DNA of 64,000 nucleotides, taken from contig NZ_AUBQ01000012.1 in the NCBI RefSeq assembly GCF_000429325.1, forward strand, positions 62,001 to 126,000, in the 5' to 3' direction. Each line of letters starts with the position of its first letter. Positions within the stretch are counted from its first letter, which is position 1. Made by a program: the position numbers and the translations under genes. Origin of the DNA: Fundidesulfovibrio putealis DSM 16056. Its GTDB lineage: Bacteria > Desulfobacterota > Desulfovibrionia > Desulfovibrionales > Desulfovibrionaceae. Positions 1 to 64,000 of this stretch are shown here, in pieces. The notes under the pieces were generated by a model. It was not told the origin of the DNA. It made no database searches and saw only the letters and a program-made list of their open reading frames with translations.

Positions 1-315
1 GGCGTACCGCTTATTACGGCCAGCGTGGCCGGATGGACCGCCATGGCCGCCACGGTGCTGCCCGGCGAGACCGGCCCGGCCAGCCTGTTCTGCTCCGACG
101 AACAAACAGATGAGAGCGACGCCCCGTGCGTCCCCTGCGCGGAAGACGTGCTGGGCTGCCTGACCCCGGCCATCAGCGTGGCCGTGGGGCTGGTGCTGGC
201 CGAGGCCGTGCGCCTGGCCCTGGGGCAGACCCCAATGCTCGGCGGGCCGCAGGGACAGATGGCCGTCATCGACCTGGAGCGCATGAGCCTGGACCGGTTC
301 ACGCTCTCGCCCTAG
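1..315 (+). CDS. ThiF/MoeB/HesA-family adenylyltransferase, C-terminal part (5' end outside window)
   Basis: The frame is open from the first base, so the gene begins upstream; 104 residues remain before the TAG at 313-315. What is left matches the end of an E1-like (ThiF/MoeB/HesA) enzyme, which adenylates the C-terminus of a ubiquitin-like sulfur carrier such as ThiS or MoaD: a glycine/hydrophobic strand, a cysteine cluster with a CxxC pair (visible residues 43 and 46, a likely zinc site), and the hydrophobic helix ISVAVGLVLAEAVRLALG that in this family packs against the Rossmann core. The ATP-binding GxGxxG and the catalytic region are not in view, so substrate (thiamine, molybdopterin or other) cannot be decided. 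No gene follows on this strand. Confidence 0.75.
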   Translation, partial: GVPLITASVAGWTAMAATVLPGETGPASLFCSDEQTDESDAPCVPCAEDVLGCLTPAISVAVGLVLAEAVRLALGQTPMLGGPQGQMAVIDLERMSLDRFTLSP

Positions 316-507
316 GCTCCCGCTATCCGCCTGAACGGCCCAAAACGGCCCGGAGCTGTTCGCACCTTATCCTGTCCCGCCCCCCTCAGACCAGTCCAAG
401 CGAGTAGTCTTCAAAGTCTGTCCGTGTGGCTCAAAACCGCAACGGAAAAGAGCCGCCGGTTTTGTTCTTGCCCACCGTGTCCAGGCTTCTCAAAGCCGTG
501 AACCTGC

Positions 508-777
508 CTACGCCCCCTTCATCTCGGCGCGCTTGGCCTTGGCGAAGGTCTGCCACTCCTCGACACTCAACTTGCCGTCGCCGTTGGTGTCGGCCTTCTT
601 GAACATCTCGGCGGTAAATTTGGGGAACTGCTTCTGGATTTCGGTGGTGCTCAGGTAACCGTCCGTGTTGGCGTCCATGCGGTCGAAGAAGCGGTGCTTG
701 CCCTGGGCATGGGCAACTGCTGCGGTGCTGAGGGCCAGAAGTATCGCGATACCGGCTCGTTTCAGATGAATACGCAT
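508..777 (-). CDS. Exported EF-hand protein
   Basis: An 89-residue protein with an N-terminal signal peptide (about residues 1-25, ending AHAQ) and two canonical 12-residue EF-hand loops: D35-N37-D39-S43-E46 and D63-N65-D67-S71-E74, both with Asp at position 1, Gly at position 6 and Glu at position 12. It should bind Ca2+ outside the inner membrane. The start at 777 is chosen because TGGAGG lies 8 bases upstream and the signal peptide begins there; a longer frame up to 873 adds only low-complexity sequence. It stands alone; a hairpin at 928-960 separates it from the next gene. Ca2+ binding follows from the family; the partner is unknown. Confidence 0.85.
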   Translation of the reverse strand: MRIHLKRAGIAILLALSTAAVAHAQGKHRFFDRMDANTDGYLSTTEIQKQFPKFTAEMFKKADTNGDGKLSVEEWQTFAKAKRAEMKGA

Positions 778-927
778 TGATGAACCTCCAGATGTTGCCG
801 CGCCGGTCGGATTGATTTCCCGTGCGCCACAGGGAGTCGGCAGGAAGCGACGAAGGGTTACAGGGAAAACCACACCGGAGGGCTATCACAATCTGGTTAT
901 CCTTTCACTGCCACCCCAGCAAACAAG

Positions 928-960
928 AAGGCCGGAAGCGCGTTTTGCGCTTCCGGCCTT
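928..960. terminator. Rho-independent terminator hairpin
   Basis: Inverted repeat with a stem of about 14 bp (aaggccggaagcgc / gcgcttccggcctt) and a 4-base loop. It lies beyond the 3' end of the minus-strand gene at 1072-1680 and upstream of the EF-hand gene, so it most likely ends the minus-strand operon. The core resembles the hairpin at 32109-32150. Confidence 0.75.
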
Positions 961-993
961 TCATCCTGCCGATTCACTCAAATGCACCGCCAC

Positions 994-1055
994 TTTACGC
1001 GAAGCGGAGAGGGTGTCCAGAGGGCGTAGCCCTCTGGCCGCCGGAGGCATATTCG
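994..1055 (+). repeat. REP-like palindromic element, copy R1
   Basis: Starts with TTTACGCGAAGC, then a palindrome CCAGAGGGcgtagCCCTCTGG, then a short GC-rich tail. The same arrangement recurs at 32174-32270 and inverted at 30860-30955 and 31700-31816. Together with the terminator at 928-960 it fills the 294-base gap 778-1071, where no gene is seen. Confidence 0.6.
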
Positions 1056-1071
1056 TTCTTGTTTTCTGCTT

Positions 1072-1680
1072 CTATTTCCTGCTGCCGAACTTCTCCAGCA
1101 CCACCACGTTGTTGTGCGTGTCCACAATGCGTACGAAATAGCCCACCTCGGGGGCGTACCACATCTGGTACACGCCGCTCCAGCCGGTGTCGTTCTTCTT
1201 GTTCACGCGGATCCTGAAAGCCTTGAAGGTTCCGGCAGGGACGGTGATCTCCTCGGCGGCCTCCACGCTCACGGTGTTGGTGTAGGTCTGGGACCCTTTT
1301 TTAGTGCCGGTGGACTGGGTGAAGGTCCTGGTCTCTCCGACGGCCAGCGGGAAGAACACGTAGGCGTCCTTGCCGGAGCCCACGCTGTACTGGAGCAGTG
1401 TCCCGGTGGACTCGCGCACGGAGAGGTCCTTGTCCAGGCGGGCGACCTTGGCGGGATCGCCGTCTCCGACGAGCACGATCTCCTCGCCCACGGACTTCAC
1501 CTCCATGCGGCTGGCCAGGGCGTAGGCGCTGCGGCTCTTGCCGGAAAACTCCCAGAAGTCGCCGGGCTTCCACTGAGGGGCCTGGGCCGTGGGAAGCGAG
1601 GCCAAGGGGGTGGTCTTGGCGCAGGCTCCCAGAAGGGCCAGGGCCAGAATCACCAGGACCCCATGCAGGACAGCACGCAT
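1072..1680 (-). CDS. Putative lipoprotein of unknown function
   Basis: 202 residues from the ATG at 1680: a hydrophobic leader followed by the lipobox LGAC, so the mature protein is probably anchored by a lipidated Cys. The rest is a beta-rich domain with no family I can name (WKPGDFWEFSG near the N-terminus, then a C-terminal GVYQMWYAPEVGYFVRI stretch resembling secreted DUF-type beta sandwiches). An alternative ATG at 1737 overlaps the end of the upstream gene and has AAGGAAAAG in front of it; it would lengthen the n-region by 19 residues. It lies 49 bases (or an overlap) downstream of the gene at 1730-2227 and is probably co-transcribed with it. Confidence 0.75.
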   Translation of the reverse strand: MRAVLHGVLVILALALLGACAKTTPLASLPTAQAPQWKPGDFWEFSGKSRSAYALASRMEVKSVGEEIVLVGDGDPAKVARLDKDLSVRESTGTLLQYSVGSGKDAYVFFPLAVGETRTFTQSTGTKKGSQTYTNTVSVEAAEEITVPAGTFKAFRIRVNKKNDTGWSGVYQMWYAPEVGYFVRIVDTHNNVVVLEKFGSRK

Positions 1681-1729
1681 GCGCGGGCCGGAAATCCGGG
1701 AATGGTTGCGGGGACTTCCCGCGCTCGGG

Positions 1730-2227
1730 CTAGTCATCGGCAGCGGCCTTCTTTTCCTTGGCCAGTTCGTCCTCGGGCATGCTCCACCAGGGCATGCCGT
1801 CACGGGAGCGGCGCACCTTGAGGGACATGGTCTCGTCCTTCTTGATCTTGGAGGCGATGACCACTTCCTTGCCGCCGATGGTGGCCCACACGCCGGTCAC
1901 TTTGACGGAGTCGCCCTTTTTCAGGCCGATGGAGGCCAGATCGACGAATTCCTTGGGGCCAAGGTGCACGGTTTCGACCTTGTTGTCCTTCTTGTCGCGC
2001 ACGATGATACCCACTCCCTTGGCCATTCCGGGCATGGGGGTGATGTCAATGATGTCCTCAACGCGGCCCTTGAAGGCGTCGGCTTCCTTGGGGTCGTAGA
2101 ACTTGTCGTAGGCGCCGCCCTTCTCCCAGCCGGTCACGTCCGGCTTGCCCTGGGCCGCGAAGGCCACGGCGGTCAGACACAGGGCGTAACAGGCGGTCAG
2201 GCTCAGTATGCGAAAGAAACGATTCAT
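1730..2227 (-). CDS. Periplasmic OB-fold-like protein, unknown function
   Basis: 165 residues with a clear Sec signal peptide (residues 1 to about 25, ending AFAAQG). The central part alternates short strands in the pattern expected of a small OB-fold (GRVEDIIDITPMPGMAKGVGI...VHLGPKEFVDL...LKKGDSVKVTGVWATIGGKEVVIASKIKK, given here in pieces), like exported BOF/OB proteins in which a 'gmakGvhi...v.lGP..fl' pattern occurs in respiratory deltaproteobacteria. The start ATG at 2227 has GGAGG close upstream. First gene of a two-gene unit with the lipoprotein at 1072-1680. The binding partner is unknown; metal or small ligand binding is only a guess from the fold. Confidence 0.7.
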   Translation of the reverse strand: MNRFFRILSLTACYALCLTAVAFAAQGKPDVTGWEKGGAYDKFYDPKEADAFKGRVEDIIDITPMPGMAKGVGIIVRDKKDNKVETVHLGPKEFVDLASIGLKKGDSVKVTGVWATIGGKEVVIASKIKKDETMSLKVRRSRDGMPWWSMPEDELAKEKKAAADD

Positions 2228-2305
2228 GGTCCCTCCGGAAACGGATTATCCAACGCTCAGGAAAATATAACGGCCAGGGCATGCTGTAAAGTGGCAGAGC
2301 CCAAA

Positions 2306-2335
2306 AGAAACGCCCGGGCAGTGCCGGGCGTTTCT
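2306..2335. terminator. Terminator-like hairpin
   Basis: Stem agaaacgcccgg / ccgggcgtttct (2306-2317 and 2324-2335) with a 6-base loop, in the gap between the aminopeptidase 3' end and the start of the gene at 2227. It can work in either direction; on the minus strand it would stop read-through from the aminopeptidase gene. Confidence 0.6.
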
Positions 2336-2441
2336 GGAATTAACCGGTATGGCCGGAAGCCGCTGAAATCACATGTGGCGATTTAACAATACGTCCACAC
2401 CATTTATGAGCCAACACCAAGAAAACCATGATTTTAATCAT

Positions 2442-2463
2442 GAAAAACATGTTCATGTATTTC
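2442..2463 (-). terminator. AT-rich terminator hairpin, copy 1 of a recurring element
   Basis: Read on the minus strand: GAAATACATGAACATGTTTTTC, an AT-rich hairpin ending in a T run, starting 12 bases after the aminopeptidase stop codon. A near-identical hairpin (one base different) lies 12 bases after the stop of the unrelated gene at 16533-17378, in the same orientation. Confidence 0.6.
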
Positions 2464-2475
2464 ACGCACCCGACA

Positions 2476-3675
2476 TTAACAGGCGAACTGGCCGTTCTCG
2501 TAAATGACCAGCGATCCGCCGCCAACGAGCTTGGCCGTGACGCGCTTGTTCTCGGTGTTGACCAGGTCCCAGTGCAGGGCGGAGTCGTTGAAGCCGAGTT
2601 CGGCCTTGTTGGCCTCGGTCAGCTGGGAGGGGTCCCCGTCGAAGGTGTCGGAGTAGGAGCTGCCCAGGGCCACGTGGCAGTTGCCGTACTCGCCGCCGTA
2701 GTTCTCGTCGAAGAGGGTGTTGGCCATGAACTTGCTGATCTTGGAGAAGCGGCGGTCGGTGAGCGAGAACTCGCCCAGCTTGTTGGAGCCGTTGTCCATG
2801 GCCACCTGCTTCTTCACGAACTCCTCGCCCTCGTCGGCGGACACGGAGACCACCTCGCCCTTCTTGAATTCCAGGCGGACGCCGCGCACCAGGTTGCCGC
2901 AGCGGTACGACGGCTGGTCGGCGTAGTAGACGCCCTCGGTGCCGCGCCAGTCGGGCGAGAGGAACAGCTCGAAGCTCGGTATGTTGTGTCCGGAGATGCC
3001 CTTGAAGCGGCGATGCTGGCCGGGAGTGACCACGAGGTCCACGCTCGCGGACTCCACGTGGAAGGATTCCACCTTCAGGGCGTTGAGCCACGCCTTGATG
3101 CCGACGGCCTCGTCGAAGATGGTCTGCCACTCCTTGACGGGATCGGCGGCGCGCAGATGGCAGGCGTTTATCACCTGATCCGCGAACTCCTTTTTGGAGA
3201 GCCCGGCGCACTTGGCGTATTCCTCGGTGGGATAGACGCACAGGGTCCAGCCGAAGAGTCCGGCCTCCTCGCGCTTCACCAGGATGTCGCGGTAGGGCTT
3301 GCGGGCAATGGCGGTCTGGGCGATGCGCTTGGGGTCCACGCAGGAGAGGTGCGTCAGGCAGTCCGGGGCCAGCACGTAGATGGCGCCGTGCAGGTTCTCG
3401 TAGAGTTCCTTTGTGCCGGGCGCGATGAAGGAGAGCTGGCTCTCGGCGGCCTTCTGGTAGAAGTCCAGCTCCATGCGGGAGGTGAAGGCCAGGCGCGGCA
3501 CCACGTTGATGCCCCGGTCCATGAGCCTGGAGAACAGCGCTTCGGTGAGCTTGAGCCCGGCCAGGTCGCACTGGATGAGCACGGTGTCGCCCGGCTGGTA
3601 GGGGGTGAGGCGGGACGTGTCCAGGCCCCAGAGCAGTACGTCGGCATATTTTTCGAGTTGTTTTGCGGTCAACAC
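2476..3675 (-). CDS. M29-family aminopeptidase (leucyl/thermophilic aminopeptidase type)
   Basis: 399 residues, the usual length of family M29 metallo-aminopeptidases, cytoplasmic enzymes that remove N-terminal residues using a dinuclear metal centre. Visible family blocks are GHNIPSFELFLSP (about 230), GGEYGNCHVALGSSY (about 325, carrying a metal-ligand Glu) and ALHWDLV (about 360, carrying the His and Asp ligands). The frame opens with GTG at 3675 preceded by GGGAG about 10 bases upstream. No signal peptide. It diverges from the histidine kinase at 3808, and is followed by two hairpins (2442-2463, 2306-2335), so it is probably monocistronic. Confidence 0.9.
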   Translation of the reverse strand: MLTAKQLEKYADVLLWGLDTSRLTPYQPGDTVLIQCDLAGLKLTEALFSRLMDRGINVVPRLAFTSRMELDFYQKAAESQLSFIAPGTKELYENLHGAIYVLAPDCLTHLSCVDPKRIAQTAIARKPYRDILVKREEAGLFGWTLCVYPTEEYAKCAGLSKKEFADQVINACHLRAADPVKEWQTIFDEAVGIKAWLNALKVESFHVESASVDLVVTPGQHRRFKGISGHNIPSFELFLSPDWRGTEGVYYADQPSYRCGNLVRGVRLEFKKGEVVSVSADEGEEFVKKQVAMDNGSNKLGEFSLTDRRFSKISKFMANTLFDENYGGEYGNCHVALGSSYSDTFDGDPSQLTEANKAELGFNDSALHWDLVNTENKRVTAKLVGGGSLVIYENGQFAC

Positions 3676-3807
3676 GGTTGGGAGGCTCCCGGTGTTTTAG
3701 TTTGGGAAACGTGCATGCCGTTTGCCCAAAACACGCTCGCTTGTAAAGGCGCGATGCATGTCCCGCGCGACACATGGCCGTAACCTGCACCGACGATACC
3801 AGCACAC

Positions 3808-4896
3808 ATGCTTCCGTTCATTCAGTCTTCCTACCTGGCGACGCTGCTGGAATGCTTCAGCGCTGGCGTCGTGATCATGAACGGGCGCGGCGACGTCTAC
3901 GCCGCCAACGACATGGCCGGGCACATGCTGGGCTTGGCGCATGACGACCTGCTGAAGGCGGGCTTTGAGCGCGACATTCTCCCGCGCTTCGAGCAGCGCT
4001 CCCAGGTCGCACGCCTGATGTCCTTGGCCCGCGACCGGGACACACACCCCGAACCGGTCCAGGCCCGGTGCAGCCATCCGGCACTGGGCATGCGCCACTA
4101 TACGCTCTCCATCTCGCGGCTCGTCGAATACGGGAAAGTATTCGGGATCGTCCTGCAGATGGCCGATGTGACCCATATCTACGAAATGCACGAGCGCGAA
4201 AAACGCATGCTGGAGGAACGCAGCGAGAGCCTGGCGCACCTGTCCATGGCCATCGCCCATCAGATCAGGAATCCGCTCATGACCATCGGCGGCTTCGCGA
4301 GCCTGCTGACGCGCAGGATCAATCAGGGCCAGCCCGTGGCCGAATTCATCCAGGGCATCCAGGACGGAGCGCGCCGCCTGGAGGACATCGTCAGGGCCGT
4401 GGCGCAGTACACGTCGCCCCGCCAGCATGCTAGGCGCGAAACGGACCTGCGGACGCTGATAAAGGAGACGCTTGGCCGTCTGGGCCCCCTGCCGGGCCGC
4501 GTGGTTGTGGAGACGGTCACGCCAGGCGAGGCAATTCCGACGTGGTACCTGGACCCGGAGCTCACGCGCGACAGCCTTGTGGAGATACTGCAGAACAGCC
4601 TGGACGCCCTGGCGCAAACAGGCGGGACGATACGCGTCGGCTGGCGCGAGGAGGCCGCAGACCTGTTGCTGGAAGTGCGGGACAACGGCCCTGGCATCGC
4701 GCCGGAGTGCCTCCCCTTCCTGTTCGACCCGTTCTTCACCACGAAAGCGGTCGGCGTGGGAATGGGTCTGGCCAAGTCCAGACGCTGGAGCCGGGAACAG
4801 GCTGGCGAGTTGAGCATCTGCAACTCTCCAGAGGGTGGAACGCTGGCCGTTTTGCGCCTTCCGGGCGTCTGTGTCTTGAAGAACGGGACGAAATAG
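3808..4896 (+). CDS. PAS-domain sensor histidine kinase, soluble
   Basis: 362 residues with no membrane segment. An N-terminal PAS domain (about 8-125) is joined to a HisKA dimerisation domain with the phospho-acceptor His151 in AIAHQIRNPL, and a HATPase_c domain with N-box EILQNSLDAL (Asn263), G1 box DNGPGIAP (Asp292) and an F/G2 region FFTTKAVGVGMGLA. It should autophosphorylate in response to a cytoplasmic cue sensed by PAS. No response regulator lies beside it, so the partner is elsewhere. The start has no good Shine-Dalgarno; the next gene, infA, begins 40 bases downstream with its own RBS. Ligand unknown. Confidence 0.9.
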   Translation: MLPFIQSSYLATLLECFSAGVVIMNGRGDVYAANDMAGHMLGLAHDDLLKAGFERDILPRFEQRSQVARLMSLARDRDTHPEPVQARCSHPALGMRHYTLSISRLVEYGKVFGIVLQMADVTHIYEMHEREKRMLEERSESLAHLSMAIAHQIRNPLMTIGGFASLLTRRINQGQPVAEFIQGIQDGARRLEDIVRAVAQYTSPRQHARRETDLRTLIKETLGRLGPLPGRVVVETVTPGEAIPTWYLDPELTRDSLVEILQNSLDALAQTGGTIRVGWREEAADLLLEVRDNGPGIAPECLPFLFDPFFTTKAVGVGMGLAKSRRWSREQAGELSICNSPEGGTLAVLRLPGVCVLKNGTK

Positions 4897-4936
4897 GCTA
4901 TAGGGCGCTGCTTCATACACACCAAGGAGACAGCAT

Positions 4937-5155
4937 ATGCCCAAGGAAGACGCCATCGAGGTGGACGGAACCGTCCAGGAAGCCCTCCCGAACGCCATGT
5001 TCCGCGTGGAACTGGAGAACGGGCACGAGGTGCTGGCGCACATTTCCGGCAAGATGCGCAAATTCTACATCCGCATTCTTCCCGGCGACAAGGTCAAGGT
5101 GGAGCTCTCCCCCTATGACCTGTCGCGCGGCCGCATCACCTACCGCATGAAATAA
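4937..5155 (+). CDS. infA: Translation initiation factor IF-1, copy 1
   Basis: 72 residues, the standard IF-1 length, a single S1-like OB-fold that binds the 30S A site during initiation. Characteristic segments are present: [48 protein letters not shown] and GRITYR. RBS AAGGAG lies 8 bases before the ATG. A terminator follows directly (5154-5177). A second, clearly different IF-1 is encoded at 20966-21184; this copy has the more canonical HISGKMRKF loop, the other YLCGKMRKF. Both look intact. Confidence 0.97.
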
Positions 5156-5177
5156 GCCCTCCTTTCAGAGGGCTTTT
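5154..5177 (+). terminator. Rho-independent terminator of infA copy 1
   Basis: Stem aagccctc / gagggctt with loop ctttca, followed by TT; starts at the stop codon of infA. Confidence 0.85.
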
Positions 5178-5247
5178 CCGATATCTTCGACTTGCGGACC
5201 CGGTCCGGGGCCACGCCTTCCGGCATGACCCCGGCCGTTTGCCGTTT

Positions 5248-6855
5248 CTACATCTGCGATATGATTTCCATCAGATCCTTGTTCACTTCCAGCAGCCTGT
5301 CGCGCAGCTCCACCTGATCCACCCAGGGCTTGCCGTCGGCCTTGTCCAGGCGCTGTTTGAGCACGGCGAACTTGGCCTCGGTGTCGGACAGGAGGAAGTT
5401 CCAGTCCACGCGGGGCATGGCCCGTTCCGTATCCAGGGTGACGGAGGTGAGTGCTCCGGGCTTCAGGGTGCATTCCTCCAGGTACTCGGGGGTGTGCACC
5501 GTGAACCCGTAGCGCGACCTGACGAGTTCGGCCAGGGTGTTGATGGCCCCGTTCTCACCGTGGATCAGGAAGACCTCCATGCCGTTCTTCTTGAAGTGGC
5601 GCAGCCACTCCAGAATCTGGCTCTGCCCTGCGTGGGCCGAGAAGCCGCCGATGGTCCAGACCTTGGCGGCCACCTGCACGTCCTCGCCCAGGATGCGGAT
5701 GGACTTCGCGCCGTCCACGATCTTGCGCCCAGGCGTGCCCTGGCCCTGATAGCCCACGAAGACGACGCTCGCGCCCTTGCGCCAGAGGTTGTGGCGCAGG
5801 TGGTGCTTCACGCGGCCCGCGTTGCACATGCCGCTGGCCGAGATGATGACGCCCGGCCCCTGGGAGCTGTTGATGGACCGCGACTCGTCCGCTGTGAGCG
5901 TGAAGCGCAGGTTGGGCAGGTTGAAGGGGTCGTCGCCGGTGTTCAGAAGCTTGCTGATGTCGGTGTCCATGTACTCGGGGTGCTGGCGGAAGACCTCCGT
6001 GGCGCGGATGGCCAGGGGGCTGTCCACATAGACAGGCATGTCCTTGGGAAGGCGACCGGCCTTGGAGAGCTTGTGCAGCGAGTACAGCACCTCCTGGGTG
6101 CGCTCAACCGCGAAGGCCGGGATGATGACCTTCTCGCCGTGGGCGTAGGAATAGGAGATGGCCTCGGCCAGTTCGTCCAGGCTCGAGCCCTCGTCCTTGT
6201 GGTCGCGGTCGCCGTAGGTGGACTCCAGGAAGAGGTAGTTGGCCTCCTCCGCGAAGGTGGGGTCCTTGATGAGCAGCTGGTCCGGGCGGCCCAGGTCGCC
6301 GGAGAACACCAGTTTGTTGGTGGTGCCGTTCTCGGTGATCCACAGTTCGATGAAGGCAGAGCCCAGGATATGTCCGGCGTCGCGGTAAACCACCTTGATG
6401 CCGGGGGCGGGCTCAAAAGGTTCGTTGTAGGCGATCACCTTCATCATGGGCATCACCGCAGTGGCGTCGGCCTGGGTGTAGAGCGGCTCCACGGGCTTGC
6501 CGCCCCGGCGGGCGTTCTTGCGGTTGGCCCACTCGGCTTCCATCTCCTGGATGTGGGCGCTGTCTTGCAGCATGAGCCAGAGCAGGTCCTTGGTGGGCGC
6601 GGTGCAGTAGACCTTGCCCGAGAACCCGTGGCTGGCCATGCGCGGCAGCAGCCCGGAGTGGTCCATGTGGGCGTGGGTGATGAGGAAGAAATCTATCTTG
6701 CCGGGCTGGTAGACGGTGTAATCGATGTTGCGGGCTTCGATCTCTCGGTTGCCCTGATGCAGGCCGCAGTCCACGGCGAAGCGGGTCCCTCCGGACTCCA
6801 GCATGTAGCACGAACCGGTGACGGTCTTGGCCGCTCCCAGGAATTTGATCTTCAT
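5248..6855 (-). CDS. MBL-fold / beta-CASP RNA metallo-hydrolase (CPSF73-like)
   Basis: 535 residues. Metallo-beta-lactamase motif HAHMDH at residues 61-66 (two-zinc site), further ligand motifs AGHILGSAFIEL and FSGDLGRPD, then a beta-CASP insertion (PAFAVERTQEVL, SASGMCNAGRVKHHL) and a closing GGFSAHAGQ motif with the last His ligand. Proteins of this architecture are exo/endoribonucleases or RNA-processing enzymes; the bacterial members of this YsxB/Ysh1-like branch are poorly characterised. Length slightly exceeds the 450-residue core because of a C-terminal tail of about 70 residues. ATG at 6855 with GAGGAG 9 bases upstream. Divergent from the GNAT gene at 6942. Confidence 0.9.
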   Translation of the reverse strand: MKIKFLGAAKTVTGSCYMLESGGTRFAVDCGLHQGNREIEARNIDYTVYQPGKIDFFLITHAHMDHSGLLPRMASHGFSGKVYCTAPTKDLLWLMLQDSAHIQEMEAEWANRKNARRGGKPVEPLYTQADATAVMPMMKVIAYNEPFEPAPGIKVVYRDAGHILGSAFIELWITENGTTNKLVFSGDLGRPDQLLIKDPTFAEEANYLFLESTYGDRDHKDEGSSLDELAEAISYSYAHGEKVIIPAFAVERTQEVLYSLHKLSKAGRLPKDMPVYVDSPLAIRATEVFRQHPEYMDTDISKLLNTGDDPFNLPNLRFTLTADESRSINSSQGPGVIISASGMCNAGRVKHHLRHNLWRKGASVVFVGYQGQGTPGRKIVDGAKSIRILGEDVQVAAKVWTIGGFSAHAGQSQILEWLRHFKKNGMEVFLIHGENGAINTLAELVRSRYGFTVHTPEYLEECTLKPGALTSVTLDTERAMPRVDWNFLLSDTEAKFAVLKQRLDKADGKPWVDQVELRDRLLEVNKDLMEIISQM

Positions 6856-6941
6856 TCAGGCTCCTCGGCACGTTGCGGTTGGGTGGATACTCACCGCCCT
6901 TTCCGTTACACGTTTGCCACGGGAATTCCAAGGAGGATGGC

Positions 6942-7412
6942 GTGAAGCAGATCGTGGACGCGGTAAAATCCCACCGACTTGGCGAGGTGCGCGAACTGTT
7001 TGAGGAGTACGCAGCCAATCTGGGAATCTCCCTGTGCTTCCAGAACTTCGACGAAGAACTGGCTGGGCTTCCCGGCAGATACGCCGCTCCTGGCGGGGTC
7101 ATCCTGCTTGCGGATGTCGAGGGGGTGGCTGCTGGCTGCGTGGCGCTGCGCCCGCTTGAGGAGGCAGGCCTGTGCGAGATGAAGCGCCTCTACGTGCGAG
7201 AGCGCTTCCGGGAGATGCGCCTGGGGCGCGCCCTGGCCGAGGCGGTCATCGAAAAAGCCCGGCAGGCCGACTACCGGGCCATGCGCCTGGATACCCTGCC
7301 CTCCATGGGGCGGGCCATCGGGCTGTATGAGAAGCTGGGATTTACCGATATCGCGCCCTACTGCAAGAATCCGCACGAGGGGGTCAGGTATCTGGAACTG
7401 AAGCTGAAATGA
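6942..7412 (+). CDS. GNAT-family N-acetyltransferase
   Basis: 156 residues with a GNAT fold: the acetyl-CoA-binding region reads LYVRERFREMRLGRALAEAVIEKA (here in part: RFREMRLGRAL) and the C-terminal YEKLGF motif is present. It transfers an acetyl group from acetyl-CoA to an unknown amine. The GTG at 6942 is chosen over an upstream in-frame ATG because AAGGAGGA ends 4 bases before it and the family fold begins there. The gene ends 7 bases before the 3' end of radA on the opposite strand, so the two are convergent. Confidence 0.85.
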   Translation: MKQIVDAVKSHRLGEVRELFEEYAANLGISLCFQNFDEELAGLPGRYAAPGGVILLADVEGVAAGCVALRPLEEAGLCEMKRLYVRERFREMRLGRALAEAVIEKARQADYRAMRLDTLPSMGRAIGLYEKLGFTDIAPYCKNPHEGVRYLELKLK

Positions 7413-7419
7413 ATAATGA

Positions 7420-8757
7420 TCACTCGCTGCCGAACAGCGCGCGCTGGAAGTCCTTCAGCGTGGCCGTGCCGCGCCCCTCGGCCAGGGGATGGAAGATCGG
7501 CTTGTAGCCCAGGCGCTTGGCCTGCTTGAGGCGCGCGTCCTGCCCGGACACCGGGCGCACACGCCCTGAAAGGTCCACCTCGCCCCAGAACACCGCGCGC
7601 GGCGGCAGCGGGCGGTCATAATACGAAGACAACACGGCGGCCACCAGACCCAGGTCCAGGCCGGGGTCGGTCAGTTTGAGGCCTCCGCCGGTCTTGGCGT
7701 AGATGTCCGATTGTCCGAGTTGCAGGCCCAGGCGCTTCTCCAGCACCGCCAGCAACAGGTTCAGGCGGTTCAGGTCCAGCCCAAGGGCCGTGCGGCGGGG
7801 CATGCTGAGATACGACCGGCTGACCAGGGCCTGCACTTCCACGGCAAAAGGGCGCTTGCCCTCCAGGGCCAGCACCACGGCGGAACCGCTGGCCGTCTCG
7901 TCGCGCTCGCCCAGGAAATAGGTGGAGGGGTCCGGCACAGGGGCCAGGCCGTCGCCCAGCATCTCAAGCACCATGAGCTCGTCTGTCGGGCCGAAGCGGT
8001 TCTTGAACACCCGCAGCAGCCGGTAAAAATGCTGCCGGTCGCCTTCCAGATAGAGCACGGTGTCCACCATGTGCTCCAGTATCTTCGGCCCGGCGATGAG
8101 CCCTTCCTTGGTGACGTGCCCCACCAGGATGAGCGTGGCCCGGCTCTTCTTGACGGCCTCCACCAGCTCGGCGGCCACGGCACGCACCTGGGACTGGCTG
8201 CCCGGCACGCCGTCTGCGAAAGACGACGCCATGGTCTGCACCGAATCCACCACCACGAGCGTGGGCGCTTCCGGGCGGCCCAGGATCTCCACGGCGTCGG
8301 CCACGTTGGTGGTGCAGGACGCAAGCAACCCCTCGCTGACAAGCCCCAGCCGCCGCGCACGCGAGGCTAGCTGCCCAAGGGATTCCTCCCCGGAGACGTA
8401 CACGGCCTGTCGTCCGGCGGCAGCGAGCTGCCCGGCCAGTTGCAGAAGAAGGGTGGATTTGCCGATACCCGGTTCCCCGCCCAGGAGGATCGCGCCGCCG
8501 GGCTGAAGGCCCTGGCCAAGAACACGGTCCAGGTCGGGGATGCCGCTTGGGGCGGCGGGGGTGTGCTCCGGCGTGAATCCGGCCAGGGAGACCGGTCCGG
8601 AAGCCAAGCCCAGAGGCGCCCCCATGCGGGGCTGCTGTTTGGATGCGGCCTGCTCGACGAGGCTGTTCCACTCGCCGCATCCCTCGCACTGGCCGCGCCA
8701 GCGGGGGCTGGTCTGGCCGCAGGAGGAGCAGGCGTAGACGATGCGCGCCTTGGCCAC
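7420..8757 (-). CDS. radA: DNA repair protein RadA
   Basis: 445 residues, the normal size. N-terminal zinc finger with C10, C13, C24, C27; RecA-like ATPase with Walker A GGEPGIGKST (Lys100); the RadA-specific motif KNRFG followed by PTDE (about 255); and a C-terminal Lon-protease-like domain. RadA is a branch-migration helicase acting on recombination intermediates. Start GTG at 8757, only 4 bases after the stop of the zinc-ribbon gene. Last gene of the minus-strand operon that begins with metH; no strong terminator is seen between it and the convergent GNAT gene. Confidence 0.97.
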   Translation of the reverse strand: MAKARIVYACSSCGQTSPRWRGQCEGCGEWNSLVEQAASKQQPRMGAPLGLASGPVSLAGFTPEHTPAAPSGIPDLDRVLGQGLQPGGAILLGGEPGIGKSTLLLQLAGQLAAAGRQAVYVSGEESLGQLASRARRLGLVSEGLLASCTTNVADAVEILGRPEAPTLVVVDSVQTMASSFADGVPGSQSQVRAVAAELVEAVKKSRATLILVGHVTKEGLIAGPKILEHMVDTVLYLEGDRQHFYRLLRVFKNRFGPTDELMVLEMLGDGLAPVPDPSTYFLGERDETASGSAVVLALEGKRPFAVEVQALVSRSYLSMPRRTALGLDLNRLNLLLAVLEKRLGLQLGQSDIYAKTGGGLKLTDPGLDLGLVAAVLSSYYDRPLPPRAVFWGEVDLSGRVRPVSGQDARLKQAKRLGYKPIFHPLAEGRGTATLKDFQRALFGSE

Positions 8758-8761
8758 TCTG

Positions 8762-9718
8762 CTACTTCTTGGCGGCGGGCTGCGGCGGGGCCTGGACTTC
8801 CCTGAACCCCTTGAGCTTCAGGGAATAGTTGGCCACTGTGGGCGGGAACCCCTGGAAGGCCACCATGAAGGGGACCTCTTCGCCGGGTTTCACGTTGCTG
8901 TTGTTGAGGAGGATCTCCTGTTTGGAGTTCAGCCTGCTGTCCAGCGCTTCCTTGTCCATGGTGCGCAGGTCGAAGAAGCTGGCCTTGGGACCGGCCATGA
9001 AGACCTTGGTTTCCAGCGCCGTTTCCTTGGCGTCCAGCAGGGTGACCTCGATTGCGATCTCGCCCACGGCCACGGGGGAACGGTTCACCAGCTTGCCCTC
9101 GATGACCAGGACCTTGCCGAGCTTTTCGTTTTCCACCACGTGGTTGGTGAAGGACTCGAACTGAAGCTGCGCGGAGTAGTCCGGTCCCTGCTCCTTTGCG
9201 GGCTGGCCCGGAGTCCCCTGCGCGTTCTCCATGACAGAGGATGCCTGCTCGCCCGCACCGGAGGCAGGCGTCTGCACGGCGGGACCCGGCTTGGCGAACG
9301 GCCAGAACTCGAAGAAATAGGCGGCTGCGCCGGAGATGCCCAGCAGCAGCGTAAAGCCCAGGCAGGCGGCCAGGATGATCTTCTTGGACTTGCTGGTCTC
9401 GCCCTTCTCTTTGGCGGGCTTGCCGAAATCGATGGATGCGAAGTCGCTGGAGGACACGCCCGCGTCGTCGAAGGGGTCCTTCTTGCGCGCGGCGTCGAGC
9501 TGGCTTTCGAAGCCGCCGAAGGCATCCTCGCCTTCAGCCTGCACGGGCCAGATGGGGGATGCGCCGGATTCGCCGAAACCGGGGAAGTCATCGGCGGCAG
9601 GCGCTTCCACATGGAATTCATGACGGCAGACGCTGCACCGAACGTTAGCCCCCTCGGCGCCGACTTTGTCGTCCGGGAGATTGTACTTCGTATGGCAGTT
9701 CGGGCATTCGACTTTCAT
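8762..9718 (-). CDS. Zinc-ribbon membrane protein (MJ0042-type finger, DUF3426-like)
   Basis: 318 residues. N-terminal finger MKVECPNCHTKYNLPDDKVG with C5, C8 and a second pair C28/C31 (the MJ0042 family pattern), an acidic linker, one transmembrane helix (KKIILAACLGFTLLLGISG and on, about 120-145), then a periplasmic beta domain like DUF3426 (EGKLVNRSPVAVGEIAIEV; PGEEVPFMVAFQG). The family is common in Gram-negative bacteria beside housekeeping genes and has no agreed function. It sits 4 bases from both hpt and radA, so is co-transcribed and probably coupled. Confidence 0.88.
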   Translation of the reverse strand: MKVECPNCHTKYNLPDDKVGAEGANVRCSVCRHEFHVEAPAADDFPGFGESGASPIWPVQAEGEDAFGGFESQLDAARKKDPFDDAGVSSSDFASIDFGKPAKEKGETSKSKKIILAACLGFTLLLGISGAAAYFFEFWPFAKPGPAVQTPASGAGEQASSVMENAQGTPGQPAKEQGPDYSAQLQFESFTNHVVENEKLGKVLVIEGKLVNRSPVAVGEIAIEVTLLDAKETALETKVFMAGPKASFFDLRTMDKEALDSRLNSKQEILLNNSNVKPGEEVPFMVAFQGFPPTVANYSLKLKGFREVQAPPQPAAKK

Positions 9719-9722
9719 AGGG

Positions 9723-10253
9723 TCAGGAACCTTCCTGCTGGATCAGTTCATAGACTCCAGGCAGACATCGGTAGTCTTCTGCAAAGTCCAGGCCGTAGCC
9801 CACCAGGAATCCCTTTGCCAGCCTGAATCCTGAAAAGTCAACAGTTACTTGCGCCTTGCGCCTTTCCGCCTTGTCGATAAGGGAGCACAACTTGACCGAA
9901 GCGGCCCCACGCGCGCCCAGATGCGTCAAAAGCATGGCCATGGAGTGCCCTGTGTCGACGATATCCTCAACCACAAGTATGTGCTTGCCGGCGCAGGACG
10001 TCTCGATGTCCTCCAGGAAGGCCAGCTCCCCGGGGTGGTCCTTGGCTCCGTAACTGGCGAGGCGCACGAAATCCACGTGGGCGGGCACGCTGATGTGGCG
10101 CACCAGATCGGCCAGGAACATGAACGCGCCCTTGAGCACGCCCACGACCAGAAGATCCTTTCCTTCGTACTCCTGCGAAATGTCCGCGCCCAGTTCCGCG
10201 ACCCTGGCGGCGATGGTCTCGCTGGTGATGACAGGTACAAGATTCGAATACAC
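9723..10253 (-). CDS. hpt: Hypoxanthine phosphoribosyltransferase
   Basis: 176 residues when read from GTG at 10253. PRPP-binding motif VVEDIVDTGHS (about 94-104), the family loop VGVLKGAFMFLADL (about 37-50) and the C-terminal GYGLDFAEDYRCLPG, which includes the base-stacking region. It salvages hypoxanthine or guanine to IMP/GMP with PRPP. The frame is open much further upstream, but family similarity begins at VYSNLVPVI and GGAGAT stands 6 bases before the GTG; the start is 2 bases past the stop of the preceding acetyltransferase gene. Confidence 0.95.
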   Translation of the reverse strand: MYSNLVPVITSETIAARVAELGADISQEYEGKDLLVVGVLKGAFMFLADLVRHISVPAHVDFVRLASYGAKDHPGELAFLEDIETSCAGKHILVVEDIVDTGHSMAMLLTHLGARGAASVKLCSLIDKAERRKAQVTVDFSGFRLAKGFLVGYGLDFAEDYRCLPGVYELIQQEGS

Positions 10254-10255
10254 GC

Positions 10256-10723
10256 CTACATCTCCATGACCATGGCTATCTCGTCGCATTCGGGGAACTT
10301 CGGACAATGGATGCAGTCCGCCCAGACCTTCTGAGGCAGCTTCTCCTTGGTCACTTCCTCGAAGCCGAGCTTGGCGAAAAAGTCCCGCTGGTAGGTGAGG
10401 GTGAACACCTTGTACACGCCAAGGGTCACGGCCTCGGAAAGGCAGGCCTCCACGAGCCTGCGCCCCCAGCCCAGCTTCTGCAGGTCCGGGTGCACCACCA
10501 GGGAGCGTATCTCGGCAAGGCCCTCCCAGCAGATGGACAGGGCGCAGCATCCCTTCACGTCCTTGCCGTCGGGCGAGGTCAGCACGAAGAAGTCGCGCAG
10601 GTGCGAATAGAGCTGGTTGTAGGAGCGCGGGAGCAGCAGCTCGCCCTTGGCGCACTCCATGAGCAGGCCGTGGATGGTCTTCACGTCCTGGATGCGGGCC
10701 TTGCGCAGGAAGAATTCTGACAT
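10256..10723 (-). CDS. GNAT N-acetyltransferase, short ArgA (N-acetylglutamate synthase)-like type
   Basis: 155 residues. Starts FFLRKARIQDVKTIHGLL, has the acetyl-CoA loop region VHPDLQKLGWGRRLVEACL and FFAKLGFEEV, and ends with a WADCIHCPKFPECDEIAM segment. That C-terminal CxxCPxxxxCDE signature is typical of short stand-alone N-acetyltransferases in deltaproteobacteria and other phyla that are proposed or shown to make N-acetylglutamate for arginine synthesis in place of full-length ArgA. The cysteines could hold a metal. Substrate is inferred, not proven. In the metH-radA operon, overlapping closely with hpt. Confidence 0.8.
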   Translation of the reverse strand: MSEFFLRKARIQDVKTIHGLLMECAKGELLLPRSYNQLYSHLRDFFVLTSPDGKDVKGCCALSICWEGLAEIRSLVVHPDLQKLGWGRRLVEACLSEAVTLGVYKVFTLTYQRDFFAKLGFEEVTKEKLPQKVWADCIHCPKFPECDEIAMVMEM

Positions 10724-10729
10724 GTCGCT

Positions 10730-11203
10730 TCAGGCTCCGATGAGTTTCTTGATCATCTTTTCCAGATCCTCGCCAGCCATGTAGCCCTCTTCAGAGTGGA
10801 CCACCTCGCCCTTGGGCGAATAGACCACCGTGCGCGGAATGGCGCGGATGGAGAAGGCCTGTGACACGTCCGGCTTGGCGCGCATCACGGGATAGTTGAA
10901 CCCGGCCCTGGCCTTGTACATGGCGTACATGGCCTGTTCCTGGTCCACGCTTACGCCAAGGAGAAGCAGTTTGTCCTCGGGAAAACGCTTGCGCAGGGCG
11001 ATCAGCTCGGGGATCTCCTGGCGGCAGGGGCCGCACCAGGACGCCCAGAAGTTGATGACCACCACCTTGCCGCGGGCCTGGCTCACGGTCTTGATGATGT
11101 CCTGGCCGGAGACGGGGGCGTCGCCCGCGTCCTGGGCGTGGGCCGCGCCGATAGAAAATACGGAGACAATTATCGTCAGCAATATCGTACGGAAGAGGGT
11201 CAT
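10730..11203 (-). CDS. Thioredoxin-like TlpA/ResA-family thiol-disulfide oxidoreductase
   Basis: 157 residues from ATG 11203: signal peptide (about 1-24, GAAHAQ), then a thioredoxin fold with active site WCGPC (C57, C60) in FWASWCGPCRQE and the cis-Pro region AIPRTVVY. Periplasmic TlpA/ResA-type reductants keep apocytochrome cysteines or other thiols reduced, or act in oxidative folding. No clear RBS is seen before 11203; a GTG at 11239 in frame would add 12 residues. Lies 60 bases after metH and 6 bases before the acetyltransferase gene. Confidence 0.88.
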   Translation of the reverse strand: MTLFRTILLTIIVSVFSIGAAHAQDAGDAPVSGQDIIKTVSQARGKVVVINFWASWCGPCRQEIPELIALRKRFPEDKLLLLGVSVDQEQAMYAMYKARAGFNYPVMRAKPDVSQAFSIRAIPRTVVYSPKGEVVHSEEGYMAGEDLEKMIKKLIGA

Positions 11204-11263
11204 GTGATATGCCACGCTTGTTTTAAGTTGAAGACTCACTTCGTAATGATAACGCGGAACAGG

Positions 11264-13666
11264 CTAGGCGTCCATGAGGCGTTGCGCCAGACGGACTGCC
11301 TCCACCGCGTCGGCGGCGTGCCCGTCGGCTCCGATGGCCTGGGCGTACGCCTGCGTGACCACCGCCCCGCCCACGATGACCTTCTGGGTCATGCCGCGCG
11401 CCTTGAGGAGCTTCACGGTGTCTTCCATGCGCACCATGGTGGTGGTCATCAGGGCGGACAGGCCGATGAGCCCCGCGCCGCACTCCTGCGCAGTATCCAC
11501 GATGCGCTCGGCGGACACGTCCTTGCCCAGGTCCACCACCTCGAACCCGTGGTTTTCCAGCATCAGGCCCACGATGTTCTTGCCGATGTCGTGGATGTCG
11601 CCCTCGACGGTGGCCAGCACGATCTTGGGTCGGACCGAGCCGCCGGACTGCGCTTCCAGGAGCGGCTTCAGGCGCTCGAACCCGGCCTGCATGGCCTCGG
11701 CCGAGAGCAACAGCTGCGGCAGGAAGTATACCTTGCGTTCGTACAGCACGCCCACGTCCATGATGCCCGGCACCAGATGCTCGCCCAGGATCGCGGCGGG
11801 AACCTCCTGGCGCGCAAGGGCCTCCTCGACCATGGACAGCACGACTTCCTTGCGCCCGGCCACCACGGCCTCGCGCAGGGTGGTCACGGACTTCTCCTGA
11901 GCCTGGCGCGACACGCCGCCCGAGCCCCCTCCGTATTTCCAGTCGGAGCAGGAGGCGATGAAGCGTCCCGCCTGGGGATCGCGCGCCAGCAGCACCTCGG
12001 CGGCCAGCCCAACCTCGCGCGGCAGCGGCGTGGACGGATTGGATATGTGCGCGGTCATGCCCGCGCCCAGGCACATGGCCAGGAACGTGGCGTTCAGGAG
12101 TTCGCGCGCAGGCAGCCCGAAAGAAATGTTGGACAGGCCAAGGGTGGTAGGCAGGCCCAGCACCGTGGAGCAGTACCGGATGGTCTCCAGGCAGTGGCGC
12201 GCAGCCTCGGGCTTGGAGGATACCGTCAGCGCCAGGCAGTCCACCATGATGAGGCGCCTGGGGATGCCCAGCGCGTCGGACTTTTCCAGCAGGGCCTCAA
12301 TGGAGGCGATGCGCTCCGCCGCCGTCACGGGCAGCTTCTTGCCCGCCAGGGGCAGCAGGATGAACGGCGCGCCGTGCAGCTTGCACAGGGGGCCGAGTTC
12401 GTCCATGCGGCCTGGCTCGCCGCTGATGGAGTTGACCAGGGCGGAGCCGGGAACGGTCCACAAAGCCTCGGACAGGGCATTGGGAAGCGTGGAGTCCAGG
12501 CACAAAGGGGCCAGGAAGCGCGCGGTGAGCTGCTTGACCAGGGCCGGAAGCAGCACGTCTTCCTGCACCATGGGCGCGCCCACGTTCACGTCCAGCACCT
12601 GTGCTCCGGCCTGGAGCTGCTCCTCGGCGAAGCGCAGGGCCTCGCCGAACTGCCCGGCCTGGAGCTCGGCGGTCAGCACCTTCTTGCCGGTGGGATTGAT
12701 GCGCTCGCCGATGCACACCGAGGGCAGGCCCACGCCGAAGCAGACCGAGCGCGAGCGCGAGGTGACCACCAGGGGGCGTCCCTGGGAGGGCTCGGGCCTG
12801 GTCCAGGTTCTGCCGGAGGCGATCCTGGCCAGGGCCTGGATGTGGGCTGGCGTGGTGCCGCAGCAGCCGGACACGCACTTGGCGCCGATGTCCAGGAAAG
12901 AACGCATGCTCTCGGCGAACTCGTCCGGCCCCATGGGGTAGATGGTGACGCCGTTCTCCAGCCTGGGCAGGCCCGCGTTGGGCTTGATGAAGAAGGGGAC
13001 GTCGAGCCGCGGCAGGAAATCCCTGGCGACGTCCAGCATCTGCTCAGGTCCAAGCCCGCAGTTCACGCCGATCAGGTCCACGCCGAGGTTCTGCATGGTG
13101 TCGGCGAAGGTGGCCGACGGAGTGCCGGTGAGCGAGCCGCCCGGCTCGAAGGTCATGAGGATGGCCACGGGCAGGTCGCACACCTGGCGCGCCGCCAGGA
13201 CCACGGCCTTGGCCTCGGCCAGGTCGAAGTGGGTCTCGGCGATGATCAGGTCCACGCCGCCCTCGGCCAGGCCTTCGATCTGGCGGGCGAAGGCGGCCAC
13301 CATCTCGCGCATGGTGAGCGTGCCCAGCGGCTCCACGAAGTGCCCGGTGGGGCCGACGCTGCCCGCCACGAAGTTGTTCTCGCCTGCGGCCTGGCGCGCC
13401 ACGCGGGCCATCTCGGCGCTGACGCGGCGCACGTCCGTGCCGGAGGGCAGCTTGAAGTGCGTGCCGCCGAAGGTGTTGGTGGTCACCACCCTGGCCCCGG
13501 CGCGCAGGTAGTCCTCGTGCACGGCCCGGACCATGTCCGGATTCTCAAGGCCCCACAGCTCGGGTGATGCGCCGGGGGGGAGGCCCCTGCCTTGCAGAAG
13601 CGTGCCCATGGCGCCGTCGAAAACTATGATGGAACTGTCGGAAAGTGCTTTGCGAAAATCCGCCAC
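11264..13666 (-). CDS. metH: Cobalamin-dependent methionine synthase, without reactivation domain
   Basis: 800 residues from GTG 13666, which has AAGGAGGAG 6 bases upstream; a longer open frame to 13996 would run into the divergent sigma gene. Order of domains: homocysteine-binding (1 to about 300; zinc ligands Cys203, Cys268, Cys269 in NCG and GCCG), pterin/methyl-THF-binding (from about 320, GERINPTGKK), cobalamin cap, and cobalamin-binding Rossmann domain with the cobalt-ligand motif DIHDIG (His692). It methylates homocysteine from methyl-THF. The roughly 330-residue AdoMet reactivation domain of E. coli MetH is absent, so reactivation must come from a separate protein. First gene of the six-gene minus operon. 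Confidence 0.95.
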   Translation of the reverse strand: MADFRKALSDSSIIVFDGAMGTLLQGRGLPPGASPELWGLENPDMVRAVHEDYLRAGARVVTTNTFGGTHFKLPSGTDVRRVSAEMARVARQAAGENNFVAGSVGPTGHFVEPLGTLTMREMVAAFARQIEGLAEGGVDLIIAETHFDLAEAKAVVLAARQVCDLPVAILMTFEPGGSLTGTPSATFADTMQNLGVDLIGVNCGLGPEQMLDVARDFLPRLDVPFFIKPNAGLPRLENGVTIYPMGPDEFAESMRSFLDIGAKCVSGCCGTTPAHIQALARIASGRTWTRPEPSQGRPLVVTSRSRSVCFGVGLPSVCIGERINPTGKKVLTAELQAGQFGEALRFAEEQLQAGAQVLDVNVGAPMVQEDVLLPALVKQLTARFLAPLCLDSTLPNALSEALWTVPGSALVNSISGEPGRMDELGPLCKLHGAPFILLPLAGKKLPVTAAERIASIEALLEKSDALGIPRRLIMVDCLALTVSSKPEAARHCLETIRYCSTVLGLPTTLGLSNISFGLPARELLNATFLAMCLGAGMTAHISNPSTPLPREVGLAAEVLLARDPQAGRFIASCSDWKYGGGSGGVSRQAQEKSVTTLREAVVAGRKEVVLSMVEEALARQEVPAAILGEHLVPGIMDVGVLYERKVYFLPQLLLSAEAMQAGFERLKPLLEAQSGGSVRPKIVLATVEGDIHDIGKNIVGLMLENHGFEVVDLGKDVSAERIVDTAQECGAGLIGLSALMTTTMVRMEDTVKLLKARGMTQKVIVGGAVVTQAYAQAIGADGHAADAVEAVRLAQRLMDA

Positions 13667-13781
13667 CGTGACTCCTCCTTGCTGGAAAGCCTCTGGGTCG
13701 TACTGAAAATCGTTGAATCCGGCAAATGAAAAGCGTATGAGGGAATGCTTAAGACGTTTTATCGTCAAATGGACAGTCATC

Positions 13782-14843
13782 ATGAGCACCCACGAGGTTT
13801 CGACCGAGGAGAAAATCCTCCCTGCCAAGGACGACGACACCGGCCTCGAAGAGACCGGCGCGGACGAAACGGCGGAGCAGGACCCCGACGAAGAAGCTGA
13901 AGAATTGGAAGAGGTTCTGGCCGAAGCGCCGGAATTCGAGTTCACCAACCTTCCCGCCGCCAAAATACCGAGCGTGCCCGCCTCCGGGCGCGACAACCTG
14001 AATGTCTACCTGCGCGAGATCAGCAAGTTCCCCCTGCTGAACCCCGACGAGGAGTTCGAGTTGGCCCGGCTGGTGCGCGACAAGGGCGACCAGAAGGCCG
14101 CCTTCCGGCTGGTCACCTCGCATCTGCGGCTGGTGGTCAAGATCGCCATGGATTTCCAGCGGCGCTGGGCCCAGAACGTGGCCGACCTGATTCAGGAAGG
14201 CAACGTGGGCCTCATGCGCGCGGTGAAGAAGTACGACCCCGAGAAGGGGATCAAGTTCTCCTACTACGCCGCCTACTGGATCAAGGCCTACATCCTGAAG
14301 TACATCATGGACAACTGGCGTCTGGTGCGCATCGGCACCACCCAGGCCCAGCGCACCCTGTTCTACAACCTGAACAAGGAACGCCAGCGCCTGACGTCTT
14401 TGGGCTTCGATCCGTCCGTGTCCAACATTTCCAAGAACCTGCGGGTTTCGGAAAACGACGTCCTGGAAATGGACCAGCGTATGGCGCGAAACGACCTCTC
14501 CCTGGACATCACCCTGGGAGACGACTCCACGTCCACGCGCCTGGACTACCTGCCAGCCCTCACCCCGGGCATCGAGGAGCTGCTGGCCAAGAGCGAGATC
14601 GCCGGGCTGGTGGACAAGCACCTGCAATCAATCATGCCAGATCTCTCCGACAAGGAGCGCGACCTCCTGGAACAGCGCATCCTGTCGGATTCTCCCGTCA
14701 CCTTGCGGGAAATCGGGGCGAAATACGGCATTACCCGCGAACGGGTCCGCCAGATCGAAACCCGTCTGCTTGAAAAGATCCGCGACCACTTCGTGAAGCG
14801 CATCGGCGACTTCTCGGCCGAGTGGATTCGCAAAGAAGAGTAA
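13782..14843 (+). CDS. rpoH: Sigma-32-type RNA polymerase sigma factor
   Basis: 353 residues. After an acidic N-terminal leader (about 1-65) come region 1.2/2 (LNVYLREISKFPLLNPDEE; DLIQEGNVGLMRAVKKYDP; FSYYAAYWIKAYI), an RpoH-box-like QRTLFYNL (heat-shock sigma signature QRKLFFNLR), region 3 and region 4 with the helix-turn-helix LREIGAKYGITRERVRQIE. It directs RNA polymerase to heat-shock-type promoters. The acidic extension is longer than in E. coli RpoH. The ATG at 13782 is taken; an upstream ATG at 13713 is in frame but lies in the shared metH promoter region. First gene of a three-gene operon. Confidence 0.88.
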   Translation: MSTHEVSTEEKILPAKDDDTGLEETGADETAEQDPDEEAEELEEVLAEAPEFEFTNLPAAKIPSVPASGRDNLNVYLREISKFPLLNPDEEFELARLVRDKGDQKAAFRLVTSHLRLVVKIAMDFQRRWAQNVADLIQEGNVGLMRAVKKYDPEKGIKFSYYAAYWIKAYILKYIMDNWRLVRIGTTQAQRTLFYNLNKERQRLTSLGFDPSVSNISKNLRVSENDVLEMDQRMARNDLSLDITLGDDSTSTRLDYLPALTPGIEELLAKSEIAGLVDKHLQSIMPDLSDKERDLLEQRILSDSPVTLREIGAKYGITRERVRQIETRLLEKIRDHFVKRIGDFSAEWIRKEE

Positions 14844-14850
14844 TAGCGAC

Positions 14851-16533
14851 ATGCCCACCATAGCCCGTTCCGTGCTGCTGGCCCTGGCCCTCGCCCTGGC
14901 CATGTCCGCATGCGCCCAGAAAAAGAACGCCCCGCCCGCCGACCCCAGCGCCAAGGGGCTTAGCCCCGGGGCGGCGGCCGACTACTATTTCCTGCTCTAT
15001 CAGGAGCTCTCCCGCCAGGGCCAGCCAGCCCAGGCCGTGCCCGTGGTGGAGAAGCTCATCGAGCTTGCCCCCTCGCCGGAACTCTACCGCGACCTCGCCA
15101 ACCTGCACTGGGGCCTGGGCGACCCGGACAAGACCAGGGCAGTATTGCAGGAGGGCCTCGCCAGGTATCCCAACGAGAAGGTCCTGCACTTCTACATGGC
15201 CAACTCCTACCTGCTGCAACGCCGCTTCGAGGAGGCCTCCGACGTCCTGCGCGGCTACCTGGCCGCGCACCCCAAGGACCAGACCGCCAGCCAGGAGCTC
15301 GGCGCGGTGCTCGTGGAGGCCGGGCGCTTCCAGGAAGCCCTTGACCTTCTGGGTTCCGTGAGCAAGGACCGCCGCACCCCGGCCATGGCCTACTACGAGG
15401 CCAAGGCCTACGCGGGCCTGAACAAGCGCAAACAGGCCCTGGACAAGCTGCGCCAGGCCCTGCGCGAGGACCCCAACCTGCTGGCAGCCTGGTCCGAACT
15501 GGCCTACCTGCACGAGCAGGCCAACGAATACCGTCAGGCCGAGGAAGCCTACCGCCGCATCCTGGACCTGGGCGAGGACGGCCCCGAAGTCTGGATCCGC
15601 CTCGTCCGTCTGGCCCTCAAGCAGAAGAATGAAGCCAAGGCTTTGCAGTTCATGGAGAAAGCTCCCAAGGAGCGCACGTTCCTGTTCGAGGCCATGGGGC
15701 TCTTCATCGACGAAGGCTACCAGGACGGCGCGGTCAAGGTGCTTGAGCGCATGGCCCAGGACCAGCCCGAAAGCGCCGACGTGATCTTCATCCAGGCCAT
15801 GATGGCCGTGGAAAAGGAAAAGAACCTGGACCGGGCCTTCGACCTGCTCTCCAGGGTCCCCAAAAACAACGCGCTCTACGACAAGAGCCTCATCACCCGC
15901 ATCCAGCTGGCCCTGGACACCAACCAGTTCGAGCGCGCCGCCCCCCTGGTGGCCGAAGGCAAGGCCGCCTTCCCCGACCGTGTGGAATTCTGGTTCCTGG
16001 AGGGCGTGTACTACGACAAGCAGGGCGACCTGAACAAGGCCGCGCAGGTTTACGCCGAAGTGCTGCGCAAATGGCCCGACGACGTCGAGGGCCTGTACCG
16101 CTACGGCGTGGCCCAGGAGCGGCTGAAGAACCGCGCCGAGGCCATGCGCGTCATGGAGCTGATCCTGTCCAAGGCCCCGGACAACGCGGACGCCCTGAAC
16201 TTCGTGGGCTACGCCCTGGCCGAGGACGGACGCGAACTGGACCGCGCGGTGGAGCTCATCACGCGCGCGCTCAAGGTCAACCCGGACAGCCCCTACTACC
16301 TGGACTCCCTGGCCTGGGCGCACTTCAAGCGCGGCGAGATCAAGCAGGCCTGGGAGGAAATCCAGCGGGCCGTGACCAAGCCCATTGAAGACCCCACCAT
16401 ATGGGAACACTACGGCGACATCGCCAAGGCGCTGGGCAACAAGAAGGAAGCCGAGAAGGGATACCGCAAGGCCCTTGAGATGAACCATCCCAACAAGCAG
16501 GACCTTGAGCGCAGGCTGGAGGAACTGAAGTGA
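14851..16533 (+). CDS. TPR-repeat outer-membrane lipoprotein
   Basis: 560 residues: signal peptide with lipobox MSAC (Cys about 21), then at least ten tetratricopeptide repeats through the rest of the protein (for example around 40-110, 110-180, 185-250, 355-460 and 465-540). TPR lipoproteins of this size act as scaffolds for envelope assembly or secretion complexes; no specific partner can be read. Starts 7 bases after rpoH and its stop TGA overlaps the next ATG by one base (TGATG), so translation of the pair is coupled. Confidence 0.88.
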   Translation: MPTIARSVLLALALALAMSACAQKKNAPPADPSAKGLSPGAAADYYFLLYQELSRQGQPAQAVPVVEKLIELAPSPELYRDLANLHWGLGDPDKTRAVLQEGLARYPNEKVLHFYMANSYLLQRRFEEASDVLRGYLAAHPKDQTASQELGAVLVEAGRFQEALDLLGSVSKDRRTPAMAYYEAKAYAGLNKRKQALDKLRQALREDPNLLAAWSELAYLHEQANEYRQAEEAYRRILDLGEDGPEVWIRLVRLALKQKNEAKALQFMEKAPKERTFLFEAMGLFIDEGYQDGAVKVLERMAQDQPESADVIFIQAMMAVEKEKNLDRAFDLLSRVPKNNALYDKSLITRIQLALDTNQFERAAPLVAEGKAAFPDRVEFWFLEGVYYDKQGDLNKAAQVYAEVLRKWPDDVEGLYRYGVAQERLKNRAEAMRVMELILSKAPDNADALNFVGYALAEDGRELDRAVELITRALKVNPDSPYYLDSLAWAHFKRGEIKQAWEEIQRAVTKPIEDPTIWEHYGDIAKALGNKKEAEKGYRKALEMNHPNKQDLERRLEELK

Positions 16534-17378
16534 TGGCTGCGAGCGCCCGGGCGAACGTCGCGGGGGCGTTGCGCGCAACTCTCTGCGCCCTGCTCCTGGC
16601 CACGCTCCCGCTTGCGGGCTGCGCTCCCAAGACCGGCGCGCCCGGCGCGCCGGACGCCTCGCAGGCCCAGGCCATGTGGACGTCCTTCGTGTCTGAGCCC
16701 GGCGAAAAGCCTGCGGCCTTTTCCATGAACGCGAGCCTCAGCATCCAGAGCCCGCAGAAGTCCGCGCGGCTGCTGGTGAAGTTCTGGGGAAACCTGGAGC
16801 GCCCCCTGCGCCTGGACCTGTCCACTGGCATGGGCCAGTCCTTCTCGTTGTGGAGGGAGGACTCCCTGGGCTGGCTGGCGGTCTACCCGCTTTCCAACCA
16901 GGCCTTCACCCACCCGGACACCAAGGCGGGCCTTTCGCGCCTGGGCATGCCCTTCCCGTTCACCCTGAAGGATCTGGCCTCCATATCCTCGGGGCGCTTC
17001 GGGCTGATCCTGCCATCTTCCTATAAAAGCGTGAAAAAGACCCCCAAGGGGTACGAGTTCACCTTGCCCCCATCCTCCACCGTGGGCTCTGTCACCCTTG
17101 ACTTCGAGGGTAAACCGATTCATCTCACCGGCCGGGGCATTGAACCCTGGGTCGTGGAACTGGGCGATTTCGCCGCTCCCGAAGCCGGTCGCCCCCCCCT
17201 GGCGCAGCGTCTCACCCTGACCACGCCGGGAGGTCTGCAAGTGATCCTGCGGACCAAGAAGATCGAACTATTCGCAGCCCCCATGGACCTTTCGACACTG
17301 GAACTCCCTCTCCCGCCCCAGGCCAGGCACATTCCCCTGAACAAGGCCGGAGACGTGCGCGCGCCGGAGCTGCCCTAG
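16533..17378 (+). CDS. LolB-like / DUF4292-type lipoprotein
   Basis: 281 residues from ATG 16533 (GGAGG 12 bases upstream). Lipobox LAGC after an alanine-rich leader, then an extended beta-rich region beginning AFSMNASLSIQSPQKSARLLVKFWG, which resembles the half-barrel start of LolB/LolA-fold proteins that carry lipoproteins or lipids across the periplasm. A true LolA is encoded at 34439-35119, so this could be its outer-membrane acceptor LolB; that is inference from fold and pairing with a TPR lipoprotein. Ends in the recurring terminator at 17391-17412. Confidence 0.7.
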   Translation: MAASARANVAGALRATLCALLLATLPLAGCAPKTGAPGAPDASQAQAMWTSFVSEPGEKPAAFSMNASLSIQSPQKSARLLVKFWGNLERPLRLDLSTGMGQSFSLWREDSLGWLAVYPLSNQAFTHPDTKAGLSRLGMPFPFTLKDLASISSGRFGLILPSSYKSVKKTPKGYEFTLPPSSTVGSVTLDFEGKPIHLTGRGIEPWVVELGDFAAPEAGRPPLAQRLTLTTPGGLQVILRTKKIELFAAPMDLSTLELPLPPQARHIPLNKAGDVRAPELP

Positions 17379-17390
17379 TGTCGCGGTTTT

Positions 17391-17412
17391 GAAAAACATG
17401 AACATGTTTTTC
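17391..17412 (+). terminator. AT-rich terminator hairpin, copy 2 of a recurring element
   Basis: GAAAAACATGAACATGTTTTTC, self-complementary around AA, starting 12 bases after the TAG of the LolB-like gene. See the near-identical copy at 2442-2463. Confidence 0.65.
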
Positions 17413-17579
17413 ACAACACAATATCTGGTTCTCTTGGTTTAGGCCCGCGAAGAGTACGAACGTGTTTTAGAACGCCGCACGAGGGCTTCCGGCAGCAGGC
17501 TCACGCAGGCAGCGGGAACTTCCTGATGCCGGGTTCGTTTCAAGCACCAACCAGCAACACAAAAAACCGGAACACAGCC

Positions 17580-18014
17580 ATGAGCACCCCCGTCATATTC
17601 GGTTCCGACCACGCCGGATTCGCTCTCAAGGAACAGCTCAAGACCTTCGTCGCCAAAATGGGGCACGAGGTGGTGGACGTCGGCACGGACAGCCTGTCCA
17701 GCTGCGACTATCCCCTCTTCGCCTTCAAATTGTGCGATCTCGTTCTCGAAAAGAACTGTCTTGGCATACTTATCTGTGGTACGGGCATGGGCATGTCCAT
17801 GGCAGCCAACCGGCGTCCCGGCATCCGCGCGGCGCTGTGCGCCAACGAGTACCTGGCGCGCATGACCCGCCTGCACAACAACGCCAACGTCCTCTGCCTG
17901 GGCGAACGCTGGGTGGGGCCAGGGCTTGGCGAAGCCATCGCCGAAACTTTCCTGAAAACTCAGTTCGAGGGCGGACGCCACCTGCGCCGCATCGAACTCT
18001 TCGACACCATCTAA
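17580..18014 (+). CDS. rpiB: Ribose-5-phosphate isomerase B
   Basis: 144 residues from ATG 17580; the frame continues upstream to 17526 but family similarity starts at MSTPVIFGSDHAGF. RpiB interconverts ribose 5-phosphate and ribulose 5-phosphate. Conserved parts: GSDHAG (His11), the catalytic Cys66 in ICGTGMGMSMAANR, and RLHNNANVL. Followed 12 bases later by transketolase, a natural partner in the non-oxidative pentose phosphate pathway. Confidence 0.95.
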   Translation: MSTPVIFGSDHAGFALKEQLKTFVAKMGHEVVDVGTDSLSSCDYPLFAFKLCDLVLEKNCLGILICGTGMGMSMAANRRPGIRAALCANEYLARMTRLHNNANVLCLGERWVGPGLGEAIAETFLKTQFEGGRHLRRIELFDTI

Positions 18015-18026
18015 GGGGAACCAGAA

Positions 18027-20015
18027 ATGTCCGCGAACAACGAGATGGACCGCAAAGCAGTCGCCGTCATCAGGGGCCTCATCATGGACACCACCCGCAA
18101 GGCCAACTCCGGCCACCCGGGCGGGCCGATGTCTTCCGCAGACGTCGCCTATGTCCTTTTCAAGGAATTCCTCCGTTTCTCCCCGGACGACCACACCTGG
18201 TTCAACCGCGACCGCTTCGTGCTCTCGGCGGGACACGAGTCCGCCCTGCTCTACAGCCTGCTGACCTTCCAAGGTCTCCTGAACCTGGACGACCTCAAGA
18301 ACTTCCGCCAGTGGAAATCGCGCACGCCCGGCCACCCTGAGGTGCACCTCACCCCCGGCGTCGAGGCCACCACCGGCCCGCTGGGTCAGGGCTTCGCCAT
18401 GTCCGTGGGCATGGCCGCCGCAGAGACCATGCTGCGCGCCCGCCTCGGCGCGGACATCTGCGACCACCACACCTACGTGCTGGCCTCCGACGGCGACTTC
18501 CAGGAGCCCATCTGCCTGGGCGCGGCCTCCCTGGCCGGACACTGGGGACTGGGCAAGCTCATCGCTTTCTACGACTCCAACCAGATCCAGCTCTCCGGCC
18601 CCACCAAGCGCAGCGACTGCACCGACTACAAGAAGGTGTTCGAGGGCTTCTGCTGGCACGTGATCGAGATCGACGGCCACGACCACGAGGCCATCCGGGG
18701 GGCCATCCGCGCAGCCCAGGCCGAGACCGAGCGCCCCACGCTCATCATCTGCCACACCATCATCGCCAAGGGCACGGCCACCCGCGAGGGCGACTTCGAG
18801 ACCCACGGCGCGCCCCTGCCCGCCGACGAGATCGCTGCCACCAAGACCAAATGCGGCCTGAATCCCGCTGAGTGTTTCTCCCTGCCCCAGGACTCTGTGG
18901 AGCATTTCCGGGTCCGCTTCCCCGAGCTGCGCTCCCAGGCCGCAGAGTGGAACCGCACCCTGGAGACCCGGCTGGACAAGGACCCGGCCTTCCTGGACCT
19001 GTGGCGCGTGATGAAGCGCTCGCCCGGCAACCGCTCCTTCAAGTGGCCCGCCTTCGAGCCCGGCTCCAAGATCGCCACCCGCTCCGCCTGGGGCAAATGC
19101 CTGGAAGCCCTGGTTGACCAGCTTCCCATCCTGGTGGGCGGCTCGGCGGACCTCGACCCCTCCAACATGACCGTCAAGTTCCGCGAGATGGTGGGCAACT
19201 TCGGCCCCGAGAACCCCCTGGGACGCAACCTCGCCTTCGGCGTACGCGAGTTCCCCATGGGCGCGATCGTCAACGGCATCGCCCTGCATGGCGGACTGAT
19301 CCCCTTCGGGGCCACGTTCCTCATGTTCTCCGACTACGAGCGCAACGCGCTGCGCATGTCCGCCCTGCAGCATCTGCCCGCGCTGCACATCTTCACCCAT
19401 GACTCGTTCCACCTGGGCGAGGACGGCCCCACGCACCAGCCCATCGAGCACGTCAGCGCCCTGCGGCTCATCCCCAACATGCTGGTGATGCGCCCCTCCG
19501 ACGCCAACGAGACCGCGCTGTGCCTGGAGACCGCCTTGCAGCAGACCAGCAGGCCCACCTGCCTGATGCTCAGCCGCCAGAACCTTCCCACCATGGACCC
19601 GGCAGTCTATCCCGCCGTGGTGGACGGAGCGAAAAAGGGTGGCTACGTGCTGCGCGACGCCCCCGGCGGCAAGCCGGACCTGATCATCCTGGTCTCCGGC
19701 TCCGAGGCGCCCATGGCCCTGGCCGCCGCCGAGGCCCTGACCGAGCGCAAGGTGCGCGTGGTCAACATGCCCTGCATGGAGCTCTTCGACGAACAGCCCC
19801 AGCTCTACAAGGACGAAGTGCTGCCGCCTGAATGCTCCTGCCGGGTGGCCGTGGAGGCCGGACGCCCCGAACTCTGGTACAAGTACGTGGGCTGCGGCAG
19901 CCTGGTGCTCGGGCTCACCCACTTTGGTGACTCCGCACCCGCCGAGGTGCTGGCCAAGGAATACGGCTTCACCGCCGAGAACCTGGTCGCGCAGATCCGC
20001 GCCCGCCTGGCCTAG
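18027..20015 (+). CDS. tkt: Transketolase
   Basis: 662 residues, full length. Moves two-carbon ketol units between sugar phosphates using thiamine diphosphate and a divalent cation. N-terminal TPP half: ANSGHPGGPMSSAD (His30), the second conserved His in SAGHESALLY, and the TPP/metal motif GDGDFQEP...N as ASDGDFQEP with DSNQIQ. Central: HDSFHLGEDGPTHQP, which holds catalytic Glu/His positions. RBS AAGGGG 10 bases upstream. Second gene of rpiB-tkt, ended by a strong terminator at 20061-20099. Confidence 0.97.
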   Translation: MSANNEMDRKAVAVIRGLIMDTTRKANSGHPGGPMSSADVAYVLFKEFLRFSPDDHTWFNRDRFVLSAGHESALLYSLLTFQGLLNLDDLKNFRQWKSRTPGHPEVHLTPGVEATTGPLGQGFAMSVGMAAAETMLRARLGADICDHHTYVLASDGDFQEPICLGAASLAGHWGLGKLIAFYDSNQIQLSGPTKRSDCTDYKKVFEGFCWHVIEIDGHDHEAIRGAIRAAQAETERPTLIICHTIIAKGTATREGDFETHGAPLPADEIAATKTKCGLNPAECFSLPQDSVEHFRVRFPELRSQAAEWNRTLETRLDKDPAFLDLWRVMKRSPGNRSFKWPAFEPGSKIATRSAWGKCLEALVDQLPILVGGSADLDPSNMTVKFREMVGNFGPENPLGRNLAFGVREFPMGAIVNGIALHGGLIPFGATFLMFSDYERNALRMSALQHLPALHIFTHDSFHLGEDGPTHQPIEHVSALRLIPNMLVMRPSDANETALCLETALQQTSRPTCLMLSRQNLPTMDPAVYPAVVDGAKKGGYVLRDAPGGKPDLIILVSGSEAPMALAAAEALTERKVRVVNMPCMELFDEQPQLYKDEVLPPECSCRVAVEAGRPELWYKYVGCGSLVLGLTHFGDSAPAEVLAKEYGFTAENLVAQIRARLA

Positions 20016-20060
20016 CGCCGGAGGACATACCTCGGCGCGCCGGGAACGCATCGACATCCA

Positions 20061-20099
20061 AGAGTCCCCGCCTCCATGTGGAGGCGGGGACTCTTTTTT
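20061..20099 (+). terminator. Strong Rho-independent terminator of rpiB-tkt
   Basis: 15-bp stem agagtccccgcctcc / gaggcggggactct with loop atgtg and six following T. Confidence 0.93.
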
Positions 20100-20579
20100 G
20101 CTTTCAACGCGGTGTCCTGCATCAATCCCGTGCAATAATCCGCTCGGTTACGGCTTTGGATGCTGCCAAAGGCGAGATCGCGACGTGACGACGTCGCATG
20201 AAACCATGGGACCATGCAGCGCCCGATTTGGCAAAGAGGAAATCATGGCGTGGTTTCCGCCTGGAATGCGCTGGATGTGCGCTGATCCAACGCGATTGGA
20301 CAGCAGGATTATCCCGCACGTGCGCACGGCAAGAACGCCGCATGGCAACACGCTCCTAGGTATGCGGAAATCAACCTGAAGTGGATCCGCCCCCCTGCGG
20401 GGCCCGGCTTGTCGCAGCAGTTAAATTTTTTTAATCCTCAAATTTTACCTTGACTCTTTTGAAAATGCATTTACCTTCTTTCGGCAAACGGCATCGATCT
20501 TGTTGAGTGTTGGGTCAAGCGTGTGCTTCGCTCCAATTTGATAAGAATGAATGCCAAATACATTTTGGAGTTTATGCAC
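20100..20579 (+). other. 480-base region without a convincing gene; AT-rich leader of the RRM gene
   Basis: No well-supported gene. A 44-codon frame at 20245-20379 has AAGAGGAAAT upstream but no recognisable protein features. From about 20400 the DNA turns AT-rich (AAATTTTTTTAATCC, TTTTACCTTGACTC), which fits a promoter and a long 5' leader of the RNA-binding-protein gene at 20580. A TTGACT at about 20452 is a possible -35 box; the -10 is not clear. Confidence 0.4.
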
Positions 20580-20882
20580 ATGGCCAAGAAACTTTACGTC
20601 GGCAACCTTCCCTTCTCCGCTTCCGAAGACGATGTCCGTGATTACTTCGCCCCCTACGGCGAGGTGATCTCCGTTGCCCTGATCACCGATCGCGAGACCG
20701 GTCGCCTTCGTGGCTTCGGATTCGTCGAGATGAACGATGAAGGTGCGCTTGCCGCCGTTGAAGCCCTGGACGGCCAGAGCTTCCAGGGTCGCAACCTGAA
20801 GATCAACGAAGCTCAGGAGCGTCCCCGCCGCCAGTACAATGACAACCCCCGCTCCGGTGGCGGTGGCCGTCGTCCCTGGTAA
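20580..20882 (+). CDS. RRM-domain RNA-binding protein
   Basis: 100 residues: one RNA-recognition motif with RNP2 LYVGNLPF (about 4-11) and RNP1 RGFGFVEM (about 41-48), and a short Arg/Gly-rich tail (RPRRQ...RSGGGGRRPW). Bacterial single-RRM proteins of this kind (cyanobacterial Rbp-like) bind single-stranded RNA and are often cold-induced. The ATG at 20580 is preferred over the one at 20574 because GGAG is then 9 bases away. It has a long AT-rich leader and its own terminator, so is a single transcription unit. Confidence 0.93.
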   Translation: MAKKLYVGNLPFSASEDDVRDYFAPYGEVISVALITDRETGRLRGFGFVEMNDEGALAAVEALDGQSFQGRNLKINEAQERPRRQYNDNPRSGGGGRRPW

Positions 20883-20904
20883 TCCGGGCAGACTGACCAT
20901 TCCA

Positions 20905-20938
20905 GGCCCCATCCCCAAAGGGATGGGGCCTTTTTTTT
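20905..20938 (+). terminator. Strong terminator of the RRM gene
   Basis: Stem ggccccatcc / ggatggggcc with a short CCAAAG loop and eight T. Confidence 0.93.
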
Positions 20939-20965
20939 ACACTGCTACCAGCCGGAGGTGAATCA

Positions 20966-21184
20966 ATGGCCAAAGAAGACGGCATCGAAATAGCCGGCGT
21001 GGTTCAGGAAGCCCTTCCCGGAACTGTGTTTGAAGTCAAGTTGGAGACCGGGCAGACCGTTCTGGCCTATCTCTGCGGCAAAATGCGCAAGTTCCGTATC
21101 AAGATCCTTCCTGGAGACTCTGTCAAGGTGATGATGTCTCCCTACGACCTGACCAAAGGCCGCATCACTTTCCGCGCGAAATAG
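20966..21184 (+). CDS. infA: Translation initiation factor IF-1, copy 2
   Basis: 72 residues, intact, with the IF-1 pattern [60 protein letters not shown] 6 bases before ATG. It differs from copy 1 at roughly a third of positions, with Cys in place of the usual Ser before GKMRK. Its place straight after an RNA-binding protein hints at a condition-specific role. A long hairpin follows. Confidence 0.96.
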
Positions 21185-21218
21185 TGCGCGCGCGGCAGAC
21201 CGTAACGCCGCCGTATGC

Positions 21219-21261
21219 ATTGAGGGCGGGCTTCCCCACGGGAGGCCCGCCCTCAATCTTT
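21219..21261 (+). terminator. Long terminator hairpin after infA copy 2
   Basis: Arms attgagggcggg (21219-21230) and cccgccctcaat (21246-21257) with further pairing inside, then CTTT. Confidence 0.85.
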
Positions 21262-21315
21262 ACGTCGTGCGGGATTTTCACTACCCTGCTGCCCCACCAA
21301 CACCCTGGAGGAAAC

Positions 21316-22299
21316 ATGGAAGCACCCGACCGCAACCTCGCCCTTGACCTTGTCCGCGTGACCGAAGCAGCCGCCCTGGCCAGCGCCAGATGGCTCGGCA
21401 AAGGCGACAAGAACGCCGGGGATGGGGCCGCCGTGGACGCCATGCGGCTGTGCTTTGACTCGATCAACATCCAAGGAGTCATCGTCATCGGCGAAGGCGA
21501 AAAGGATGAAGCCCCCATGCTCTTCAACGGCGAATCCGTCGGTTCCGGCACCGGCCCGGCCATGGACGTGGCCGTGGACCCGGTTGAAGGCACGCGGCTG
21601 CTGGCGTATGGCCGCCCCAACGCCATCTCCGTGGTGGGCTGCGCTCCCAAGGGCTCCATGTTCGACCCCGGCCCCAGCTTCTACATGCAGAAGCTGGTCG
21701 TGCCCTCGCAGGCCAAGGACGCCGTGGACCTGGACGCACCGGTTCAGGACAACCTCCTGGGTATAGCCAAGGCCCTGGACAAGGACGTGGACGACCTGGT
21801 GGTGTTCGTTCTGGACAAGCCCCGGCATTCGAAGCTCATCGCGGACATCCGGGCCACCGGGGCGCGCATCCAGCTGCACACCGACGGCGACGTGGCCGGT
21901 TCGCTCATGGCCCTCGACCCCAAGGACATGGTGGACGTGATGATGGGCACGGGCGGCACCCCCGAAGGCGTGCTCTCGGCCTGCGCCATCCGCGCCGTTG
22001 GCGGGCAGATGCTGGCCCGGCTCGATCCCCAGTCCGAGGAGGAGCGCAACAACCTGCTGGACGCTGGCTTCGACCTGAAGCGCGTGCTCACCGCAGAGGA
22101 ACTCGTCTCCAGCGGCGACACCTTCTTCGCGGCCACGGGCATCTCCGGCGGAAAATGGCTCGAGGGCGTGAGCTTCTCGGGGCACGGCGCGGTGACGCAC
22201 TCGCTGGTCCTGCGCGGCAAGACCGGCACCGTCAGGCGCATCGAGTCCCACCATACCTGGGACAAGCTCATGGCTTTCAGCTCCGTGAAGTACGACTAG
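21316..22299 (+). CDS. glpX: Fructose-1,6-bisphosphatase class II
   Basis: 327 residues from ATG 21316 (GGAGG 5 bases upstream). GlpX hydrolyses fructose 1,6-bisphosphate in gluconeogenesis. Visible motifs: GDKNAGDGAAVDAMR (about 30-44), GEGEKDEAPML with metal-binding Glu residues (about 59-69), DPVEGTRL (about 88-95), and the substrate region GTGGTPEGVLSACA. Cytoplasmic, no leader. Alone in its unit, closed by the hairpin at 22327-22356. Together with rpiB and tkt it forms a sugar-phosphate cluster. Confidence 0.97.
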   Translation: MEAPDRNLALDLVRVTEAAALASARWLGKGDKNAGDGAAVDAMRLCFDSINIQGVIVIGEGEKDEAPMLFNGESVGSGTGPAMDVAVDPVEGTRLLAYGRPNAISVVGCAPKGSMFDPGPSFYMQKLVVPSQAKDAVDLDAPVQDNLLGIAKALDKDVDDLVVFVLDKPRHSKLIADIRATGARIQLHTDGDVAGSLMALDPKDMVDVMMGTGGTPEGVLSACAIRAVGGQMLARLDPQSEEERNNLLDAGFDLKRVLTAEELVSSGDTFFAATGISGGKWLEGVSFSGHGAVTHSLVLRGKTGTVRRIESHHTWDKLMAFSSVKYD

Positions 22300-22326
22300 A
22301 GAATTCGCCGCAGCGCAGATCAAGAA

Positions 22327-22356
22327 AAAGGGCAGGTTCCGTCGAACCTGCCCTTT
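22327..22356. terminator. Terminator hairpin between glpX and the convergent gene
   Basis: 13-bp stem aaagggcaggttc / gaacctgcccttt with a CGTC loop; may serve both strands. Confidence 0.88.
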
Positions 22357-22469
22357 GCGTTTCGATATTTTCCGGCAGCGCCTTCAAAGCCCGTTAGTCC
22401 GGATTGCGCCCCCGAAAACCAAAGCCGGAGGGTGGGTACGGCGCTTCTCGGGAGAGGCACTTCCCCTTG

Positions 22470-23228
22470 CTAACGCTTTTTCGCCTTGCCCTTGCCAACG
22501 GGCAGGGGGTCCTGCCCCACGGGCGTGGCCTCGATCACTTCCAGCACGTTGCCCGGCTTTACAAGCCCCGTCACTTTAAGGTGCACGTTGACCAGATTGC
22601 GGGGGTGGAAGCAGAGATCGTCCAGGCAGCCGTAAATATTTCCGTCGTCGGCGCGGAAACGGGCGCAGTAGTAAAAGGGATCGTCCTCACCGCCCACGTT
22701 GGAACTGGACCCGCTGCGCACGCACCCTTCAAAGCGTCCTGTCAGCCTGACCTGCTGCACGCCGGGGTCGTATCCCATGAAGGATATGCGGGTAAGATAC
22801 GGCACGGTGGACGCGCTCCCCGGATACACGGACGCCACGGCCAGACGAAGTGTCTGGCCTTTGCCCGAGAAGGCCAGGCTCTGGGGCTTGTCCGTATCCT
22901 TGAAGGTGAGGCTGACCGTCGCGCCGTCCTTGAAGCTCAGGACAGCGTTCCTGATGCGCCCGTACTGGCGGTGCGTTCCGGATTCGGACCAGCCGTTCAC
23001 CACGGTGACCCCCGTGATGACCATGGGCCTGCCGAAATCGAACTCGATCCACTCCCCGAGCGCCACGCCCTGGGTGTTGGACGGGTTCACCAGACGGGCC
23101 AGGTTCGCCCCGGATTCAGCGTTCCCGGAAGCGTCGATCTGAAAGGACAGGGGCAGGGAGACCTGGGATTTCTGAGCCCAGGCCGGACAGGCCGAAAAAA
23201 TCATGAGAAGGAGCAGGAGCGCGGGCAT
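22470..23228 (-). CDS. Exported protein with discoidin-like (NADase-type glycan-binding) domain
   Basis: 252 residues from ATG 23228: a signal peptide (MPALLLLLMIFSACPAWAQ), then a jelly-roll domain with the pattern GVALGEWIEFDFGRP...ITGVTVVNGWSES...RIRNAVLSFKDG...VTLRLAVASVYPGS (quoted in parts), matching the NADase-type glycan-binding/discoidin family. A second C-terminal part with four cysteines (YYCARF, YGCLDDLCF) looks like a small beta domain with OB-like character. It starts 14 bases after the stop of the MotB gene and is probably co-transcribed. Ligand unknown; extracytoplasmic glycan binding is inferred. Confidence 0.72.
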   Translation of the reverse strand: MPALLLLLMIFSACPAWAQKSQVSLPLSFQIDASGNAESGANLARLVNPSNTQGVALGEWIEFDFGRPMVITGVTVVNGWSESGTHRQYGRIRNAVLSFKDGATVSLTFKDTDKPQSLAFSGKGQTLRLAVASVYPGSASTVPYLTRISFMGYDPGVQQVRLTGRFEGCVRSGSSSNVGGEDDPFYYCARFRADDGNIYGCLDDLCFHPRNLVNVHLKVTGLVKPGNVLEVIEATPVGQDPLPVGKGKAKKR

Positions 23229-23242
23229 GGTGTGATGCTTTC

Positions 23243-24013
23243 TCAATAGAGGTTGGCCATTTCCTGGGAGTGGTACAGGAACTCCACCCGGCGGTTGATG
23301 GCGCGGTTCTGGTCGGAGGTGTTGGGGGCGATGGGGTTGCTGTCCGCGTAGGCGGCGGCCTTGACCCGGGTGGAGGGGATGCCCCCCTTCTCCACGATGT
23401 AACGCACGCAGGAGGCCGCTCGCATCGCGGAGAGCTCGAACTTGGACATGTTGCCGCCGTTGCCCGCTTCCACGTCGTCGGTATGGCCGCGCACCACAAG
23501 GTCCACCTTGATCTTTTTCATCACGCTGACCACGTCGTCCAGCAGCTTGAGGGCTTCGGGCTTGAGCTGCGGCGAGCCCGGCTGGAACATCACGGCGTTG
23601 TTGACGTGCAGCAGCACCCCGACCTTGTCCGAACTCACGCCGGAGTTCTTCTTCAGGTTGGGGTTGTTTTCCATGAGCTGCTTGATCATCAGGGCGACCT
23701 CGTACTGGAGCTTCTCCTCCTGGGAGAGCTTGAACTGGGGCGTGCCCTGCTGCACATCCTTGGCGATGTAGGTCGGCAGCACCACGGTCTCCTGCGGGCG
23801 ATCGCGCTTGGGCAGGTCCTGGTCCTGGAAGAAGACGGAGATCTGTTCCTTCTGCTGGGGCTTCAAGGCCATGGTCAGCCAGAGCAGCAGAAACAGCGCC
23901 ATCATGGCCGTGACGAAGTCCGCGTAGGCAACCTTCCAGCTTCCGCCGTGGGCTCCTGCGTGTGATTCGTCCTCTTTCTTGACGATGATCGGCGCCGGTT
24001 TGTTCTTGGACAT
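23243..24013 (-). CDS. motB: MotB-type flagellar stator protein (OmpA-like peptidoglycan-binding)
   Basis: 256 residues: short cytoplasmic N-terminus, one transmembrane helix (about 29-50) carrying the proton-accepting Asp32 in VAYADFVTAMMALF, a plug/linker, and a C-terminal OmpA domain (about 130-250: VVRGHTDDVEAG, NRAINRRVEF) that anchors to peptidoglycan. MotB and MotA form the stator unit driving flagellar rotation. No motA is next to it; the gene is followed by a glycan-binding-type exported protein instead, so it could also be a MotB-like protein of another ExbBD/MotAB-class machine. Confidence 0.88.
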   Translation of the reverse strand: MSKNKPAPIIVKKEDESHAGAHGGSWKVAYADFVTAMMALFLLLWLTMALKPQQKEQISVFFQDQDLPKRDRPQETVVLPTYIAKDVQQGTPQFKLSQEEKLQYEVALMIKQLMENNPNLKKNSGVSSDKVGVLLHVNNAVMFQPGSPQLKPEALKLLDDVVSVMKKIKVDLVVRGHTDDVEAGNGGNMSKFELSAMRAASCVRYIVEKGGIPSTRVKAAAYADSNPIAPNTSDQNRAINRRVEFLYHSQEMANLY

Positions 24014-24147
24014 GCAGTAATCCAGAGTGGAGCAACCCGCTCTTATACTCTTCTGTAAATTGTCCCGACCGGGATATCAACCACGTGCTGCGCTTCCCGC
24101 AAAAAATCCGCTCCAGCCTCCAATACCGCCGACTCTCTCCTGAAGTT

Positions 24148-25074
24148 CTATCCGATGAAGAACTTGACGTTGGCGTACATGAGCCCCGAAAGCCCCGCCA
24201 CGGCAAGCAGGCAGGCCGCCACACAGTGGAGCTTAAGGCGAAGCGGGTTCTGATTCCTGATGACCAGCCCCCAGAGGGTGCAGGCCATGAGCAGGCACAC
24301 CAGGGCCACGCCCTCGCCCCAGAAGAAGAACGGGCGCACCGGGAGGTCGCGCACGAGGGGCCAGATGCGGGCGAATATCCCTGCCAGCGCAGCCAGCGCG
24401 GCGAACGTGGAGAACAGAGCCCACTTGCTGGCCAGTTTCAGTGCGAAGTTGTAATAGTCGCGACCGAAATCGTCCTTGTCGCGGCGGTAGATCAGATAGA
24501 GCGTTGAATATGCTCCGGCCAGGGCCAGGCTCAGGGGCAGGGACAACCCCAGGAGCAGCCAGGACGAGGATTCCAGCGGGGGAAGAAAAAAGGACGGGTC
24601 GGCTCCGGGTTCGGCTGCGCTCAGTACGAAATGGCGCAGAAAAGCCAGGAACATGTAGCCGAACCCCCAGGCAGCCGCCGTGGAGGCGCACCCGATGACG
24701 GCGTGCGCCAGGCGTTTGTCCTTCAGGGCCTGCCACGCGGCGCGGAACACCAGGGCCAGTCCGGCGGCCAGAACCAGCGCGGCAGCCAGCGGCATCACGG
24801 GCAGCGGCCAGCCCAGCCAGAAGGAGGCCACAGCCGGGAAGCCCTTCTGCACCAGGGCAGCGCCCGCGCCGATGCCCACGGCGGCGACCAGTCCGGCCAA
24901 CAGGCACAGTGTGGCGGTCTGCTGGCCGTATTTGTCGCGGAAAACCTTCACCCTCTTGGGCGGGTTGACCAAAAGGACGGCACTGGTCACGGGCAGCCCG
25001 GCAGCGGCCAGGGCCAGGGACAGTGGCAGGCAGACGAGGGCCGTGAAGGCCGCGAAGAGATAGTGCTCGTTCAC
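24148..25074 (-). CDS. Polytopic membrane protein, unknown function
   Basis: 308 residues from GTG 25074 (AAGGAG 11 bases upstream); the frame extends to 25161 without a better start. About eight hydrophobic helices spread through the length (for example ALVCLPLSLALAAAGLP, LCLLAGLVAAVGIGAGAAL, VMPLAAALVLAAGLALVF, SWLLLGLSLPLSLALAGAY, WALFSTFAALAALAGIFARIW in part, LVCLLMACTLWGLV, LAVAGLSGLMYANV). Loops carry conserved-looking charged pieces (KRVKVFRDKYGQQ, YRRDKDDFGRDYY). I recognise no family; it may be a cytochrome-associated or transport-type membrane subunit restricted to sulfate reducers. Divergent from the CpoB-like gene. Confidence 0.7.
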   Translation of the reverse strand: MNEHYLFAAFTALVCLPLSLALAAAGLPVTSAVLLVNPPKRVKVFRDKYGQQTATLCLLAGLVAAVGIGAGAALVQKGFPAVASFWLGWPLPVMPLAAALVLAAGLALVFRAAWQALKDKRLAHAVIGCASTAAAWGFGYMFLAFLRHFVLSAAEPGADPSFFLPPLESSSWLLLGLSLPLSLALAGAYSTLYLIYRRDKDDFGRDYYNFALKLASKWALFSTFAALAALAGIFARIWPLVRDLPVRPFFFWGEGVALVCLLMACTLWGLVIRNQNPLRLKLHCVAACLLAVAGLSGLMYANVKFFIG

Positions 25075-25268
25075 GCTGAACCGGACTCCTTGATTGCATG
25101 GGGCCGCACAAGACGCGGCGCGGCTTTTTTGCCCCAATTCCTTGCAGGATGCAATGAACATGGAGCATGTGAATCAATATGGATTCGACTTTGCCGTATC
25201 CTTCGGCCCAGGCCACTTGCAATCGTGGCAACACTCAATTATCGTTTGGGAAACTATTGGAGGATGCG

Positions 25269-26468
25269 GTGAAACGATTCGGCCTGACCGCCCTGAGCCT
25301 GGCGCTCGCCATTTCCGGCTGCGCCCAGAACAAGGGCAAGGACGCCCAGACATCCCGGCTGGACAACCTGGAAGCAGGCTTCTCCCGTTTTCAGGAGCAG
25401 CAGCGCGCCAGGGACGCCGACATCGACTCCAAACTGCGCGACATCGCCTCCCGCCTGGACCGCCTGAACTCCGGCCAGCCGCCCGTGCAGGCCGGAAAGG
25501 CCCAAACTCCCAAGGCACCTGCCAGCGCCCAACGCCCCGGAAAGCAGCCAATAGTGGCCGGGCAGATCATCCCGCTGGCCCCGCAGCAGAACGCAGGCGC
25601 GCCCCAACCAGCTGCTCAGGCCGCGCCGCAGGCTATTCCCCAGGCCGCTGGACAGCCACTGCCCCCAGGAAAGCCTGCCAAACCGATGACATCGCCCGCC
25701 TCCCAACCAGCGGCGCAGCCCCTGCCCGCTTCGCAGGGGCAGCAGGCCGCAGCAATCCCACAGACAGCTCCCCAGCCAGCAGCCTCGCCCTTGAGGCCGC
25801 ACGTGGTCACGGTGAATGATCTCCCCAGGCCGGGCCAGCCCCTGGCGATGTCCCCGGCCCCGCAGCCAAAACAGCCAGTCCCTCTGGAATCCGCGCGCCA
25901 CGGCAAGGGCAAGGCCCCCCGGCAGGCGGCTCCCCAGGCCGCATCCGCGCAGCCGCTCGCACCGGCCCCGCAACCCCTGACGCCAGCCGCTCCGGCTCCT
26001 CAGCCCGTCCCTGCAACTCCGGCTGCCCCGCTCCCCCCGGCCGTTCCCGGAGCCTCCGGCGGCCCCGTGGCCCAGCCTCCGGCAGCGGACATACAGGAAC
26101 AACTCCTCTACACCGAAGCCCTGCGTTCGGTATCGGCCAATCGCAACGACGAAGGCCGCAAGAAATTCAACGACTTCCTGGCCAAGTACCCCTCCTCCAG
26201 CAAGACGCCCGAAGTCCTGTTCTGGATCGGCGAGAGCTACATGGGCGACAAGAGCTACAACCAGGCCGTGATGTCCTTCAAGGAAGTGACCACCCGCTTC
26301 CCCAAGGACCCCAAGTCCGGCGAGTCGCTCTTTCGCATCGCCGACGCCTACGAGCGCCTGGGCGACAAATCCAACGCCGTGTTCCACCTGAAGCTTCTGG
26401 TGGACGAGCATCCCAATTCGGAGTTCGTCGGCAAAGCCAAACAGAAATTGAAGCAGCTGGGCCAGTGA
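25269..26468 (+). CDS. CpoB/YbgF-like lipoprotein with Pro/Ala/Gln-rich linker
   Basis: 399 residues from GTG 25269 (GGAGG 7 bases upstream; the open frame to 25179 is discounted). Lipobox ISGC (Cys about 17), a coiled coil (about 30-75), a very long low-complexity Pro/Ala/Gln-rich linker (about 75-275), and C-terminal TPRs (about 280-395: EGRKKFNDFLAKYPSS, QAVMSFKEVTTRFPKD, NAVFHLKLLVDEHPNS), the YbgF/CpoB arrangement. CpoB links Tol-Pal constriction with peptidoglycan synthesis; the tol-pal genes are not here. The linker is longer than usual. Four bases precede dprA. Confidence 0.82.
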   Translation: MKRFGLTALSLALAISGCAQNKGKDAQTSRLDNLEAGFSRFQEQQRARDADIDSKLRDIASRLDRLNSGQPPVQAGKAQTPKAPASAQRPGKQPIVAGQIIPLAPQQNAGAPQPAAQAAPQAIPQAAGQPLPPGKPAKPMTSPASQPAAQPLPASQGQQAAAIPQTAPQPAASPLRPHVVTVNDLPRPGQPLAMSPAPQPKQPVPLESARHGKGKAPRQAAPQAASAQPLAPAPQPLTPAAPAPQPVPATPAAPLPPAVPGASGGPVAQPPAADIQEQLLYTEALRSVSANRNDEGRKKFNDFLAKYPSSSKTPEVLFWIGESYMGDKSYNQAVMSFKEVTTRFPKDPKSGESLFRIADAYERLGDKSNAVFHLKLLVDEHPNSEFVGKAKQKLKQLGQ

Positions 26469-26472
26469 CCCC

Positions 26473-27750
26473 GTGTCCGAGCACGCTCGCCAGGAGTTTT
26501 GGGCCAGCCTGTGCATCAAGCACGCGCCCGGACTCGGTCCCCGCACCGCCAAGCGCCTCCTGGAGCGCTTCGGCAGCGCGGCCAAGGCCGTGGAGCGGGC
26601 CAGGGCATGGCAGGACATGGGCCTCGTCACCAGTCAGCAGCTCCAGTCCTTCCTGGCCGAATCCTGGCGCGCCAGTGCCGAAGAGGAACTGGCCAAGGCC
26701 GAGGACAAGGACATCGCCGTCCTGACCTGGGCCGACCCGCGCTACCCGCAGCGCCTGCGCGAAATCCCCGACCCTCCGGTATTTCTCTACACCGTCGGCG
26801 ACCTGGGCCTGCTGGACAACCCCGGAGTCGGCATGGTCGGCTCCCGCGAGTGTTCGCGCTACGGAATCGAACTGGCCCACCGCATCGCCATGGACCTCTC
26901 GGACACCGGCGTCACGATCATCTCCGGGCTGGCCTACGGCATCGACCGGGAGGCCCACCTGGGCGGCCTCAAGGGACCGGGGAGCTCCATCGCGGTCATG
27001 GGCACCGGACCGGATCTCATCTATCCGGCCTCCAACCGCGACATCTGGCGCGAGCTGGCCGAGAAGGGCCTCATCCTCTCCGAATTTCCGCCCGGCACCA
27101 AGCCGCTCTCCGGCAACTTCCCCCTGCGAAACCGCATCATCAGCGGCCTGTCGCTCGGGGTGCTGGTGGTCGAGGCCACCACCAAATCCGGCAGCCTCAT
27201 CACCGCGCGCCTCGCCATGGAGCAGGGGCGCGAGGTGTTCGCCGTGCCCGGGCCGGTGTCGCTGAAAAGCTACCGGGGCTGCCACGAGATCATCAACAAG
27301 GGCGCAAAGCTGGTCCACGGAGCCGAGGACATCCTCCTGGAGCTCAAACCCCAGCTGGAAGCCTTCCTGGCCCAGGGTCGCGGTCCCAAATCCGCCCCGG
27401 CCCCCCTGCCGGAGTTCGAGCAGGCCCGACTGCTGCCGGACAAACCCGTGGCCAAGGCCCCCCCAAGGCGCGTCGGAGCCGCCACGCCACCTGCGCGCAA
27501 GCCCCGCTCCCCCGTCCCCCCTGTCACCAAGGCGGACAAAAGCCCGGCTTCCGGCCCTCAAGCCCCGGAGCCAACATCCCCCTTCGAGGACAACGTGTCC
27601 GGCCACCTGGCCGCCATGGGCGCGACACACATCGATTCATTATGCCGCATCTTCGGCAAGGACGCCTCGGAAATGAGCCGCACGCTCGTTGTACTTGAGC
27701 TGAAAGGTGTTGTGCGAAGATTGCCCGGCGGATACTATCTGACTGCTTAA
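26473..27750 (+). CDS. dprA: DNA-processing protein DprA
   Basis: 425 residues. N-terminal SAM-like helical part (HAPGLGPRTAKRLLERFGS), Rossmann-fold DprA core with GMVGSRECSRYG (about 115), SGLAYGIDREAH (about 155), GTGPDLIYPASN, and KSGSLITARLA; then a Pro-rich linker and a C-terminal winged helix (AMGATHIDSLCRIFGKDASEM...LELKGVVRRLPGGYY). DprA protects incoming single strands and loads RecA during transformation. GTG start 4 bases after the upstream stop. The linker before the winged helix is unusually long (about 60 residues). No other competence genes are nearby. Confidence 0.95.
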   Translation: MSEHARQEFWASLCIKHAPGLGPRTAKRLLERFGSAAKAVERARAWQDMGLVTSQQLQSFLAESWRASAEEELAKAEDKDIAVLTWADPRYPQRLREIPDPPVFLYTVGDLGLLDNPGVGMVGSRECSRYGIELAHRIAMDLSDTGVTIISGLAYGIDREAHLGGLKGPGSSIAVMGTGPDLIYPASNRDIWRELAEKGLILSEFPPGTKPLSGNFPLRNRIISGLSLGVLVVEATTKSGSLITARLAMEQGREVFAVPGPVSLKSYRGCHEIINKGAKLVHGAEDILLELKPQLEAFLAQGRGPKSAPAPLPEFEQARLLPDKPVAKAPPRRVGAATPPARKPRSPVPPVTKADKSPASGPQAPEPTSPFEDNVSGHLAAMGATHIDSLCRIFGKDASEMSRTLVVLELKGVVRRLPGGYYLTA

Positions 27751-27773
27751 TCCAGACAAGGAGCCCCAAGGGC

Positions 27774-28100
27774 ATGCAGAAGATACCTCTCAATCTGGCC
27801 AAACCCGGCTTCGTGCTTGCCAAGCCCGTGGCCCGCGCCGACGGCATGGTGGTGGCCCCGCAGGGCGCGGAGCTGACCGAGTCCCTGCTGGACAAATTCG
27901 ACATGATGGGCGTGGAGCACGTAGTGGTGGAAGGCGAGCCGATCCAGACCGACGGCGTGTCCTCCGGCACCAACTACGACACGCGCCTTGAACGCCTGGA
28001 CCACCTCTTCCGCCATCATGCGGAGGACGCCTGGATGAAGCAGGTCAAGGCACTCCTCACCCACTATTTCAAGATGAAGATCGCCTCAAAGGCGGGCTAG
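27774..28100 (+). CDS. Small cytoplasmic protein with HD-GYP-accessory-like N-terminus
   Basis: 108 residues. The N-terminus (IPLNLAKPGFVLAKPVARADGMVVAPQGAELTESLLDKFDMMGVEHVVVEG, quoted in parts by family pattern) follows the 'L..GMvLa.pV....G.vL...G..Lt...i..l...gi..v.V' scheme seen in front of many HD-GYP/HDOD signalling proteins. The C-terminus is helical (HLFRHHAEDAWMKQVKALL). It lies 7 bases before the HDOD gene and probably works with it as a separated accessory domain. No catalytic motif. Confidence 0.75.
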   Translation: MQKIPLNLAKPGFVLAKPVARADGMVVAPQGAELTESLLDKFDMMGVEHVVVEGEPIQTDGVSSGTNYDTRLERLDHLFRHHAEDAWMKQVKALLTHYFKMKIASKAG

Positions 28101-28107
28101 GAGCACC

Positions 28108-28947
28108 ATGAGCGAGGACCTGAAACTCGAACGCAAGGACCAGATCCTGGCCGTAAAGGACCTGCCCACCCTGCCCAAGGTGCTGGACGAGGTCTCGCGC
28201 CTGGTCAAGGACCCCGACTCCTCCACGGAGCAGATGGCCAAGCTCATTGCCATGGACCAGGTGCTCTCCGCCAAGGTCCTCAAGATGGTCAACTCGCCCA
28301 TTTACGGATTCCCCGGGCGCATAAGCTCCATACACCACGCGCTTGTGCTGCTCGGCTTCAACGTGCTGCGAGGCGTCATCGTCTCCACCTCGGTCATGGA
28401 CATCATGAACCAGAACATGGTGGGCCTGTGGGAGCACTCCGTGGGCTGCGCGCTGGCCAGCTCCACCATCGCCCGCCACGTGGGCCTCAAAGACGTGGAG
28501 GACGTGTCCGTGGCCGGGCTGCTGCACGACCTGGGCAAGGTGGTCACCGCCATCCAGCTGCCAGACCTCAAGACCGGGGTGGAAGCCATGGTCAAGGCCA
28601 GGGACATGACCTACCTGGACGCCGAAAAGGCCCTGATGGGCTTCGGGCACGACCGCGTGAATGCCTGGATCGCCGACCACTGGAAGCTGCCCCCCAGCAT
28701 CAAGGAAGGCATGAGCTACCACCACAAGCCGCAGCTGGCGCGGCTGTACCCGGAGGCGGCCTGCTGCGTGCACCTGGGCGACTTTATGGTGCGTGTGTTC
28801 GAGTACGGCTCCGGCGGAGACGACAACGTCCTGTACCTGGAGCCGGACGCCCTCAAGAAGCTCAAGCTCAAGCCCGCCGACCTGGAAACCATCCTGGACC
28901 AGCTCTCCGAGCAGTTCCTGGAAATCGCCGACCTGAGCTTCGTGTAA
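28108..28947 (+). CDS. HDOD-domain signalling protein
   Basis: 279 residues, nearly all HDOD (DLPTLPKVLDEVSRLVKDPDSS..., IAMDQVLSAKVLKMVNSPIYGF, LGFNVLRGVIVST, GLLHDLGKVV, LMGFGHDRVNAWIADHWKLP). HDOD domains are HD-like folds that usually lack metal-dependent phosphodiesterase activity and act in signalling or regulation; here the LLHDLGK and GHDRV motifs are well kept, so weak hydrolase activity is not excluded. RBS AGGAGC. Between the accessory-like gene and a diguanylate-cyclase-type gene 3 bases away. Confidence 0.88.
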   Translation: MSEDLKLERKDQILAVKDLPTLPKVLDEVSRLVKDPDSSTEQMAKLIAMDQVLSAKVLKMVNSPIYGFPGRISSIHHALVLLGFNVLRGVIVSTSVMDIMNQNMVGLWEHSVGCALASSTIARHVGLKDVEDVSVAGLLHDLGKVVTAIQLPDLKTGVEAMVKARDMTYLDAEKALMGFGHDRVNAWIADHWKLPPSIKEGMSYHHKPQLARLYPEAACCVHLGDFMVRVFEYGSGGDDNVLYLEPDALKKLKLKPADLETILDQLSEQFLEIADLSFV

Positions 28948-28950
28948 GCC

Positions 28951-29913
28951 ATGACGCCCCAGGACGCCTGCCGCCTGCCCCGCACTCAGAAGGTCTACCT
29001 GCTCTCAGCGAACACTGAACTCAGGGACACCCTCGTCGGGCTCTGGGACCACAACCATCTGGAGGTCATCCACTTCGACCGGGGGCGCGGAGCCATCGAG
29101 GTGCTCTTCAACGAGCTGCCCGACCTGCTCATCGTGGACCACGACCTGCCGGACATGGCGGGGCTCGACGTGGTGAACCTGGTCAAGAGCGAGAACGTCT
29201 ATCGCCAGCTGCCGGTGATCCTGGCCATCCGCGAGGAGACGCTGCTCTCCAAGGCGGACTGGTGCGGCGCTGAAGTGGACGACCTGATCATCATTCCGTC
29301 CACGCCCGCCCGACTCAAGGCGCGCATCTTCCTGACCATCACCCGCGCCTCGCGCGCCTTCGACGCCAACCCGCTCTCCAAGCTGCCGGGCAACACCTCC
29401 ATCATCCAGCGCATCCAGGAGATGATCGACCGCCAGGAAGACTTCGCCCTGGCCTACGCCGACCTGGACTACTTCAAGAGCTTCAACGACAAGTACGGCT
29501 TCTCGCGCGGGGACGAGGTGCTCATGATGAGCGCGCGCATCATTGTGAACACCATCCGGGGCTTCACCGGGGTGCGCTCCTTCGTTGGGCACGTGGGCGG
29601 CGACGACTTCGTGTTCATCCTGCCGCCCGACAAGGTGGAGCTGGCCTGCCAGCGCATCGTGGAAAACTTCGACTCCATCGTCCCCCACTTCTACGACGAG
29701 GAAGACCGCGCCAAAGGCTACATCCAGTCCACCGACCGCGAAGGCAACATGCGCACCTTCCCGCTCATGGCCATCTCCATCGCCGTGGTGCTGAATATCG
29801 GCGGACGCCTCAAGCACTACGGCGAGGCCTCGCAGATCGCCATGACGCTCAAGAAGAAGGCCAAGGAGAACCCCAAGAGCTCCTATGTCCTCGACCAGCG
29901 CCTCTCCTCCTGA
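28951..29913 (+). CDS. Receiver-like plus GGDEF-domain protein
   Basis: 320 residues. N-terminal response-regulator-like domain (about 13-130) with Asp63 in LLIVDHDLPDMAG at the phospho-acceptor position and a lysine-poor C-terminal strand (LIIIPSTPARLKARI). C-terminal GGDEF domain (about 140-315) with FALAYADLDYFKSFND and active-site loop VGGDDFVFI: the signature reads GGDDF, a variant accepted in active cyclases. Probably makes c-di-GMP. The 3' end overlaps the Xer gene start by 29 bases, so the two are translationally linked. Confidence 0.88.
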   Translation: MTPQDACRLPRTQKVYLLSANTELRDTLVGLWDHNHLEVIHFDRGRGAIEVLFNELPDLLIVDHDLPDMAGLDVVNLVKSENVYRQLPVILAIREETLLSKADWCGAEVDDLIIIPSTPARLKARIFLTITRASRAFDANPLSKLPGNTSIIQRIQEMIDRQEDFALAYADLDYFKSFNDKYGFSRGDEVLMMSARIIVNTIRGFTGVRSFVGHVGGDDFVFILPPDKVELACQRIVENFDSIVPHFYDEEDRAKGYIQSTDREGNMRTFPLMAISIAVVLNIGGRLKHYGEASQIAMTLKKKAKENPKSSYVLDQRLSS

Positions 29914-30853
29914 AGAGCCCCTGCGGCTCCCCGACACCGCACAAGGCTTTCTGGCCTGGCTGGCCGTGGAAAAGGGCTACGCCCAGGCCACCCTTGCGGC
30001 CTACGAGTCGGACCTGCAATACTTCGAGCAACACTTGAAGAGTCGTGGCCGCTCGCTGGCTTCACCGCGCGACATAACCCGCCGCGATATCCAGGGATTT
30101 CTGGCAGAACAGCACCGCGCCAAGCAGGCCAAGACCTCCATGTCGCGCAGGCTGTCCTGTCTGCGCGGCTTCTTCAAGCACCTCATCCGCCGGGGCGTGA
30201 TCGCCAAAAGCCCCACCGACGGGCTCTCCAACCCCAAGCTCTCCAAGCCGCATCCAAAGAGCCTGAACGTTGACCAGGCCTTCGCCCTGCTGGACTCCCC
30301 GGCCAGCCAGCCGGGCGACCCGGAAGCGCTGCGCGACGCGGCCCTGGCCGAACTGCTCTACGGCTCAGGCCTGCGCGTGAGCGAGGCCCTGGGGCTGACG
30401 CTGAACGACGTGGACCTCTCAGCGCGCATCGCGCGCGTGACCGGCAAAGGCAGCAAACAGCGCCTCGCCCCGCTCTCCGACACCGGCGCCGACGCATTGA
30501 AAGCCTATCTGGCCGTGCGACACGCCTTCTCGCCGGAACCCGCCGAGCAGGCCATATTTCTCGGCCAGCGCGGCAAGCCCTTGCAGCGCCGTCAGGCCAA
30601 CCGCATTTTGGAAGCTTTGAGCGCCAAGGCCGGACTGCCCACGGCCATCAGCCCGCACGTGCTGCGACACAGCTTCGCCAGCCACATGCTGCAATCCGGC
30701 GCGGACATGCGGGCCGTGCAGGAGCTGCTCGGGCATTCGCGGCTCTCCACCACGCAGCGCTACACGCACCTGAATCTGGCGCAGCTCACCCAGAGCTACG
30801 ACAAGGCGCACCCGAGGTCGAAGGGCATGGGCGAGAAGAAGGAAGAAGAGTAG
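29885..30853 (+). CDS. Xer-type tyrosine recombinase (XerC/XerD family)
   Basis: 322 residues. N-terminal SAM-like DNA-binding domain (FLAWLAVEKGYAQATLAAYESDL, then LAEQHRAKQAKTSMSRRLSCLRGFFKHL in part), C-terminal catalytic domain with the Arg in YGSGLRVSEALGL, Lys in GKGSKQRL, HVLRHSFASHML, LGHSRLSTTQRYTH (catalytic Tyr in QRYTH). Size and spacing are those of the chromosomal Xer proteins that resolve dimers at dif. Whether XerC or XerD cannot be told here; ftsK, its usual activator, is 5 kb away. Last gene of the CpoB-like operon; start overlaps the GGDEF gene. Confidence 0.9.
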   Translation: MSSTSASPPEEPLRLPDTAQGFLAWLAVEKGYAQATLAAYESDLQYFEQHLKSRGRSLASPRDITRRDIQGFLAEQHRAKQAKTSMSRRLSCLRGFFKHLIRRGVIAKSPTDGLSNPKLSKPHPKSLNVDQAFALLDSPASQPGDPEALRDAALAELLYGSGLRVSEALGLTLNDVDLSARIARVTGKGSKQRLAPLSDTGADALKAYLAVRHAFSPEPAEQAIFLGQRGKPLQRRQANRILEALSAKAGLPTAISPHVLRHSFASHMLQSGADMRAVQELLGHSRLSTTQRYTHLNLAQLTQSYDKAHPRSKGMGEKKEEE

Positions 30854-30859
30854 GAGAGA

Positions 30860-30955
30860 ATATCGGGCTCCGCCCGAACCCGCCAGGGCTCTGCCCTGGC
30901 CCCGGCAGGGGAGAAGCCTCCCCTGCACCCGGCTATCAGCTTCGCGTCGTGTGCG
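30860..30955 (-). repeat. REP-like palindromic element, copy R2
   Basis: A chain of short palindromes: TCGGGCTCCGCCCGA (30863-30877), CCAGGGctctgCCCTGG (around 30883-30899), and GCAGGGGAGaagCCTCCCCTGC (30905-30926), ending with CTTCGCG. Inverted relative to R1 and R4, same orientation as R3. Confidence 0.65.
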
Positions 30956-30985
30956 GGAGTACTGTGCCGGGAACCAAGATTTGTT

Positions 30986-31309
30986 TTAGTGCGCTCCGGC
31001 CTTGTCGTGGGCGCGTTCCACGCTTAAGCGCAGGCCAAGCGCCCGCAGGATGGACGTGAGCGTCTTGACCGTCGGGTTCCCCTTGGGCGAAAGCGCCCGG
31101 TACAGATTCTCCCGACGCAGTCCGGCTTTGTCGGCTATTTCCTGCACTCCGTAGGCCTGAGCAAGACGGCGAAGGCCGATGCGAAGCGCAACCTCATCAT
31201 CTTCTTCCAGGGTTGCTTTCAGGTATTCAACCGCCAGTTCCGGGTCATCCCGCAATTCCGCCACGACCGCATCATGGTGGCTGACGCTTGCCTTGGTCGC
31301 GCTATTCAT
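30986..31309 (-). CDS. HigA-type antitoxin (XRE helix-turn-helix)
   Basis: 107 residues. The C-terminal two thirds (LRIGLRRLAQAYGVQEIADKAGLRRENLYRALSPKGNPTVKTLTSILRALGLRL, in parts) is the 'probable addiction module antidote' HTH family. It neutralises the toxin and represses the operon. Starts 4 bases inside the end of the toxin gene (31306-31309 shared), the typical reverse toxin-first order of HigBA. The likely operator is the palindrome at 31641-31660. Confidence 0.9.
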   Translation of the reverse strand: MNSATKASVSHHDAVVAELRDDPELAVEYLKATLEEDDEVALRIGLRRLAQAYGVQEIADKAGLRRENLYRALSPKGNPTVKTLTSILRALGLRLSVERAHDKAGAH

Positions 31310-31632
31310 TTCGAACGCTCCTTGAAATCCATCAGGTACTCGATGGCCTTCGCGATGTCTGTCTGTTGCGTGCTTTTGTCACCGGCACAGAGCAACAGGA
31401 CGATCTCCTTGCCCAGTATTCCGTAGTAGACCCTGTAGCCTGGGCCGAGATCAATCACCAATTCACAGACACCTTCCCGGCACGGCTTGCAGGCTCCGAA
31501 GTTCCCGGCTTCCAGGCGCTCGATTCGTTTCAAGATCGCAGCCTTGGCCCTCACATCCTTCAACGCCCTGAACCAGAGACCAAATGGCTCCTTGCCGTCT
31601 GCCATGGTGTAACGTCGCGCCGTGAACCTCAT
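31306..31632 (-). CDS. HigB-type toxin (RelE superfamily, phage Gp49-like)
   Basis: 108 residues with the RelE/HigB fold pattern: WFRALKDVRAKAAILKRIERLEAGNFG..., ELVIDLGPGYRVYYGILGKEIVLLLCAGDKSTQQTDIAKA (in parts). Toxins of this family cleave mRNA at the ribosome. ATG at 31632 taken as start; an internal ATG at 31605 would remove nine residues. A sigma-70-like promoter whose spacer is the palindromic operator lies so close (-10 ending at about 31638) that the transcript would have almost no leader. Followed by the antitoxin with a 4-base overlap. Confidence 0.9.
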   Translation of the reverse strand: MRFTARRYTMADGKEPFGLWFRALKDVRAKAAILKRIERLEAGNFGACKPCREGVCELVIDLGPGYRVYYGILGKEIVLLLCAGDKSTQQTDIAKAIEYLMDFKERSK

Positions 31633-31637
31633 GAAAC

Positions 31638-31666
31638 ATGATGTATCGTAAACGATACATGGTCAA
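31638..31666 (-). promoter_or_regulatory. Promoter and palindromic operator of the toxin-antitoxin operon
   Basis: On the minus strand TTGACC (31661-31666), 17-base spacer, CATCAT (31638-31643). Within it lies a perfect 9-bp inverted repeat atgtatcgt-aa-acgatacat (31641-31660). Binding by the antitoxin there would block the polymerase. Boxes are by inspection only. Confidence 0.6.
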
Positions 31667-31699
31667 GTTATTTCCAGACAGACGGGGAGTTGGATAGAA

Positions 31700-31816
31700 T
31701 CTCGGGCTCCGCCCGAACCCGCCAGGGGCTCTGCCCCTAAACCCCGGCGGGCTCTGCCCTGCACCCGCTGGGGGAGTGCCTCCCCCAGACCCGGCGATTC
31801 GCTTCGCGCCGTGAGC
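31700..31816 (-). repeat. REP-like palindromic element, copy R3
   Basis: TCGGGCTCCGCCCGA, CAGGGGctctgCCCCT, GGCGGGctctgCCCTGC, CTGGGGGAGtgCCTCCCCCAG, closing with GATTCGCTTCGCG. Same family and orientation as R2. Confidence 0.65.
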
Positions 31817-32108
31817 GGCAATTGGAGCTTGGAGCGGGGTCAGGCTGCTGTCTCGTCCGTGCCCTGGCGGGCGGGCTAGAACCGATTTGAAAACGATTCG
31901 TCGCCCGCCAGCCAGAACCCGACCGGGACAGCACCCCGCCCCCGCCGAAGGGACGTTCTACCGCACCCAAAAAACGTTCTGCCATAATGAAAGTACGCCC
32001 TGCCACGACGACACACCTGTCAGGCCGAAGAAGCTTGTGGTCGGACGGGATCATTCAATGCTGTGCATCCCGGTTACCAAGCACTATCCAAAACGGTGAC
32101 TTTAAAAA
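31817..32108. other. Intergenic region without recognised gene
   Basis: About 290 bases between REP copy R3 and the pgm terminator. Contains a short inverted repeat (GGCGGGCGGGCTAG...GCCCGCCAGCC around 31868-31913) and several repeats of a CGTTCTxCC theme (31950-31985). No frame has a convincing protein. Confidence 0.4.
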
Positions 32109-32150
32109 AAGAAGCCCGGAAGCGCGGCTTTGCGCGCTTCCGGGCTTCTT
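32109..32150 (-). terminator. Strong terminator of the ftsK-pgm operon
   Basis: 18-bp stem aagaagcccggaagcgcg / cgcgcttccgggcttctt with a 6-base loop; on the minus strand it is followed by a run of T (plus-strand AAAAAAA at 32104-32110). Lies about 120 bases after the pgm stop. The core matches the hairpin at 928-960. Confidence 0.9.
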
Positions 32151-32173
32151 GCAAGATATCTGAATTGTAACGG

Positions 32174-32270
32174 TGCGTTACGCGAAGCTAATGCAGGGTC
32201 CAGGGGGATCATCCCCCTGGCGGGTGCAGGGCGGAGCCCGCCGGGGTTTGGGGCAGCGCCCCAACTCTCC
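32174..32270 (+). repeat. REP-like palindromic element, copy R4
   Basis: GTTACGCGAAGC, CCAGGGGGatcatCCCCCTGG, GCGGGtgcagggcggaGCCCGC, TTTGGGGCAGCGCCCCAA. Same orientation as R1; both sit between a CCGGAAGCGC-type terminator and the 3' end of a minus-strand gene. Confidence 0.7.
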
Positions 32271-32271
32271 C

Positions 32272-33921
<1,650 letters not shown>

Positions 33922-33933
33922 GGAGCTTGCTCC

Positions 33934-34407
33934 TTATTGATGTTTGTAGTCGGCGGGGGCGTGAAACTTGCCGAGGAGAGACGCGAACTCCGTCACGAAG
34001 GTCTTGTAGTCCTCGTAAGTCATGTCTGTTTTCAGGCCAATGGCTTCTGAGGAGAAGCACTGCGAGTCCGAGAAGCAGCACACGTCGAACTCGATGTCCA
34101 CGTAGACGGTGTTGGGCTTCTCGAAATAGCGGTTGAACATGATGTTGCCGTCCGGGTCTATCATGTCGATGCGGGCCGTGCCGAATCCCGTTACGAGCGA
34201 CTCCAGGCCATCCATGGTGTATTTTACCGCGTCCGCATAGAGGTTCATGCGGGCGATCGAATAATCATCCGTGACGTGCAGGGCCGGGTTGAAGACGGGC
34301 TTGCCGTCTATGGTGGCGATCAGCTCGATGGAATAGCCGTAATCGGTGGCTTCCAGATCGAGTTCGATGCCCAGCACGCTGGAATTGACCTTCAAGGTGC
34401 ACTTCAT
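33934..34407 (-). CDS. Conserved-looking hypothetical protein
   Basis: 157 residues, acidic, cytoplasmic by appearance (no leader or membrane span). Beta-rich first half (LKVNSSVLGIELDLEATDYGYSIEL in parts) and a region with three cysteines (DVCCFSDSQCFSSEAIG). I recognise no family. RBS AAGGAAG 6 bases before ATG 34407. It sits 31 bases after lolA and 12 bases before pgm, so expressed with them; context gives no clear role. Confidence 0.7.
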   Translation of the reverse strand: MKCTLKVNSSVLGIELDLEATDYGYSIELIATIDGKPVFNPALHVTDDYSIARMNLYADAVKYTMDGLESLVTGFGTARIDMIDPDGNIMFNRYFEKPNTVYVDIEFDVCCFSDSQCFSSEAIGLKTDMTYEDYKTFVTEFASLLGKFHAPADYKHQ

Positions 34408-34438
34408 CTGGTTCTTCCTTGTTTAATTCGTCGCGGCG

Positions 34439-35119
34439 CTACGGCTTGGGTTTGGCGGGAACGCCCGTATTGTCGAAGATGCCGTAGTCTTTGGGCGGCG
34501 TGTATTGGAACTGCTCCCTGGAGACGGCGGGGTTCATCTTCACGTTGTTTAAGCTCACGTCGTTTATGTTGCCGTAGAAGTCTTCTATGGCGATGCGCGA
34601 GAGCATGTTGGTCTTCAGGTCCACCCAGGCGTAGGCCAGCACCAGGCTCGGTTCGGCCTCGCGCGGCACCAGCCGCAGCTTGGCCTGGCCTTCGGGGGCG
34701 TCCTTCTCCTGCTCCACATGGAAGTCCTCGCGCAGGTTGCCCTTGCCGGAGAGGAAACGCAGCATGGTCTTGGAGCCGAGCACCTCCTCCACGGAGTAGC
34801 GGTAGGCGGCTTTTTCTTCGGGGAAAGCGTTCCACACGGCGTCCTTGCCCACCACCAGGAGTTCCTTCTCGGGCTTCTCGGTCTCCCAGCGGATGAGCGC
34901 GGGCTGGGCGAATACCAGCCGCCCGCTGCGAGTGTCTTTCTCCTTGCTGGCGGCGTTGTCCAGCACCTGGACGAAGTCCGCCGAGAAGGAGGTCAGGGCC
35001 TGGTACTGCTTCTGGACCTTGTCCGCCAGGGCGGCAACGTCCTGGGCGGCCGCCGCGAAGGCGTTGCCCGACGTGGCCAGGGTCAGGGCGGCCAGGATTG
35101 CGATAGTGCGAAGAATCAT
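34439..35119 (-). CDS. lolA: Outer-membrane lipoprotein carrier LolA
   Basis: 226 residues with a signal peptide (about 1-23) and the LolA half-barrel pattern: LADKVQKQYQALTSFSADFVQ, SGRLVFAQPALIRWE, KDAVWNAFPEEKAAYRY, RLVPREAEPSLVLAYAWVDL in parts, FYGNINDVSLNNVKMNP. LolA ferries lipoproteins from LolCDE through the periplasm. ftsK-lolA adjacency is conserved in many proteobacteria, here with one extra gene between. RBS GAGAGG. Confidence 0.92.
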   Translation of the reverse strand: MILRTIAILAALTLATSGNAFAAAAQDVAALADKVQKQYQALTSFSADFVQVLDNAASKEKDTRSGRLVFAQPALIRWETEKPEKELLVVGKDAVWNAFPEEKAAYRYSVEEVLGSKTMLRFLSGKGNLREDFHVEQEKDAPEGQAKLRLVPREAEPSLVLAYAWVDLKTNMLSRIAIEDFYGNINDVSLNNVKMNPAVSREQFQYTPPKDYGIFDNTGVPAKPKP

Positions 35120-35142
35120 GAAAACCTCTCAGCTCCGATGCC

Positions 35143-36153
35143 TTAGCCCAGGGACAAGATGGCGTCGAACACGGCCTGCGCGTCGAAAACCACGCTCATC
35201 TCCTGGGTGAGTTTGTATGTTGCCACATGGATGTCGTGCCGGAAAAGGGTTTGCGTGAAATACGGCCCGAGGGTTCCGGGCGTCACCAGGAACTTCGCGG
35301 CCCGCAGCGTGGAGCGCGACAGCAGGAGCTGCCCCACGCCCGCATACAGGTTTGCGGGCGCGAGACTGGTCTTCACCTGGAAAGCGGCCTGCACGAGGTT
35401 GTCCGGCGTGACCAGCACGATATCGTCGGACGGGGTCGAACCGGCCCGGAAGCGCAACTTGCGCGACTCGATGAAGTTGGCCAGCTGGTCGCGCACGCCG
35501 TCCACCACCAGGGCGTGCAGGCGGGGGGAACCGGCGGGGACGTCCGCACAGGCCGGGTCCGCGCCCGAAGACTTGATTCCGAACTGGATTCGCGGCTGCG
35601 CCCCGGAGTTGAGTCCCATAGCCTCCCACTGGCGCCAATCGTTCACGGCGCTCAGGAAGCGGGCGAAATCAAAGGCCAGGGACGGGCTGGAAACACCCGA
35701 GACGATCACCGCCTCCAGAGGGTCTCCGTCCGGGGCTGTCATGGCATGGGTGGCCAGGTCGTAATCGTGCAGCTCCAGATATCTGGGGAGCCCTGCCCCG
35801 CCTTTGCCGGGGATTCCCGAATGGGCGATGAGCACGTCCTTGCCGAAGCGCAGGAGAAAGCAGTTGGCGCGGCGGTCGAACCCGGAGAGCGCAAAGCTCA
35901 TCTCGCACTCGGGCCGCAGGACGCCTGGGCCGCAGGACGCCGGATCGTGCAGCCCTGCCTGGAGCCAGTGGCGGTTGGCTGTGCGTTTGTGGGCGAACCA
36001 GAAGTGCAAGGGCTCGTTCCAGAACACTTCCTCTTTCTGCGCAGCGGCGCGCCAGCGTAGCGTGGCCGCCACCGGACGGCACTCTTTCTTCAAGTGCTGC
36101 ATGAAGGATTGCGCGCCGTGTTCGATCGCGCCTTCGTCCAGGAGGATCTGCAT
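35143..36153 (-). CDS. Hypothetical protein with possible PD-(D/E)XK-like core
   Basis: 336 residues, no leader, no membrane segment. The C-terminal part contains a strand-turn-strand DDIVLVTPDNLVQAAFQVK followed by SLAPANLYAGVGQLLLSR, which resembles the D-x(n)-(E/Q)xK then helix-QL pattern of PD-(D/E)XK nuclease-like folds (Asp before LVT, QVK as motif III variant). The N-terminal half (HLKKECRPVAATLRWR...) is not recognised. It starts 6 bases after ftsK and precedes lolA, so its presence in a core cell-division/envelope operon is odd. Nuclease assignment is a hypothesis. Confidence 0.6.
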   Translation of the reverse strand: MQILLDEGAIEHGAQSFMQHLKKECRPVAATLRWRAAAQKEEVFWNEPLHFWFAHKRTANRHWLQAGLHDPASCGPGVLRPECEMSFALSGFDRRANCFLLRFGKDVLIAHSGIPGKGGAGLPRYLELHDYDLATHAMTAPDGDPLEAVIVSGVSSPSLAFDFARFLSAVNDWRQWEAMGLNSGAQPRIQFGIKSSGADPACADVPAGSPRLHALVVDGVRDQLANFIESRKLRFRAGSTPSDDIVLVTPDNLVQAAFQVKTSLAPANLYAGVGQLLLSRSTLRAAKFLVTPGTLGPYFTQTLFRHDIHVATYKLTQEMSVVFDAQAVFDAILSLG

Positions 36154-36159
36154 GGCTGG

Positions 36160-38364
36160 CTAGCTCCTGTCCTTGAGAACGACCCTGGGTTTGCTGCCGT
36201 CGGCAGGCCCCAGGAGGCCGTCGCGCTCCATCTGCTCGATGAAGCGGGCCGCCCGGTTGAACCCGATGCGGAAGCGCCGCTGGATAAGCGATATGGACGC
36301 CTTGCCCTGCTCCATGACGAACTCCAGGGCCTGGGGATAGATCGGGTCGGACAGGGATTCGCCGTCGCCATCGCCGCCGAACACGCCGCCCTCTCCATTC
36401 GCCTCGTCGCCCCAGCTGGCAAGATCCATGAGGTAGCTGGGGGCCTGGCGCTCCTTCCAGTATTCCACCACCTGGGAGGTCTCCTCGTCGGAGACGAAGG
36501 CCCCGTGCATGCGCAGGACCTTGGCTCCGCTGGGCTTGAACAGCATGTCGCCCCGGCCCAGCAGGTGTTCCGCGCCCACGGTGTCCAATATGGTCCGCGC
36601 GTCGTGCTTGCTGGTTACCTGAAAGGAGATGCGCGTGGGAAAGTTGGCCTTGATGAGGCCGGTGACCACGTCCACGCTGGGGCGCTGGGTGGCCAGGATC
36701 AGGTGGATGCCCGCCGCGCGCGCCAGCTGGGCCAGACGCACGATGGAGATTTCCACTTCCTTGGAGGCGGTCATCATGAGGTCGGCCAGCTCGTCGATGA
36801 TGAGCACCAGATAGGGCATGGGCTCCACCACTTCCACATCCGGGCCGGGATTGGCGATAAGCTTGGCCACCTTCTCGTTGTAGCCGTCGATGTTTCGCAC
36901 GCCCATCACGGCCATGGCCTCGTAGCGCTTGTCCATCTCGCGCACGCACCAGTCCAGCGCGGACTTGGCCATGGACATGTCCGTGACCACCGGATGCACC
37001 AGATGCGGCAGGTCGGCGTACATGGCAAGCTCGATGCGCTTTGGGTCGATGAGCAGGAGCTTCACCTCTTCGGGCTGGGCCTTGTAGAGGATGGAGAGCA
37101 GGATGGCGTTGATGCACACGCTCTTGCCGCTGCCGGTCGCGCCCGCCACCAGCAGGTGGGGCATGCGCGCCAGATCGGCGGTGAAGGGCAGGCCCTGGAT
37201 GTCCTTGCCGATGCACAGGGTAAGCTTGGAGGGCGAGTTCGAGAACTCGCGCGACTCCATGATGTCGCGCAGGTAGACGGTCTGGCGCTTGGCGTTGGGG
37301 ATCTCCACGCCCACTGTGTCTCGCCCGGGTATCGGAGCCTCGATGCGCACGGCCATGGCCTTCATGGCCAGGGCGATGTCGTTGGAGAGCCCGGCGATGC
37401 GGCTGACCTTCACGCCCGGCGCGGGCTTGATCTCGAACATGGTGACCACCGGGCCGGGCACGATGCGCATCACTTCGCCCTGGATGCCGAAATCGTTCAG
37501 GCAGGTGATCAGGCTGGCCGCCTGGGAGCGCAGCATGTCTTCGGATGGGCCGCCCGTCTGCGGCGGCGGCATGGTGAGCAGTTCCATTGGCGGCAGGCCG
37601 TCGGCTCCGGGAGAGGGCCGGAAAAACGGCTTGGATTTGGGCTTGACGGGCTTTTCCTGCCGTGCCGGGCGCTTGGACGCGGGCTGCTCCTGCCGCACGG
37701 GCGCGACTGCGACAGCCGGGGCGTCCTCGAGTTCGTCGTCATCGTCATACGCATCCGGCTGTCCGTTCCTCTCGCCCTGCCCATTCTGGCCGTAGCCGGG
37801 ACCGAACAGGAAACGCATGACCGGGGGGCTGACAATGGCCCACACGCCGTCCAGGAAGGCTTTGAGCCGGGAAGCCTGCTCCTGCCAGGAGAGCCCCACG
37901 AACAGCTGCACCGACACCACGGCCAGGAACGTGGCCAGCAGGTACATGCCCACGGGATGGATGATGCCCGCGCCGATGCGGTACAGCGCGCCCCCCAGCG
38001 CGCCGCCGCCAGCCACCTGGTTCACGGAGAGCCCCGGTCCGGGCCAGTCCGACCCCAGGGCCACCAGGCACACCAGGAACAGGCCGAAGAGCCCGGCCCA
38101 ATGCCTGCGCGTGATGCCAACCAAGGGGAAGAGGCGACGCACGCCAGCATAGACCATGAGCGCCGGGACGAACCACGCCGCCAGGCCGAACATCCATACC
38201 AGATAGCCCGCCAGCGCCGAGCCTGCCACGCCCATCAGGTTGGTGACGCCGTGCGGCCCCGCAGTCTGAAGCATGGGGACCTGATCGGCCCGGTCGAAGG
38301 AGTACAGGGCCAGGACGAGAAACGCCGCCGCGAAGACGAACGTCACTCCGACCAGTTCCTCCAA
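36160..38364 (-). CDS. ftsK: DNA translocase FtsK
   Basis: 734 residues. Four N-terminal transmembrane helices (to about 175), an acidic/Pro/Lys-rich linker (about 190-265), then the alpha/beta motor with Walker A GATGSGKSVCINA, Walker B LVLIIDELADLM and LILATQRPSVDV, and a C-terminal gamma winged helix (SISLIQRRFRIGFNRAARFIEQME in parts). It pumps DNA at the septum and activates Xer recombination. The start is unclear: TTG at 38364 has no RBS, GTG at 38346 has GGAGG 11 bases upstream, and the frame stays open upstream with a charged ERKKILEELVG stretch like other FtsK N-termini. Confidence 0.95.
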   Translation of the reverse strand: MEELVGVTFVFAAAFLVLALYSFDRADQVPMLQTAGPHGVTNLMGVAGSALAGYLVWMFGLAAWFVPALMVYAGVRRLFPLVGITRRHWAGLFGLFLVCLVALGSDWPGPGLSVNQVAGGGALGGALYRIGAGIIHPVGMYLLATFLAVVSVQLFVGLSWQEQASRLKAFLDGVWAIVSPPVMRFLFGPGYGQNGQGERNGQPDAYDDDDELEDAPAVAVAPVRQEQPASKRPARQEKPVKPKSKPFFRPSPGADGLPPMELLTMPPPQTGGPSEDMLRSQAASLITCLNDFGIQGEVMRIVPGPVVTMFEIKPAPGVKVSRIAGLSNDIALAMKAMAVRIEAPIPGRDTVGVEIPNAKRQTVYLRDIMESREFSNSPSKLTLCIGKDIQGLPFTADLARMPHLLVAGATGSGKSVCINAILLSILYKAQPEEVKLLLIDPKRIELAMYADLPHLVHPVVTDMSMAKSALDWCVREMDKRYEAMAVMGVRNIDGYNEKVAKLIANPGPDVEVVEPMPYLVLIIDELADLMMTASKEVEISIVRLAQLARAAGIHLILATQRPSVDVVTGLIKANFPTRISFQVTSKHDARTILDTVGAEHLLGRGDMLFKPSGAKVLRMHGAFVSDEETSQVVEYWKERQAPSYLMDLASWGDEANGEGGVFGGDGDGESLSDPIYPQALEFVMEQGKASISLIQRRFRIGFNRAARFIEQMERDGLLGPADGSKPRVVLKDRS

Positions 38365-38591
38365 AATTTTCTTGCGTTCCGTAACTCTCTCCCGAAAAGG
38401 CGCGATCAGCCGTGTTCTGGACGATCATTACGCGAAAAAACAGGCGATTAAAAGACGCTTCCCCGCCGGGGGCGAATGGCCGGAAAGCCGGGTCCGGCCA
38501 TGCAAGCACAGCCGCAATGGCATTCACAGAGGGACGCGTGCGCGGTGGCGCTCATCCGAGCCAATCATCCCCGCAGCCCCCCAAAACAAGA

Positions 38592-38616
38592 GGCCGTGGA
38601 GCCCCGCCCCACGGCC
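38592..38616 (-). terminator. Terminator of aroQ-efp
   Basis: Stem ggccgtgg / ccacggcc (38592-38599, 38609-38616); read on the minus strand it is followed by CTCTTGTTTTGG. Confidence 0.7.
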
Positions 38617-38678
38617 ATTCCCGACTATGCAGGCAGCGAGGCAGCCGCGAGGCTTGCCTGGCTGCCAAAGGCTTCGTG

Positions 38679-39236
38679 CTACACGCGGCCCAGGTACGTG
38701 CCGGTCCGGGTGTCCACCTTGATCTTCTCCCCTTCGTTCACGAACAGGGGCACGGTCACGGTGATGCCGGTGGCCAGGGTGGCGGGCTTGGTGGCGCCGC
38801 TCACGGTGTCGCCCTTGACGCCGGGCTCGGTGTGGGTGACTTCCAGCACCACGGAGGCGGGCAGGTCCATGTCCAGGGGCTTGCCCCGGTACAGCAGCAT
38901 GGTCAGCTCCATGCCGTCCACCAGATAGCCGCCCTTGTCGCCCAGGACGTCCTTCTCCACGGAGAACTGCTCGTAGCTTTCCATGTCCATGAACACGAAG
39001 CCGGTGCCGTCCTGGTAGAGGTACTGCATGGACTTGTTCTCCATGTCGGGCTTTTCCATCTTCTCGCCGGAACGGAAGGTGTTCTCCACCACGCGGCCGT
39101 TGAGCATGTTCTTCAGCTTGGTGCGCACGAATGCTCCGCCCTTTCCGGGCTTTACGTGCTGGAAATCCACGATCTCGTAGGGGATGTTGTCCAGCTCGAT
39201 CTTGAGGCCGCGGCGGAAGTCAGTGGTGGAAAGCAT
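38679..39236 (-). CDS. efp: Translation elongation factor P
   Basis: 185 residues from ATG 39236 (AAGGAG 6 bases upstream). Three domains as expected: KOW-like domain I with the tip lysine Lys32 in [12 protein letters not shown], then two OB-fold domains ([69 protein letters not shown] in parts). EF-P relieves ribosome stalling at polyproline. A Lys at the tip suggests modification by an EpmA-type lysylation or another pathway. Second gene after aroQ. Confidence 0.97.
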
Positions 39237-39252
39237 TGTATCTCCTTGAATA

Positions 39253-39720
39253 TCAACTGTTCTTGGTAAGCCAGTGTTGCCACAGGGCGGAAACCGCGAG
39301 GACATAGCTCATCATGCCGAAACCCGCAACAACCCCGATGGCGCTGCGGCCCATCAGGCTCTGCTGGCGAAGGGGCTGGTCCGTGCGGGCGAAAATATTG
39401 GACAGGTGCACCTCCACGCAGGGGATGCCAATCCAGGCCAGGCAGTCGGCCAGGGCCAGGCTGGTGTGGGTGAAGGCCCCGGCGTTGAAGGCCACGCCGT
39501 CGAGCTTGTCGCGCCAGGCCTGTTCCAGCCGGTCGATCAGCTGCCCTTCCCCGTTGGCCTGGAAGAACGACAGCTCGATGCGCCCGGCCGCCTCGCCCAG
39601 GGACTCGCCCACCATCAGGCCCAGGTCGTCCATGCCCCTGGATCCGTAAATCTCGGGCTGGCGCTTGCCGATGTGCCCCAGGTTCGGGCCGTTGAGAACC
39701 AGAATGCGGCATTTGGTCAT
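39253..39720 (-). CDS. aroQ: 3-dehydroquinate dehydratase, type II
   Basis: 155 residues. Third step of the shikimate pathway, dehydrating 3-dehydroquinate. Motifs: [20 protein letters not shown] with the catalytic Tyr25, [16 protein letters not shown], and [12 protein letters not shown] with the catalytic His. RBS AAGGTGAGA. It precedes efp by 16 bases, a pairing common in bacteria, and diverges from engB. Confidence 0.96.
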
Positions 39721-39796
39721 GCTCTCACCTTGCTTGCTTTCGTGGGATTTCAGGGTATCCTGCGCAACCGCGAGAAGCTAAACGGAATCAAACATC

Positions 39797-40450
39797 ATGC
39801 GCAAGATACTTCATCTCGAAAAGACCATCTACGGACAGGCCGACCTCGTCGCCCCCGACGCACCCCAGATCGCCCTGGCAGGGCGCTCCAACGTGGGCAA
39901 GTCCTCGCTGCTCAACAGGCTTGCCGGACGCAAGCAGCTGGCCAAGACCAGCTCCACCCCCGGCAAGACCCAGAGCATCAATCTGTACCGCATCGAACCG
40001 GGCGACGTCTATCTGGTGGACCTGCCCGGCTACGGGTACGCGCGCCGCTCCAAGGAGGAGCGCGCCAAGTGGGCCGAGCTCATCGAACGGTATCTCTCGG
40101 GCACCGCCTGGCTGCGCGCCGTGGCCGTGCTGCTGGACTGCCGCCTGACGCCCCAGGCCAGCGACCTGGACATGGTGGCCTGGCTGCGCGCCTCGGACAT
40201 CCCCGTTATCGGCGTGCTCACCAAGATCGACAAGTGCAAGAAGCGCGAGCAGCAATCCCAGCAGAACCGCTGGGCCGGGCTCCTGGGCGGCGAGAAGCCG
40301 GTGCTGTTCTCCTCCGTGACCGGAGCAGGCTACGAGGATCTCTGGCGACGCATCGACATCCGCCTGGGCATTGGCGAGGACCAGCCTGCCGCTGCCTCAG
40401 AGGGTACGCCTGAAATCGAGACGCCCGCAAGCGGCAACCCGGAATCCTGA
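39797..40450 (+). CDS. engB: Ribosome-biogenesis GTPase EngB (YihA/YsxC)
   Basis: 217 residues. G1 GRSNVGKSS (about 29-37), switch region TSSTPGKTQSINL, G3 DLPGYGYA, G4 TKID, all in the TRAFAC EngB order. It helps assemble the 50S subunit. The C-terminal 25 residues are an acidic/Pro/Ser tail beyond the usual length. No strong RBS is visible before ATG 39797. Confidence 0.96.
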   Translation: MRKILHLEKTIYGQADLVAPDAPQIALAGRSNVGKSSLLNRLAGRKQLAKTSSTPGKTQSINLYRIEPGDVYLVDLPGYGYARRSKEERAKWAELIERYLSGTAWLRAVAVLLDCRLTPQASDLDMVAWLRASDIPVIGVLTKIDKCKKREQQSQQNRWAGLLGGEKPVLFSSVTGAGYEDLWRRIDIRLGIGEDQPAAASEGTPEIETPASGNPES

Positions 40451-40527
40451 GACGGTTTCTTCCCGAATTCCAGTCAGCCCGCTGTCCGGGCTCGCCGCCT
40501 TCAGGCGCGAGATGACGGACGTCGCCA

Positions 40528-40707
40528 CTACTTGTCGGACTTGGAAAAGAAGCCCCGCAGGAACTCCTGCTCTTTGGGACCGAGATTGAAACGCATTCCG
40601 GCCTCGTCCAAGAGCTTCTTGAGCGAACTGCCGGGCTGCGCGAGATGTTCGTTCACCCAGGCCACGGCATTACGCATGAGTTCCGACTGAGGCATTACAG
40701 TGGTCAT
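40528..40707 (-). CDS. 59-residue conserved-looking small protein
   Basis: Minus-strand gene of 60 codons: starts MTTVMPQSELMRNAVAWV and ends EFLRGFFSKSDK. Helical, with LKKLLDEAGMRFNLGPKEQE in the middle; no membrane span. ATG 40707 has TGGAG 10 bases upstream (a second ATG at 40695 is possible). Codon third positions are strongly G/C like the neighbours, and the amino-acid composition is that of a real protein. Found alone between engB and uppP on the opposite strand. Function unknown; it resembles a small regulator or adaptor more than an enzyme. Confidence 0.75.
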   Translation of the reverse strand: MTTVMPQSELMRNAVAWVNEHLAQPGSSLKKLLDEAGMRFNLGPKEQEFLRGFFSKSDK

Positions 40708-40929
40708 CGGGGTGATTCTCCATTTTTTCGTTCATTACCAAACGGCAATCATCCTTTACCGCATGGCCTCAGGGCTTGCAAGGAACATGGGACTGTCGTA
40801 CCCCGTCCCCTGCCCGCGATCTCGGGACCGCTGGGCGCAACCGGTTGAACATTACGCCCGGACAGGGCCGGAGCCTGGCGAGGAATCGTCCGGCAGCGGC
40901 CCCGCACAGTCCGGTTCTGGGAAGATTTC

Positions 40930-41730
40930 ATGGACCCGTGGCTTAGCACTATAATTCTCGGCATCGTCGAAGGCCTGACCGAATTTCTGCCCGTATCCTC
41001 CACGGGCCACCTCATCCTGACGGGCGTGCTGCTCGGGCACTCCGGCGACAAAGCCGCCTCCTACGACATCATCATCCAGCTCGGGGCCATCCTCGCCGTG
41101 GTGGTGCTGTACCGCGACCGCTTCGCGGCGCTCGCCTTCCCCAAGGCCAGGCAGCGCTTCGCCGGACGGCGCGGGCTGACGCTCCTGTTCCTGACCTGCC
41201 TGCCCGCCGCCCTGCTCGGCCTGTTCGCGCGCGGCATGATCAAGGCGCACCTGTTCCAGCCGCTGCCGGTGGCCCTGGCCCTGATTGCGGGTGCGATCCT
41301 TATTTTCATCGTCGAGAGCAAAAAGACAGCCTGGGAAAAATACCACGACCTGGACGACGTCTCCCCGTCCCTGGCCCTGGGCATCGGCCTGTTCCAGTGC
41401 CTCTCGCTGTGGCCGGGCTTCTCCCGCTCGGCATCCACCATCCTGGGCGGCATGATCCTCGGCGCCAGGAGAAAGCTGGCCGTCGAGTACTCCTTCATAA
41501 GCTCGGTGCCCATCATGATGGCCGCCACCGGTTACGAGATCTTCAAGAGCTGGGACCAGTTCAGCGTGGGCGACCTCCAATTCCTGGGCGTGGGCTTCGT
41601 GGTGTCCTTCCTGTCGGCCTGGCTGGCCATCAAGTGGTTCATCGGGCTGGTCAGCCGCGTGACCCTGCGCCCCTTCGCGATCTACCGCATCCTGCTGGCC
41701 GTGGCCGTGTTTTTCTTTTGGCCCAATTAA
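40930..41730 (+). CDS. uppP: Undecaprenyl-diphosphatase UppP (BacA)
   Basis: 266 residues, polytopic membrane protein. Dephosphorylates undecaprenyl pyrophosphate to recycle the peptidoglycan lipid carrier; confers bacitracin tolerance when abundant. Motif 1 GIVEGLTEFLPVSSTGHLIL (about 11-30, with catalytic Glu and Ser/His) and motif 2 PGFSRSASTILGGMILG (about 160) are intact. GGAAG 6 bases before ATG. Last chromosomal gene before the tRNA. Confidence 0.97.
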   Translation: MDPWLSTIILGIVEGLTEFLPVSSTGHLILTGVLLGHSGDKAASYDIIIQLGAILAVVVLYRDRFAALAFPKARQRFAGRRGLTLLFLTCLPAALLGLFARGMIKAHLFQPLPVALALIAGAILIFIVESKKTAWEKYHDLDDVSPSLALGIGLFQCLSLWPGFSRSASTILGGMILGARRKLAVEYSFISSVPIMMAATGYEIFKSWDQFSVGDLQFLGVGFVVSFLSAWLAIKWFIGLVSRVTLRPFAIYRILLAVAVFFFWPN

Positions 41731-41749
41731 GGGAATCGAAAAAAAAGAG

Positions 41750-41778
41750 TTGCCAAGCACCTCTTCGTTTTGTATTTA
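41750..41778 (+). promoter_or_regulatory. Probable tRNA promoter
   Basis: TTGCCA (41750-41755), 17-base spacer, TATTTA (41773-41778), about 28 bases before the tRNA gene. Fit to the -10 consensus is only moderate. Confidence 0.45.
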
Positions 41779-41806
41779 GCCCGTCCTGCCGCAAGGCAAA
41801 CTTCGT

Positions 41807-41883
41807 GGCGAGGTAGCTCAGTCGGTTAGAGCATGCGGCTCATATCCGCAGTGTCGGGGGTTCAATTCCCTCCCTCGCTACCA
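41807..41883 (+). tRNA. tRNA with CAU anticodon (tRNA-Met, elongator type, or tRNA-Ile2)
   Basis: 77 bases with encoded CCA. Acceptor GGCGAGG pairs with CCTCGCT (first pair G-U), D-arm GCTCAGTCGGTTAGAGC, anticodon arm TGCGG-CTCATAT-CCGCA giving CAU, T-arm GGGGG-TTCAATT-CCCTC, end ACCA. The GGG/CCC anticodon stem and unpaired 1-72 of initiator tRNA are absent, so it is elongator Met or a lysidine-modified Ile2; the two cannot be told apart by sequence alone. Its 3' end is the attachment site of element 1; the present 3' end is supplied by the element or was left intact by it. Confidence 0.95.
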
Positions 41884-41888
41884 CGAAT
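41867..41888 (+). repeat. attL core of element 1
   Basis: Left copy of the 22-bp direct repeat; TCCCTCCCTCGCTACCACGA plus AT. Overlaps the tRNA 3' end. Confidence 0.92.
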
Positions 41889-41892
41889 CACC

Positions 41893-41930
41893 GGGAGTCG
41901 GACGTAAGTGTCTGACTCCCTTTTTCTTTT
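41893..41930 (+). terminator. Terminator following the tRNA, carried by element 1
   Basis: Stem gggagtc / gactccc with further internal pairing, then TTTTTCTTTT. The original chromosomal terminator now lies at 50429-50460. Confidence 0.88.
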
Positions 41931-41977
41931 GCTGAAGGGAATTCCCCGCTTTTCCTCCAGATGCCCACTCGGACGCC

Positions 41978-42002
41978 AGTGGTACACTTCACTGGTACAC
42001 AT
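41978..42002 (+). repeat. Candidate integrase arm-type sites, left end
   Basis: Two adjacent copies of (A)GTGGTACACTTC / ACTGGTACACAT; the 16-mer CTTCACTGGTACACAT at 41987-42002 recurs exactly at 50302-50317 near the right end. Confidence 0.65.
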
Positions 42003-42029
42003 CGCTCTCCCCGCACATAGGGGGACGGT

Positions 42030-43757
42030 ATGGCGTGGCTCTCATACTTAGTTCAACGCAGTGGCACACTTCACTTCCGGGCCAAGGTGCCGGTTGATAT
42101 TCGGCCCAGAATCGGACGCTGTGAACTTCGCATCTCCCTTGGCACTGGACGTATCCGGGAAGCCCGCGATAAAGCCTTCGCCCTGGCAGCGTTCACGCGC
42201 CGACTTCTGAGAGACTTGAGGGCTGGAGCAATGGCAGACCTGAGCAGTGATGAAATCTTTGAGCTTACGCGGCGGGAGTTCCGGCGCATTCTGCAAGAGG
42301 ATCAACGGGACCGAATGCGGTTCCCTGGAAAGTATGAGTTCGGTGTTCGACTGACCTCGGAAGGTATTTTCCCCAGCGACTGGCAGGACACTACCGGGCT
42401 GTCGCCATGGGAGTACAAGGACGCCACACAGGCTGAGAAGATACTTCGTGAAAGGCTCCGTACCAACCGCTGGCCCGATCTTCGTTTGCCTGTCCTCGCC
42501 ATGCTCAAGCGGTTCGGCGTCGAAATCGCGGACGATGACCCTACGGTCAATGAAGTGTGCCATGTCTACACCCAGGCCTTCATTGAGGCCGTGGCTGCGG
42601 TCAGACAGCGTGAATACGGCTTTATCGACTATGTGCCAGAGGTGTTTCTGGATGATGCACCAAGGCCTCAACCCTCCCACCAGCTACCCGTACCTACGGC
42701 ACCAGACAAGCCGAAGCGAAAAGTGTCCGACCTCATCCGGGAGTACAGTGAGCACAAAACCCAGAGCGGTGAATGGAAACCTCGTTCAGTTCGGACACAG
42801 ATGGCGCGTCTAGAGTTCTTACCTGAAGTGATGGGTGATGTTGACTTGGCCTTGATCGACCACGATTTCACGCATGAATTCGTCAAGAAGATGATCGCCA
42901 AGCCGAAAAAGAGGCAATCGAAGAAGGCAAAAGAGTCTGGAGAGATCGAAACAATCCGGGTTTCCACCGTCAAGCTCGCTGTCACGGAGTTGTCCGCGCT
43001 ATTTGATTATGCCAGGAAGCGCAGGTGGGTTTCGGAAAACTTCTTCTCGGGGATCACTCTCAAGGACAACAGAAAACAGAGTGAGAAGAAGCAACCCTTC
43101 ACCACCGATGACCTCGCCCTGCTCTTCGGCCCTGGCTTTGTGGATGCCTGCAAGGACATCCCATGGAGGTTCTGGGGACCGATCCTAGCCCTCTTTACAG
43201 GGGCACGACTGGGCGAAATCGCCCAGCTACATGTTGATGACGTTCAAGAGGTCGCAAGCATCTGGTGCATCAACATCAACGACTCTGGTGAGAAGGAGGT
43301 GAAGACCGGCAGTGGAAACAGGATCGTACCGATCCACCCCTTCATCCTGGAGGAGTTGAACTTTCTCAAATTCGTTGACGCAATGCGTGGCGCCAATGAG
43401 GTCGAACTATTTCCAGCCCTGAAAGCCCAACAGGGAGAGAAGGGACGGTATCTCGTCAAGTGGTTCAGCGGTTACAAAGCTGGACTCGGCATTGCGGAGA
43501 CGAAAAGTTTCCACAGCTTCAGGAAAAACTTCACCACGGCCCTGTACAAGGTTGGCACTCCTGTAGACAAGATTAAGCTCCTCGATGGACACTCGCTCTC
43601 TGGTGACGTGACCTTCGCGCACTACATATTCGATGTTAACATCACGGAACTGGCAGAGTACATCAAGAAACTCGACTTCGGTTTGGACCTCTCGCACTTG
43701 GCGCTGAGTCGGTTCGTGCTGAAGTCGGTGTGTCCACGCGACCACACAGAGCGATGA
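42030..43757 (+). CDS. Tyrosine integrase of element 1
   Basis: 575 residues. N-terminal region YLVQRSGTLHFRAKVPVDIRP with SLGTGRIREARDKA is the DUF6538-like start seen in tRNA-integrating proteobacterial integrases; a core-binding domain (about 235-330) and a catalytic domain follow with Arg in FTGARLGEIAQLHVDD, HSFRKNFTTALYKVG and the nucleophile Tyr in FAHYIFD. It catalyses site-specific integration and excision at the tRNA. RBS AGGGGGA before ATG 42030. Codon use is mixed and less GC-biased than core genes. Confidence 0.93.
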   Translation: MAWLSYLVQRSGTLHFRAKVPVDIRPRIGRCELRISLGTGRIREARDKAFALAAFTRRLLRDLRAGAMADLSSDEIFELTRREFRRILQEDQRDRMRFPGKYEFGVRLTSEGIFPSDWQDTTGLSPWEYKDATQAEKILRERLRTNRWPDLRLPVLAMLKRFGVEIADDDPTVNEVCHVYTQAFIEAVAAVRQREYGFIDYVPEVFLDDAPRPQPSHQLPVPTAPDKPKRKVSDLIREYSEHKTQSGEWKPRSVRTQMARLEFLPEVMGDVDLALIDHDFTHEFVKKMIAKPKKRQSKKAKESGEIETIRVSTVKLAVTELSALFDYARKRRWVSENFFSGITLKDNRKQSEKKQPFTTDDLALLFGPGFVDACKDIPWRFWGPILALFTGARLGEIAQLHVDDVQEVASIWCININDSGEKEVKTGSGNRIVPIHPFILEELNFLKFVDAMRGANEVELFPALKAQQGEKGRYLVKWFSGYKAGLGIAETKSFHSFRKNFTTALYKVGTPVDKIKLLDGHSLSGDVTFAHYIFDVNITELAEYIKKLDFGLDLSHLALSRFVLKSVCPRDHTER

Positions 43758-43783
43758 AAAGGCCACCGGTCATCGTGACTCAC

Positions 43784-44374
43784 TCAGTCTTTCTTGATTC
43801 CTCGCTCATGTAATTCATGCATCAGTTCGTCATAAAGCGTCTTTACCTCGTCGTGCTTCTCCTTAATGGATTTGAATGCACTCGGCATCATGCCAGATGC
43901 ACTAATGCTCTCCATGTCAAAGGTGTTTGGTCCGTTGTATCTCATGTTTTGCGACCTTTGATACAGGTCATTGTTGAAGTTATATCTGTCAATAAGCGAC
44001 ATCGCTGCGCTGTATGTTCTGATAATCAGTCCTCGTAGATGATCATCGTCTATCTTTCCTATCTGGGCGGCGTTCGCTTTGTACATTGTGAAGTAGTCGC
44101 TTCCAACGACAAATATAGAGTTCAGAGTCGTTCTCTTTGGATCAGAATCGATAGTGTTGCCAACTGTGTCCATGTATGCAGTATAAATTGCGTCAAGTTC
44201 GTCATGTATTGCTTGCAGAACATTATGAATGTTCTGCTTGTTCCGCCGTATCTCTTGCTTACTTGCTGATCTAGCCGTAGTCATAACTGCAAACCAAGAC
44301 CCAGCGCACGACAGTATGCCGCCAACTACAGAGCCTATCAACCCAGACAACAGAACCTGATGGTCTTGATCCAT
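43784..44374 (-). CDS. Small membrane-anchored cargo protein, unknown function
   Basis: 196 residues: one N-terminal transmembrane helix (LLSGLIGSVVGGILSCAGSWFAV in parts, about 8-30), then a cytoplasmic helical domain with the pattern NIHNVLQAIHDELDAIYTAYM, VVGSDYFTMYKANAAQIGKIDDDHLRGLIIRTYSAAMSLIDRYNFNN (in parts). Proteins with this layout recur as solitary cargo next to integrases in proteobacterial islands and have no known function. GAGGG RBS. Clearly AT-richer than the surrounding chromosome, a sign of recent acquisition. Confidence 0.75.
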   Translation of the reverse strand: MDQDHQVLLSGLIGSVVGGILSCAGSWFAVMTTARSASKQEIRRNKQNIHNVLQAIHDELDAIYTAYMDTVGNTIDSDPKRTTLNSIFVVGSDYFTMYKANAAQIGKIDDDHLRGLIIRTYSAAMSLIDRYNFNNDLYQRSQNMRYNGPNTFDMESISASGMMPSAFKSIKEKHDEVKTLYDELMHELHERGIKKD

Positions 44375-44507
44375 TACTTGCCCTCGGATTTAACGCGTGT
44401 TCAGTTGGCCTCGAAATGCCGCCGGTGCTGCTCCCAGTTTCCCTTGTAGAGTTTCGCCAGTGCCTTATCCATGATGATGAGGTGGCTTATGTGTCACCGA
44501 TTCCATA

Positions 44508-45143
44508 TTATAGGCCATCGTCGCTTCCGCCTTTGTGTTCGAGCTTATAGCCTTTACTGCGCAAACTGCTTATGAACCCCCGCGAAGGAAAGCATCCATC
44601 GTACTGGTTAGAGTTTACTTTCCCAATCTCTGTGGTTATGAGGCACCTTGTTTTGTCTCCGGATACGGAGTAGCTTATGTGTATAAAGCGATCTGACTTT
44701 GACCAAAGGTACGCAAAGCTCTCCATTGTAATATCGCCGCTTGCGTCCACAATGCTTGGTGTGTGTGCTCCATTGACATCAGGTTTTCCAAATTTTTTCA
44801 CGAACTTTGCGATGTAGCTACTGGCTTCAGACTTGCCACTGAAGATATAAACTCGAACGAAGCTCAACTTCTTGAAGCGAAAGCTATATACTATGCTAGC
44901 GACATCCATCCCAAATATCAGCCTGTCTACAACCTCATGATTATCGAATTTGACAGTTTCTACACCGCCTCCTGTATCAATGCAAAAATTTTCTTTTACA
45001 GAGCGTACATGCCATTCAATTGGCATTGTGCTGTCCCATTTCAGTCCACGAAATCCATCAGGAAGGGGTTCAACAGATAGAGCAACTGAGAAGTGCCCAA
45101 ATATGATAAGAACAACCAACAAGACACCGCATGTACTACGCAT
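44508..45143 (-). CDS. Secreted cargo protein of the 'GFRGxxW' type
   Basis: 211 residues: signal peptide (about 1-23), then LPDGFRGLKWDSTM, a pattern shared by a broad set of small exported proteins in which a GFrGikWGt start is followed by a mixed alpha/beta fold and an 'ik.fGkP' segment (here KKFGKPDVNG). Two Cys near the C-terminus (RCLITTE; DGCFPSRG) may form a disulfide. AGGAGG lies before ATG 45143. AT-rich like the gene at 43784-44374. Function unknown. Confidence 0.75.
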   Translation of the reverse strand: MRSTCGVLLVVLIIFGHFSVALSVEPLPDGFRGLKWDSTMPIEWHVRSVKENFCIDTGGGVETVKFDNHEVVDRLIFGMDVASIVYSFRFKKLSFVRVYIFSGKSEASSYIAKFVKKFGKPDVNGAHTPSIVDASGDITMESFAYLWSKSDRFIHISYSVSGDKTRCLITTEIGKVNSNQYDGCFPSRGFISSLRSKGYKLEHKGGSDDGL

Positions 45144-45305
45144 AGAGCCCTCCTGCTCTTGAGATATTTGAAGAGACGCATGAAATCAAGCTTCCCTACT
45201 TGAGAGGGCCAGTCATGGCACCAGTGTGAAGCGCCAATCGGAGGGACTGGTCAGGAGGATCGAAGGGTGATGACGTGAGTCAACCCACACAATGCCAACA
45301 CAAAC

Positions 45306-45350
45306 AGAAAAACCGCCCCACCCGGCCCGTTAAGGTCAGGTGAGGCGGCT
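45306..45350 (-). terminator. Possible terminator
   Basis: Imperfect inverted repeat aaccgccccacc / ggtgaggcgg around 45310-45348, downstream of the small gene at 45423-45608 on the minus strand. Confidence 0.4.
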
Positions 45351-45422
45351 GTTCTCATGGTTTGCGCTACGAACTTGGGGCGCTATCGACGTATGCTGCT
45401 TTGCACAGGGCAAGAGGTCTAC

Positions 45423-45608
45423 CTAAACCTCCTCGACCATGACTGGCACCCGAACCACTACCCATTCAGGCCTCACGGCATCCGCCACGGACTCAGCTTC
45501 GTTGCGATCAGTGAATAGCCGCGCACCGGCCTTAGCATGGCAGTATTGCCCCTGAGTCTGACTGACAAAGAATTCGCCCGTTGGGTCCTTGATCTTGATC
45601 ACGTACAC
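45423..45608 (-). CDS. Small protein of element 1, unknown function
   Basis: 61 residues starting GTG at 45608 with GGAGGGA 6 bases upstream. Sequence YVIKIKDPTGEFFVSQTQGQYC...ARLFTDRNEAESVADAVRPEWVVVRVPV (in parts) has the alternating strands and 'F..r.eA...a....' helix of small phage/plasmid accessory proteins. No family name can be given. Confidence 0.6.
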   Translation of the reverse strand: MYVIKIKDPTGEFFVSQTQGQYCHAKAGARLFTDRNEAESVADAVRPEWVVVRVPVMVEEV

Positions 45609-45749
45609 CGCACTCCCTCCAGGTTAAAGGTGTGCCCAGCCAATAGGCTGCTAACAGCTTCCACGCCAACCATGCAACCTCCACGGCTTGCCCGACCAGT
45701 CCCTTGCGTCCAGCCTAGGTCCAAACAGGCACAATGACTTTTCTGCAAC

Positions 45750-45955
45750 TTCACCGCCTTGACGGTGAATAGTTAAAATCATTCTCAAGGCATTCTTGAA
45801 GACATTCTCGAGACATTCTTACTAGCACACTTCGTGCACCCCGCCATGCACACCTCCATGCATGTATCTGTGCGCCCTATGCACGCCTCCATGCAGGTAT
45901 TCTGGATGCCTCATGCAGATCGCCTTCTTACCAGCACACTTCATGCAAGACCTGC
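45750..45955. repeat. Iteron-like repeat cluster, candidate replication origin or regulator-binding region
   Basis: Holds (a) a 7-bp-stem hairpin ttcaccg / cggtgaa at 45750-45769; (b) four CATTCT repeats at 45780, 45791, 45803, 45814, spaced 11-12 bp; (c) a 21-bp direct repeat with two mismatches, 45847-45867 and 45880-45900 (CCTCCATGCA core); (d) a 23-bp direct repeat with two mismatches, 45816-45838 and 45925-45947 (AGCACACTTC core). TGCA occurs many times. The winged-helix gene at 45961 ends next to it. Confidence 0.65.
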
Positions 45956-45960
45956 CTTGT

Positions 45961-46794
45961 TCAACCATCGAGTGACCGCTCTACCTGGACACGCCACTTA
46001 ACCTCGCCGTTTATCTCAACAGGGGTTACAAGGCCAACACTCATGAGTTCACAGCCGTACTTTACCAGCGTCCTCTTGTCTTTGATGCCAGTGAACTTGC
46101 GTAGCCCCTCCTTGTCCTCCCCCATAAGATGAGAGAACTGCCACTCCCGCCACTGGTAGCCGGATGCGTAGTTCTTTGAATCGAAGGTGAATGGCGAATC
46201 GTCGGCCATGTCCAGTTCGGCATGTCGTCCACGACGTTCTAGTTCCTCGCAAACGCTCTCATACTCTTTGCGATCCATCGTCGACCCACACAACAGCACG
46301 ACATACATGTTCTTGGCTGGAAAGCTCATGCGTGCCCACAATCCGCTTTTTACGATGTGCGGATACCAAGCGAAGCTCCTGTTGAGCGGTGGAACCTTGA
46401 GATGGTAGGTATTGTGACGAGTTAGCTTGTTCGTCCAGCTTGCGGTTACGCGCACAATTTCACGCTCTTTCAGCTCTTGTATTGCGCGCTTCACAGGGTT
46501 GATGCTCACGCCAGACAATTCAGACAACCTTTCCTGCGATGGGAATGCTCTTCCCTTCTTGTCGCAATGACGCATGATGACAGGGAGTACGGCGCGTGCT
46601 GCATCACTCAGTTCCGCCCAAGTTTCACCCTTTATGATCTCTCGGCTGAACCGGAAGAAGGCATCCCTACGACACCCAGGAGCCTCCCTCCTGTGGTAGG
46701 GCAGGGACAGAGCATCCTCCCTTATCTCTCCCTTGGGCCTGTAAACAGTGTTAACCTCGCCCGTTACGGACGTTGACCCTATCGAATACGACAC
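45961..46794 (-). CDS. Winged-helix replication-initiator-like protein
   Basis: 277 residues from GTG 46794 (GAGG 7 bases upstream; the open frame reaches 46875). A helix-turn-helix near residues 55-110 reads WAELSDAARAVLPVIMRHCDKKGRAFPSQERLSELSGVSINPVKRAIQELKEREIV in parts, the pattern of the first winged helix of plasmid/phage Rep-type and helix-turn-helix 36 proteins. The C-terminal half has another helical pattern (GLRKFTGIKDKRTLVKYGCELMSVGLV) like a second winged helix. Two winged helices beside iterons is the classic Rep arrangement, but no Rep family is confidently matched. Could instead be a transcription regulator. Confidence 0.6.
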   Translation of the reverse strand: MSYSIGSTSVTGEVNTVYRPKGEIREDALSLPYHRREAPGCRRDAFFRFSREIIKGETWAELSDAARAVLPVIMRHCDKKGRAFPSQERLSELSGVSINPVKRAIQELKEREIVRVTASWTNKLTRHNTYHLKVPPLNRSFAWYPHIVKSGLWARMSFPAKNMYVVLLCGSTMDRKEYESVCEELERRGRHAELDMADDSPFTFDSKNYASGYQWREWQFSHLMGEDKEGLRKFTGIKDKRTLVKYGCELMSVGLVTPVEINGEVKWRVQVERSLDG

Positions 46795-46882
46795 ATCGAA
46801 CCTCGTGTATGATTTGTATGATTGACTTGGCTGGGTTCGTGTTCTATGTATCTTGCAGAACGACCACGGCACCACCCAGCGA

Positions 46883-46921
46883 AAGCCCCTTCAAACTGTT
46901 AGCAGCAGCTTGAAGGGGCTT
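46883..46921 (-). terminator. Terminator of the ERCC4-nuclease operon
   Basis: 12-bp arms aagccccttcaa (46883-46894) and ttgaaggggctt (46910-46921) with a 15-base loop; on the minus strand followed by TTTC. Confidence 0.8.
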
Positions 46922-46966
46922 CGACTTTACAGCTATTTTGCTCGGATTGCAATGCTACACATTCCG

Positions 46967-47476
46967 TCACATTGCAGTTATTGCACGGACTTCGCGATAT
47001 GCATCGCTGGCACACGCTCCTTCTCTTGATAGGTGCTCGCGAATGAACTTTGATAATAGGCCATGACAGGCGTATTCCGCATGCTTCCGCGTACCGCACA
47101 GAAGAAAGTGGACATTGTGACGAACCGTCCAAGAATAGATCGACTGAAGAACACTTGTCGGATTCATGTTGCCTCTGAACTTGCCCTTGGCGATATCCTC
47201 GGCTGATGCCTCGACTAGCACTGCGGCGAATTCCATTGCGGCAAGTCGTTCCATCTCGCGCTCGAAACGGTCACGGCCAGCGGAGAGACTCCCTATCAAG
47301 TCCTGAAGGCTCTTGCGCTCCAGGGCCACCTGATCCTCAAAACCAGGCAAAGAGTAATCCCCGGTCTTGAGTGTTCCCCGGACTACCTCTACGTCAGGAT
47401 AGCCACTGAACAGCCAGGGCCTCTTTTCCCTTGAGTCCACCACGATCCGCAGTGGCACGATCTCCGACTTCACCAT
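46967..47476 (-). CDS. ERCC4/XPF-fold nuclease of element 1
   Basis: 169 residues, essentially one ERCC4 nuclease domain: VDSREKRP (Asp and Arg of motif I), LKTGDYSL, VALERKSLQDLIG (the ERKxxxD motif with catalytic Glu, Arg, Lys, Asp). Such nucleases cut branched or flapped DNA (XPF/Mus81 type) and stand-alone short versions occur in phages and mobile elements. No helix-hairpin-helix domain is attached. ATG 47476 overlaps the previous stop by one base (TAATG), so translation is coupled. Very similar to the nuclease at 63603-64000 in element 2. Confidence 0.88.
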   Translation of the reverse strand: MVKSEIVPLRIVVDSREKRPWLFSGYPDVEVVRGTLKTGDYSLPGFEDQVALERKSLQDLIGSLSAGRDRFEREMERLAAMEFAAVLVEASAEDIAKGKFRGNMNPTSVLQSIYSWTVRHNVHFLLCGTRKHAEYACHGLLSKFIREHLSREGACASDAYREVRAITAM

Positions 47477-47874
47477 TACGCCGCAGCCCCAACGGTCAGA
47501 GCCACACGGACTTCGGAGCCATCCCGCCGCTTCCTAGTGCAATACGTCACCTTCGGCTTGGCTGGCCTTCCGCGCTTGGGTTGGGGCTTTTCGGCCAGCG
47601 TCTCCACGATCCTGCTGACAGCTTCCTTCGGGAGCCGGGAACCCTTCAACCAATCCAGGCACTCAGCCACCGTCGTTGCGGAGTACAGTTGCCGCCATCC
47701 CAGGTAGTTCCTGGCTGTAATGATAAACGGATCACGGTCAGCGGTTGTGAGTTCGTAGACCTCCAGTGTGGTGGTCAGGTAGTGCCTTCTGCTGATGAAC
47801 TCGCTCTGGGCAAGCTTGATCCCGTGAAGGACTTCACTTCCCAGTGTGATCCGACTCTTGAACGTGTTTCTCAT
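47476..47874 (-). CDS. AT-hook-like accessory protein in the nuclease operon
   Basis: 132 residues from ATG 47874 (AAGGATG 11 bases upstream; in-frame ATG at 47934 lacks an RBS). No known domain in the body (RRHYLTTTLEVYELTTADRDPFIITARNYLGW in parts); near the C-terminus KRGRPAKPKV is an AT-hook-like GRP motif that would bind the minor groove of AT-rich DNA. Coupled by TAATG to the nuclease gene, so it could recruit or control it. Inferred role only. Confidence 0.65.
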   Translation of the reverse strand: MRNTFKSRITLGSEVLHGIKLAQSEFISRRHYLTTTLEVYELTTADRDPFIITARNYLGWRQLYSATTVAECLDWLKGSRLPKEAVSRIVETLAEKPQPKRGRPAKPKVTYCTRKRRDGSEVRVALTVGAAA

Positions 47875-47979
47875 GCTGTTGTCATCCTTGGTTATGTGTT
47901 CGGGAACCCGCTCCAATACTGGCACGGTAGACACGAAATTCGGCGTTTGCGGCGGTTTGTGACCCTGAGTAAGGGGAAG

Positions 47980-48162
47980 TCACGCAGACGCCATTCTCTT
48001 GAACTTCACCCGCCCTGACTGGCTCACGTCGAGTGACACAAGGGCCAAGAACAACGATCCCTGAAGCACCTTCGCTAGCGGAAGCTGGAGCTTCTTTAAT
48101 GCGGCGCGGAATCCGTCTGCCAGGGTTTTGTCGATACGAAGACTGATCGTTTCAGTTGCCAT
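47980..48162 (-). CDS. Ribbon-helix-helix DNA-binding protein
   Basis: 60 residues: TETISLRIDKTLADGFRAALKKLQLPLAKVL (in parts) is an Arc/CopG/MetJ-type ribbon-helix-helix, a strand that reads DNA bases followed by two helices. GAAGGAAG before ATG 48162. First gene of the RHH, AT-hook-like, ERCC4 series. May be autoregulator of the operon or a copy-number/partition-type protein. Confidence 0.75.
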   Translation of the reverse strand: MATETISLRIDKTLADGFRAALKKLQLPLAKVLQGSLFLALVSLDVSQSGRVKFKRMASA

Positions 48163-48260
48163 CTCTCTTCCTTCTTTGTCTGGTTAGGGTTGAACACAGC
48201 ACAGGCCAACAAATACCCGGCCAGCACAGCGCATGACCGGGCTTTGTCAGATGTAGCGGG

Positions 48261-48479
48261 TTACGGGAGAGGACTCGTGCCCAGTTCAATCCAGATGTCT
48301 TCCAGTCTATCAGACAGGGCTTCGCTGGGCTTCACGTTCCCAAGAAGTACGTTGTTCAGGTGTGACAGGCTGACCCCAAGCTTCTCCGCAACGCGGGCCT
48401 TTTTGATGCCAGCTAGTTTGAGCAGCGCGTTGAGTGGATGCGCTTTGACTGGCCGCTTCAGTTCTTCCAACAGTGACAT
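48261..48479 (-). CDS. XRE-family helix-turn-helix regulator
   Basis: 72 residues with an HTH LLKLAGIKKARVAEKLGVSLSHLNNVLLGNVKP (in parts), typical of small phage-type Cro/C repressors. GGAGGTGAC is 4 bases before ATG 48479. Likely controls element 1 genes; possible hairpins between it and the RHH gene (48200-48235) suggest separate units. Confidence 0.75.
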   Translation of the reverse strand: MSLLEELKRPVKAHPLNALLKLAGIKKARVAEKLGVSLSHLNNVLLGNVKPSEALSDRLEDIWIELGTSPLP

Positions 48480-48580
48480 GTGTCACCTCCATGTGAGATA
48501 CATGCACCATAGCAACAGAAGCAGAGGCAGTTGCAGAATATGGTCAGACTTGATCAGAATTGCCACAGGGCCAGAAACAA

Positions 48581-48616
48581 AGAAGCCCCGCGCATCCGAT
48601 TGGACGGCGGGGCCTT
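48581..48616 (-). terminator. Terminator downstream of the gene ending at 48647
   Basis: On the minus strand AAGGCCCCGCC ... GCGGGGCTTCTTTG, a GC-rich stem followed by TTCTTTG. Confidence 0.65.
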
Positions 48617-48646
48617 GTTGTGCCTGTGTGTTTGAGCAGTTCTCGA

Positions 48647-49024
48647 CTACTGTGCGCGGACCCTCCGCTTGACGTTCTCCACAACAGCTTCGAGCAGGTG
48701 CCAAGCCACTCCGCAGTGTCCCTCTCCAGCCTCCATTCCAAGTTCAAGCAACGAGTCCAAAGGTGCCACCTCTTCGTCGAGGATCATCAAAAAGTCTTCC
48801 ACGTCCAGCCTCCTGCGTTGGGATATGTGGACGATCATATGGCACAACAGATGACAAATGTCCAGTGAAATCGGGCGGTTCAAGTTGTTCGACCAGAACT
48901 GGACTACCATGACGGGGAGTGTTCGAGTTGTACGAGTGGAGTCATTAGTAAAGTGATAATGGTTATCAATTGGCCAAGAAGTCCAACGGCTTACCAATTG
49001 AGTAGCCTTTGTTGTTTCACGCAT
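48647..49024 (-). CDS. Possible gene, unknown function
   Basis: 125 codons. The C-terminal 75 residues (ICHLLCHMIVHISQRRRLDVEDFLMILDEEVAPLDSLLELGMEAGEG in parts) look like a real helical, acidic protein; the first 40 look less so. No RBS precedes ATG 49024; starts at 48910 or 48847 are possible. A terminator lies just past its stop (48581-48616), which supports a gene ending here. Kept at low confidence. Confidence 0.4.
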   Translation of the reverse strand: MRETTKATQLVSRWTSWPIDNHYHFTNDSTRTTRTLPVMVVQFWSNNLNRPISLDICHLLCHMIVHISQRRRLDVEDFLMILDEEVAPLDSLLELGMEAGEGHCGVAWHLLEAVVENVKRRVRAQ

Positions 49025-49078
49025 TTACGTTCAGAATCCACGCGACTTTGCCGCCAGTGCCATGTGGCTTCGACGGCC

Positions 49079-49651
49079 TCAAACAGCCTTACGAATCACT
49101 TCCGGGTAGTTTGCATACAGGCTCTGACGGCTGATCCCGTATTTCTGCGCGAGGCTCTTGACCGTCTCCCCAGCGGCGATCCTGGCCTTGATCTCTTCCA
49201 CTTGTTCCGGCGTCAGCATCTTGGAGCGTCCCAGTTGTTTCCCTGCGGCCTTGGCTGCGGCGATCCCTTCACGCTGCCGCTCCTTGATCATGGAACGCTC
49301 GAACTCTGCCACGGCTCCCATGACGGCAAGCTGTAAATCCTGCATGGGGTTTGGTTCCCCTGTGAACGTCAGGGCTTCCTTGTGGAACTTAACGGCAACA
49401 CCGCGCTCGGTGAGTTCCTTCACCAACCTGAGCAGGTCGGCCAGGGAGCGGGCCAGACGATCCATACTGTGAACGTGGAGCGTGTCTCCCTTGCGAAGGT
49501 GCTTGAGGCAGGACTCTAGGCCAGGACGGTTGGTGTCCTTGCCTGACGCCTTGTCCTCGAACCGTTCATCCAGCCTGACCCCGTCCAACTGGCGTGCTAG
49601 GTTCTGATCCACACTGCTGACCCTGACGTACCCGACTTGCTGACCACTCAT
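49079..49651 (-). CDS. Serine recombinase (resolvase/invertase family)
   Basis: 190 residues. Catalytic N-terminal domain with the nucleophile Ser in GYVRVSSVDQN, Arg residues in MDRLARSLADLLRL and the E helix MGAVAEFERSMIKERQREGI; C-terminal HTH ARIAAGETVKSLAQKYGISRQSLY. Same size as Tn3-type resolvases and Hin/Gin invertases. GGAGG is 7 bases before ATG 49651. Good sigma-70 promoter at 49679-49707. Could resolve multimers of an excised element or invert a segment; no invertible gene is evident. Confidence 0.92.
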   Translation of the reverse strand: MSGQQVGYVRVSSVDQNLARQLDGVRLDERFEDKASGKDTNRPGLESCLKHLRKGDTLHVHSMDRLARSLADLLRLVKELTERGVAVKFHKEALTFTGEPNPMQDLQLAVMGAVAEFERSMIKERQREGIAAAKAAGKQLGRSKMLTPEQVEEIKARIAAGETVKSLAQKYGISRQSLYANYPEVIRKAV

Positions 49652-49678
49652 GATGTGCCTCCCTGACGTGTCAATCTC

Positions 49679-49707
49679 AGTCTAGGCACAGGCTGTCACA
49701 GTGTCAA
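49679..49707 (-). promoter_or_regulatory. Promoter of the serine recombinase
   Basis: On the minus strand TTGACA (49702-49707), 17-base spacer, TAGACT (49679-49684). Four TGTCA copies (49669, 49694, 49702, 49730) overlap it and may be resolvase subsites or an autoregulatory operator. Confidence 0.65.
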
Positions 49708-49739
49708 CCTGATCGATTTTGACGTTAGTTGTCACGGTG

Positions 49740-50401
49740 GAATGCGGGTTCCTGGGAAGGGCTAGGTGTGACTGGAAAGGTGTACTCTGGTTGACAGTGG
49801 AGAAGACTCACTGGAAGTGAAGGTGGATGACTTCCACGGGCAGGACAGGGCCAGGATCGCGACGTAACCAGGGGAAGCGGATCACCCATCAGGCAACAGG
49901 CACTCACTCTGGATGATCGTCGGAGAGGTGCCAGTTGAATCAAGCGGGACGCACGCACGCGACTCCACACACGCACAGGGGGGGGCACTACCCCTACCCA
50001 TACGGCTTGTGGTCCTGCGTCGGACCCTACTATGTTATAGGTATGGCTTTCACATTTTTTTCGCTCAGAGTGCTCAGAAACCCACACCAACAAGGCTGCT
50101 ACGGGGCCATAACGCTTTCCAACTCCCTCGCCCTTGCTTACCCTGGCTCACGTTCTGAAGCCGTCGATAATCGCCCGTAGCGGCATCCTCGGAGAACGGA
50201 AAACGCCCGTATCAAACCAGGAACCGGGGCTACGCTCACGGGTCTGGGGTTCAATCCCTCCGTTGGAACATGACCAACTTTCGGCGTTGTCATCTGCCCC
50301 CCTTCACTGGTACACATTCGCATCTCAAACGGGACTTGAGCGATGTCCCTGGAGAGAAAAGCTCAATGATTGCAGAGTTATGACAGTCAGCGGACAGTTA
50401 G
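49740..50401. other. Right-hand non-coding part of element 1
   Basis: About 660 bases with no convincing gene. Contains a T-arm-like piece of tRNA sequence at 50241-50262, an arm-type site (16-mer CTTCACTGGTACACAT at 50302-50317), and then attR. Confidence 0.5.
50302..50317 (+). repeat. Candidate integrase arm-type site, right end
   Basis: CTTCACTGGTACACAT, identical to 41987-42002; 85 bases inside attR. Confidence 0.65.
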
Positions 50402-50423
50402 TCCCTCCCTCGCTACCACGAAT
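50402..50423 (+). repeat. attR core of element 1 (displaced tRNA 3' end)
   Basis: Right copy of the 22-bp repeat; the preceding bases show no tRNA, so it is the fragment cut from the original locus. Confidence 0.92.
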
Positions 50424-50428
50424 GATCG

Positions 50429-50460
50429 GGGTCATGGCCTAAACAGCCGTGACCCTTTTT
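50429..50460 (+). terminator. Original chromosomal tRNA terminator
   Basis: Stem gggtcatggc / gccgtgaccc and T5. Lies 6 bases past attR exactly as the element's own terminator lies 5 bases past attL. Confidence 0.85.
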
Positions 50461-50521
50461 CATTTTTTACGGTCTGATATCTCAGTTTCCCCTCAAATGC
50501 CCTTGGTAGCTGTAAGGCGGT

Positions 50522-50657
50522 GCGCGATTTGGCACTGATTTGCGCAGCTTCCGGCACACCTGATTACTCCTTCTCCTCGGTTCCTTTTAGGTAAGGCTGC
50601 ACGGGCATGTAAGTCGGCGCGCGATTTGGCACTGATTTGCGCAGCTTCCGGCACACC
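50522..50657. repeat. 39-bp perfect direct repeat, two copies 97 bp apart
   Basis: Copies at 50522-50560 and 50619-50657 (GCGCGATTTGGCACTGATTT start, GCACACC end). Not part of any gene; the 595-base stretch 50424-51018 otherwise shows no supported gene. Confidence 0.8.
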
Positions 50658-51018
50658 GCCGACGCCCTTACGTTGATCTTGCCCACAGAACGCTTGCGGC
50701 GCGGCTCTACTGCCTGATGCACACCTGCGGCTGCTCCCTGTCGCCGCAGGCGAATCCAGCGACTTCCGCCAAACGTGCGACTGTAATTGACTGCATGCGG
50801 GTCTCATGAAACAGTAACGCCGCAGCGCCTCTCATCGTTTCAGACTCTGGGCACTGCAGAGGTCGGAATTGTTCACGTCATCCCGGACGCATTGGAGAAT
50901 TCAGACCACCCTGGGATTGCGCCCGCATTCGTCAGCGCGACGGCAGGCGGCATGACCCCGGCGTGGCATATGCTGCGCGCAGCTATTTATCCGGGCCGCC
51001 GTTTGGCCGAGAGCACCT

Positions 51019-52773
51019 ATGAAAAGCTATGGAAAACTGATCATTCTGGGAGTGATTCTCACTGCGACCTGGACTGCATTCGTCTACCATTTGTACACTG
51101 TGGCTGCCAGCAGCCTGCTCGAAAACCAGTATCATCAGGCCCTCGTAGAAGCCCGCATCGCTTACGAAAAGGACATCACCTACCGGCGTTGGTCAGCCAG
51201 ACTGGGGGGAGTTTACGCTGAAGTATCGGACGCATTGACCCCCAACCCATACCTGGACGTTCCCGAGCGCGACGTAGTGACCGAATCAGGAAAAGTGCTC
51301 ACCCTGATAAATCCGGCCTACATGACGCGCATGGTCCACACAATCATGGACGAGGAAGCCGGATTGAAGGCTCACATAACGAGTCTCAACCCCATCCGCC
51401 CGGAGAACGCGCCGGATGAATGGGAGACGAAAGCCTTGAAATCGTTCTATGACGGCGCCCCCGAGGCTCACGAGATCGGAGCGACGGACGGGAAACAGAC
51501 GCTGCGGTTCATGCGCCCGATGATTACTGAAAAAGCGTGTCTGAGATGCCACGCCAAACAAGGCTACAAGGAAGGGGAGATACGGGGAGGAATCAGCGTG
51601 ACCGTTCCCATGGACAAATATTTCTCCAGCCTGAATGAACCCAAAATGCAAATACTGCGGCGCTACCTGACTTTTTTTGCAGTCGGGTCCCTCCTCATAT
51701 TGTCTACAATAATCGTCATGGTGCGGCACGAACGTTTCAGGAACAAATCTGAGACGTCCATAAGGCTGTCCGAGGAAAAAGCCTGGGAGAGCGAGGAACG
51801 ATTCCGGCTGCTCATCAACAACGCCGGCGACGCAATATACCTCTCCGACCTGCAGGGACGCCTCTTGCGCGTGAATTACGAATCAGAGCGGCAAACAGGG
51901 TATTCGCGTGAAGAACTCCTGAACATGAACGTCCTGGACCTGAACGCGACACACCTCCCCCTGGAAGCGCTTTCGGAACTCGTTCGCAAGATCACGCAAA
52001 CCCGCAAGGCTTCGTTCGAAACCTGGAACCGCCACAAGGACGGGCACGAATTCCCCGTGGAGCTCCGTGTCGTGTACGTCGATATGGGCTCCGAGGCGGC
52101 CTTGCTGGGAATTTCCCGGGACATAACCGAGCGCAAGCGGGCCGAAGAGGTCATGGCCAGATCACTGCACGAGAAGGAAATCCTGCTGAAGGAAATCCAC
52201 CACCGCGTGAAGAACAACCTCCAGATCATCTCCAGCCTGCTCAGCCTGCAGGAACAGAAGCTGAGCGACCTCGGCATGCTGGACGTGCTGGCCGAGAGTC
52301 GTGGCCGCATCATGTCGATGGCGCTCATTCACGACCAGCTGTACCACTCCGGAAATTTTGCGGAGATAGGCATGGAGGAATACCTGCGCCAACTCCTCCC
52401 GCGCCTGATCCAGACATATAAAGGCAAGCGGGACATCGCCCTGCGCCTGGACCTGCACCCCATCCCTATCTCTCTGGACCAGGCTATTCCTTTCGGGCTC
52501 ATCATGAACGAACTGACCACCAACGCCCTCAAGCACGGGTTCAGGGAACGCATCACGGGCGTTATCAGCATCGCGGCCACCCTGAGCGAAGGCGTGATCA
52601 ACCTTTCGGTCGAGGACAACGGGATAGGGCTGCCGCCTGGATTCATGTTGGAGAAACAGAACACCCTGGGCCTTCAGATCGTGACCTTGCTCATCGGACA
52701 GCTGCACGGCGACCTCACCATGACGTCAGGTCCCGGGACCTGTTTCCGGCTGCGTTTCCCGATGGCCGCATGA
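51019..52773 (+). CDS. Haem-binding-type (Tll0287-like) PAS sensor histidine kinase, HisKA_2 class
   Basis: 584 residues. TM helix (about 7-28), periplasmic Tll0287-like domain with CLRCH haem motif (about 174-178), second TM (about 215-235), PAS (about 255-375), then HisKA_2 with His in EIHHRVKNNLQIISSLL (about 393) and HATPase (NELTTNALKHGF; VEDNGIGLPPG). This kinase subclass often talks to CheY-like or anti-sigma partners. The haem would sense redox or gas. No strong RBS before 51019. Response regulator not adjacent. Confidence 0.9.
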   Translation: MKSYGKLIILGVILTATWTAFVYHLYTVAASSLLENQYHQALVEARIAYEKDITYRRWSARLGGVYAEVSDALTPNPYLDVPERDVVTESGKVLTLINPAYMTRMVHTIMDEEAGLKAHITSLNPIRPENAPDEWETKALKSFYDGAPEAHEIGATDGKQTLRFMRPMITEKACLRCHAKQGYKEGEIRGGISVTVPMDKYFSSLNEPKMQILRRYLTFFAVGSLLILSTIIVMVRHERFRNKSETSIRLSEEKAWESEERFRLLINNAGDAIYLSDLQGRLLRVNYESERQTGYSREELLNMNVLDLNATHLPLEALSELVRKITQTRKASFETWNRHKDGHEFPVELRVVYVDMGSEAALLGISRDITERKRAEEVMARSLHEKEILLKEIHHRVKNNLQIISSLLSLQEQKLSDLGMLDVLAESRGRIMSMALIHDQLYHSGNFAEIGMEEYLRQLLPRLIQTYKGKRDIALRLDLHPIPISLDQAIPFGLIMNELTTNALKHGFRERITGVISIAATLSEGVINLSVEDNGIGLPPGFMLEKQNTLGLQIVTLLIGQLHGDLTMTSGPGTCFRLRFPMAA

Positions 52774-52862
52774 CGCTTGGCGCGTGGCGTCGAGTTCGAT
52801 TGTTCCAGCGCCAGGAGCCTGCCCCCTTTCCGGGGCGCGCCCCTCCGGCGAGGGAGTGGCCG

Positions 52863-53630
52863 TCAGCGGACTGCAGATGAAACGCACTCACCCTTCAGGA
52901 GAATCTCCTCATAGCGCCCGTCTTCCTTGATGATGGCCAAGCCTCGCTCGAAAACCTTCAGAAACTCGCTCCCGTCAGGATGTTTTTTCGAGACCATAAG
53001 GTGCAGGGGCAGCTCGAACAGCGGCGTCCGGGCCACGGCCACCCGGTCGAAATCCTTCAGATGCCTTGCCTCCAGGATGGTCCAGCCCACCGCCTCGCTT
53101 TCTGGAACCACATCGACCCTGTCACTCAACAGCTTCGCGAAGGACTTCTCGGCATCCTGGGCGTAATCCGCCCGGACTCCGGCCTTTTCGAACATCTCAA
53201 CATAGGCATAGCCTCGTGAGCCGCCTACCCGGAGCTGCTTCAGATCCTCAAACCCCGTGTAGTCCCAACCTGGCAGTTTGTCCTTGAGATAGAAAAAGAC
53301 CATCCGGTGCATGCCCAGCGGGTCCGAGACATGACAGGTTTCCTCAAAGGATTCGGTGCGTGACCACGGGAAGGATGCCAGGGCCGCGCCCGACTGCACT
53401 TCAATCTGGTTGCGGGGCCAGGGCACGAAGCTGAAATTAACGGAGTGTCCCGCGGCCTCCACGGACTTCTCGATGATGCAGGCCATCGCCCCACCCCCTT
53501 CCAGAGTCTCCGAGACGTAGGGGAGCCACTCACCTGTCAGGACAGTGAACTGCTTTGCATGGGCAGGTTGCCGCGAGAAGAGAATCGCCAACACGCAAAG
53601 CGATATGCAGAGCCGTGACGAGAGGGACAT
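52863..53630 (-). CDS. Periplasmic solute-binding protein (amino-acid ABC type, SBP_bac_3)
   Basis: 255 residues from ATG 53630 (GGAGGA 8 bases upstream): signal peptide ending QPAHAKQF, then a type-3 periplasmic-binding fold (GEWLPYVSETLEGGGAM, FVPWPRNQIEV, LRVGGSRGYAYVEMFEKAGV in parts, LLSDRVDVVPESEAVGW). No ABC permease or ATPase is next to it, so it is an orphan binding protein, which in this group often serves a sensor rather than transport. Ligand not predicted. Convergent with the kinase at 51019-52773. Confidence 0.85.
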   Translation of the reverse strand: MSLSSRLCISLCVLAILFSRQPAHAKQFTVLTGEWLPYVSETLEGGGAMACIIEKSVEAAGHSVNFSFVPWPRNQIEVQSGAALASFPWSRTESFEETCHVSDPLGMHRMVFFYLKDKLPGWDYTGFEDLKQLRVGGSRGYAYVEMFEKAGVRADYAQDAEKSFAKLLSDRVDVVPESEAVGWTILEARHLKDFDRVAVARTPLFELPLHLMVSKKHPDGSEFLKVFERGLAIIKEDGRYEEILLKGECVSSAVR

Positions 53631-53865
53631 TTCTCCTCCGAGGGGCTGTATCACTTTCAATCCGCTGAGCGCCTGCCGAGTTCAGACTCACGGGAACGTC
53701 TTTATCCCGCGCGGGTCGAATTGCCACGGCCGACAACGTCTTGCCTTGCCGTCGTACGCTCCCGGTGGGACCACCTCACGGACGTGAACGAAAAAAGCGC
53801 CGGAGACCGACGCTTTTTCCCGGCACACGAAACCGGACACATGAAGAAACGTCCCCAAACTTACC

Positions 53866-55674
53866 CTACGCTAAAGCCCTGCCTCCTGGGAAGCCGGTAC
53901 GTGAAGCAGGCGCAGCGGCGTCGTCGCTGGCCTGCATCTGGGCGATCAGACCTTTGAGCTGCCGGGCCATGTCCGCGAGGTTATGAACGATATCCACAGT
54001 CTCTGCCATGCCTGCCTCGGTATCGTGGGCCACACCGTTGACCTCGGCCAGACTCATGGTGATGTGCTCCGAGGCGGAGGACTGCTCCTCGGCTGCGGTG
54101 GCGATGCTCTGCACGTTTCGGGTGTTCACGTCGGTCAGGTTCACGATCTGCTTGAGCGAATTCCCCGAGGCCCCGGCCAGATCATTTGAACGGATCACAG
54201 CCTTGCCAGCCTCCTCCATGTCGCGCACCGAAAGGCTGACGGAATCCTGGATAGCCTTGATCTTCTCGCCCACCTCGTGGGTCGCGCCCATGGTTTTTTC
54301 AGCCAGCTTGCGCACTTCGTCGGCCACCACCGCGAACCCGCGCCCGGCGTCTCCGGCCCTGGCGGCCTCGATGGCGGCGTTCAGCGCCAGCAGGTTGGTC
54401 TGGTCGGCTATGTCGGAAATGACGTTCATCACCTGGCCGATGGACTGAGCCTGGGCCCCCAGCTCGTTCATGTTCTGGCGAAGCTGTTCGGACACGCGGC
54501 TGACCTGTCCGATAGCGGCCACGCTTTCGATGACGATGTCCGCCCCCTCACGCGCCTTGCCCTGCGCCTGTCCCGCGCTCTCTGCTGCCTCGCTGGCGTT
54601 TCGCGCCACCTCGAGGACCGTGGCGTTCATCTGCTCCATGGCCGAGGCGGCCTCGGAGAGCCGGTTCTTCTGGGTCTGTGTGCCGCGCTGCACCTGGTCG
54701 ACCTGGGCGGACAACCGCGCCGCGTAATCGCTCAGGCTGTCGGAGAGCCCCATGGATTCGCTGGCGATGGACCGGATGAGGTCCAGCATCTGCTTGATCT
54801 GCACTTCCTTGGATTCGGCCTGGGCCAGGGCGTCCTTGGCCTGCCGGGCGTGCCCGTCGGCCTCGACGGCCTTGTGGTCTGCCTCGGCGATCTTGCTGCG
54901 CAGGCTCTCCACCATGGTCTCCATGGACTGCGACAACTGCCCGAGTTCGTCCTGCTGGGGCAACCGGCACTCTTTGGAGAGGTCGCCGTCTGCGATACTG
55001 GTGGAACAATCAGCCAGGAACTTCAGGGGCCTTGAGATCGCCCTGGAGATGAAAAGGCTCAACAGAATGGCCAGTCCCACGGACACTACGGTGGAGACGT
55101 AGACCAGCAGTTTCATGAAATCTATGTCTGCAAACAGTGCGGTGCGGTCCTTTTCGATGCCGGTCTTCACCTTCTCGCGCATGGCCTGGAGGTTTTCCTG
55201 CACCTGGACGAGAGACTTGAGGGTCTCGGTGTTGTAGGCTTCCTCGGCAGCTTCCTGGCGACCTTCCTTCTTGAGCTTCTGGATGGTGATGGAGGTTTCG
55301 TGGAGTCTGACGTGCGGTTCTTCGATGGACGCCAACAGGGGCTTCAGTTCCGGGCTGACCGTCTCCAGGCTGGCTCGTTCCTCGCTGTAGAACCAGCGCC
55401 CGAAGGCGCACTTCCTGGCGTCTGAGGAGACGGAAAATTCCGTGGCCTTGTGGTCATGCACGAACTGCCCCAGGGTCTGCGCCCACTTCAGGTGGTCGAT
55501 TTCGCGCTGCAGGAGGCTCATGGACAGGTCGTACTTCTGGACAGCCGCCTTGGTGTGGTTTTCGACGTCGCCCACCTCGCGAGCCGCCACCACGAGCACC
55601 AGGACAAATATTGCCGTTACGCAAAAAAAACCCGCACGGATTTTCTGCCCGATCCGCATATCAGACCATTTCAT
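53866..55674 (-). CDS. Methyl-accepting chemotaxis protein with periplasmic CZB-like domain
   Basis: 602 residues from ATG 55674. TM1 (about 12-32), sensory region with the CZB-like zinc pattern [20 protein letters not shown] and CAFGRWFY plus later HVRLHE, TM2 (about 190-210), HAMP (about 212-262), coiled coil and the MCP signalling tip ([39 protein letters not shown] in parts). Pentapeptide tether not seen. Zinc binding in a periplasmic CZB unit suggests sensing of metals or oxidants. Methylation-site consensus is present but not mapped here. Confidence 0.93.
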
Positions 55675-56263
55675 GTAGCCCCCCCTGCGTTTGTAGACAC
55701 AGATGAACCGCGCGCCAGTCGATGCGTGCAATTGAATACCATCCGTATAGCAGGGACCCCTACCACACACCATGCCCCCCTCAAAAGGTAGGAAAAGGAG
55801 AAAACTCAATACTTTCCAGCTGTTCTCATGCGGCCAGCGAATAGACACACACGCAGCGACCGTTCTCACGGCCTTCAAGATGAGAACGCACGAGCCGAAC
55901 CCTTCCCATCGGTGGCCGTAAAACGGGATCACGGAAAACACATTGAACGCACCACATCCAAACAGCCCGTACAACACAACTGCATGCAACACAAAAATAA
56001 ATGTGGAACACGATATTGCATCGACATTCTACGTCTTTCACAATCTGGGCCGCGCCTCTCCGGCCTTGCCTCCCAGGAGGCATTTTGAGCGACCATGGAA
56101 CCTTGGCGGTAGGATTCGTAGCATTTTTTGCAGAAGCTCGTCGGCAGACGCCCCGCACTTCGGTGCGGCTCTGCACAGCAGGCGGTAGGGTGGCGGATGA
56201 ATCCGAAAGGTTGGCGAAGGCTATTCCAGGCCGAACGCAGACGCCTTCGGGCCTGAAGCGCGA
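55675..56263. other. Intergenic region without supported gene
   Basis: About 590 bases between the chemoreceptor start and the acyl-CoA ligase terminator. Mildly AT-rich in the middle (CAAAAATAAATGTGG). A small hairpin ccgcacttcggtgcgg lies at 56153-56168. No frame shows a family. Confidence 0.5.
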
Positions 56264-56304
56264 CCAGCCGCCGCTGGCCGAATTCGACGGACAGCGGCGG
56301 CTGG
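56264..56304 (-). terminator. Terminator-like long hairpin after the acyl-CoA ligase gene
   Basis: 13-bp arms ccagccgccgctg (56264-56276) and cagcggcggctgg (56292-56304). T tract poor, so it may act as an RNA-stabilising hairpin. Confidence 0.6.
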
Positions 56305-56331
56305 ATACGCAGGGGAATGAGGGACAAACGG

Positions 56332-57996
56332 CTAGCTGGTGGCTTCTGGGGCCTTGCCCTCATCCTTGGCACGGATCTCGGCGCGCTTGATCTTGCCGCT
56401 TATGGTCTTGGGCAGTTCGGGCAGAAACTCCACGATGCGGGGATACTTGTACGGAGCGGTGACCCGCTTCACATGATTCTGAATGTCCTTCACCAGTTCG
56501 GGCGAGGGCTCAAAGCCTGCGCCGAGCACCACGGTGGCCTTGACGGCCTGTCCGCGTTCAGGGTCAGGCACGCCGGTAACCGCCGCCTCGATCACGGCAG
56601 GGTGCGTCACCAGGGCGCTCTCCACCTCGAAGGGTCCGATGCGATAGCCGCTGGACTTGATGAGGTCGTCGTTGCGGCCAAGGAACCAGAAGTAGCCGTC
56701 CTCGTCGCGCCAGGCCTTGTCGCCGGTGTGGTAGTAGCCGCCAAACAGGACGGAGGCCGTTTTCTCGGGCTCGTACAGGTAGCCCTCGAACAGGCCGAGC
56801 TCCTTGCCGTTGCCCACGCGGATGCAGATTTCACCCTCCTCGCCCGGCGGACAGGGGTGGCCCTTGGCGTCCAGGAGAACGATGTCCCAGCCGGGACACG
56901 GCTTGCCTATGGACCCAGGCCTCACGGGCATGTTGGGGAAGGCTGCGATCTGCAGGGTGGTCTCGGTCTGGCCGTAGCCCTCGTAGATGGTGAGCCCGGT
57001 GGCCTCCTTCCAGGCGTGAAACACACCCTCGTTCAGCAGCTCCCCTGCGGTGGTGCAGTGGCGCAACTTGGAAAGGTCGAACTGCGTGAGGTCCTCCCGG
57101 ATGAGGAAGCGGTAGATGGTGGGCGGGGCGCAGAAGGTGGTCACGCCGTGCTCGGCCATCACGCGCAACAACTCGGCGGGAACGAACTTGCCGCGATAGT
57201 CCCAGGTGAACACACTTGCCCCGGCCATCCACTGGCCGAAGAACTTGCCCCAGATGGACTTGGCCCAGCCGGTGTCCGCCACGGTGAGGTGCAGGTCGCC
57301 GGGGCGCAGGTCGTGCCAGTAGACGCCGGTGGTGATGTGCCCCAGGGGATAGTTATGGTTGTGCACCACCATCTTGGGCATGCCCGTGGTGCCGGAGGAG
57401 AAGAAGATGAAGGAGACGTCCTCGCCGCAGGCGGCGTCCTCGGGGCGGGGGAATTCCGGGGACGCTGCGGCCAGACCGGCCTCGTAGGCGTTCCAGCCGT
57501 CGCCGGCGGGCATGTCCCCTACGCGTACCAGCACCGACAGAGAGGGACAGGCGTCCTTCACGGCGTCGATGCGCTCCACGAAATCCTCTTCCACGACGCA
57601 GGCCCTGATCCCGGCCTTGTTGACGCGGAACTCCACGTCATGGGCCGTCAGCAGGTGCGGCGACGGCACCGGCACCGCGCCCAGCTTGTGCAGGGCCAGG
57701 GTGGTAACCCAGAACTCCACGCGGCGCTGCAGAACCAGCATGACCTTGTCGCCCTTGGCGATGCCCATGGCCTTGAAGGCGTTGGCCATGCGCGAGGACT
57801 GGGTGCTGAAGAAGGCCAGATCCAGATCGCGCCGGGTGCCGTCGGGTCCGATGTGGACCATGGCTGGGCGGTCGGGATGAAGGGCGGCCTCCTTGTCGAG
57901 GAAATCGAACGCGAAGTTGTACCCGGAGGGGGCTTTCACGGCGTACTGGGCAGAATACTCTTCAAAAGTGTCGTAACGCTTGAACTCGGGCTGCAT
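56332..57996 (-). CDS. AMP-forming acyl-CoA synthetase (acetyl/aryl-CoA ligase type)
   Basis: 554 residues from ATG 57996 (GAGGAGG 7 bases upstream). ANL-family motifs: P-loop FIFFSSGTTGMPKMVVH (about 195), YEGYGQTET (about 330), FGGYYHTGDKAWRDEDGY (about 420), DDLIKSSGYRIGPFEVE and the catalytic C-terminal Lys in KTISGKIKR. Converts a carboxylate to its CoA ester through an acyl-AMP. Similar to benzoate/medium-chain ligases (AcsM/ACSM type). Co-transcribed with a cupin regulator 11 bases upstream, which probably senses its substrate. Substrate not predicted. Confidence 0.9.
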   Translation of the reverse strand: MQPEFKRYDTFEEYSAQYAVKAPSGYNFAFDFLDKEAALHPDRPAMVHIGPDGTRRDLDLAFFSTQSSRMANAFKAMGIAKGDKVMLVLQRRVEFWVTTLALHKLGAVPVPSPHLLTAHDVEFRVNKAGIRACVVEEDFVERIDAVKDACPSLSVLVRVGDMPAGDGWNAYEAGLAAASPEFPRPEDAACGEDVSFIFFSSGTTGMPKMVVHNHNYPLGHITTGVYWHDLRPGDLHLTVADTGWAKSIWGKFFGQWMAGASVFTWDYRGKFVPAELLRVMAEHGVTTFCAPPTIYRFLIREDLTQFDLSKLRHCTTAGELLNEGVFHAWKEATGLTIYEGYGQTETTLQIAAFPNMPVRPGSIGKPCPGWDIVLLDAKGHPCPPGEEGEICIRVGNGKELGLFEGYLYEPEKTASVLFGGYYHTGDKAWRDEDGYFWFLGRNDDLIKSSGYRIGPFEVESALVTHPAVIEAAVTGVPDPERGQAVKATVVLGAGFEPSPELVKDIQNHVKRVTAPYKYPRIVEFLPELPKTISGKIKRAEIRAKDEGKAPEATS

Positions 57997-58007
57997 CGCC
58001 GCCTCCT

Positions 58008-58568
58008 CTAAATGATCACGTCCAGAAACACGGCCTCTTTGCCGTCCAGGGCACGCATGGCATGGGGAATGGTGGAGCTGAAATACAGGCTGTCCTGGGG
58101 CTCCATCACCACGGACTCCTTGCCGAGCGTTACCTCCATGCGGCCCTGCAGAAGGAAGATGAACTCCTCGCCCGCATGCTGGTTGAACTCCAGCGCGCTG
58201 TGCTCGCGAGGAGGAACGGACACCAGGAACGGCTCCATGCCGGGGCGGCTGAAGCGGTAAGCCAGGGACTGGTACTTGTAGGCCTTGCGGCGCGTGACGG
58301 ACAGCCCCTCCCCCTTCTTCACCAGGCTGAACTGATGCAGCTTGGCCTCCGAGCCGGTGATGAGGGCGGTCAGGTCCACTCCGGTGGCCTTGGCCACGGC
58401 GTACAGATAGCTGACAGGAACCTCTCGGGTTCCGGATTCGAAGGTGAGGACGTCCTCCACGGGGACTCCCGCTCGGGCGGCCAGTTCCTCCGGAGAAAGG
58501 CTCAGGGCGTCGCGCAGGTCCTTGATACGCCGGGAGATGTCGCGATCGATGGTTGTCGGCAGGCTCAT
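58008..58568 (-). CDS. XRE helix-turn-helix plus cupin transcriptional regulator
   Basis: 186 residues: N-terminal HTH (IKDLRDALSLSPEELAARAGVPVEDVLTFESG in parts) and C-terminal cupin_2 beta barrel (HAGEEFIFLLQGRMEVTLG, DSLYFSSTIPHAMRAL), where His residues of the cupin motif are kept. Proteins of this architecture regulate adjacent catabolic genes in response to small carboxylic ligands. GGAGGAG before ATG 58568. Just 11 bases before the acyl-CoA ligase gene. Ends near ssrA. Confidence 0.88.
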   Translation of the reverse strand: MSLPTTIDRDISRRIKDLRDALSLSPEELAARAGVPVEDVLTFESGTREVPVSYLYAVAKATGVDLTALITGSEAKLHQFSLVKKGEGLSVTRRKAYKYQSLAYRFSRPGMEPFLVSVPPREHSALEFNQHAGEEFIFLLQGRMEVTLGKESVVMEPQDSLYFSSTIPHAMRALDGKEAVFLDVII

Positions 58569-58692
58569 TTGCTCCTCCTTGCGTTGCTGGAGGGCCGGAT
58601 AGCCTAAATTGGTCTGAAATACGAGATTTTTTCACACTCTTGGCACTTGCCGAACGCCGGAAAAGGCCTTAGATAGTCTTTTGGACATCCCT

Positions 58693-59043
58693 GGGGGCGC
58701 ACTGGTTTCGACGGGGATAGTGACGACAAAGTTGCGGGCCGAGGATCCACGAGGCCTCGTAAAAAACGTGGAACCAAGTTAATCGCCAACGATTACGAAT
58801 ACGCCCTGGCCGCTTAAGGCCAGCCTCCCTCTGACCCACGCCTGGTAAGTCGGATGCGGGGGACACCCCACCAAGCTGGCGCTCGCAGTTGTCCGTTGAA
58901 GCGAGCGTGAGAACTTAAACGGTCTGGGTTCGGGACGCCCGGCCGGAAGGCACGTCCGAACCGAGATCAATTTCCGGCCTACGCCTGTAGATGCTTTGCC
59001 CGAGCGTTCTCGGACGGGGGTTCGATTCCCCCCGCCTCCACCA
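58693..59043 (+). ncRNA. ssrA: Transfer-messenger RNA (tmRNA)
   Basis: 351 bases. 5' GGGGGCG pairs with 3' CGCCTCC, then A and CCA; the 5' part has GGTTTCGACGGGGA, a conserved one-piece tmRNA motif; the T-arm reads GGGGGTTCGATTCCCCCC. The tag ORF is at 58785-58817: GCC AAC GAT TAC GAA TAC GCC CTG GCC GCT TAA, peptide ANDYEYALAA, close to tags of Desulfovibrionaceae. Pseudoknot-like complementary blocks occur between. The 3' end serves as the attachment site of element 2. Confidence 0.97.
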
Positions 59044-59098
59044 ACAGGACTTCCAGTACAGTCCGACAAAGTCCACATCCCCCAGGAATTTAAGGAAA

Positions 59099-59122
59099 AA
59101 GGCGGTCCGCAAGGGCCGCCTT
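59099..59122 (+). terminator. Terminator after ssrA
   Basis: Stem aaggcggtcc / gggccgcctt with GCAA loop, then TCGTCCGTTTT. Confidence 0.75.
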
Positions 59123-59158
59123 CGTCCGTTTTGGTCCGTTGACATCCACGATCTGAGT

Positions 59159-59247
59159 GGGTAACTGCGCGGGTAACACAGGCCAGCGGGTAACTTTGCG
59201 GTGGGTAACTGCGAAGCCCGCGCCAGTCCAGGATTGAGAGGTTACCC
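59159..59247. repeat. GGGTAAC arm-type sites of element 2 integrase
   Basis: GGGTAAC at 59159-59165, 59171-59177, 59188-59194, 59203-59209, and inverted GTTACCC at 59241-59247, just before the integrase start. P4-family integrases recognise such short repeats. Confidence 0.75.
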
Positions 59248-59250
59248 GCC

Positions 59251-60480
59251 ATGCCCCTGACCGACATCGCAGTGAGAAACGCGAAGCCCGGAGAGAAGAA
59301 AATCAGGCTCAGGGACGAGCGTGGGCTCTTCCTGGAGGTGAGCGCTGGGAAAGATGGCAAACCACGCAAGTGGTGGCGGTTCCGCTACAAGCTCAACGGG
59401 CGCGAGAACATGCTCTCTCTCGGAGTCTACCCGGACGTCACCCTGAAGGACGCCAGGGACCGCCGCGACGAAACCCGCAGGTTAATCTCACAGGGGATTG
59501 ACCCCGCTCAGGCCAGGAAGTCTGCGAAGACAGAGGAGGCTGAGAACGGTGAAACCTTTGAGCGCATCGCAAGAGAGTGGTGGGCCAAGTTTCAGCCGAC
59601 CTGGACCGAGGAACACGGCGGGCAAATCCTTCGCCGCCTGGAGCTAAATGTCTTCCCCTGGATCGGCTCGCGTCCCATCAAGGACATCACCGCCCCCGAA
59701 ATTCTGAAGCTGGCTCGCCGCATCGAGTCGCGCGGAGCCCTAGAGATGGCCCACAGGACCATCCAGGGTTGCGGTCAAATCTTTCGCTACGGCATCGCCA
59801 CTGGCAGGTGCGAGAGGAATCCTGCCGCCGACCTTCGCGGCGCTCTCCCACCAGTAAAAGAGAAGCATCACCCAAGCATCACGGACCCGAAGGCCATCGC
59901 CCCACTCCTTCGCGCAATGGATGCCTACCAGGGTTCACCAATCACGGGCTGCGCCCTGCGACTGGCCCCACTGGTGTTCGTTCGCCCTGGCGAGCTTCGG
60001 CACGCGGAATGGGCTGAAATCAACATCGAGGCCAAGGAATGGCGAATCCCCGGCCACAAGATGAAGATGCGCGAACAGCACATCGTCCCGCTGGCCCGGC
60101 AGGCTCTCGTCATCATTGAGGAGCTTCACCCCCTCACCGGCCACGGGAAGTATCTCTTCCCCTCCATGCGGACCCTGGATCGCCCCATGAGTGAGAACAC
60201 TGTCAACGGCGCACTGCGACGCCTGGGGTACACCAAGGACGAATTGACCGGCCACGGCTTCCGTTCCATGGCCTCTACCCTGCTCAACGAACAGGGGTGG
60301 AATCGAGACGCCATCGAGCGCCAGCTTGCCCATGCAGAGCGTGACAACATCCGAGCGGCTTACAACTACGCGGAGTTCCTGCCTGAGCGGCGAAAGATGA
60401 TGCAGGCCTGGGCTGACTACCTTGATTCGCTGAAAACTGGCGCGAAGGTAACCCCGCTCTTCCAAGAAGCTACCGGCTGA
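59251..60480 (+). CDS. P4-type tyrosine integrase of element 2
   Basis: 409 residues. N-terminal arm-binding DUF4102 domain (PLTDIAVRNAKPGEKKIRLRDERGLFLEVS in parts), core-binding domain (about 100-190) and catalytic domain with Arg in FVRPGELRHAEWAEI, HGFRSMASTLLNEQG and Tyr in RAAYNYAEF. This class integrates into tRNA and tmRNA 3' ends. Start ATG 59251 with GAGAGG about 12 bases upstream; the arm repeats lie just upstream. Unrelated at the N-terminus to the integrase of element 1. Confidence 0.95.
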   Translation: MPLTDIAVRNAKPGEKKIRLRDERGLFLEVSAGKDGKPRKWWRFRYKLNGRENMLSLGVYPDVTLKDARDRRDETRRLISQGIDPAQARKSAKTEEAENGETFERIAREWWAKFQPTWTEEHGGQILRRLELNVFPWIGSRPIKDITAPEILKLARRIESRGALEMAHRTIQGCGQIFRYGIATGRCERNPAADLRGALPPVKEKHHPSITDPKAIAPLLRAMDAYQGSPITGCALRLAPLVFVRPGELRHAEWAEINIEAKEWRIPGHKMKMREQHIVPLARQALVIIEELHPLTGHGKYLFPSMRTLDRPMSENTVNGALRRLGYTKDELTGHGFRSMASTLLNEQGWNRDAIERQLAHAERDNIRAAYNYAEFLPERRKMMQAWADYLDSLKTGAKVTPLFQEATG

Positions 60481-61169
60481 ACCCGTCCACCTCGGACGGA
60501 TAGCATAATCGACCAGGAGGGGGAGATGCGACCCTCCATCGATCCGCTTCTCATGATGATGTTCGCAGGCAAGCGGCATGATCCAGTTCTTGATTCCGCC
60601 CGCCCATCATCACGCCTCAATCGGCCCTGGACTTCGGTTCAGGGCTTTCCTTTTTGGCCGTACAGGTATTAATTTGACGCATCACTAACGCACTGGAACC
60701 CAGGAAGCACCTAATAGAGTGTTATGCCTAGCGATTTTCGACCATAGCAGAGAACTATTTCTTGACAATTTGCTGCAATTTCGTCAGAAGCTGCTCCATC
60801 CGCATTTAGCGAGTGCCCTGGCGCTCCGCGTTACTCTGATTTCTCCATAAGATCATAGAGAGAAGGATTTAATTTTCCTATCTCTCGAATGCCTCTGGCC
60901 TTATCAGGTCAGGTAAACTGGTTTGTCCGCGACAATCTGGAAGCTGAATGCCATGCAGTGTTCGGGGAGAGCTTGAGGCCATGAAGGCCTTAGGAATCTT
61001 GGCAACGAGACAAGGAAGAAGATCGCGTCCTGCGTGGTGCGCCTGATGGACTAATCCCAAGGGGCAGGGCCTCTAGAATCGAAGGCAACGCGACGGGTCG
61101 CTCGGGGCGCTCAATGATGTGTGTAGGCAAGGGCAAGTTTCATAAACAAATAACATGTATAGGAGTTTT
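60481..61169. other. Non-coding region of element 2
   Basis: About 690 bases with no supported gene. AT-rich around 60700-60870, with TTGACA at 60762-60767 as a possible -35 box and no convincing -10. It could hold the element's control region or origin; no clear iterons. Confidence 0.45.
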
Positions 61170-61358
61170 ATGGTGTATTATTCGCACATGGGGCAGCTAC
61201 TTCAGCTGCGCAATCGTAATGACGCCACAGTGATGACTGTGAGCAAAGGACTCTGTCGGGCTATTAGCACCGTCAATACCGAGAGTCTCGGGTACAACCA
61301 AATGCCCGACCACACTAAGGTCGCGCAGGAGAAGTTTCAGAAGGAGAACGGAAACTGA
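61170..61358 (+). CDS. Small coupled protein of element 2, unknown function
   Basis: 62 residues from ATG 61170 with AGGAG 4 bases upstream (an ATG at 61155 is possible). Its TGA overlaps the next ATG by one base (TGATG), a strong sign of real translation. Sequence VYYSHMGQLLQLRNRNDATVMTVSK... shows no domain. Confidence 0.5.
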   Translation: MVYYSHMGQLLQLRNRNDATVMTVSKGLCRAISTVNTESLGYNQMPDHTKVAQEKFQKENGN

Positions 61359-61570
61359 TGAGCCTTACGAATTGTTCTGCCCCCGTGGGGGGGGATCGTT
61401 ATCTCCGCGCCAAGGAGGTCTGTTTTCTTCTCGGCATCAGCAAATCTACGCTCTACAAGTTCATCGGCGAAGGGAAGTTCCTGGCACCAATGAAGTTCGG
61501 CCCCCGTACTTCCGTATGGCTCAGTTCTCAGGTGCAAGCCTTCATCGGCAGCAAGGGAGCGCAAGAGTGA
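61358..61570 (+). CDS. AlpA-family helix-turn-helix regulator/excisionase
   Basis: 70 residues: DRYLRAKEVCFLLGISKSTLYKFIGEGKFLAPMKFGPRTSVWLSSQVQAFI (in parts) is the AlpA/MerR-like winged helix typical of P4-type islands, where it activates integrase excision or acts as recombination directionality factor. AAGGAG before ATG 61358. Overlaps the next gene by 4 bases. Confidence 0.9.
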   Translation: MSLTNCSAPVGGDRYLRAKEVCFLLGISKSTLYKFIGEGKFLAPMKFGPRTSVWLSSQVQAFIGSKGAQE

Positions 61571-63411
61571 ACGGACAGAGTATTGGTGAAGAAAGTGGTG
61601 CCAGGAGGGGGGATGTCGCTACCGGTGCCTACGCCCAAACGGTATTGCAAGATGAGCTTGAGGCCGTTGCAACCGCCTCTGCTGAACAAAGAGACGACGC
61701 CTTGAACAAGGCCGCGTACTCTCTGGGCCGATTCGTGGGGGGCGGAAGCCTTGATGCGAAGCGTGTTGAGGCTGAACTTGTTGATACTGCACGAATCGCT
61801 GGCGTGGATGAAGACGAAGCTCTCTCTGCGATCAGGAGCAGCATCAAGGCGGGCAGGAGCAATCCGCGCTCGGTTCCTGATCAGGAAGGAAAGGCAATCT
61901 TCATCCGTGAAGATAATATGGCCGAGGTGGCGGACAGGTGCGAAGAGATTCTCGCCGATCCCGGACTCCCTCAAGAGAGTCGCATCTTTCAGCGAGGGGG
62001 AAAACTCGTGCGGGCCGTGACCCTGCCAGCGGCGGATTTCGACACGGATCCCTCGAACTCAAAGCGATCCGCCGCGATACTTGAAGTGACACGCCATTAC
62101 CTCCTGGACATCCTCTCCCGATACGCCCGCTTTACTCGTTTTGACAGACGTACAGGGAGACGACAGCCATGCAATCCGCCAAAAGAGGTTGCGGAGATTG
62201 TCCTTGCTCGGAAAGGTTTCTGGAAGGTTCCTGTTCTGCGTGGGGTCTTGAACTGCCCAACGCTTCGGGCCGACGGGACGGTCATCGCCGCACCAGGGTA
62301 TGATCAAATAAGCGGGTACTTCCTAGCTCATAGTCTGAGGATCAACCTCGCTGATGAACCTTCGGCGAAGGATGTCCAGAACGCCCTCAAGAAACTGATC
62401 AACCTACTCTCTGGCTTCTCGTTCGTCGGAGATGAAGACCGTTCTGTAGCCCTGAGCCTTATCATGACCTCTGTCATCCGGTCTGCACTAGATTGCGCCC
62501 CATTGTCGGTAATCTCCGCAACGACTCGCGGTAGTGGTAAGAGCACTTTGGCCGACATCTGTTCTGCCATCTCACAGGGACGCAGGAGTACCGTTCTGTC
62601 CTCGACAACCGATCGGGAGGAGTTCGAAAAACGACTTACGGGATGCCTTATAGGGGGAGACCCCATGGTCAACATGGACAATATTAACGGTACGCTAGAG
62701 TCCGATTTGCTTTGCCAGGCTGTCACTTCGGAATCTCTGAGAATCCGTCCTCTTGGTGGAAGCGGTCAGATTGAAATTCCCAACACAGCCCTGTTTTGCG
62801 CCAACGGCAACAACCTAACTGTCAGCGGGGACCTTGCTCGTCGGACCATCCTGTGCAAACTGGACCCCGGCCTCGAGCGTCCAGAGGAACGGACATTCCC
62901 CTTTGATCCAGTCGCGTTGGCCCTTGCGACTCGGACCTTGTACGTCGAAGCTGTCCTGACCATCGTGAGAGGCTATCTTGCAGCGGGCAAGCCCAACATG
63001 GGGCTTACCCCCTTTGGCAGCTTCGAACGGTGGTCGGCACTGGTCCGGTCGCCATTGGTTTGGGCTGGGATGGTCGATCCGTGCAAAAGCCGGGTGGCTG
63101 TCATCGAAGGAGACCCAGATGCCCAGTTGCTTAAGGAGATGCTTGTTGAGTGGCACAAGATTTTTGGGCGTACCCCAAAGACCGTGAAGGAGGTTATTGG
63201 AGTCGCTACCGCTGATCATGATGGGATGTTGTATGAAATTCTCGATGCCATCGCTGGGGATCGCAGTGAGATTAACGCCAGGAGGCTGGGGCACTGGCTC
63301 AAACGCAACATTGGCCGGATCGCGAATGGTCTAAGGGTGGAACAGCATTCAAGCTCCAGCAGGGTCCATTGGAAGGTCATACCCGTTGGAAGTGGGCATG
63401 ATCGGTTTTGA
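61567..63411 (+). CDS. P-loop NTPase, replicative helicase-type protein of element 2
   Basis: 614 residues from GTG 61567, which overlaps the AlpA stop (GTGA) and has AAGGGAG 9 bases upstream. Walker A ATTRGSGKSTLAD (about 320-332), Walker B-like VNMDNINGTL, and an arginine-finger-like GDLARRTILCKLDP typical of phage/plasmid SF3 or DnaB-like ATPases used in replication of satellites. The N-terminal 250 residues show no primase zinc finger or TOPRIM/AEP motif I can name. Near the C-terminus there is a winged-helix-like block. Probably unwinds origin DNA of the excised element. Confidence 0.75.
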   Translation: MNGQSIGEESGARRGDVATGAYAQTVLQDELEAVATASAEQRDDALNKAAYSLGRFVGGGSLDAKRVEAELVDTARIAGVDEDEALSAIRSSIKAGRSNPRSVPDQEGKAIFIREDNMAEVADRCEEILADPGLPQESRIFQRGGKLVRAVTLPAADFDTDPSNSKRSAAILEVTRHYLLDILSRYARFTRFDRRTGRRQPCNPPKEVAEIVLARKGFWKVPVLRGVLNCPTLRADGTVIAAPGYDQISGYFLAHSLRINLADEPSAKDVQNALKKLINLLSGFSFVGDEDRSVALSLIMTSVIRSALDCAPLSVISATTRGSGKSTLADICSAISQGRRSTVLSSTTDREEFEKRLTGCLIGGDPMVNMDNINGTLESDLLCQAVTSESLRIRPLGGSGQIEIPNTALFCANGNNLTVSGDLARRTILCKLDPGLERPEERTFPFDPVALALATRTLYVEAVLTIVRGYLAAGKPNMGLTPFGSFERWSALVRSPLVWAGMVDPCKSRVAVIEGDPDAQLLKEMLVEWHKIFGRTPKTVKEVIGVATADHDGMLYEILDAIAGDRSEINARRLGHWLKRNIGRIANGLRVEQHSSSSRVHWKVIPVGSGHDRF

Positions 63412-63602
63412 CGGTTTTGACGGTTCTCTACCCCCACGTATGAGAAGTATCAGGACAGTTTATATACAGGTGGTGAAACAAACCATCAAAAGCGACAAAA
63501 CATTCAGGATGAAAACAAGACAAGGACACGCAGCTTTGAGACACAGCCTTCCTGAATTCGGTCTTGCAGAGATCAGGTATCTTAACCAAGATCGGGGCCA
63601 AT

Positions 63603-64000
63603 ATGGGCGTGAGTGCCAGCATGGCGAGTAAAACCATCCCATACGCCCCGCTTCGGATCGTGGTAGATACCCGTGAGCAGCGCCCCTATCAGTTCGAGAA
63701 GTACGACGTGGAAGCCATCCGGCATACCCTGAAGACCGGGGATTACTCCCTGGCCGGGTACGAAGATCGTGTGGCCTTCGAGCGTAAATCCTTGGATGAT
63801 CTGATCGGCTGCCTCACCACTGGCCGGGATCGCTTCGAGCGCGAACTTGCCAGGGCCAAGGGGCTCGACCTCTTCGCCGTCATCGTGGAAGGGACCATGC
63901 AAGAGGTGAGGGAGGGAAGATACCGAAGTCGGATTAACCCTCATGCCGCGCTCCAGAGTATAATTGCTTTTCAGGTACGTTACGGCACTCAATTCGTGTG
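63603..64000 (+). CDS. ERCC4/XPF-fold nuclease of element 2 (3' end outside window)
   Basis: At least 132 residues; open at the window edge. Starts ATG 63603 (or 63621, both in frame, no strong RBS). PLRIVVDTREQRPYQFEKY, LKTGDYSLAGYEDRVAFERKSLDDLIGCL and GRDRFEREL carry the ERCC4 nuclease motif ERKxxxD. Resembles the nuclease of element 1 at about half its residues, with the same spacing. Follows the NTPase gene by 190 bases with no recognised gene between. Confidence 0.88.
   Translation, partial: MGVSASMASKTIPYAPLRIVVDTREQRPYQFEKYDVEAIRHTLKTGDYSLAGYEDRVAFERKSLDDLIGCLTTGRDRFERELARAKGLDLFAVIVEGTMQEVREGRYRSRINPHAALQSIIAFQVRYGTQFV

Follow-up and report, generated by a model that had tools for sequence, protein, structure and literature searches.

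Two integrative elements in one genome each carry a closely similar, stand-alone ERCC4 nuclease beside different integrases and replication genes, which raises the questions of how the nuclease came to be shared and what it does for its carriers. An earlier note on this DNA, a stretch of 64,000 nucleotides from Fundidesulfovibrio putealis DSM 16056 (hereafter the window), proposed that two unrelated integrases had each imported the gene and that its product might serve the elements in flap or branch cleavage during replication, in hijack, in excision or in defence, and might mark a recurrent module.

The two elements and their nucleases

Both elements of F. putealis DSM 16056 contain an intact ERCC4 gene. 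Element 1 (8.5 kb) is inserted in tRNA-Met and bounded by a 22-bp repeat of the tRNA-Met 3' end, with the following features in window coordinates.

41807–41883, +: tRNA-Met(CAT), target of element 1 (ARAGORN)
41867–41888: left att, 22 bp, overlapping the tRNA 3' end (exact direct repeat)
42030–43757, +: integrase, DUF6538 and Phage_integrase, 575 aa (Pfam/PHROG)
45961–46875, −: replication initiator-like protein, HTH_36, O-like, start codon uncertain (PF13730 2.2e-14, phrog_270 6.5e-9)
46967–47476, −: stand-alone ERCC4 nuclease, 169 aa (PF02732 6.2e-14, phrog_3490 2.2e-24; pLDDT 93.3; Foldseek XPF/Hef)
47476–47934, −: protein with no Pfam, PHROG or PADLOC match; its stop TAA and the ERCC4 start ATG have one base in common (TAATG)
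48261–48479, −: small HTH protein (HTH_3 22.3 bits, slightly under the cut-off of 23)
49079–49651, −: serine resolvase/invertase (PF00239 1.1e-38)
50402–50423: right att (exact direct repeat)

Element 2 (18.8 kb) lies in ssrA/tmRNA between near-perfect repeats of about 127 bp of the tmRNA 3' end.

58693–59043, +: tmRNA (ssrA), target of element 2 (ARAGORN)
59022–59148: left att; right copy at 77808–77933 in numbering extended beyond the window (local alignment)
59251–60480, +: integrase, Arm-DNA-bind_3, Phage_int_M and Phage_integrase (Pfam)
61358–61570, +: AlpA-like regulator/excisionase (PF05930 37.8 bits, cut-off 21)
61567–63411, +: primase/helicase-type replication protein, DUF5906-like (PF19263 26.0 bits, under the cut-off of 27.6)
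63603–64000, +: stand-alone ERCC4 nuclease, ending outside the window at 64163 (PF02732 4.6e-17, phrog_3490 1.5e-29)

The ERCC4 gene of element 2 continues to position 126163 of contig C5 (window-equivalent 64163) and encodes 180–199 aa, according to which start codon is used (ATG 63621, ATG 63603 or TTG 63564). A 77-aa call at 63398–63631 that overlaps it is probably spurious. The replication protein of this element matched phrog_29234 (6e-124, unknown function) and phrog_19930 (DNA polymerase/primase, 8.7e-31), and the cargo includes a type I restriction system. A third ERCC4 gene is present in the same genome (G000:C3:190804-191154), for which an exact 15-mer repeat search found no att sites.

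The two window proteins scored 52.5 bits (element 1) and 62.7 bits (element 2) against PF02732, above the Pfam cut-off of 24 bits, and BLASTP aligned them with 78 of 147 residues identical (53% over 147 aa, E 2e-57), far past chance. The shared stretches VD(S/T)RE, LKTGDYSL, ERKSL(Q/D)DLIG and GRDRFERE were all recovered, although the spacing between the first two differs by one residue (one gap in the alignment) and is not the same as had been described.

The ERCC4 (XPF/MUS81) active site is defined by the motif GDX(n)ERKX3D, to which both proteins conform (GDY...ERKSLQD and GDY...ERKSLDD), and G39, D40, E53, R54, K55 and D59 were invariant among 24 aligned relatives. The AlphaFold model of the element 1 protein (pLDDT 93.3) retrieved archaeal XPF (2bhn) and the nuclease domain of Hef (1j24, 1j22) as top Foldseek matches with probability 1.00, and the ERCC4 profile matched Hef 1j22 with E 1.5e-13. 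The predicted fold and the active-site motif are thus those of Hef, XPF and MUS81 (1j22-1j25, 2bgw, 2bhn). Full enzymes of this type also possess a C-terminal (HhH)2 DNA-binding domain, and Hef a helicase. Neither domain was found in the window proteins (169 and 186 aa), where a Pfam scan returned ERCC4 alone and residues 130–168 of the model form a single helix, so that classification as full XPF/MUS81/Hef-type enzymes was rejected. The element ERCC4 proteins of relatives are likewise short, mostly about 150–190 aa.

The family itself is already known as PF02732 and PHROG 3490 ('ERCC4-type nuclease'), to which the window proteins belong by profile. Among haloarchaeal tailed viruses the highest identity was to the ERCC4 protein of HRTV-27 (MZ334522), at 45% over 73% of the query. 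Unlike the viral cases of PHROG 3490, those described here belong to integrative elements, where AlpA and a primase often accompany them.

Recurrence beside replication genes

The nuclease proved neither rare nor randomly placed in a survey of relatives. Of 199 genomes, 52 carried it, at 76 places in all, and three further genes (L316, L323 and L337) that surfaced later had been missed by the original search list, so the frequencies are lower bounds. Among culturable hosts, Desulfovibrio piger ATCC 29098 has two loci (L150 and L152) and Fundidesulfovibrio agrisoli SG106 has one (L130). A frequent gene order was integrase, AlpA or small HTH, primase-helicase, small gene and ERCC4, and in element 1 it is reversed, with ERCC4 preceding the initiator. 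Within 66 places (the family set minus ten phage-cluster loci, L037-L046, with the split gene of L109 counted once), one of six replication families stood up to five co-oriented genes upstream of ERCC4 in 46, versus 62 of 386 control genes, namely other genes of 110–260 aa from the same loci judged by the identical rule. Moreover, the preceding gene overlapped ERCC4 or lay within 20 nt in 49 of the 66. In the phage form, the neighbours are Sak4-like, SSB, RecD-like and primase genes. These observations bear out the proposals of a recurrent module and of a function useful to the elements. In wider contig sets, classed by our own profiles, neither a replication gene nor an integrase was recognised at 20 of the 80 loci on genome contigs and at 37 of the 53 on viral contigs (one viral locus having no ERCC4 call). 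A single bacterial family supplied the profiles and many of the contigs are short, so that these loci carry no weight for or against the association.

The notion of two imports by unrelated integrases needs rewording. A pairwise comparison of the integrases gave no significant match (22% over 216 aa, E 0.12), and different domains stand at their N termini (DUF6538 versus Arm-DNA-bind_3), but both match Phage_integrase PF00589, and by sequence they are divergent tyrosine recombinases of one superfamily. The replication genes do differ as claimed, an HTH_36/O-like initiator in element 1 versus a primase/polymerase-type protein in element 2. Across relatives, integrase distance and ERCC4 distance were only weakly tied (Mantel r 0.11, 12 of 999). 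The integrase count of 54 takes in element 1 via the integrase of element 2, its own falling in another cluster. The ERCC4 genes of integrative elements are better described as shuffled among unrelated replication proteins and modules.

As for kinship with known satellites, PICMIs carry an integrase, AlpA and a primase of the DUF3987/DUF5906 kinds, as does element 2, and adjoin fis in Vibrionaceae, PICMI115 having six genes, according to the available text of PMC10803314. The present elements differ in their tRNA and tmRNA targets, in the added ERCC4 gene and in having no known helper phage; the word resolvase does not occur in that available text. Assignment to PICMI proper was rejected, the integration sites being tRNA-Met and tmRNA and not fis-adjacent. 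Judged by genes alone, with DUF5906 just under its cut-off, element 2 has the content of a PICMI/PICI-type satellite (integrase, AlpA and primase, no capsid genes); among the 11 gene calls that follow its ERCC4 gene, the 8 scanned included no structural gene, the other three being of 41–69 aa. Element 1 departs from this gene content, with an O-like initiator in place of the primase and no AlpA among the 9 scanned of its 11 gene calls (the other two encode 61 and 87 aa).

A predicted resolvase in the ERCC4 slot

In 4 of the 199 genomes a predicted RuvC/MOC1-like Holliday junction resolvase was detected, and in all four it occupied an ERCC4-type slot, in sister elements and phages. It matched phrog_1770 'Holliday junction resolvase' (6.9e-30) and MOC1 resolvase structures in the PDB (1.7e-17), with no Pfam match at E 0.1; its AlphaFold model, built on an alignment of four rows, is weak (pLDDT 71.7). 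Comparison of L315/L372 with L316/L373 displayed primases 80% alike and next genes 82% alike, followed by the resolvase in the former versus ERCC4 in the latter. In L368 and L369, the resolvase is flanked by homologues of two genes of L104, the SbcC-like gene three genes before ERCC4 and the gene just after it.

A small companion gene, with a product of 50–60 aa, lies immediately upstream of ERCC4 in 12 places, and is absent from both window elements. Of 4860 proteins, its profile matched 15 distinct ones with E < 1e-4, 14 of them directly before ERCC4 and one a resolvase, that of L370/L344, whose N terminus is formed by the companion (E 3.4e-6, 25.3 bits, against 9.9 bits for the best of 1260 scored shuffles). 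The resolvase in an ERCC4-type slot and the companion fused to a resolvase are new here, and a literature search found no description of a link between ERCC4 and resolvases or the companion.

RusA (PF05866), which relieves the UV or mitomycin sensitivity of E. coli K-12 lacking ruvC or ruvABC, followed a primase, with one co-oriented small gene between, at two of its 19 places (L366 and L367, whose primases were matched via the N-terminal third of the DUF927-family model). Our own profiles also place TerL and portal genes in L366. At the other 17, most viewed with 1.5 kb flanks, no such primase was seen next to RusA, which was rejected as a general substitute for ERCC4. RusA displaces RuvC in some jumbo phages, as stated in part of PMC7824862, in whose main text neither ERCC4 nor XPF occurs as a word.

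A resolvase slot is not universal. After one of 40 fetched primase loci was dropped (L334, no primase call), 35 of 39 had no match to the ERCC4, RuvC-like or RusA profiles. These loci had been hand-picked for the lack of a reported ERCC4 gene, better scores first and not at random, and several are cut by contig ends. ERCC4 is therefore optional in these elements, which can dispense with such a nuclease or use the RuvC of the host.

Role of the nuclease

Because ERCC4 adjoins DNA-copying genes and changes places with a crossed-strand resolvase in relatives, the two most likely do the same job for the element. We therefore consider it probable that the ERCC4-only protein is a branched-DNA endonuclease of the replication module, exchangeable with the RuvC/MOC1-like resolvase. 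Its active-site motif and fold are intact, it sits by replication genes and is shuffled among them, and a predicted resolvase takes the same slot; from this basis we infer the cutting activity, the substrate, the dimer and the stage of action. The integrase, with AlpA where present, would excise the element, which the primase/helicase or initiator would then copy. Copying and recombination between copies would generate four-way junctions, flaps or stalled forks, and the nuclease may cut these branches, so that the DNA could be separated, circularised or packaged. Other XPF/MUS81/Hef nuclease domains are homodimers, and the element protein probably acts as one too. ERCC4, RuvC/MOC1-like and RusA proteins have unrelated folds and are analogous, not homologous.

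The slot argument assigns function by position only, so a fork- or flap-specific enzyme fits nearly as well. Such an endonuclease, serving replication restart or lagging-strand processing in the manner of Hef or MUS81 and being no true four-way-junction resolvase, is a less likely candidate: the nearest folds belong to XPF, Hef and MUS81, enzymes of forks and flaps, and ERCC4 comes after primase-helicase genes, but the protein that replaces it in four genomes is predicted to resolve Holliday junctions. Of the functions listed in the earlier note, branch cleavage in replication fits best, given that resolvase and the companion fusion. We think it very improbable that ERCC4 is a defence or takeover nuclease directed against the DNA of infecting phages or against the chromosome of the host. 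Element 2 does bear defence cargo in its type I restriction system, and a PICMI satellite shields its host against other phages, as far as the available text of PMC10803314 goes; yet PADLOC returned no family for either window ERCC4 protein, and the gene is grouped with replication genes, apart from the restriction cargo. The relative L063 shares YgjP and HsdR with element 2 at 99.6% and 95.6% identity, versus 68% for ERCC4 (HsdS 46%, HsdM 66%).

Phage satellites depend on phages for induction and packaging (part of PMC6092414), and PICMIs are packaged in concatemeric form (available text of PMC10803314). A packaging aid that nicks cos or pac sites or trims concatemers, or a helper of integration or excision, is a very improbable identity for ERCC4. 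Terminase-like and other packaging-type genes follow it in L054, L060, L061, L064 and L069 and in viral L190, L192, L193 and L195 (a profile identified the large terminase in L061 and, weakly, in L064, the portal and capsid names being readings of the sequences), and a DUF5681 gene lies within three genes after it in 15 of 66 places. However, recognised packaging clusters occur at few loci, although unannotated genes could conceal more, and ERCC4 tracks replication genes while its tie to the integrase is weak. Excision is unlikely as a general role, since comparable integrase-primase loci without ERCC4 are easily found.

Returning to the branched-DNA endonuclease, gene position (four of four RuvC/MOC1-like places, one companion fusion and 2 of 19 RusA places) would put it in the Holliday junction resolvase class. 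More tentatively, and with the odds somewhat against so broad a statement, the stand-alone XPF/MUS81-family nuclease, joined in some lineages by a companion that might dock it to the replication machinery, may constitute a portable junction-resolution cassette. It would be one more kind of Holliday junction resolvase in mobile elements, alongside the RuvC/MOC1-like and RusA types, plugged by satellite-like elements and phages into unrelated replication proteins, with the companion alternatively fused to a MOC1-like resolvase.

PHROG 3490 has so far been labelled 'ERCC4-type nuclease' and nothing more, and the resolvase swaps and companion fusion give this mobile-element branch of the XPF/MUS81 superfamily a testable assignment, that of a junction resolvase which works in the absence of an (HhH)2 domain. 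If correct, this would show how satellite-like elements handle branched and concatemeric DNA, would offer a minimal relative of nucleases that are central to DNA repair in humans, and would make ERCC4 a marker for finding AlpA-primase elements beyond the well-studied groups.

The two elements and their ERCC4 nucleases

Element 1 (8.5 kb) is inserted in tRNA-Met between 22-bp repeats (41867-41888 and 50402-50423) and, based on Pfam and PHROG matches, encodes a tyrosine integrase of the DUF6538 type, a replication initiator (HTH_36/O-like), a stand-alone ERCC4 nuclease (PF02732), a serine resolvase, and small genes. The stop codon preceding ERCC4 shares one base with its start (TAATG). Element 2 (approximately 18.8 kb), located in ssrA (tmRNA) with nearly perfect repeats of 127 bp, one at 59022 and the other at 77808 (window numbering continued past its end), harbors an integrase, AlpA (37.8 bits, cut-off 21), and a primase/polymerase-type replication protein (phrog_19930, 8.7e-31) whose DUF5906 score lies slightly below the cut-off. 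Past ERCC4 follow type I restriction, YgjP-like, ImpB/MucB-type polymerase, S24 peptidase, and SRAP genes. The last three occupy the right end within the att repeats (window-equivalent 73441-77343; L005:15442-19344 in the fetched locus) and form a putative small SOS/mutagenesis-type cassette. An earlier note called the two integrases unrelated; their pairwise similarity is indeed not significant, yet the Phage_integrase domain is common to both.

The window corresponds to positions 62001-126000 of contig C5. The source genome (4.7 Mb, estimated 99.99% complete) contains a third ERCC4 gene.

ERCC4 genes of the source genome, all above the Pfam cut-off
46967-47476, minus strand, ERCC4 of element 1
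63603-64163 (end outside the window), plus strand, ERCC4 of element 2
contig C3:190804-191154, third ERCC4 gene

Pairwise comparison showed that 78 of 147 residues are common to both window proteins. The motifs listed in the earlier note are present, but their spacing differs by one single-residue gap between the first two. The GDY...ERKxxxD residues were invariant in an alignment of 24 relatives. The best matches of the AlphaFold model (pLDDT 93.3), and likewise of the sequence profile (1j22, E 1.5e-13), were archaeal XPF and the nuclease domain of Hef, and a Pfam scan of the window proteins found no (HhH)2 or helicase domain. The family is already known as PHROG 3490, with 58 matches in 50,697 phage records (best in haloarchaeal tailed viruses, 45%) and 23 in 72,556 plasmid records, every one below 60% identity.

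Recurrence of ERCC4 and shuffling of replication modules

A family-wide search located PF02732 at no fewer than 76 places in 52 of 199 genomes, a lower bound since three further ERCC4 genes came to light in loci retrieved for a different purpose. The neighborhood of each of the 76 places was retrieved, and genes were predicted with a purpose-made caller. Ten places (L037-L046) represent one phage-like cluster of Sak4-like annealing protein, SSB, ERCC4, RecD-like helicase, and primase; such modules fit the requirement for Sak/Sak4 recombinases in phage replication in Staphylococcus reported in PMC5499656. Context was counted over the other 66 places.

An integrase-cluster gene lay within 14 genes of ERCC4 in 54 of these 66 places and was upstream and co-oriented in 48, element 1 being counted via the integrase of element 2. 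An AlpA-cluster gene (two members confirmed by Pfam) was upstream in 26, and either AlpA or the small cluster f5, which has no Pfam match, in 40. A replication family gene (AAA_25, DUF927, DUF3987, primase Zn-ribbon/Toprim, the DUF5906-like type of element 2, or AEP-TOTE) occurred among the five co-oriented upstream genes at 46/66 ERCC4 places versus 62/386 controls, namely other 110-260 aa genes of the same loci. Scanning some remaining upstream proteins revealed further Prim-Pol, Replicase, AAA_25, and HTH_36 matches, while others (e.g., L081, L086, L104) matched phage lysis, virion, or SbcC-like proteins. The gene upstream of ERCC4 overlapped it or lay at most 20 nt away in 49/66, and a tRNA/tmRNA gene was within 500 bp of an integrase in 22 of the 64 loci scanned beyond the window elements. 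The AEP-TOTE primase, whose domain otherwise takes its name from TOTE conflict systems, precedes ERCC4 in L066 (9050-11818, minus strand; Pfam) and L051 (clustering).

By profile classing, a wider set of genome contigs showed an upstream replication gene plus integrase in 29/80 loci and a Sak4-like, SSB, or RecD-like gene within three genes of ERCC4 in 14/80, the corresponding counts in viral contigs being 2/53 and 8/53. Judged by record titles, several wider-set loci lie outside Desulfobacterota. In L054, L061, L069 (G010), L060, and L064, and in viral L190, L192, L193, and L195, genes resembling terminase, portal, and capsid genes come after an ATPase-ERCC4 module, these labels being mostly assigned by reading of the sequences; the loci are putative small prophages or satellite-like elements that form capsids.

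A tree was built from 76 ERCC4 proteins no shorter than 110 aa (73 from the survey, three found later; eight rows unlabelled, the type of element 1 assigned by hand). On it, replication type changed at least 26 times, against a minimum of 8 and a shuffled mean of 43.1 (0/200 as low). Thus, replication types are clustered on the tree, yet they follow ERCC4 lineage only loosely. One supported set of 11 rows (SH-aLRT 97) contains the C3 copy as well as both window proteins and combines AAA_25, DUF5906-like, DUF927, and HTH_36 types. ERCC4 and integrase distances were weakly correlated (49 pairs, r 0.11, 12/999 permutations as high).

A telling case of shuffling is an apparent replication module swap between element 2 (window-equivalent 58000-73000) and its relative at the tmRNA of a congeneric species (L063, G106:C5). 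Identity is 85% for the integrase, 75% for AlpA, 68% for ERCC4, 95.6% for HsdR, 99.6% for YgjP, 46% for HsdS, and 66% for HsdM; L063 has an AAA_25 ATPase as its replication protein, and BLAST found no match between it and the one of element 2.

Predicted resolvases in the ERCC4 position

Forty DUF927 or DUF5906-like primase loci, all reported without ERCC4 by the family survey, were fetched, of which 39 were usable. Three had ERCC4 after all, one had a RuvC/MOC1-like predicted Holliday junction resolvase, and profile searches found ERCC4, RuvC-like, and RusA (PF05866) all absent from 35. The key case for the proposed replacement is the pair L315 and L316, whose primases are 80% and following genes 82% identical; immediately after these, L316 has ERCC4 (27.8 bits) and L315 the RuvC-like gene.

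The RuvC-like protein was found in 4/199 genomes and matched phrog_1770 'Holliday junction resolvase', and its four-sequence profile matched solved structures of MOC1, a Holliday junction resolvase of chloroplasts (E 1.7e-17). Judged by gene neighborhood, all four places (L315/L372, L344/L370, L368, L369) are ERCC4-type slots. In L344/L370, the preceding gene shares 64% identity (78 aa) with the gene located two positions before ERCC4 in L087. In L368 and L369, the RuvC-like gene is flanked by homologues of the SbcC-like gene and L104_16, which in L104 lie three before and directly after ERCC4, respectively. In L366 and L367, a primase matched by the N-terminal third of the DUF927-family model is followed by one co-oriented small gene and then RusA, a position after primase not seen in 17 of 19 RusA places. 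Neither the RuvC-like nor the RusA profile matched any of 1571 proteins in the family's ERCC4 loci, both genes being rare anyway.

In some DUF927-primase loci that lack ERCC4, the primase is followed by a gene for a Mob_Pre-type relaxase (L305:7179-8345, plus strand, by Pfam; L303, L308, and L310 by sequence similarity), which suggests mobilisable relatives.

The companion gene, its fusion, and a possible role

A gene of 51-62 aa directly before ERCC4 in six loci was the source of a companion profile, which matched 15 distinct proteins (E < 1e-4) among 4860, some loci being present twice. Fourteen are small genes with ERCC4 as the next co-oriented gene, at 12 separate places, of which L064, L192, and L193 closely resemble one another. 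They encode small charged proteins of 49-65 aa (100 aa in L058) with a motif like ELEAEAIRELERMERALNAKKS. The fifteenth match lies in the RuvC/MOC1-like resolvase of L370/L344, at its N terminus (E 3.4e-6), and scores 25.3 bits versus 9.9 for the best shuffle (2000 composition-preserving shuffles, 1260 scored).

Companion matches by profile
Companion before ERCC4: L087, L088, L048, L056, L057, L083, L058, L064, L192, L193, L195, L323
L370 (G151:C10) / L344:1498-2133, minus strand, companion-resolvase fusion

The companion domain gave no profile match in the L315 resolvase, and the gene is absent from both window elements. Because the companion adjoins ERCC4 in some elements and in another is joined to a predicted Holliday junction resolvase within a single protein, a shared function of the two enzymes is strongly hinted.

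As described in PMC10803314, PICMI satellites combine int and AlpA with a primase of the DUF3987 or DUF5906 kind; deleting the primase gives fewer circular or concatemeric copies, and PICMI DNA is packaged as a concatemer; branched or multimeric DNA would therefore be expected in elements of this kind. In the proposed mechanism, the integrase, with AlpA, would excise the element, a primase or initiator would copy it, and ERCC4 would cut the branched intermediates, as phage resolvases do.

Literature linking ERCC4 to satellites or integrative elements was not found in mostly non-subscription sources without bioRxiv preprints. Holliday junction resolvases, like the ERCC4 nuclease family, are already known, and RusA has been reported to displace RuvC in some jumbo phages (PMC7824862). 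Novelty is therefore limited to the predicted resolvase swap and the companion fusion, which are the new, testable content.
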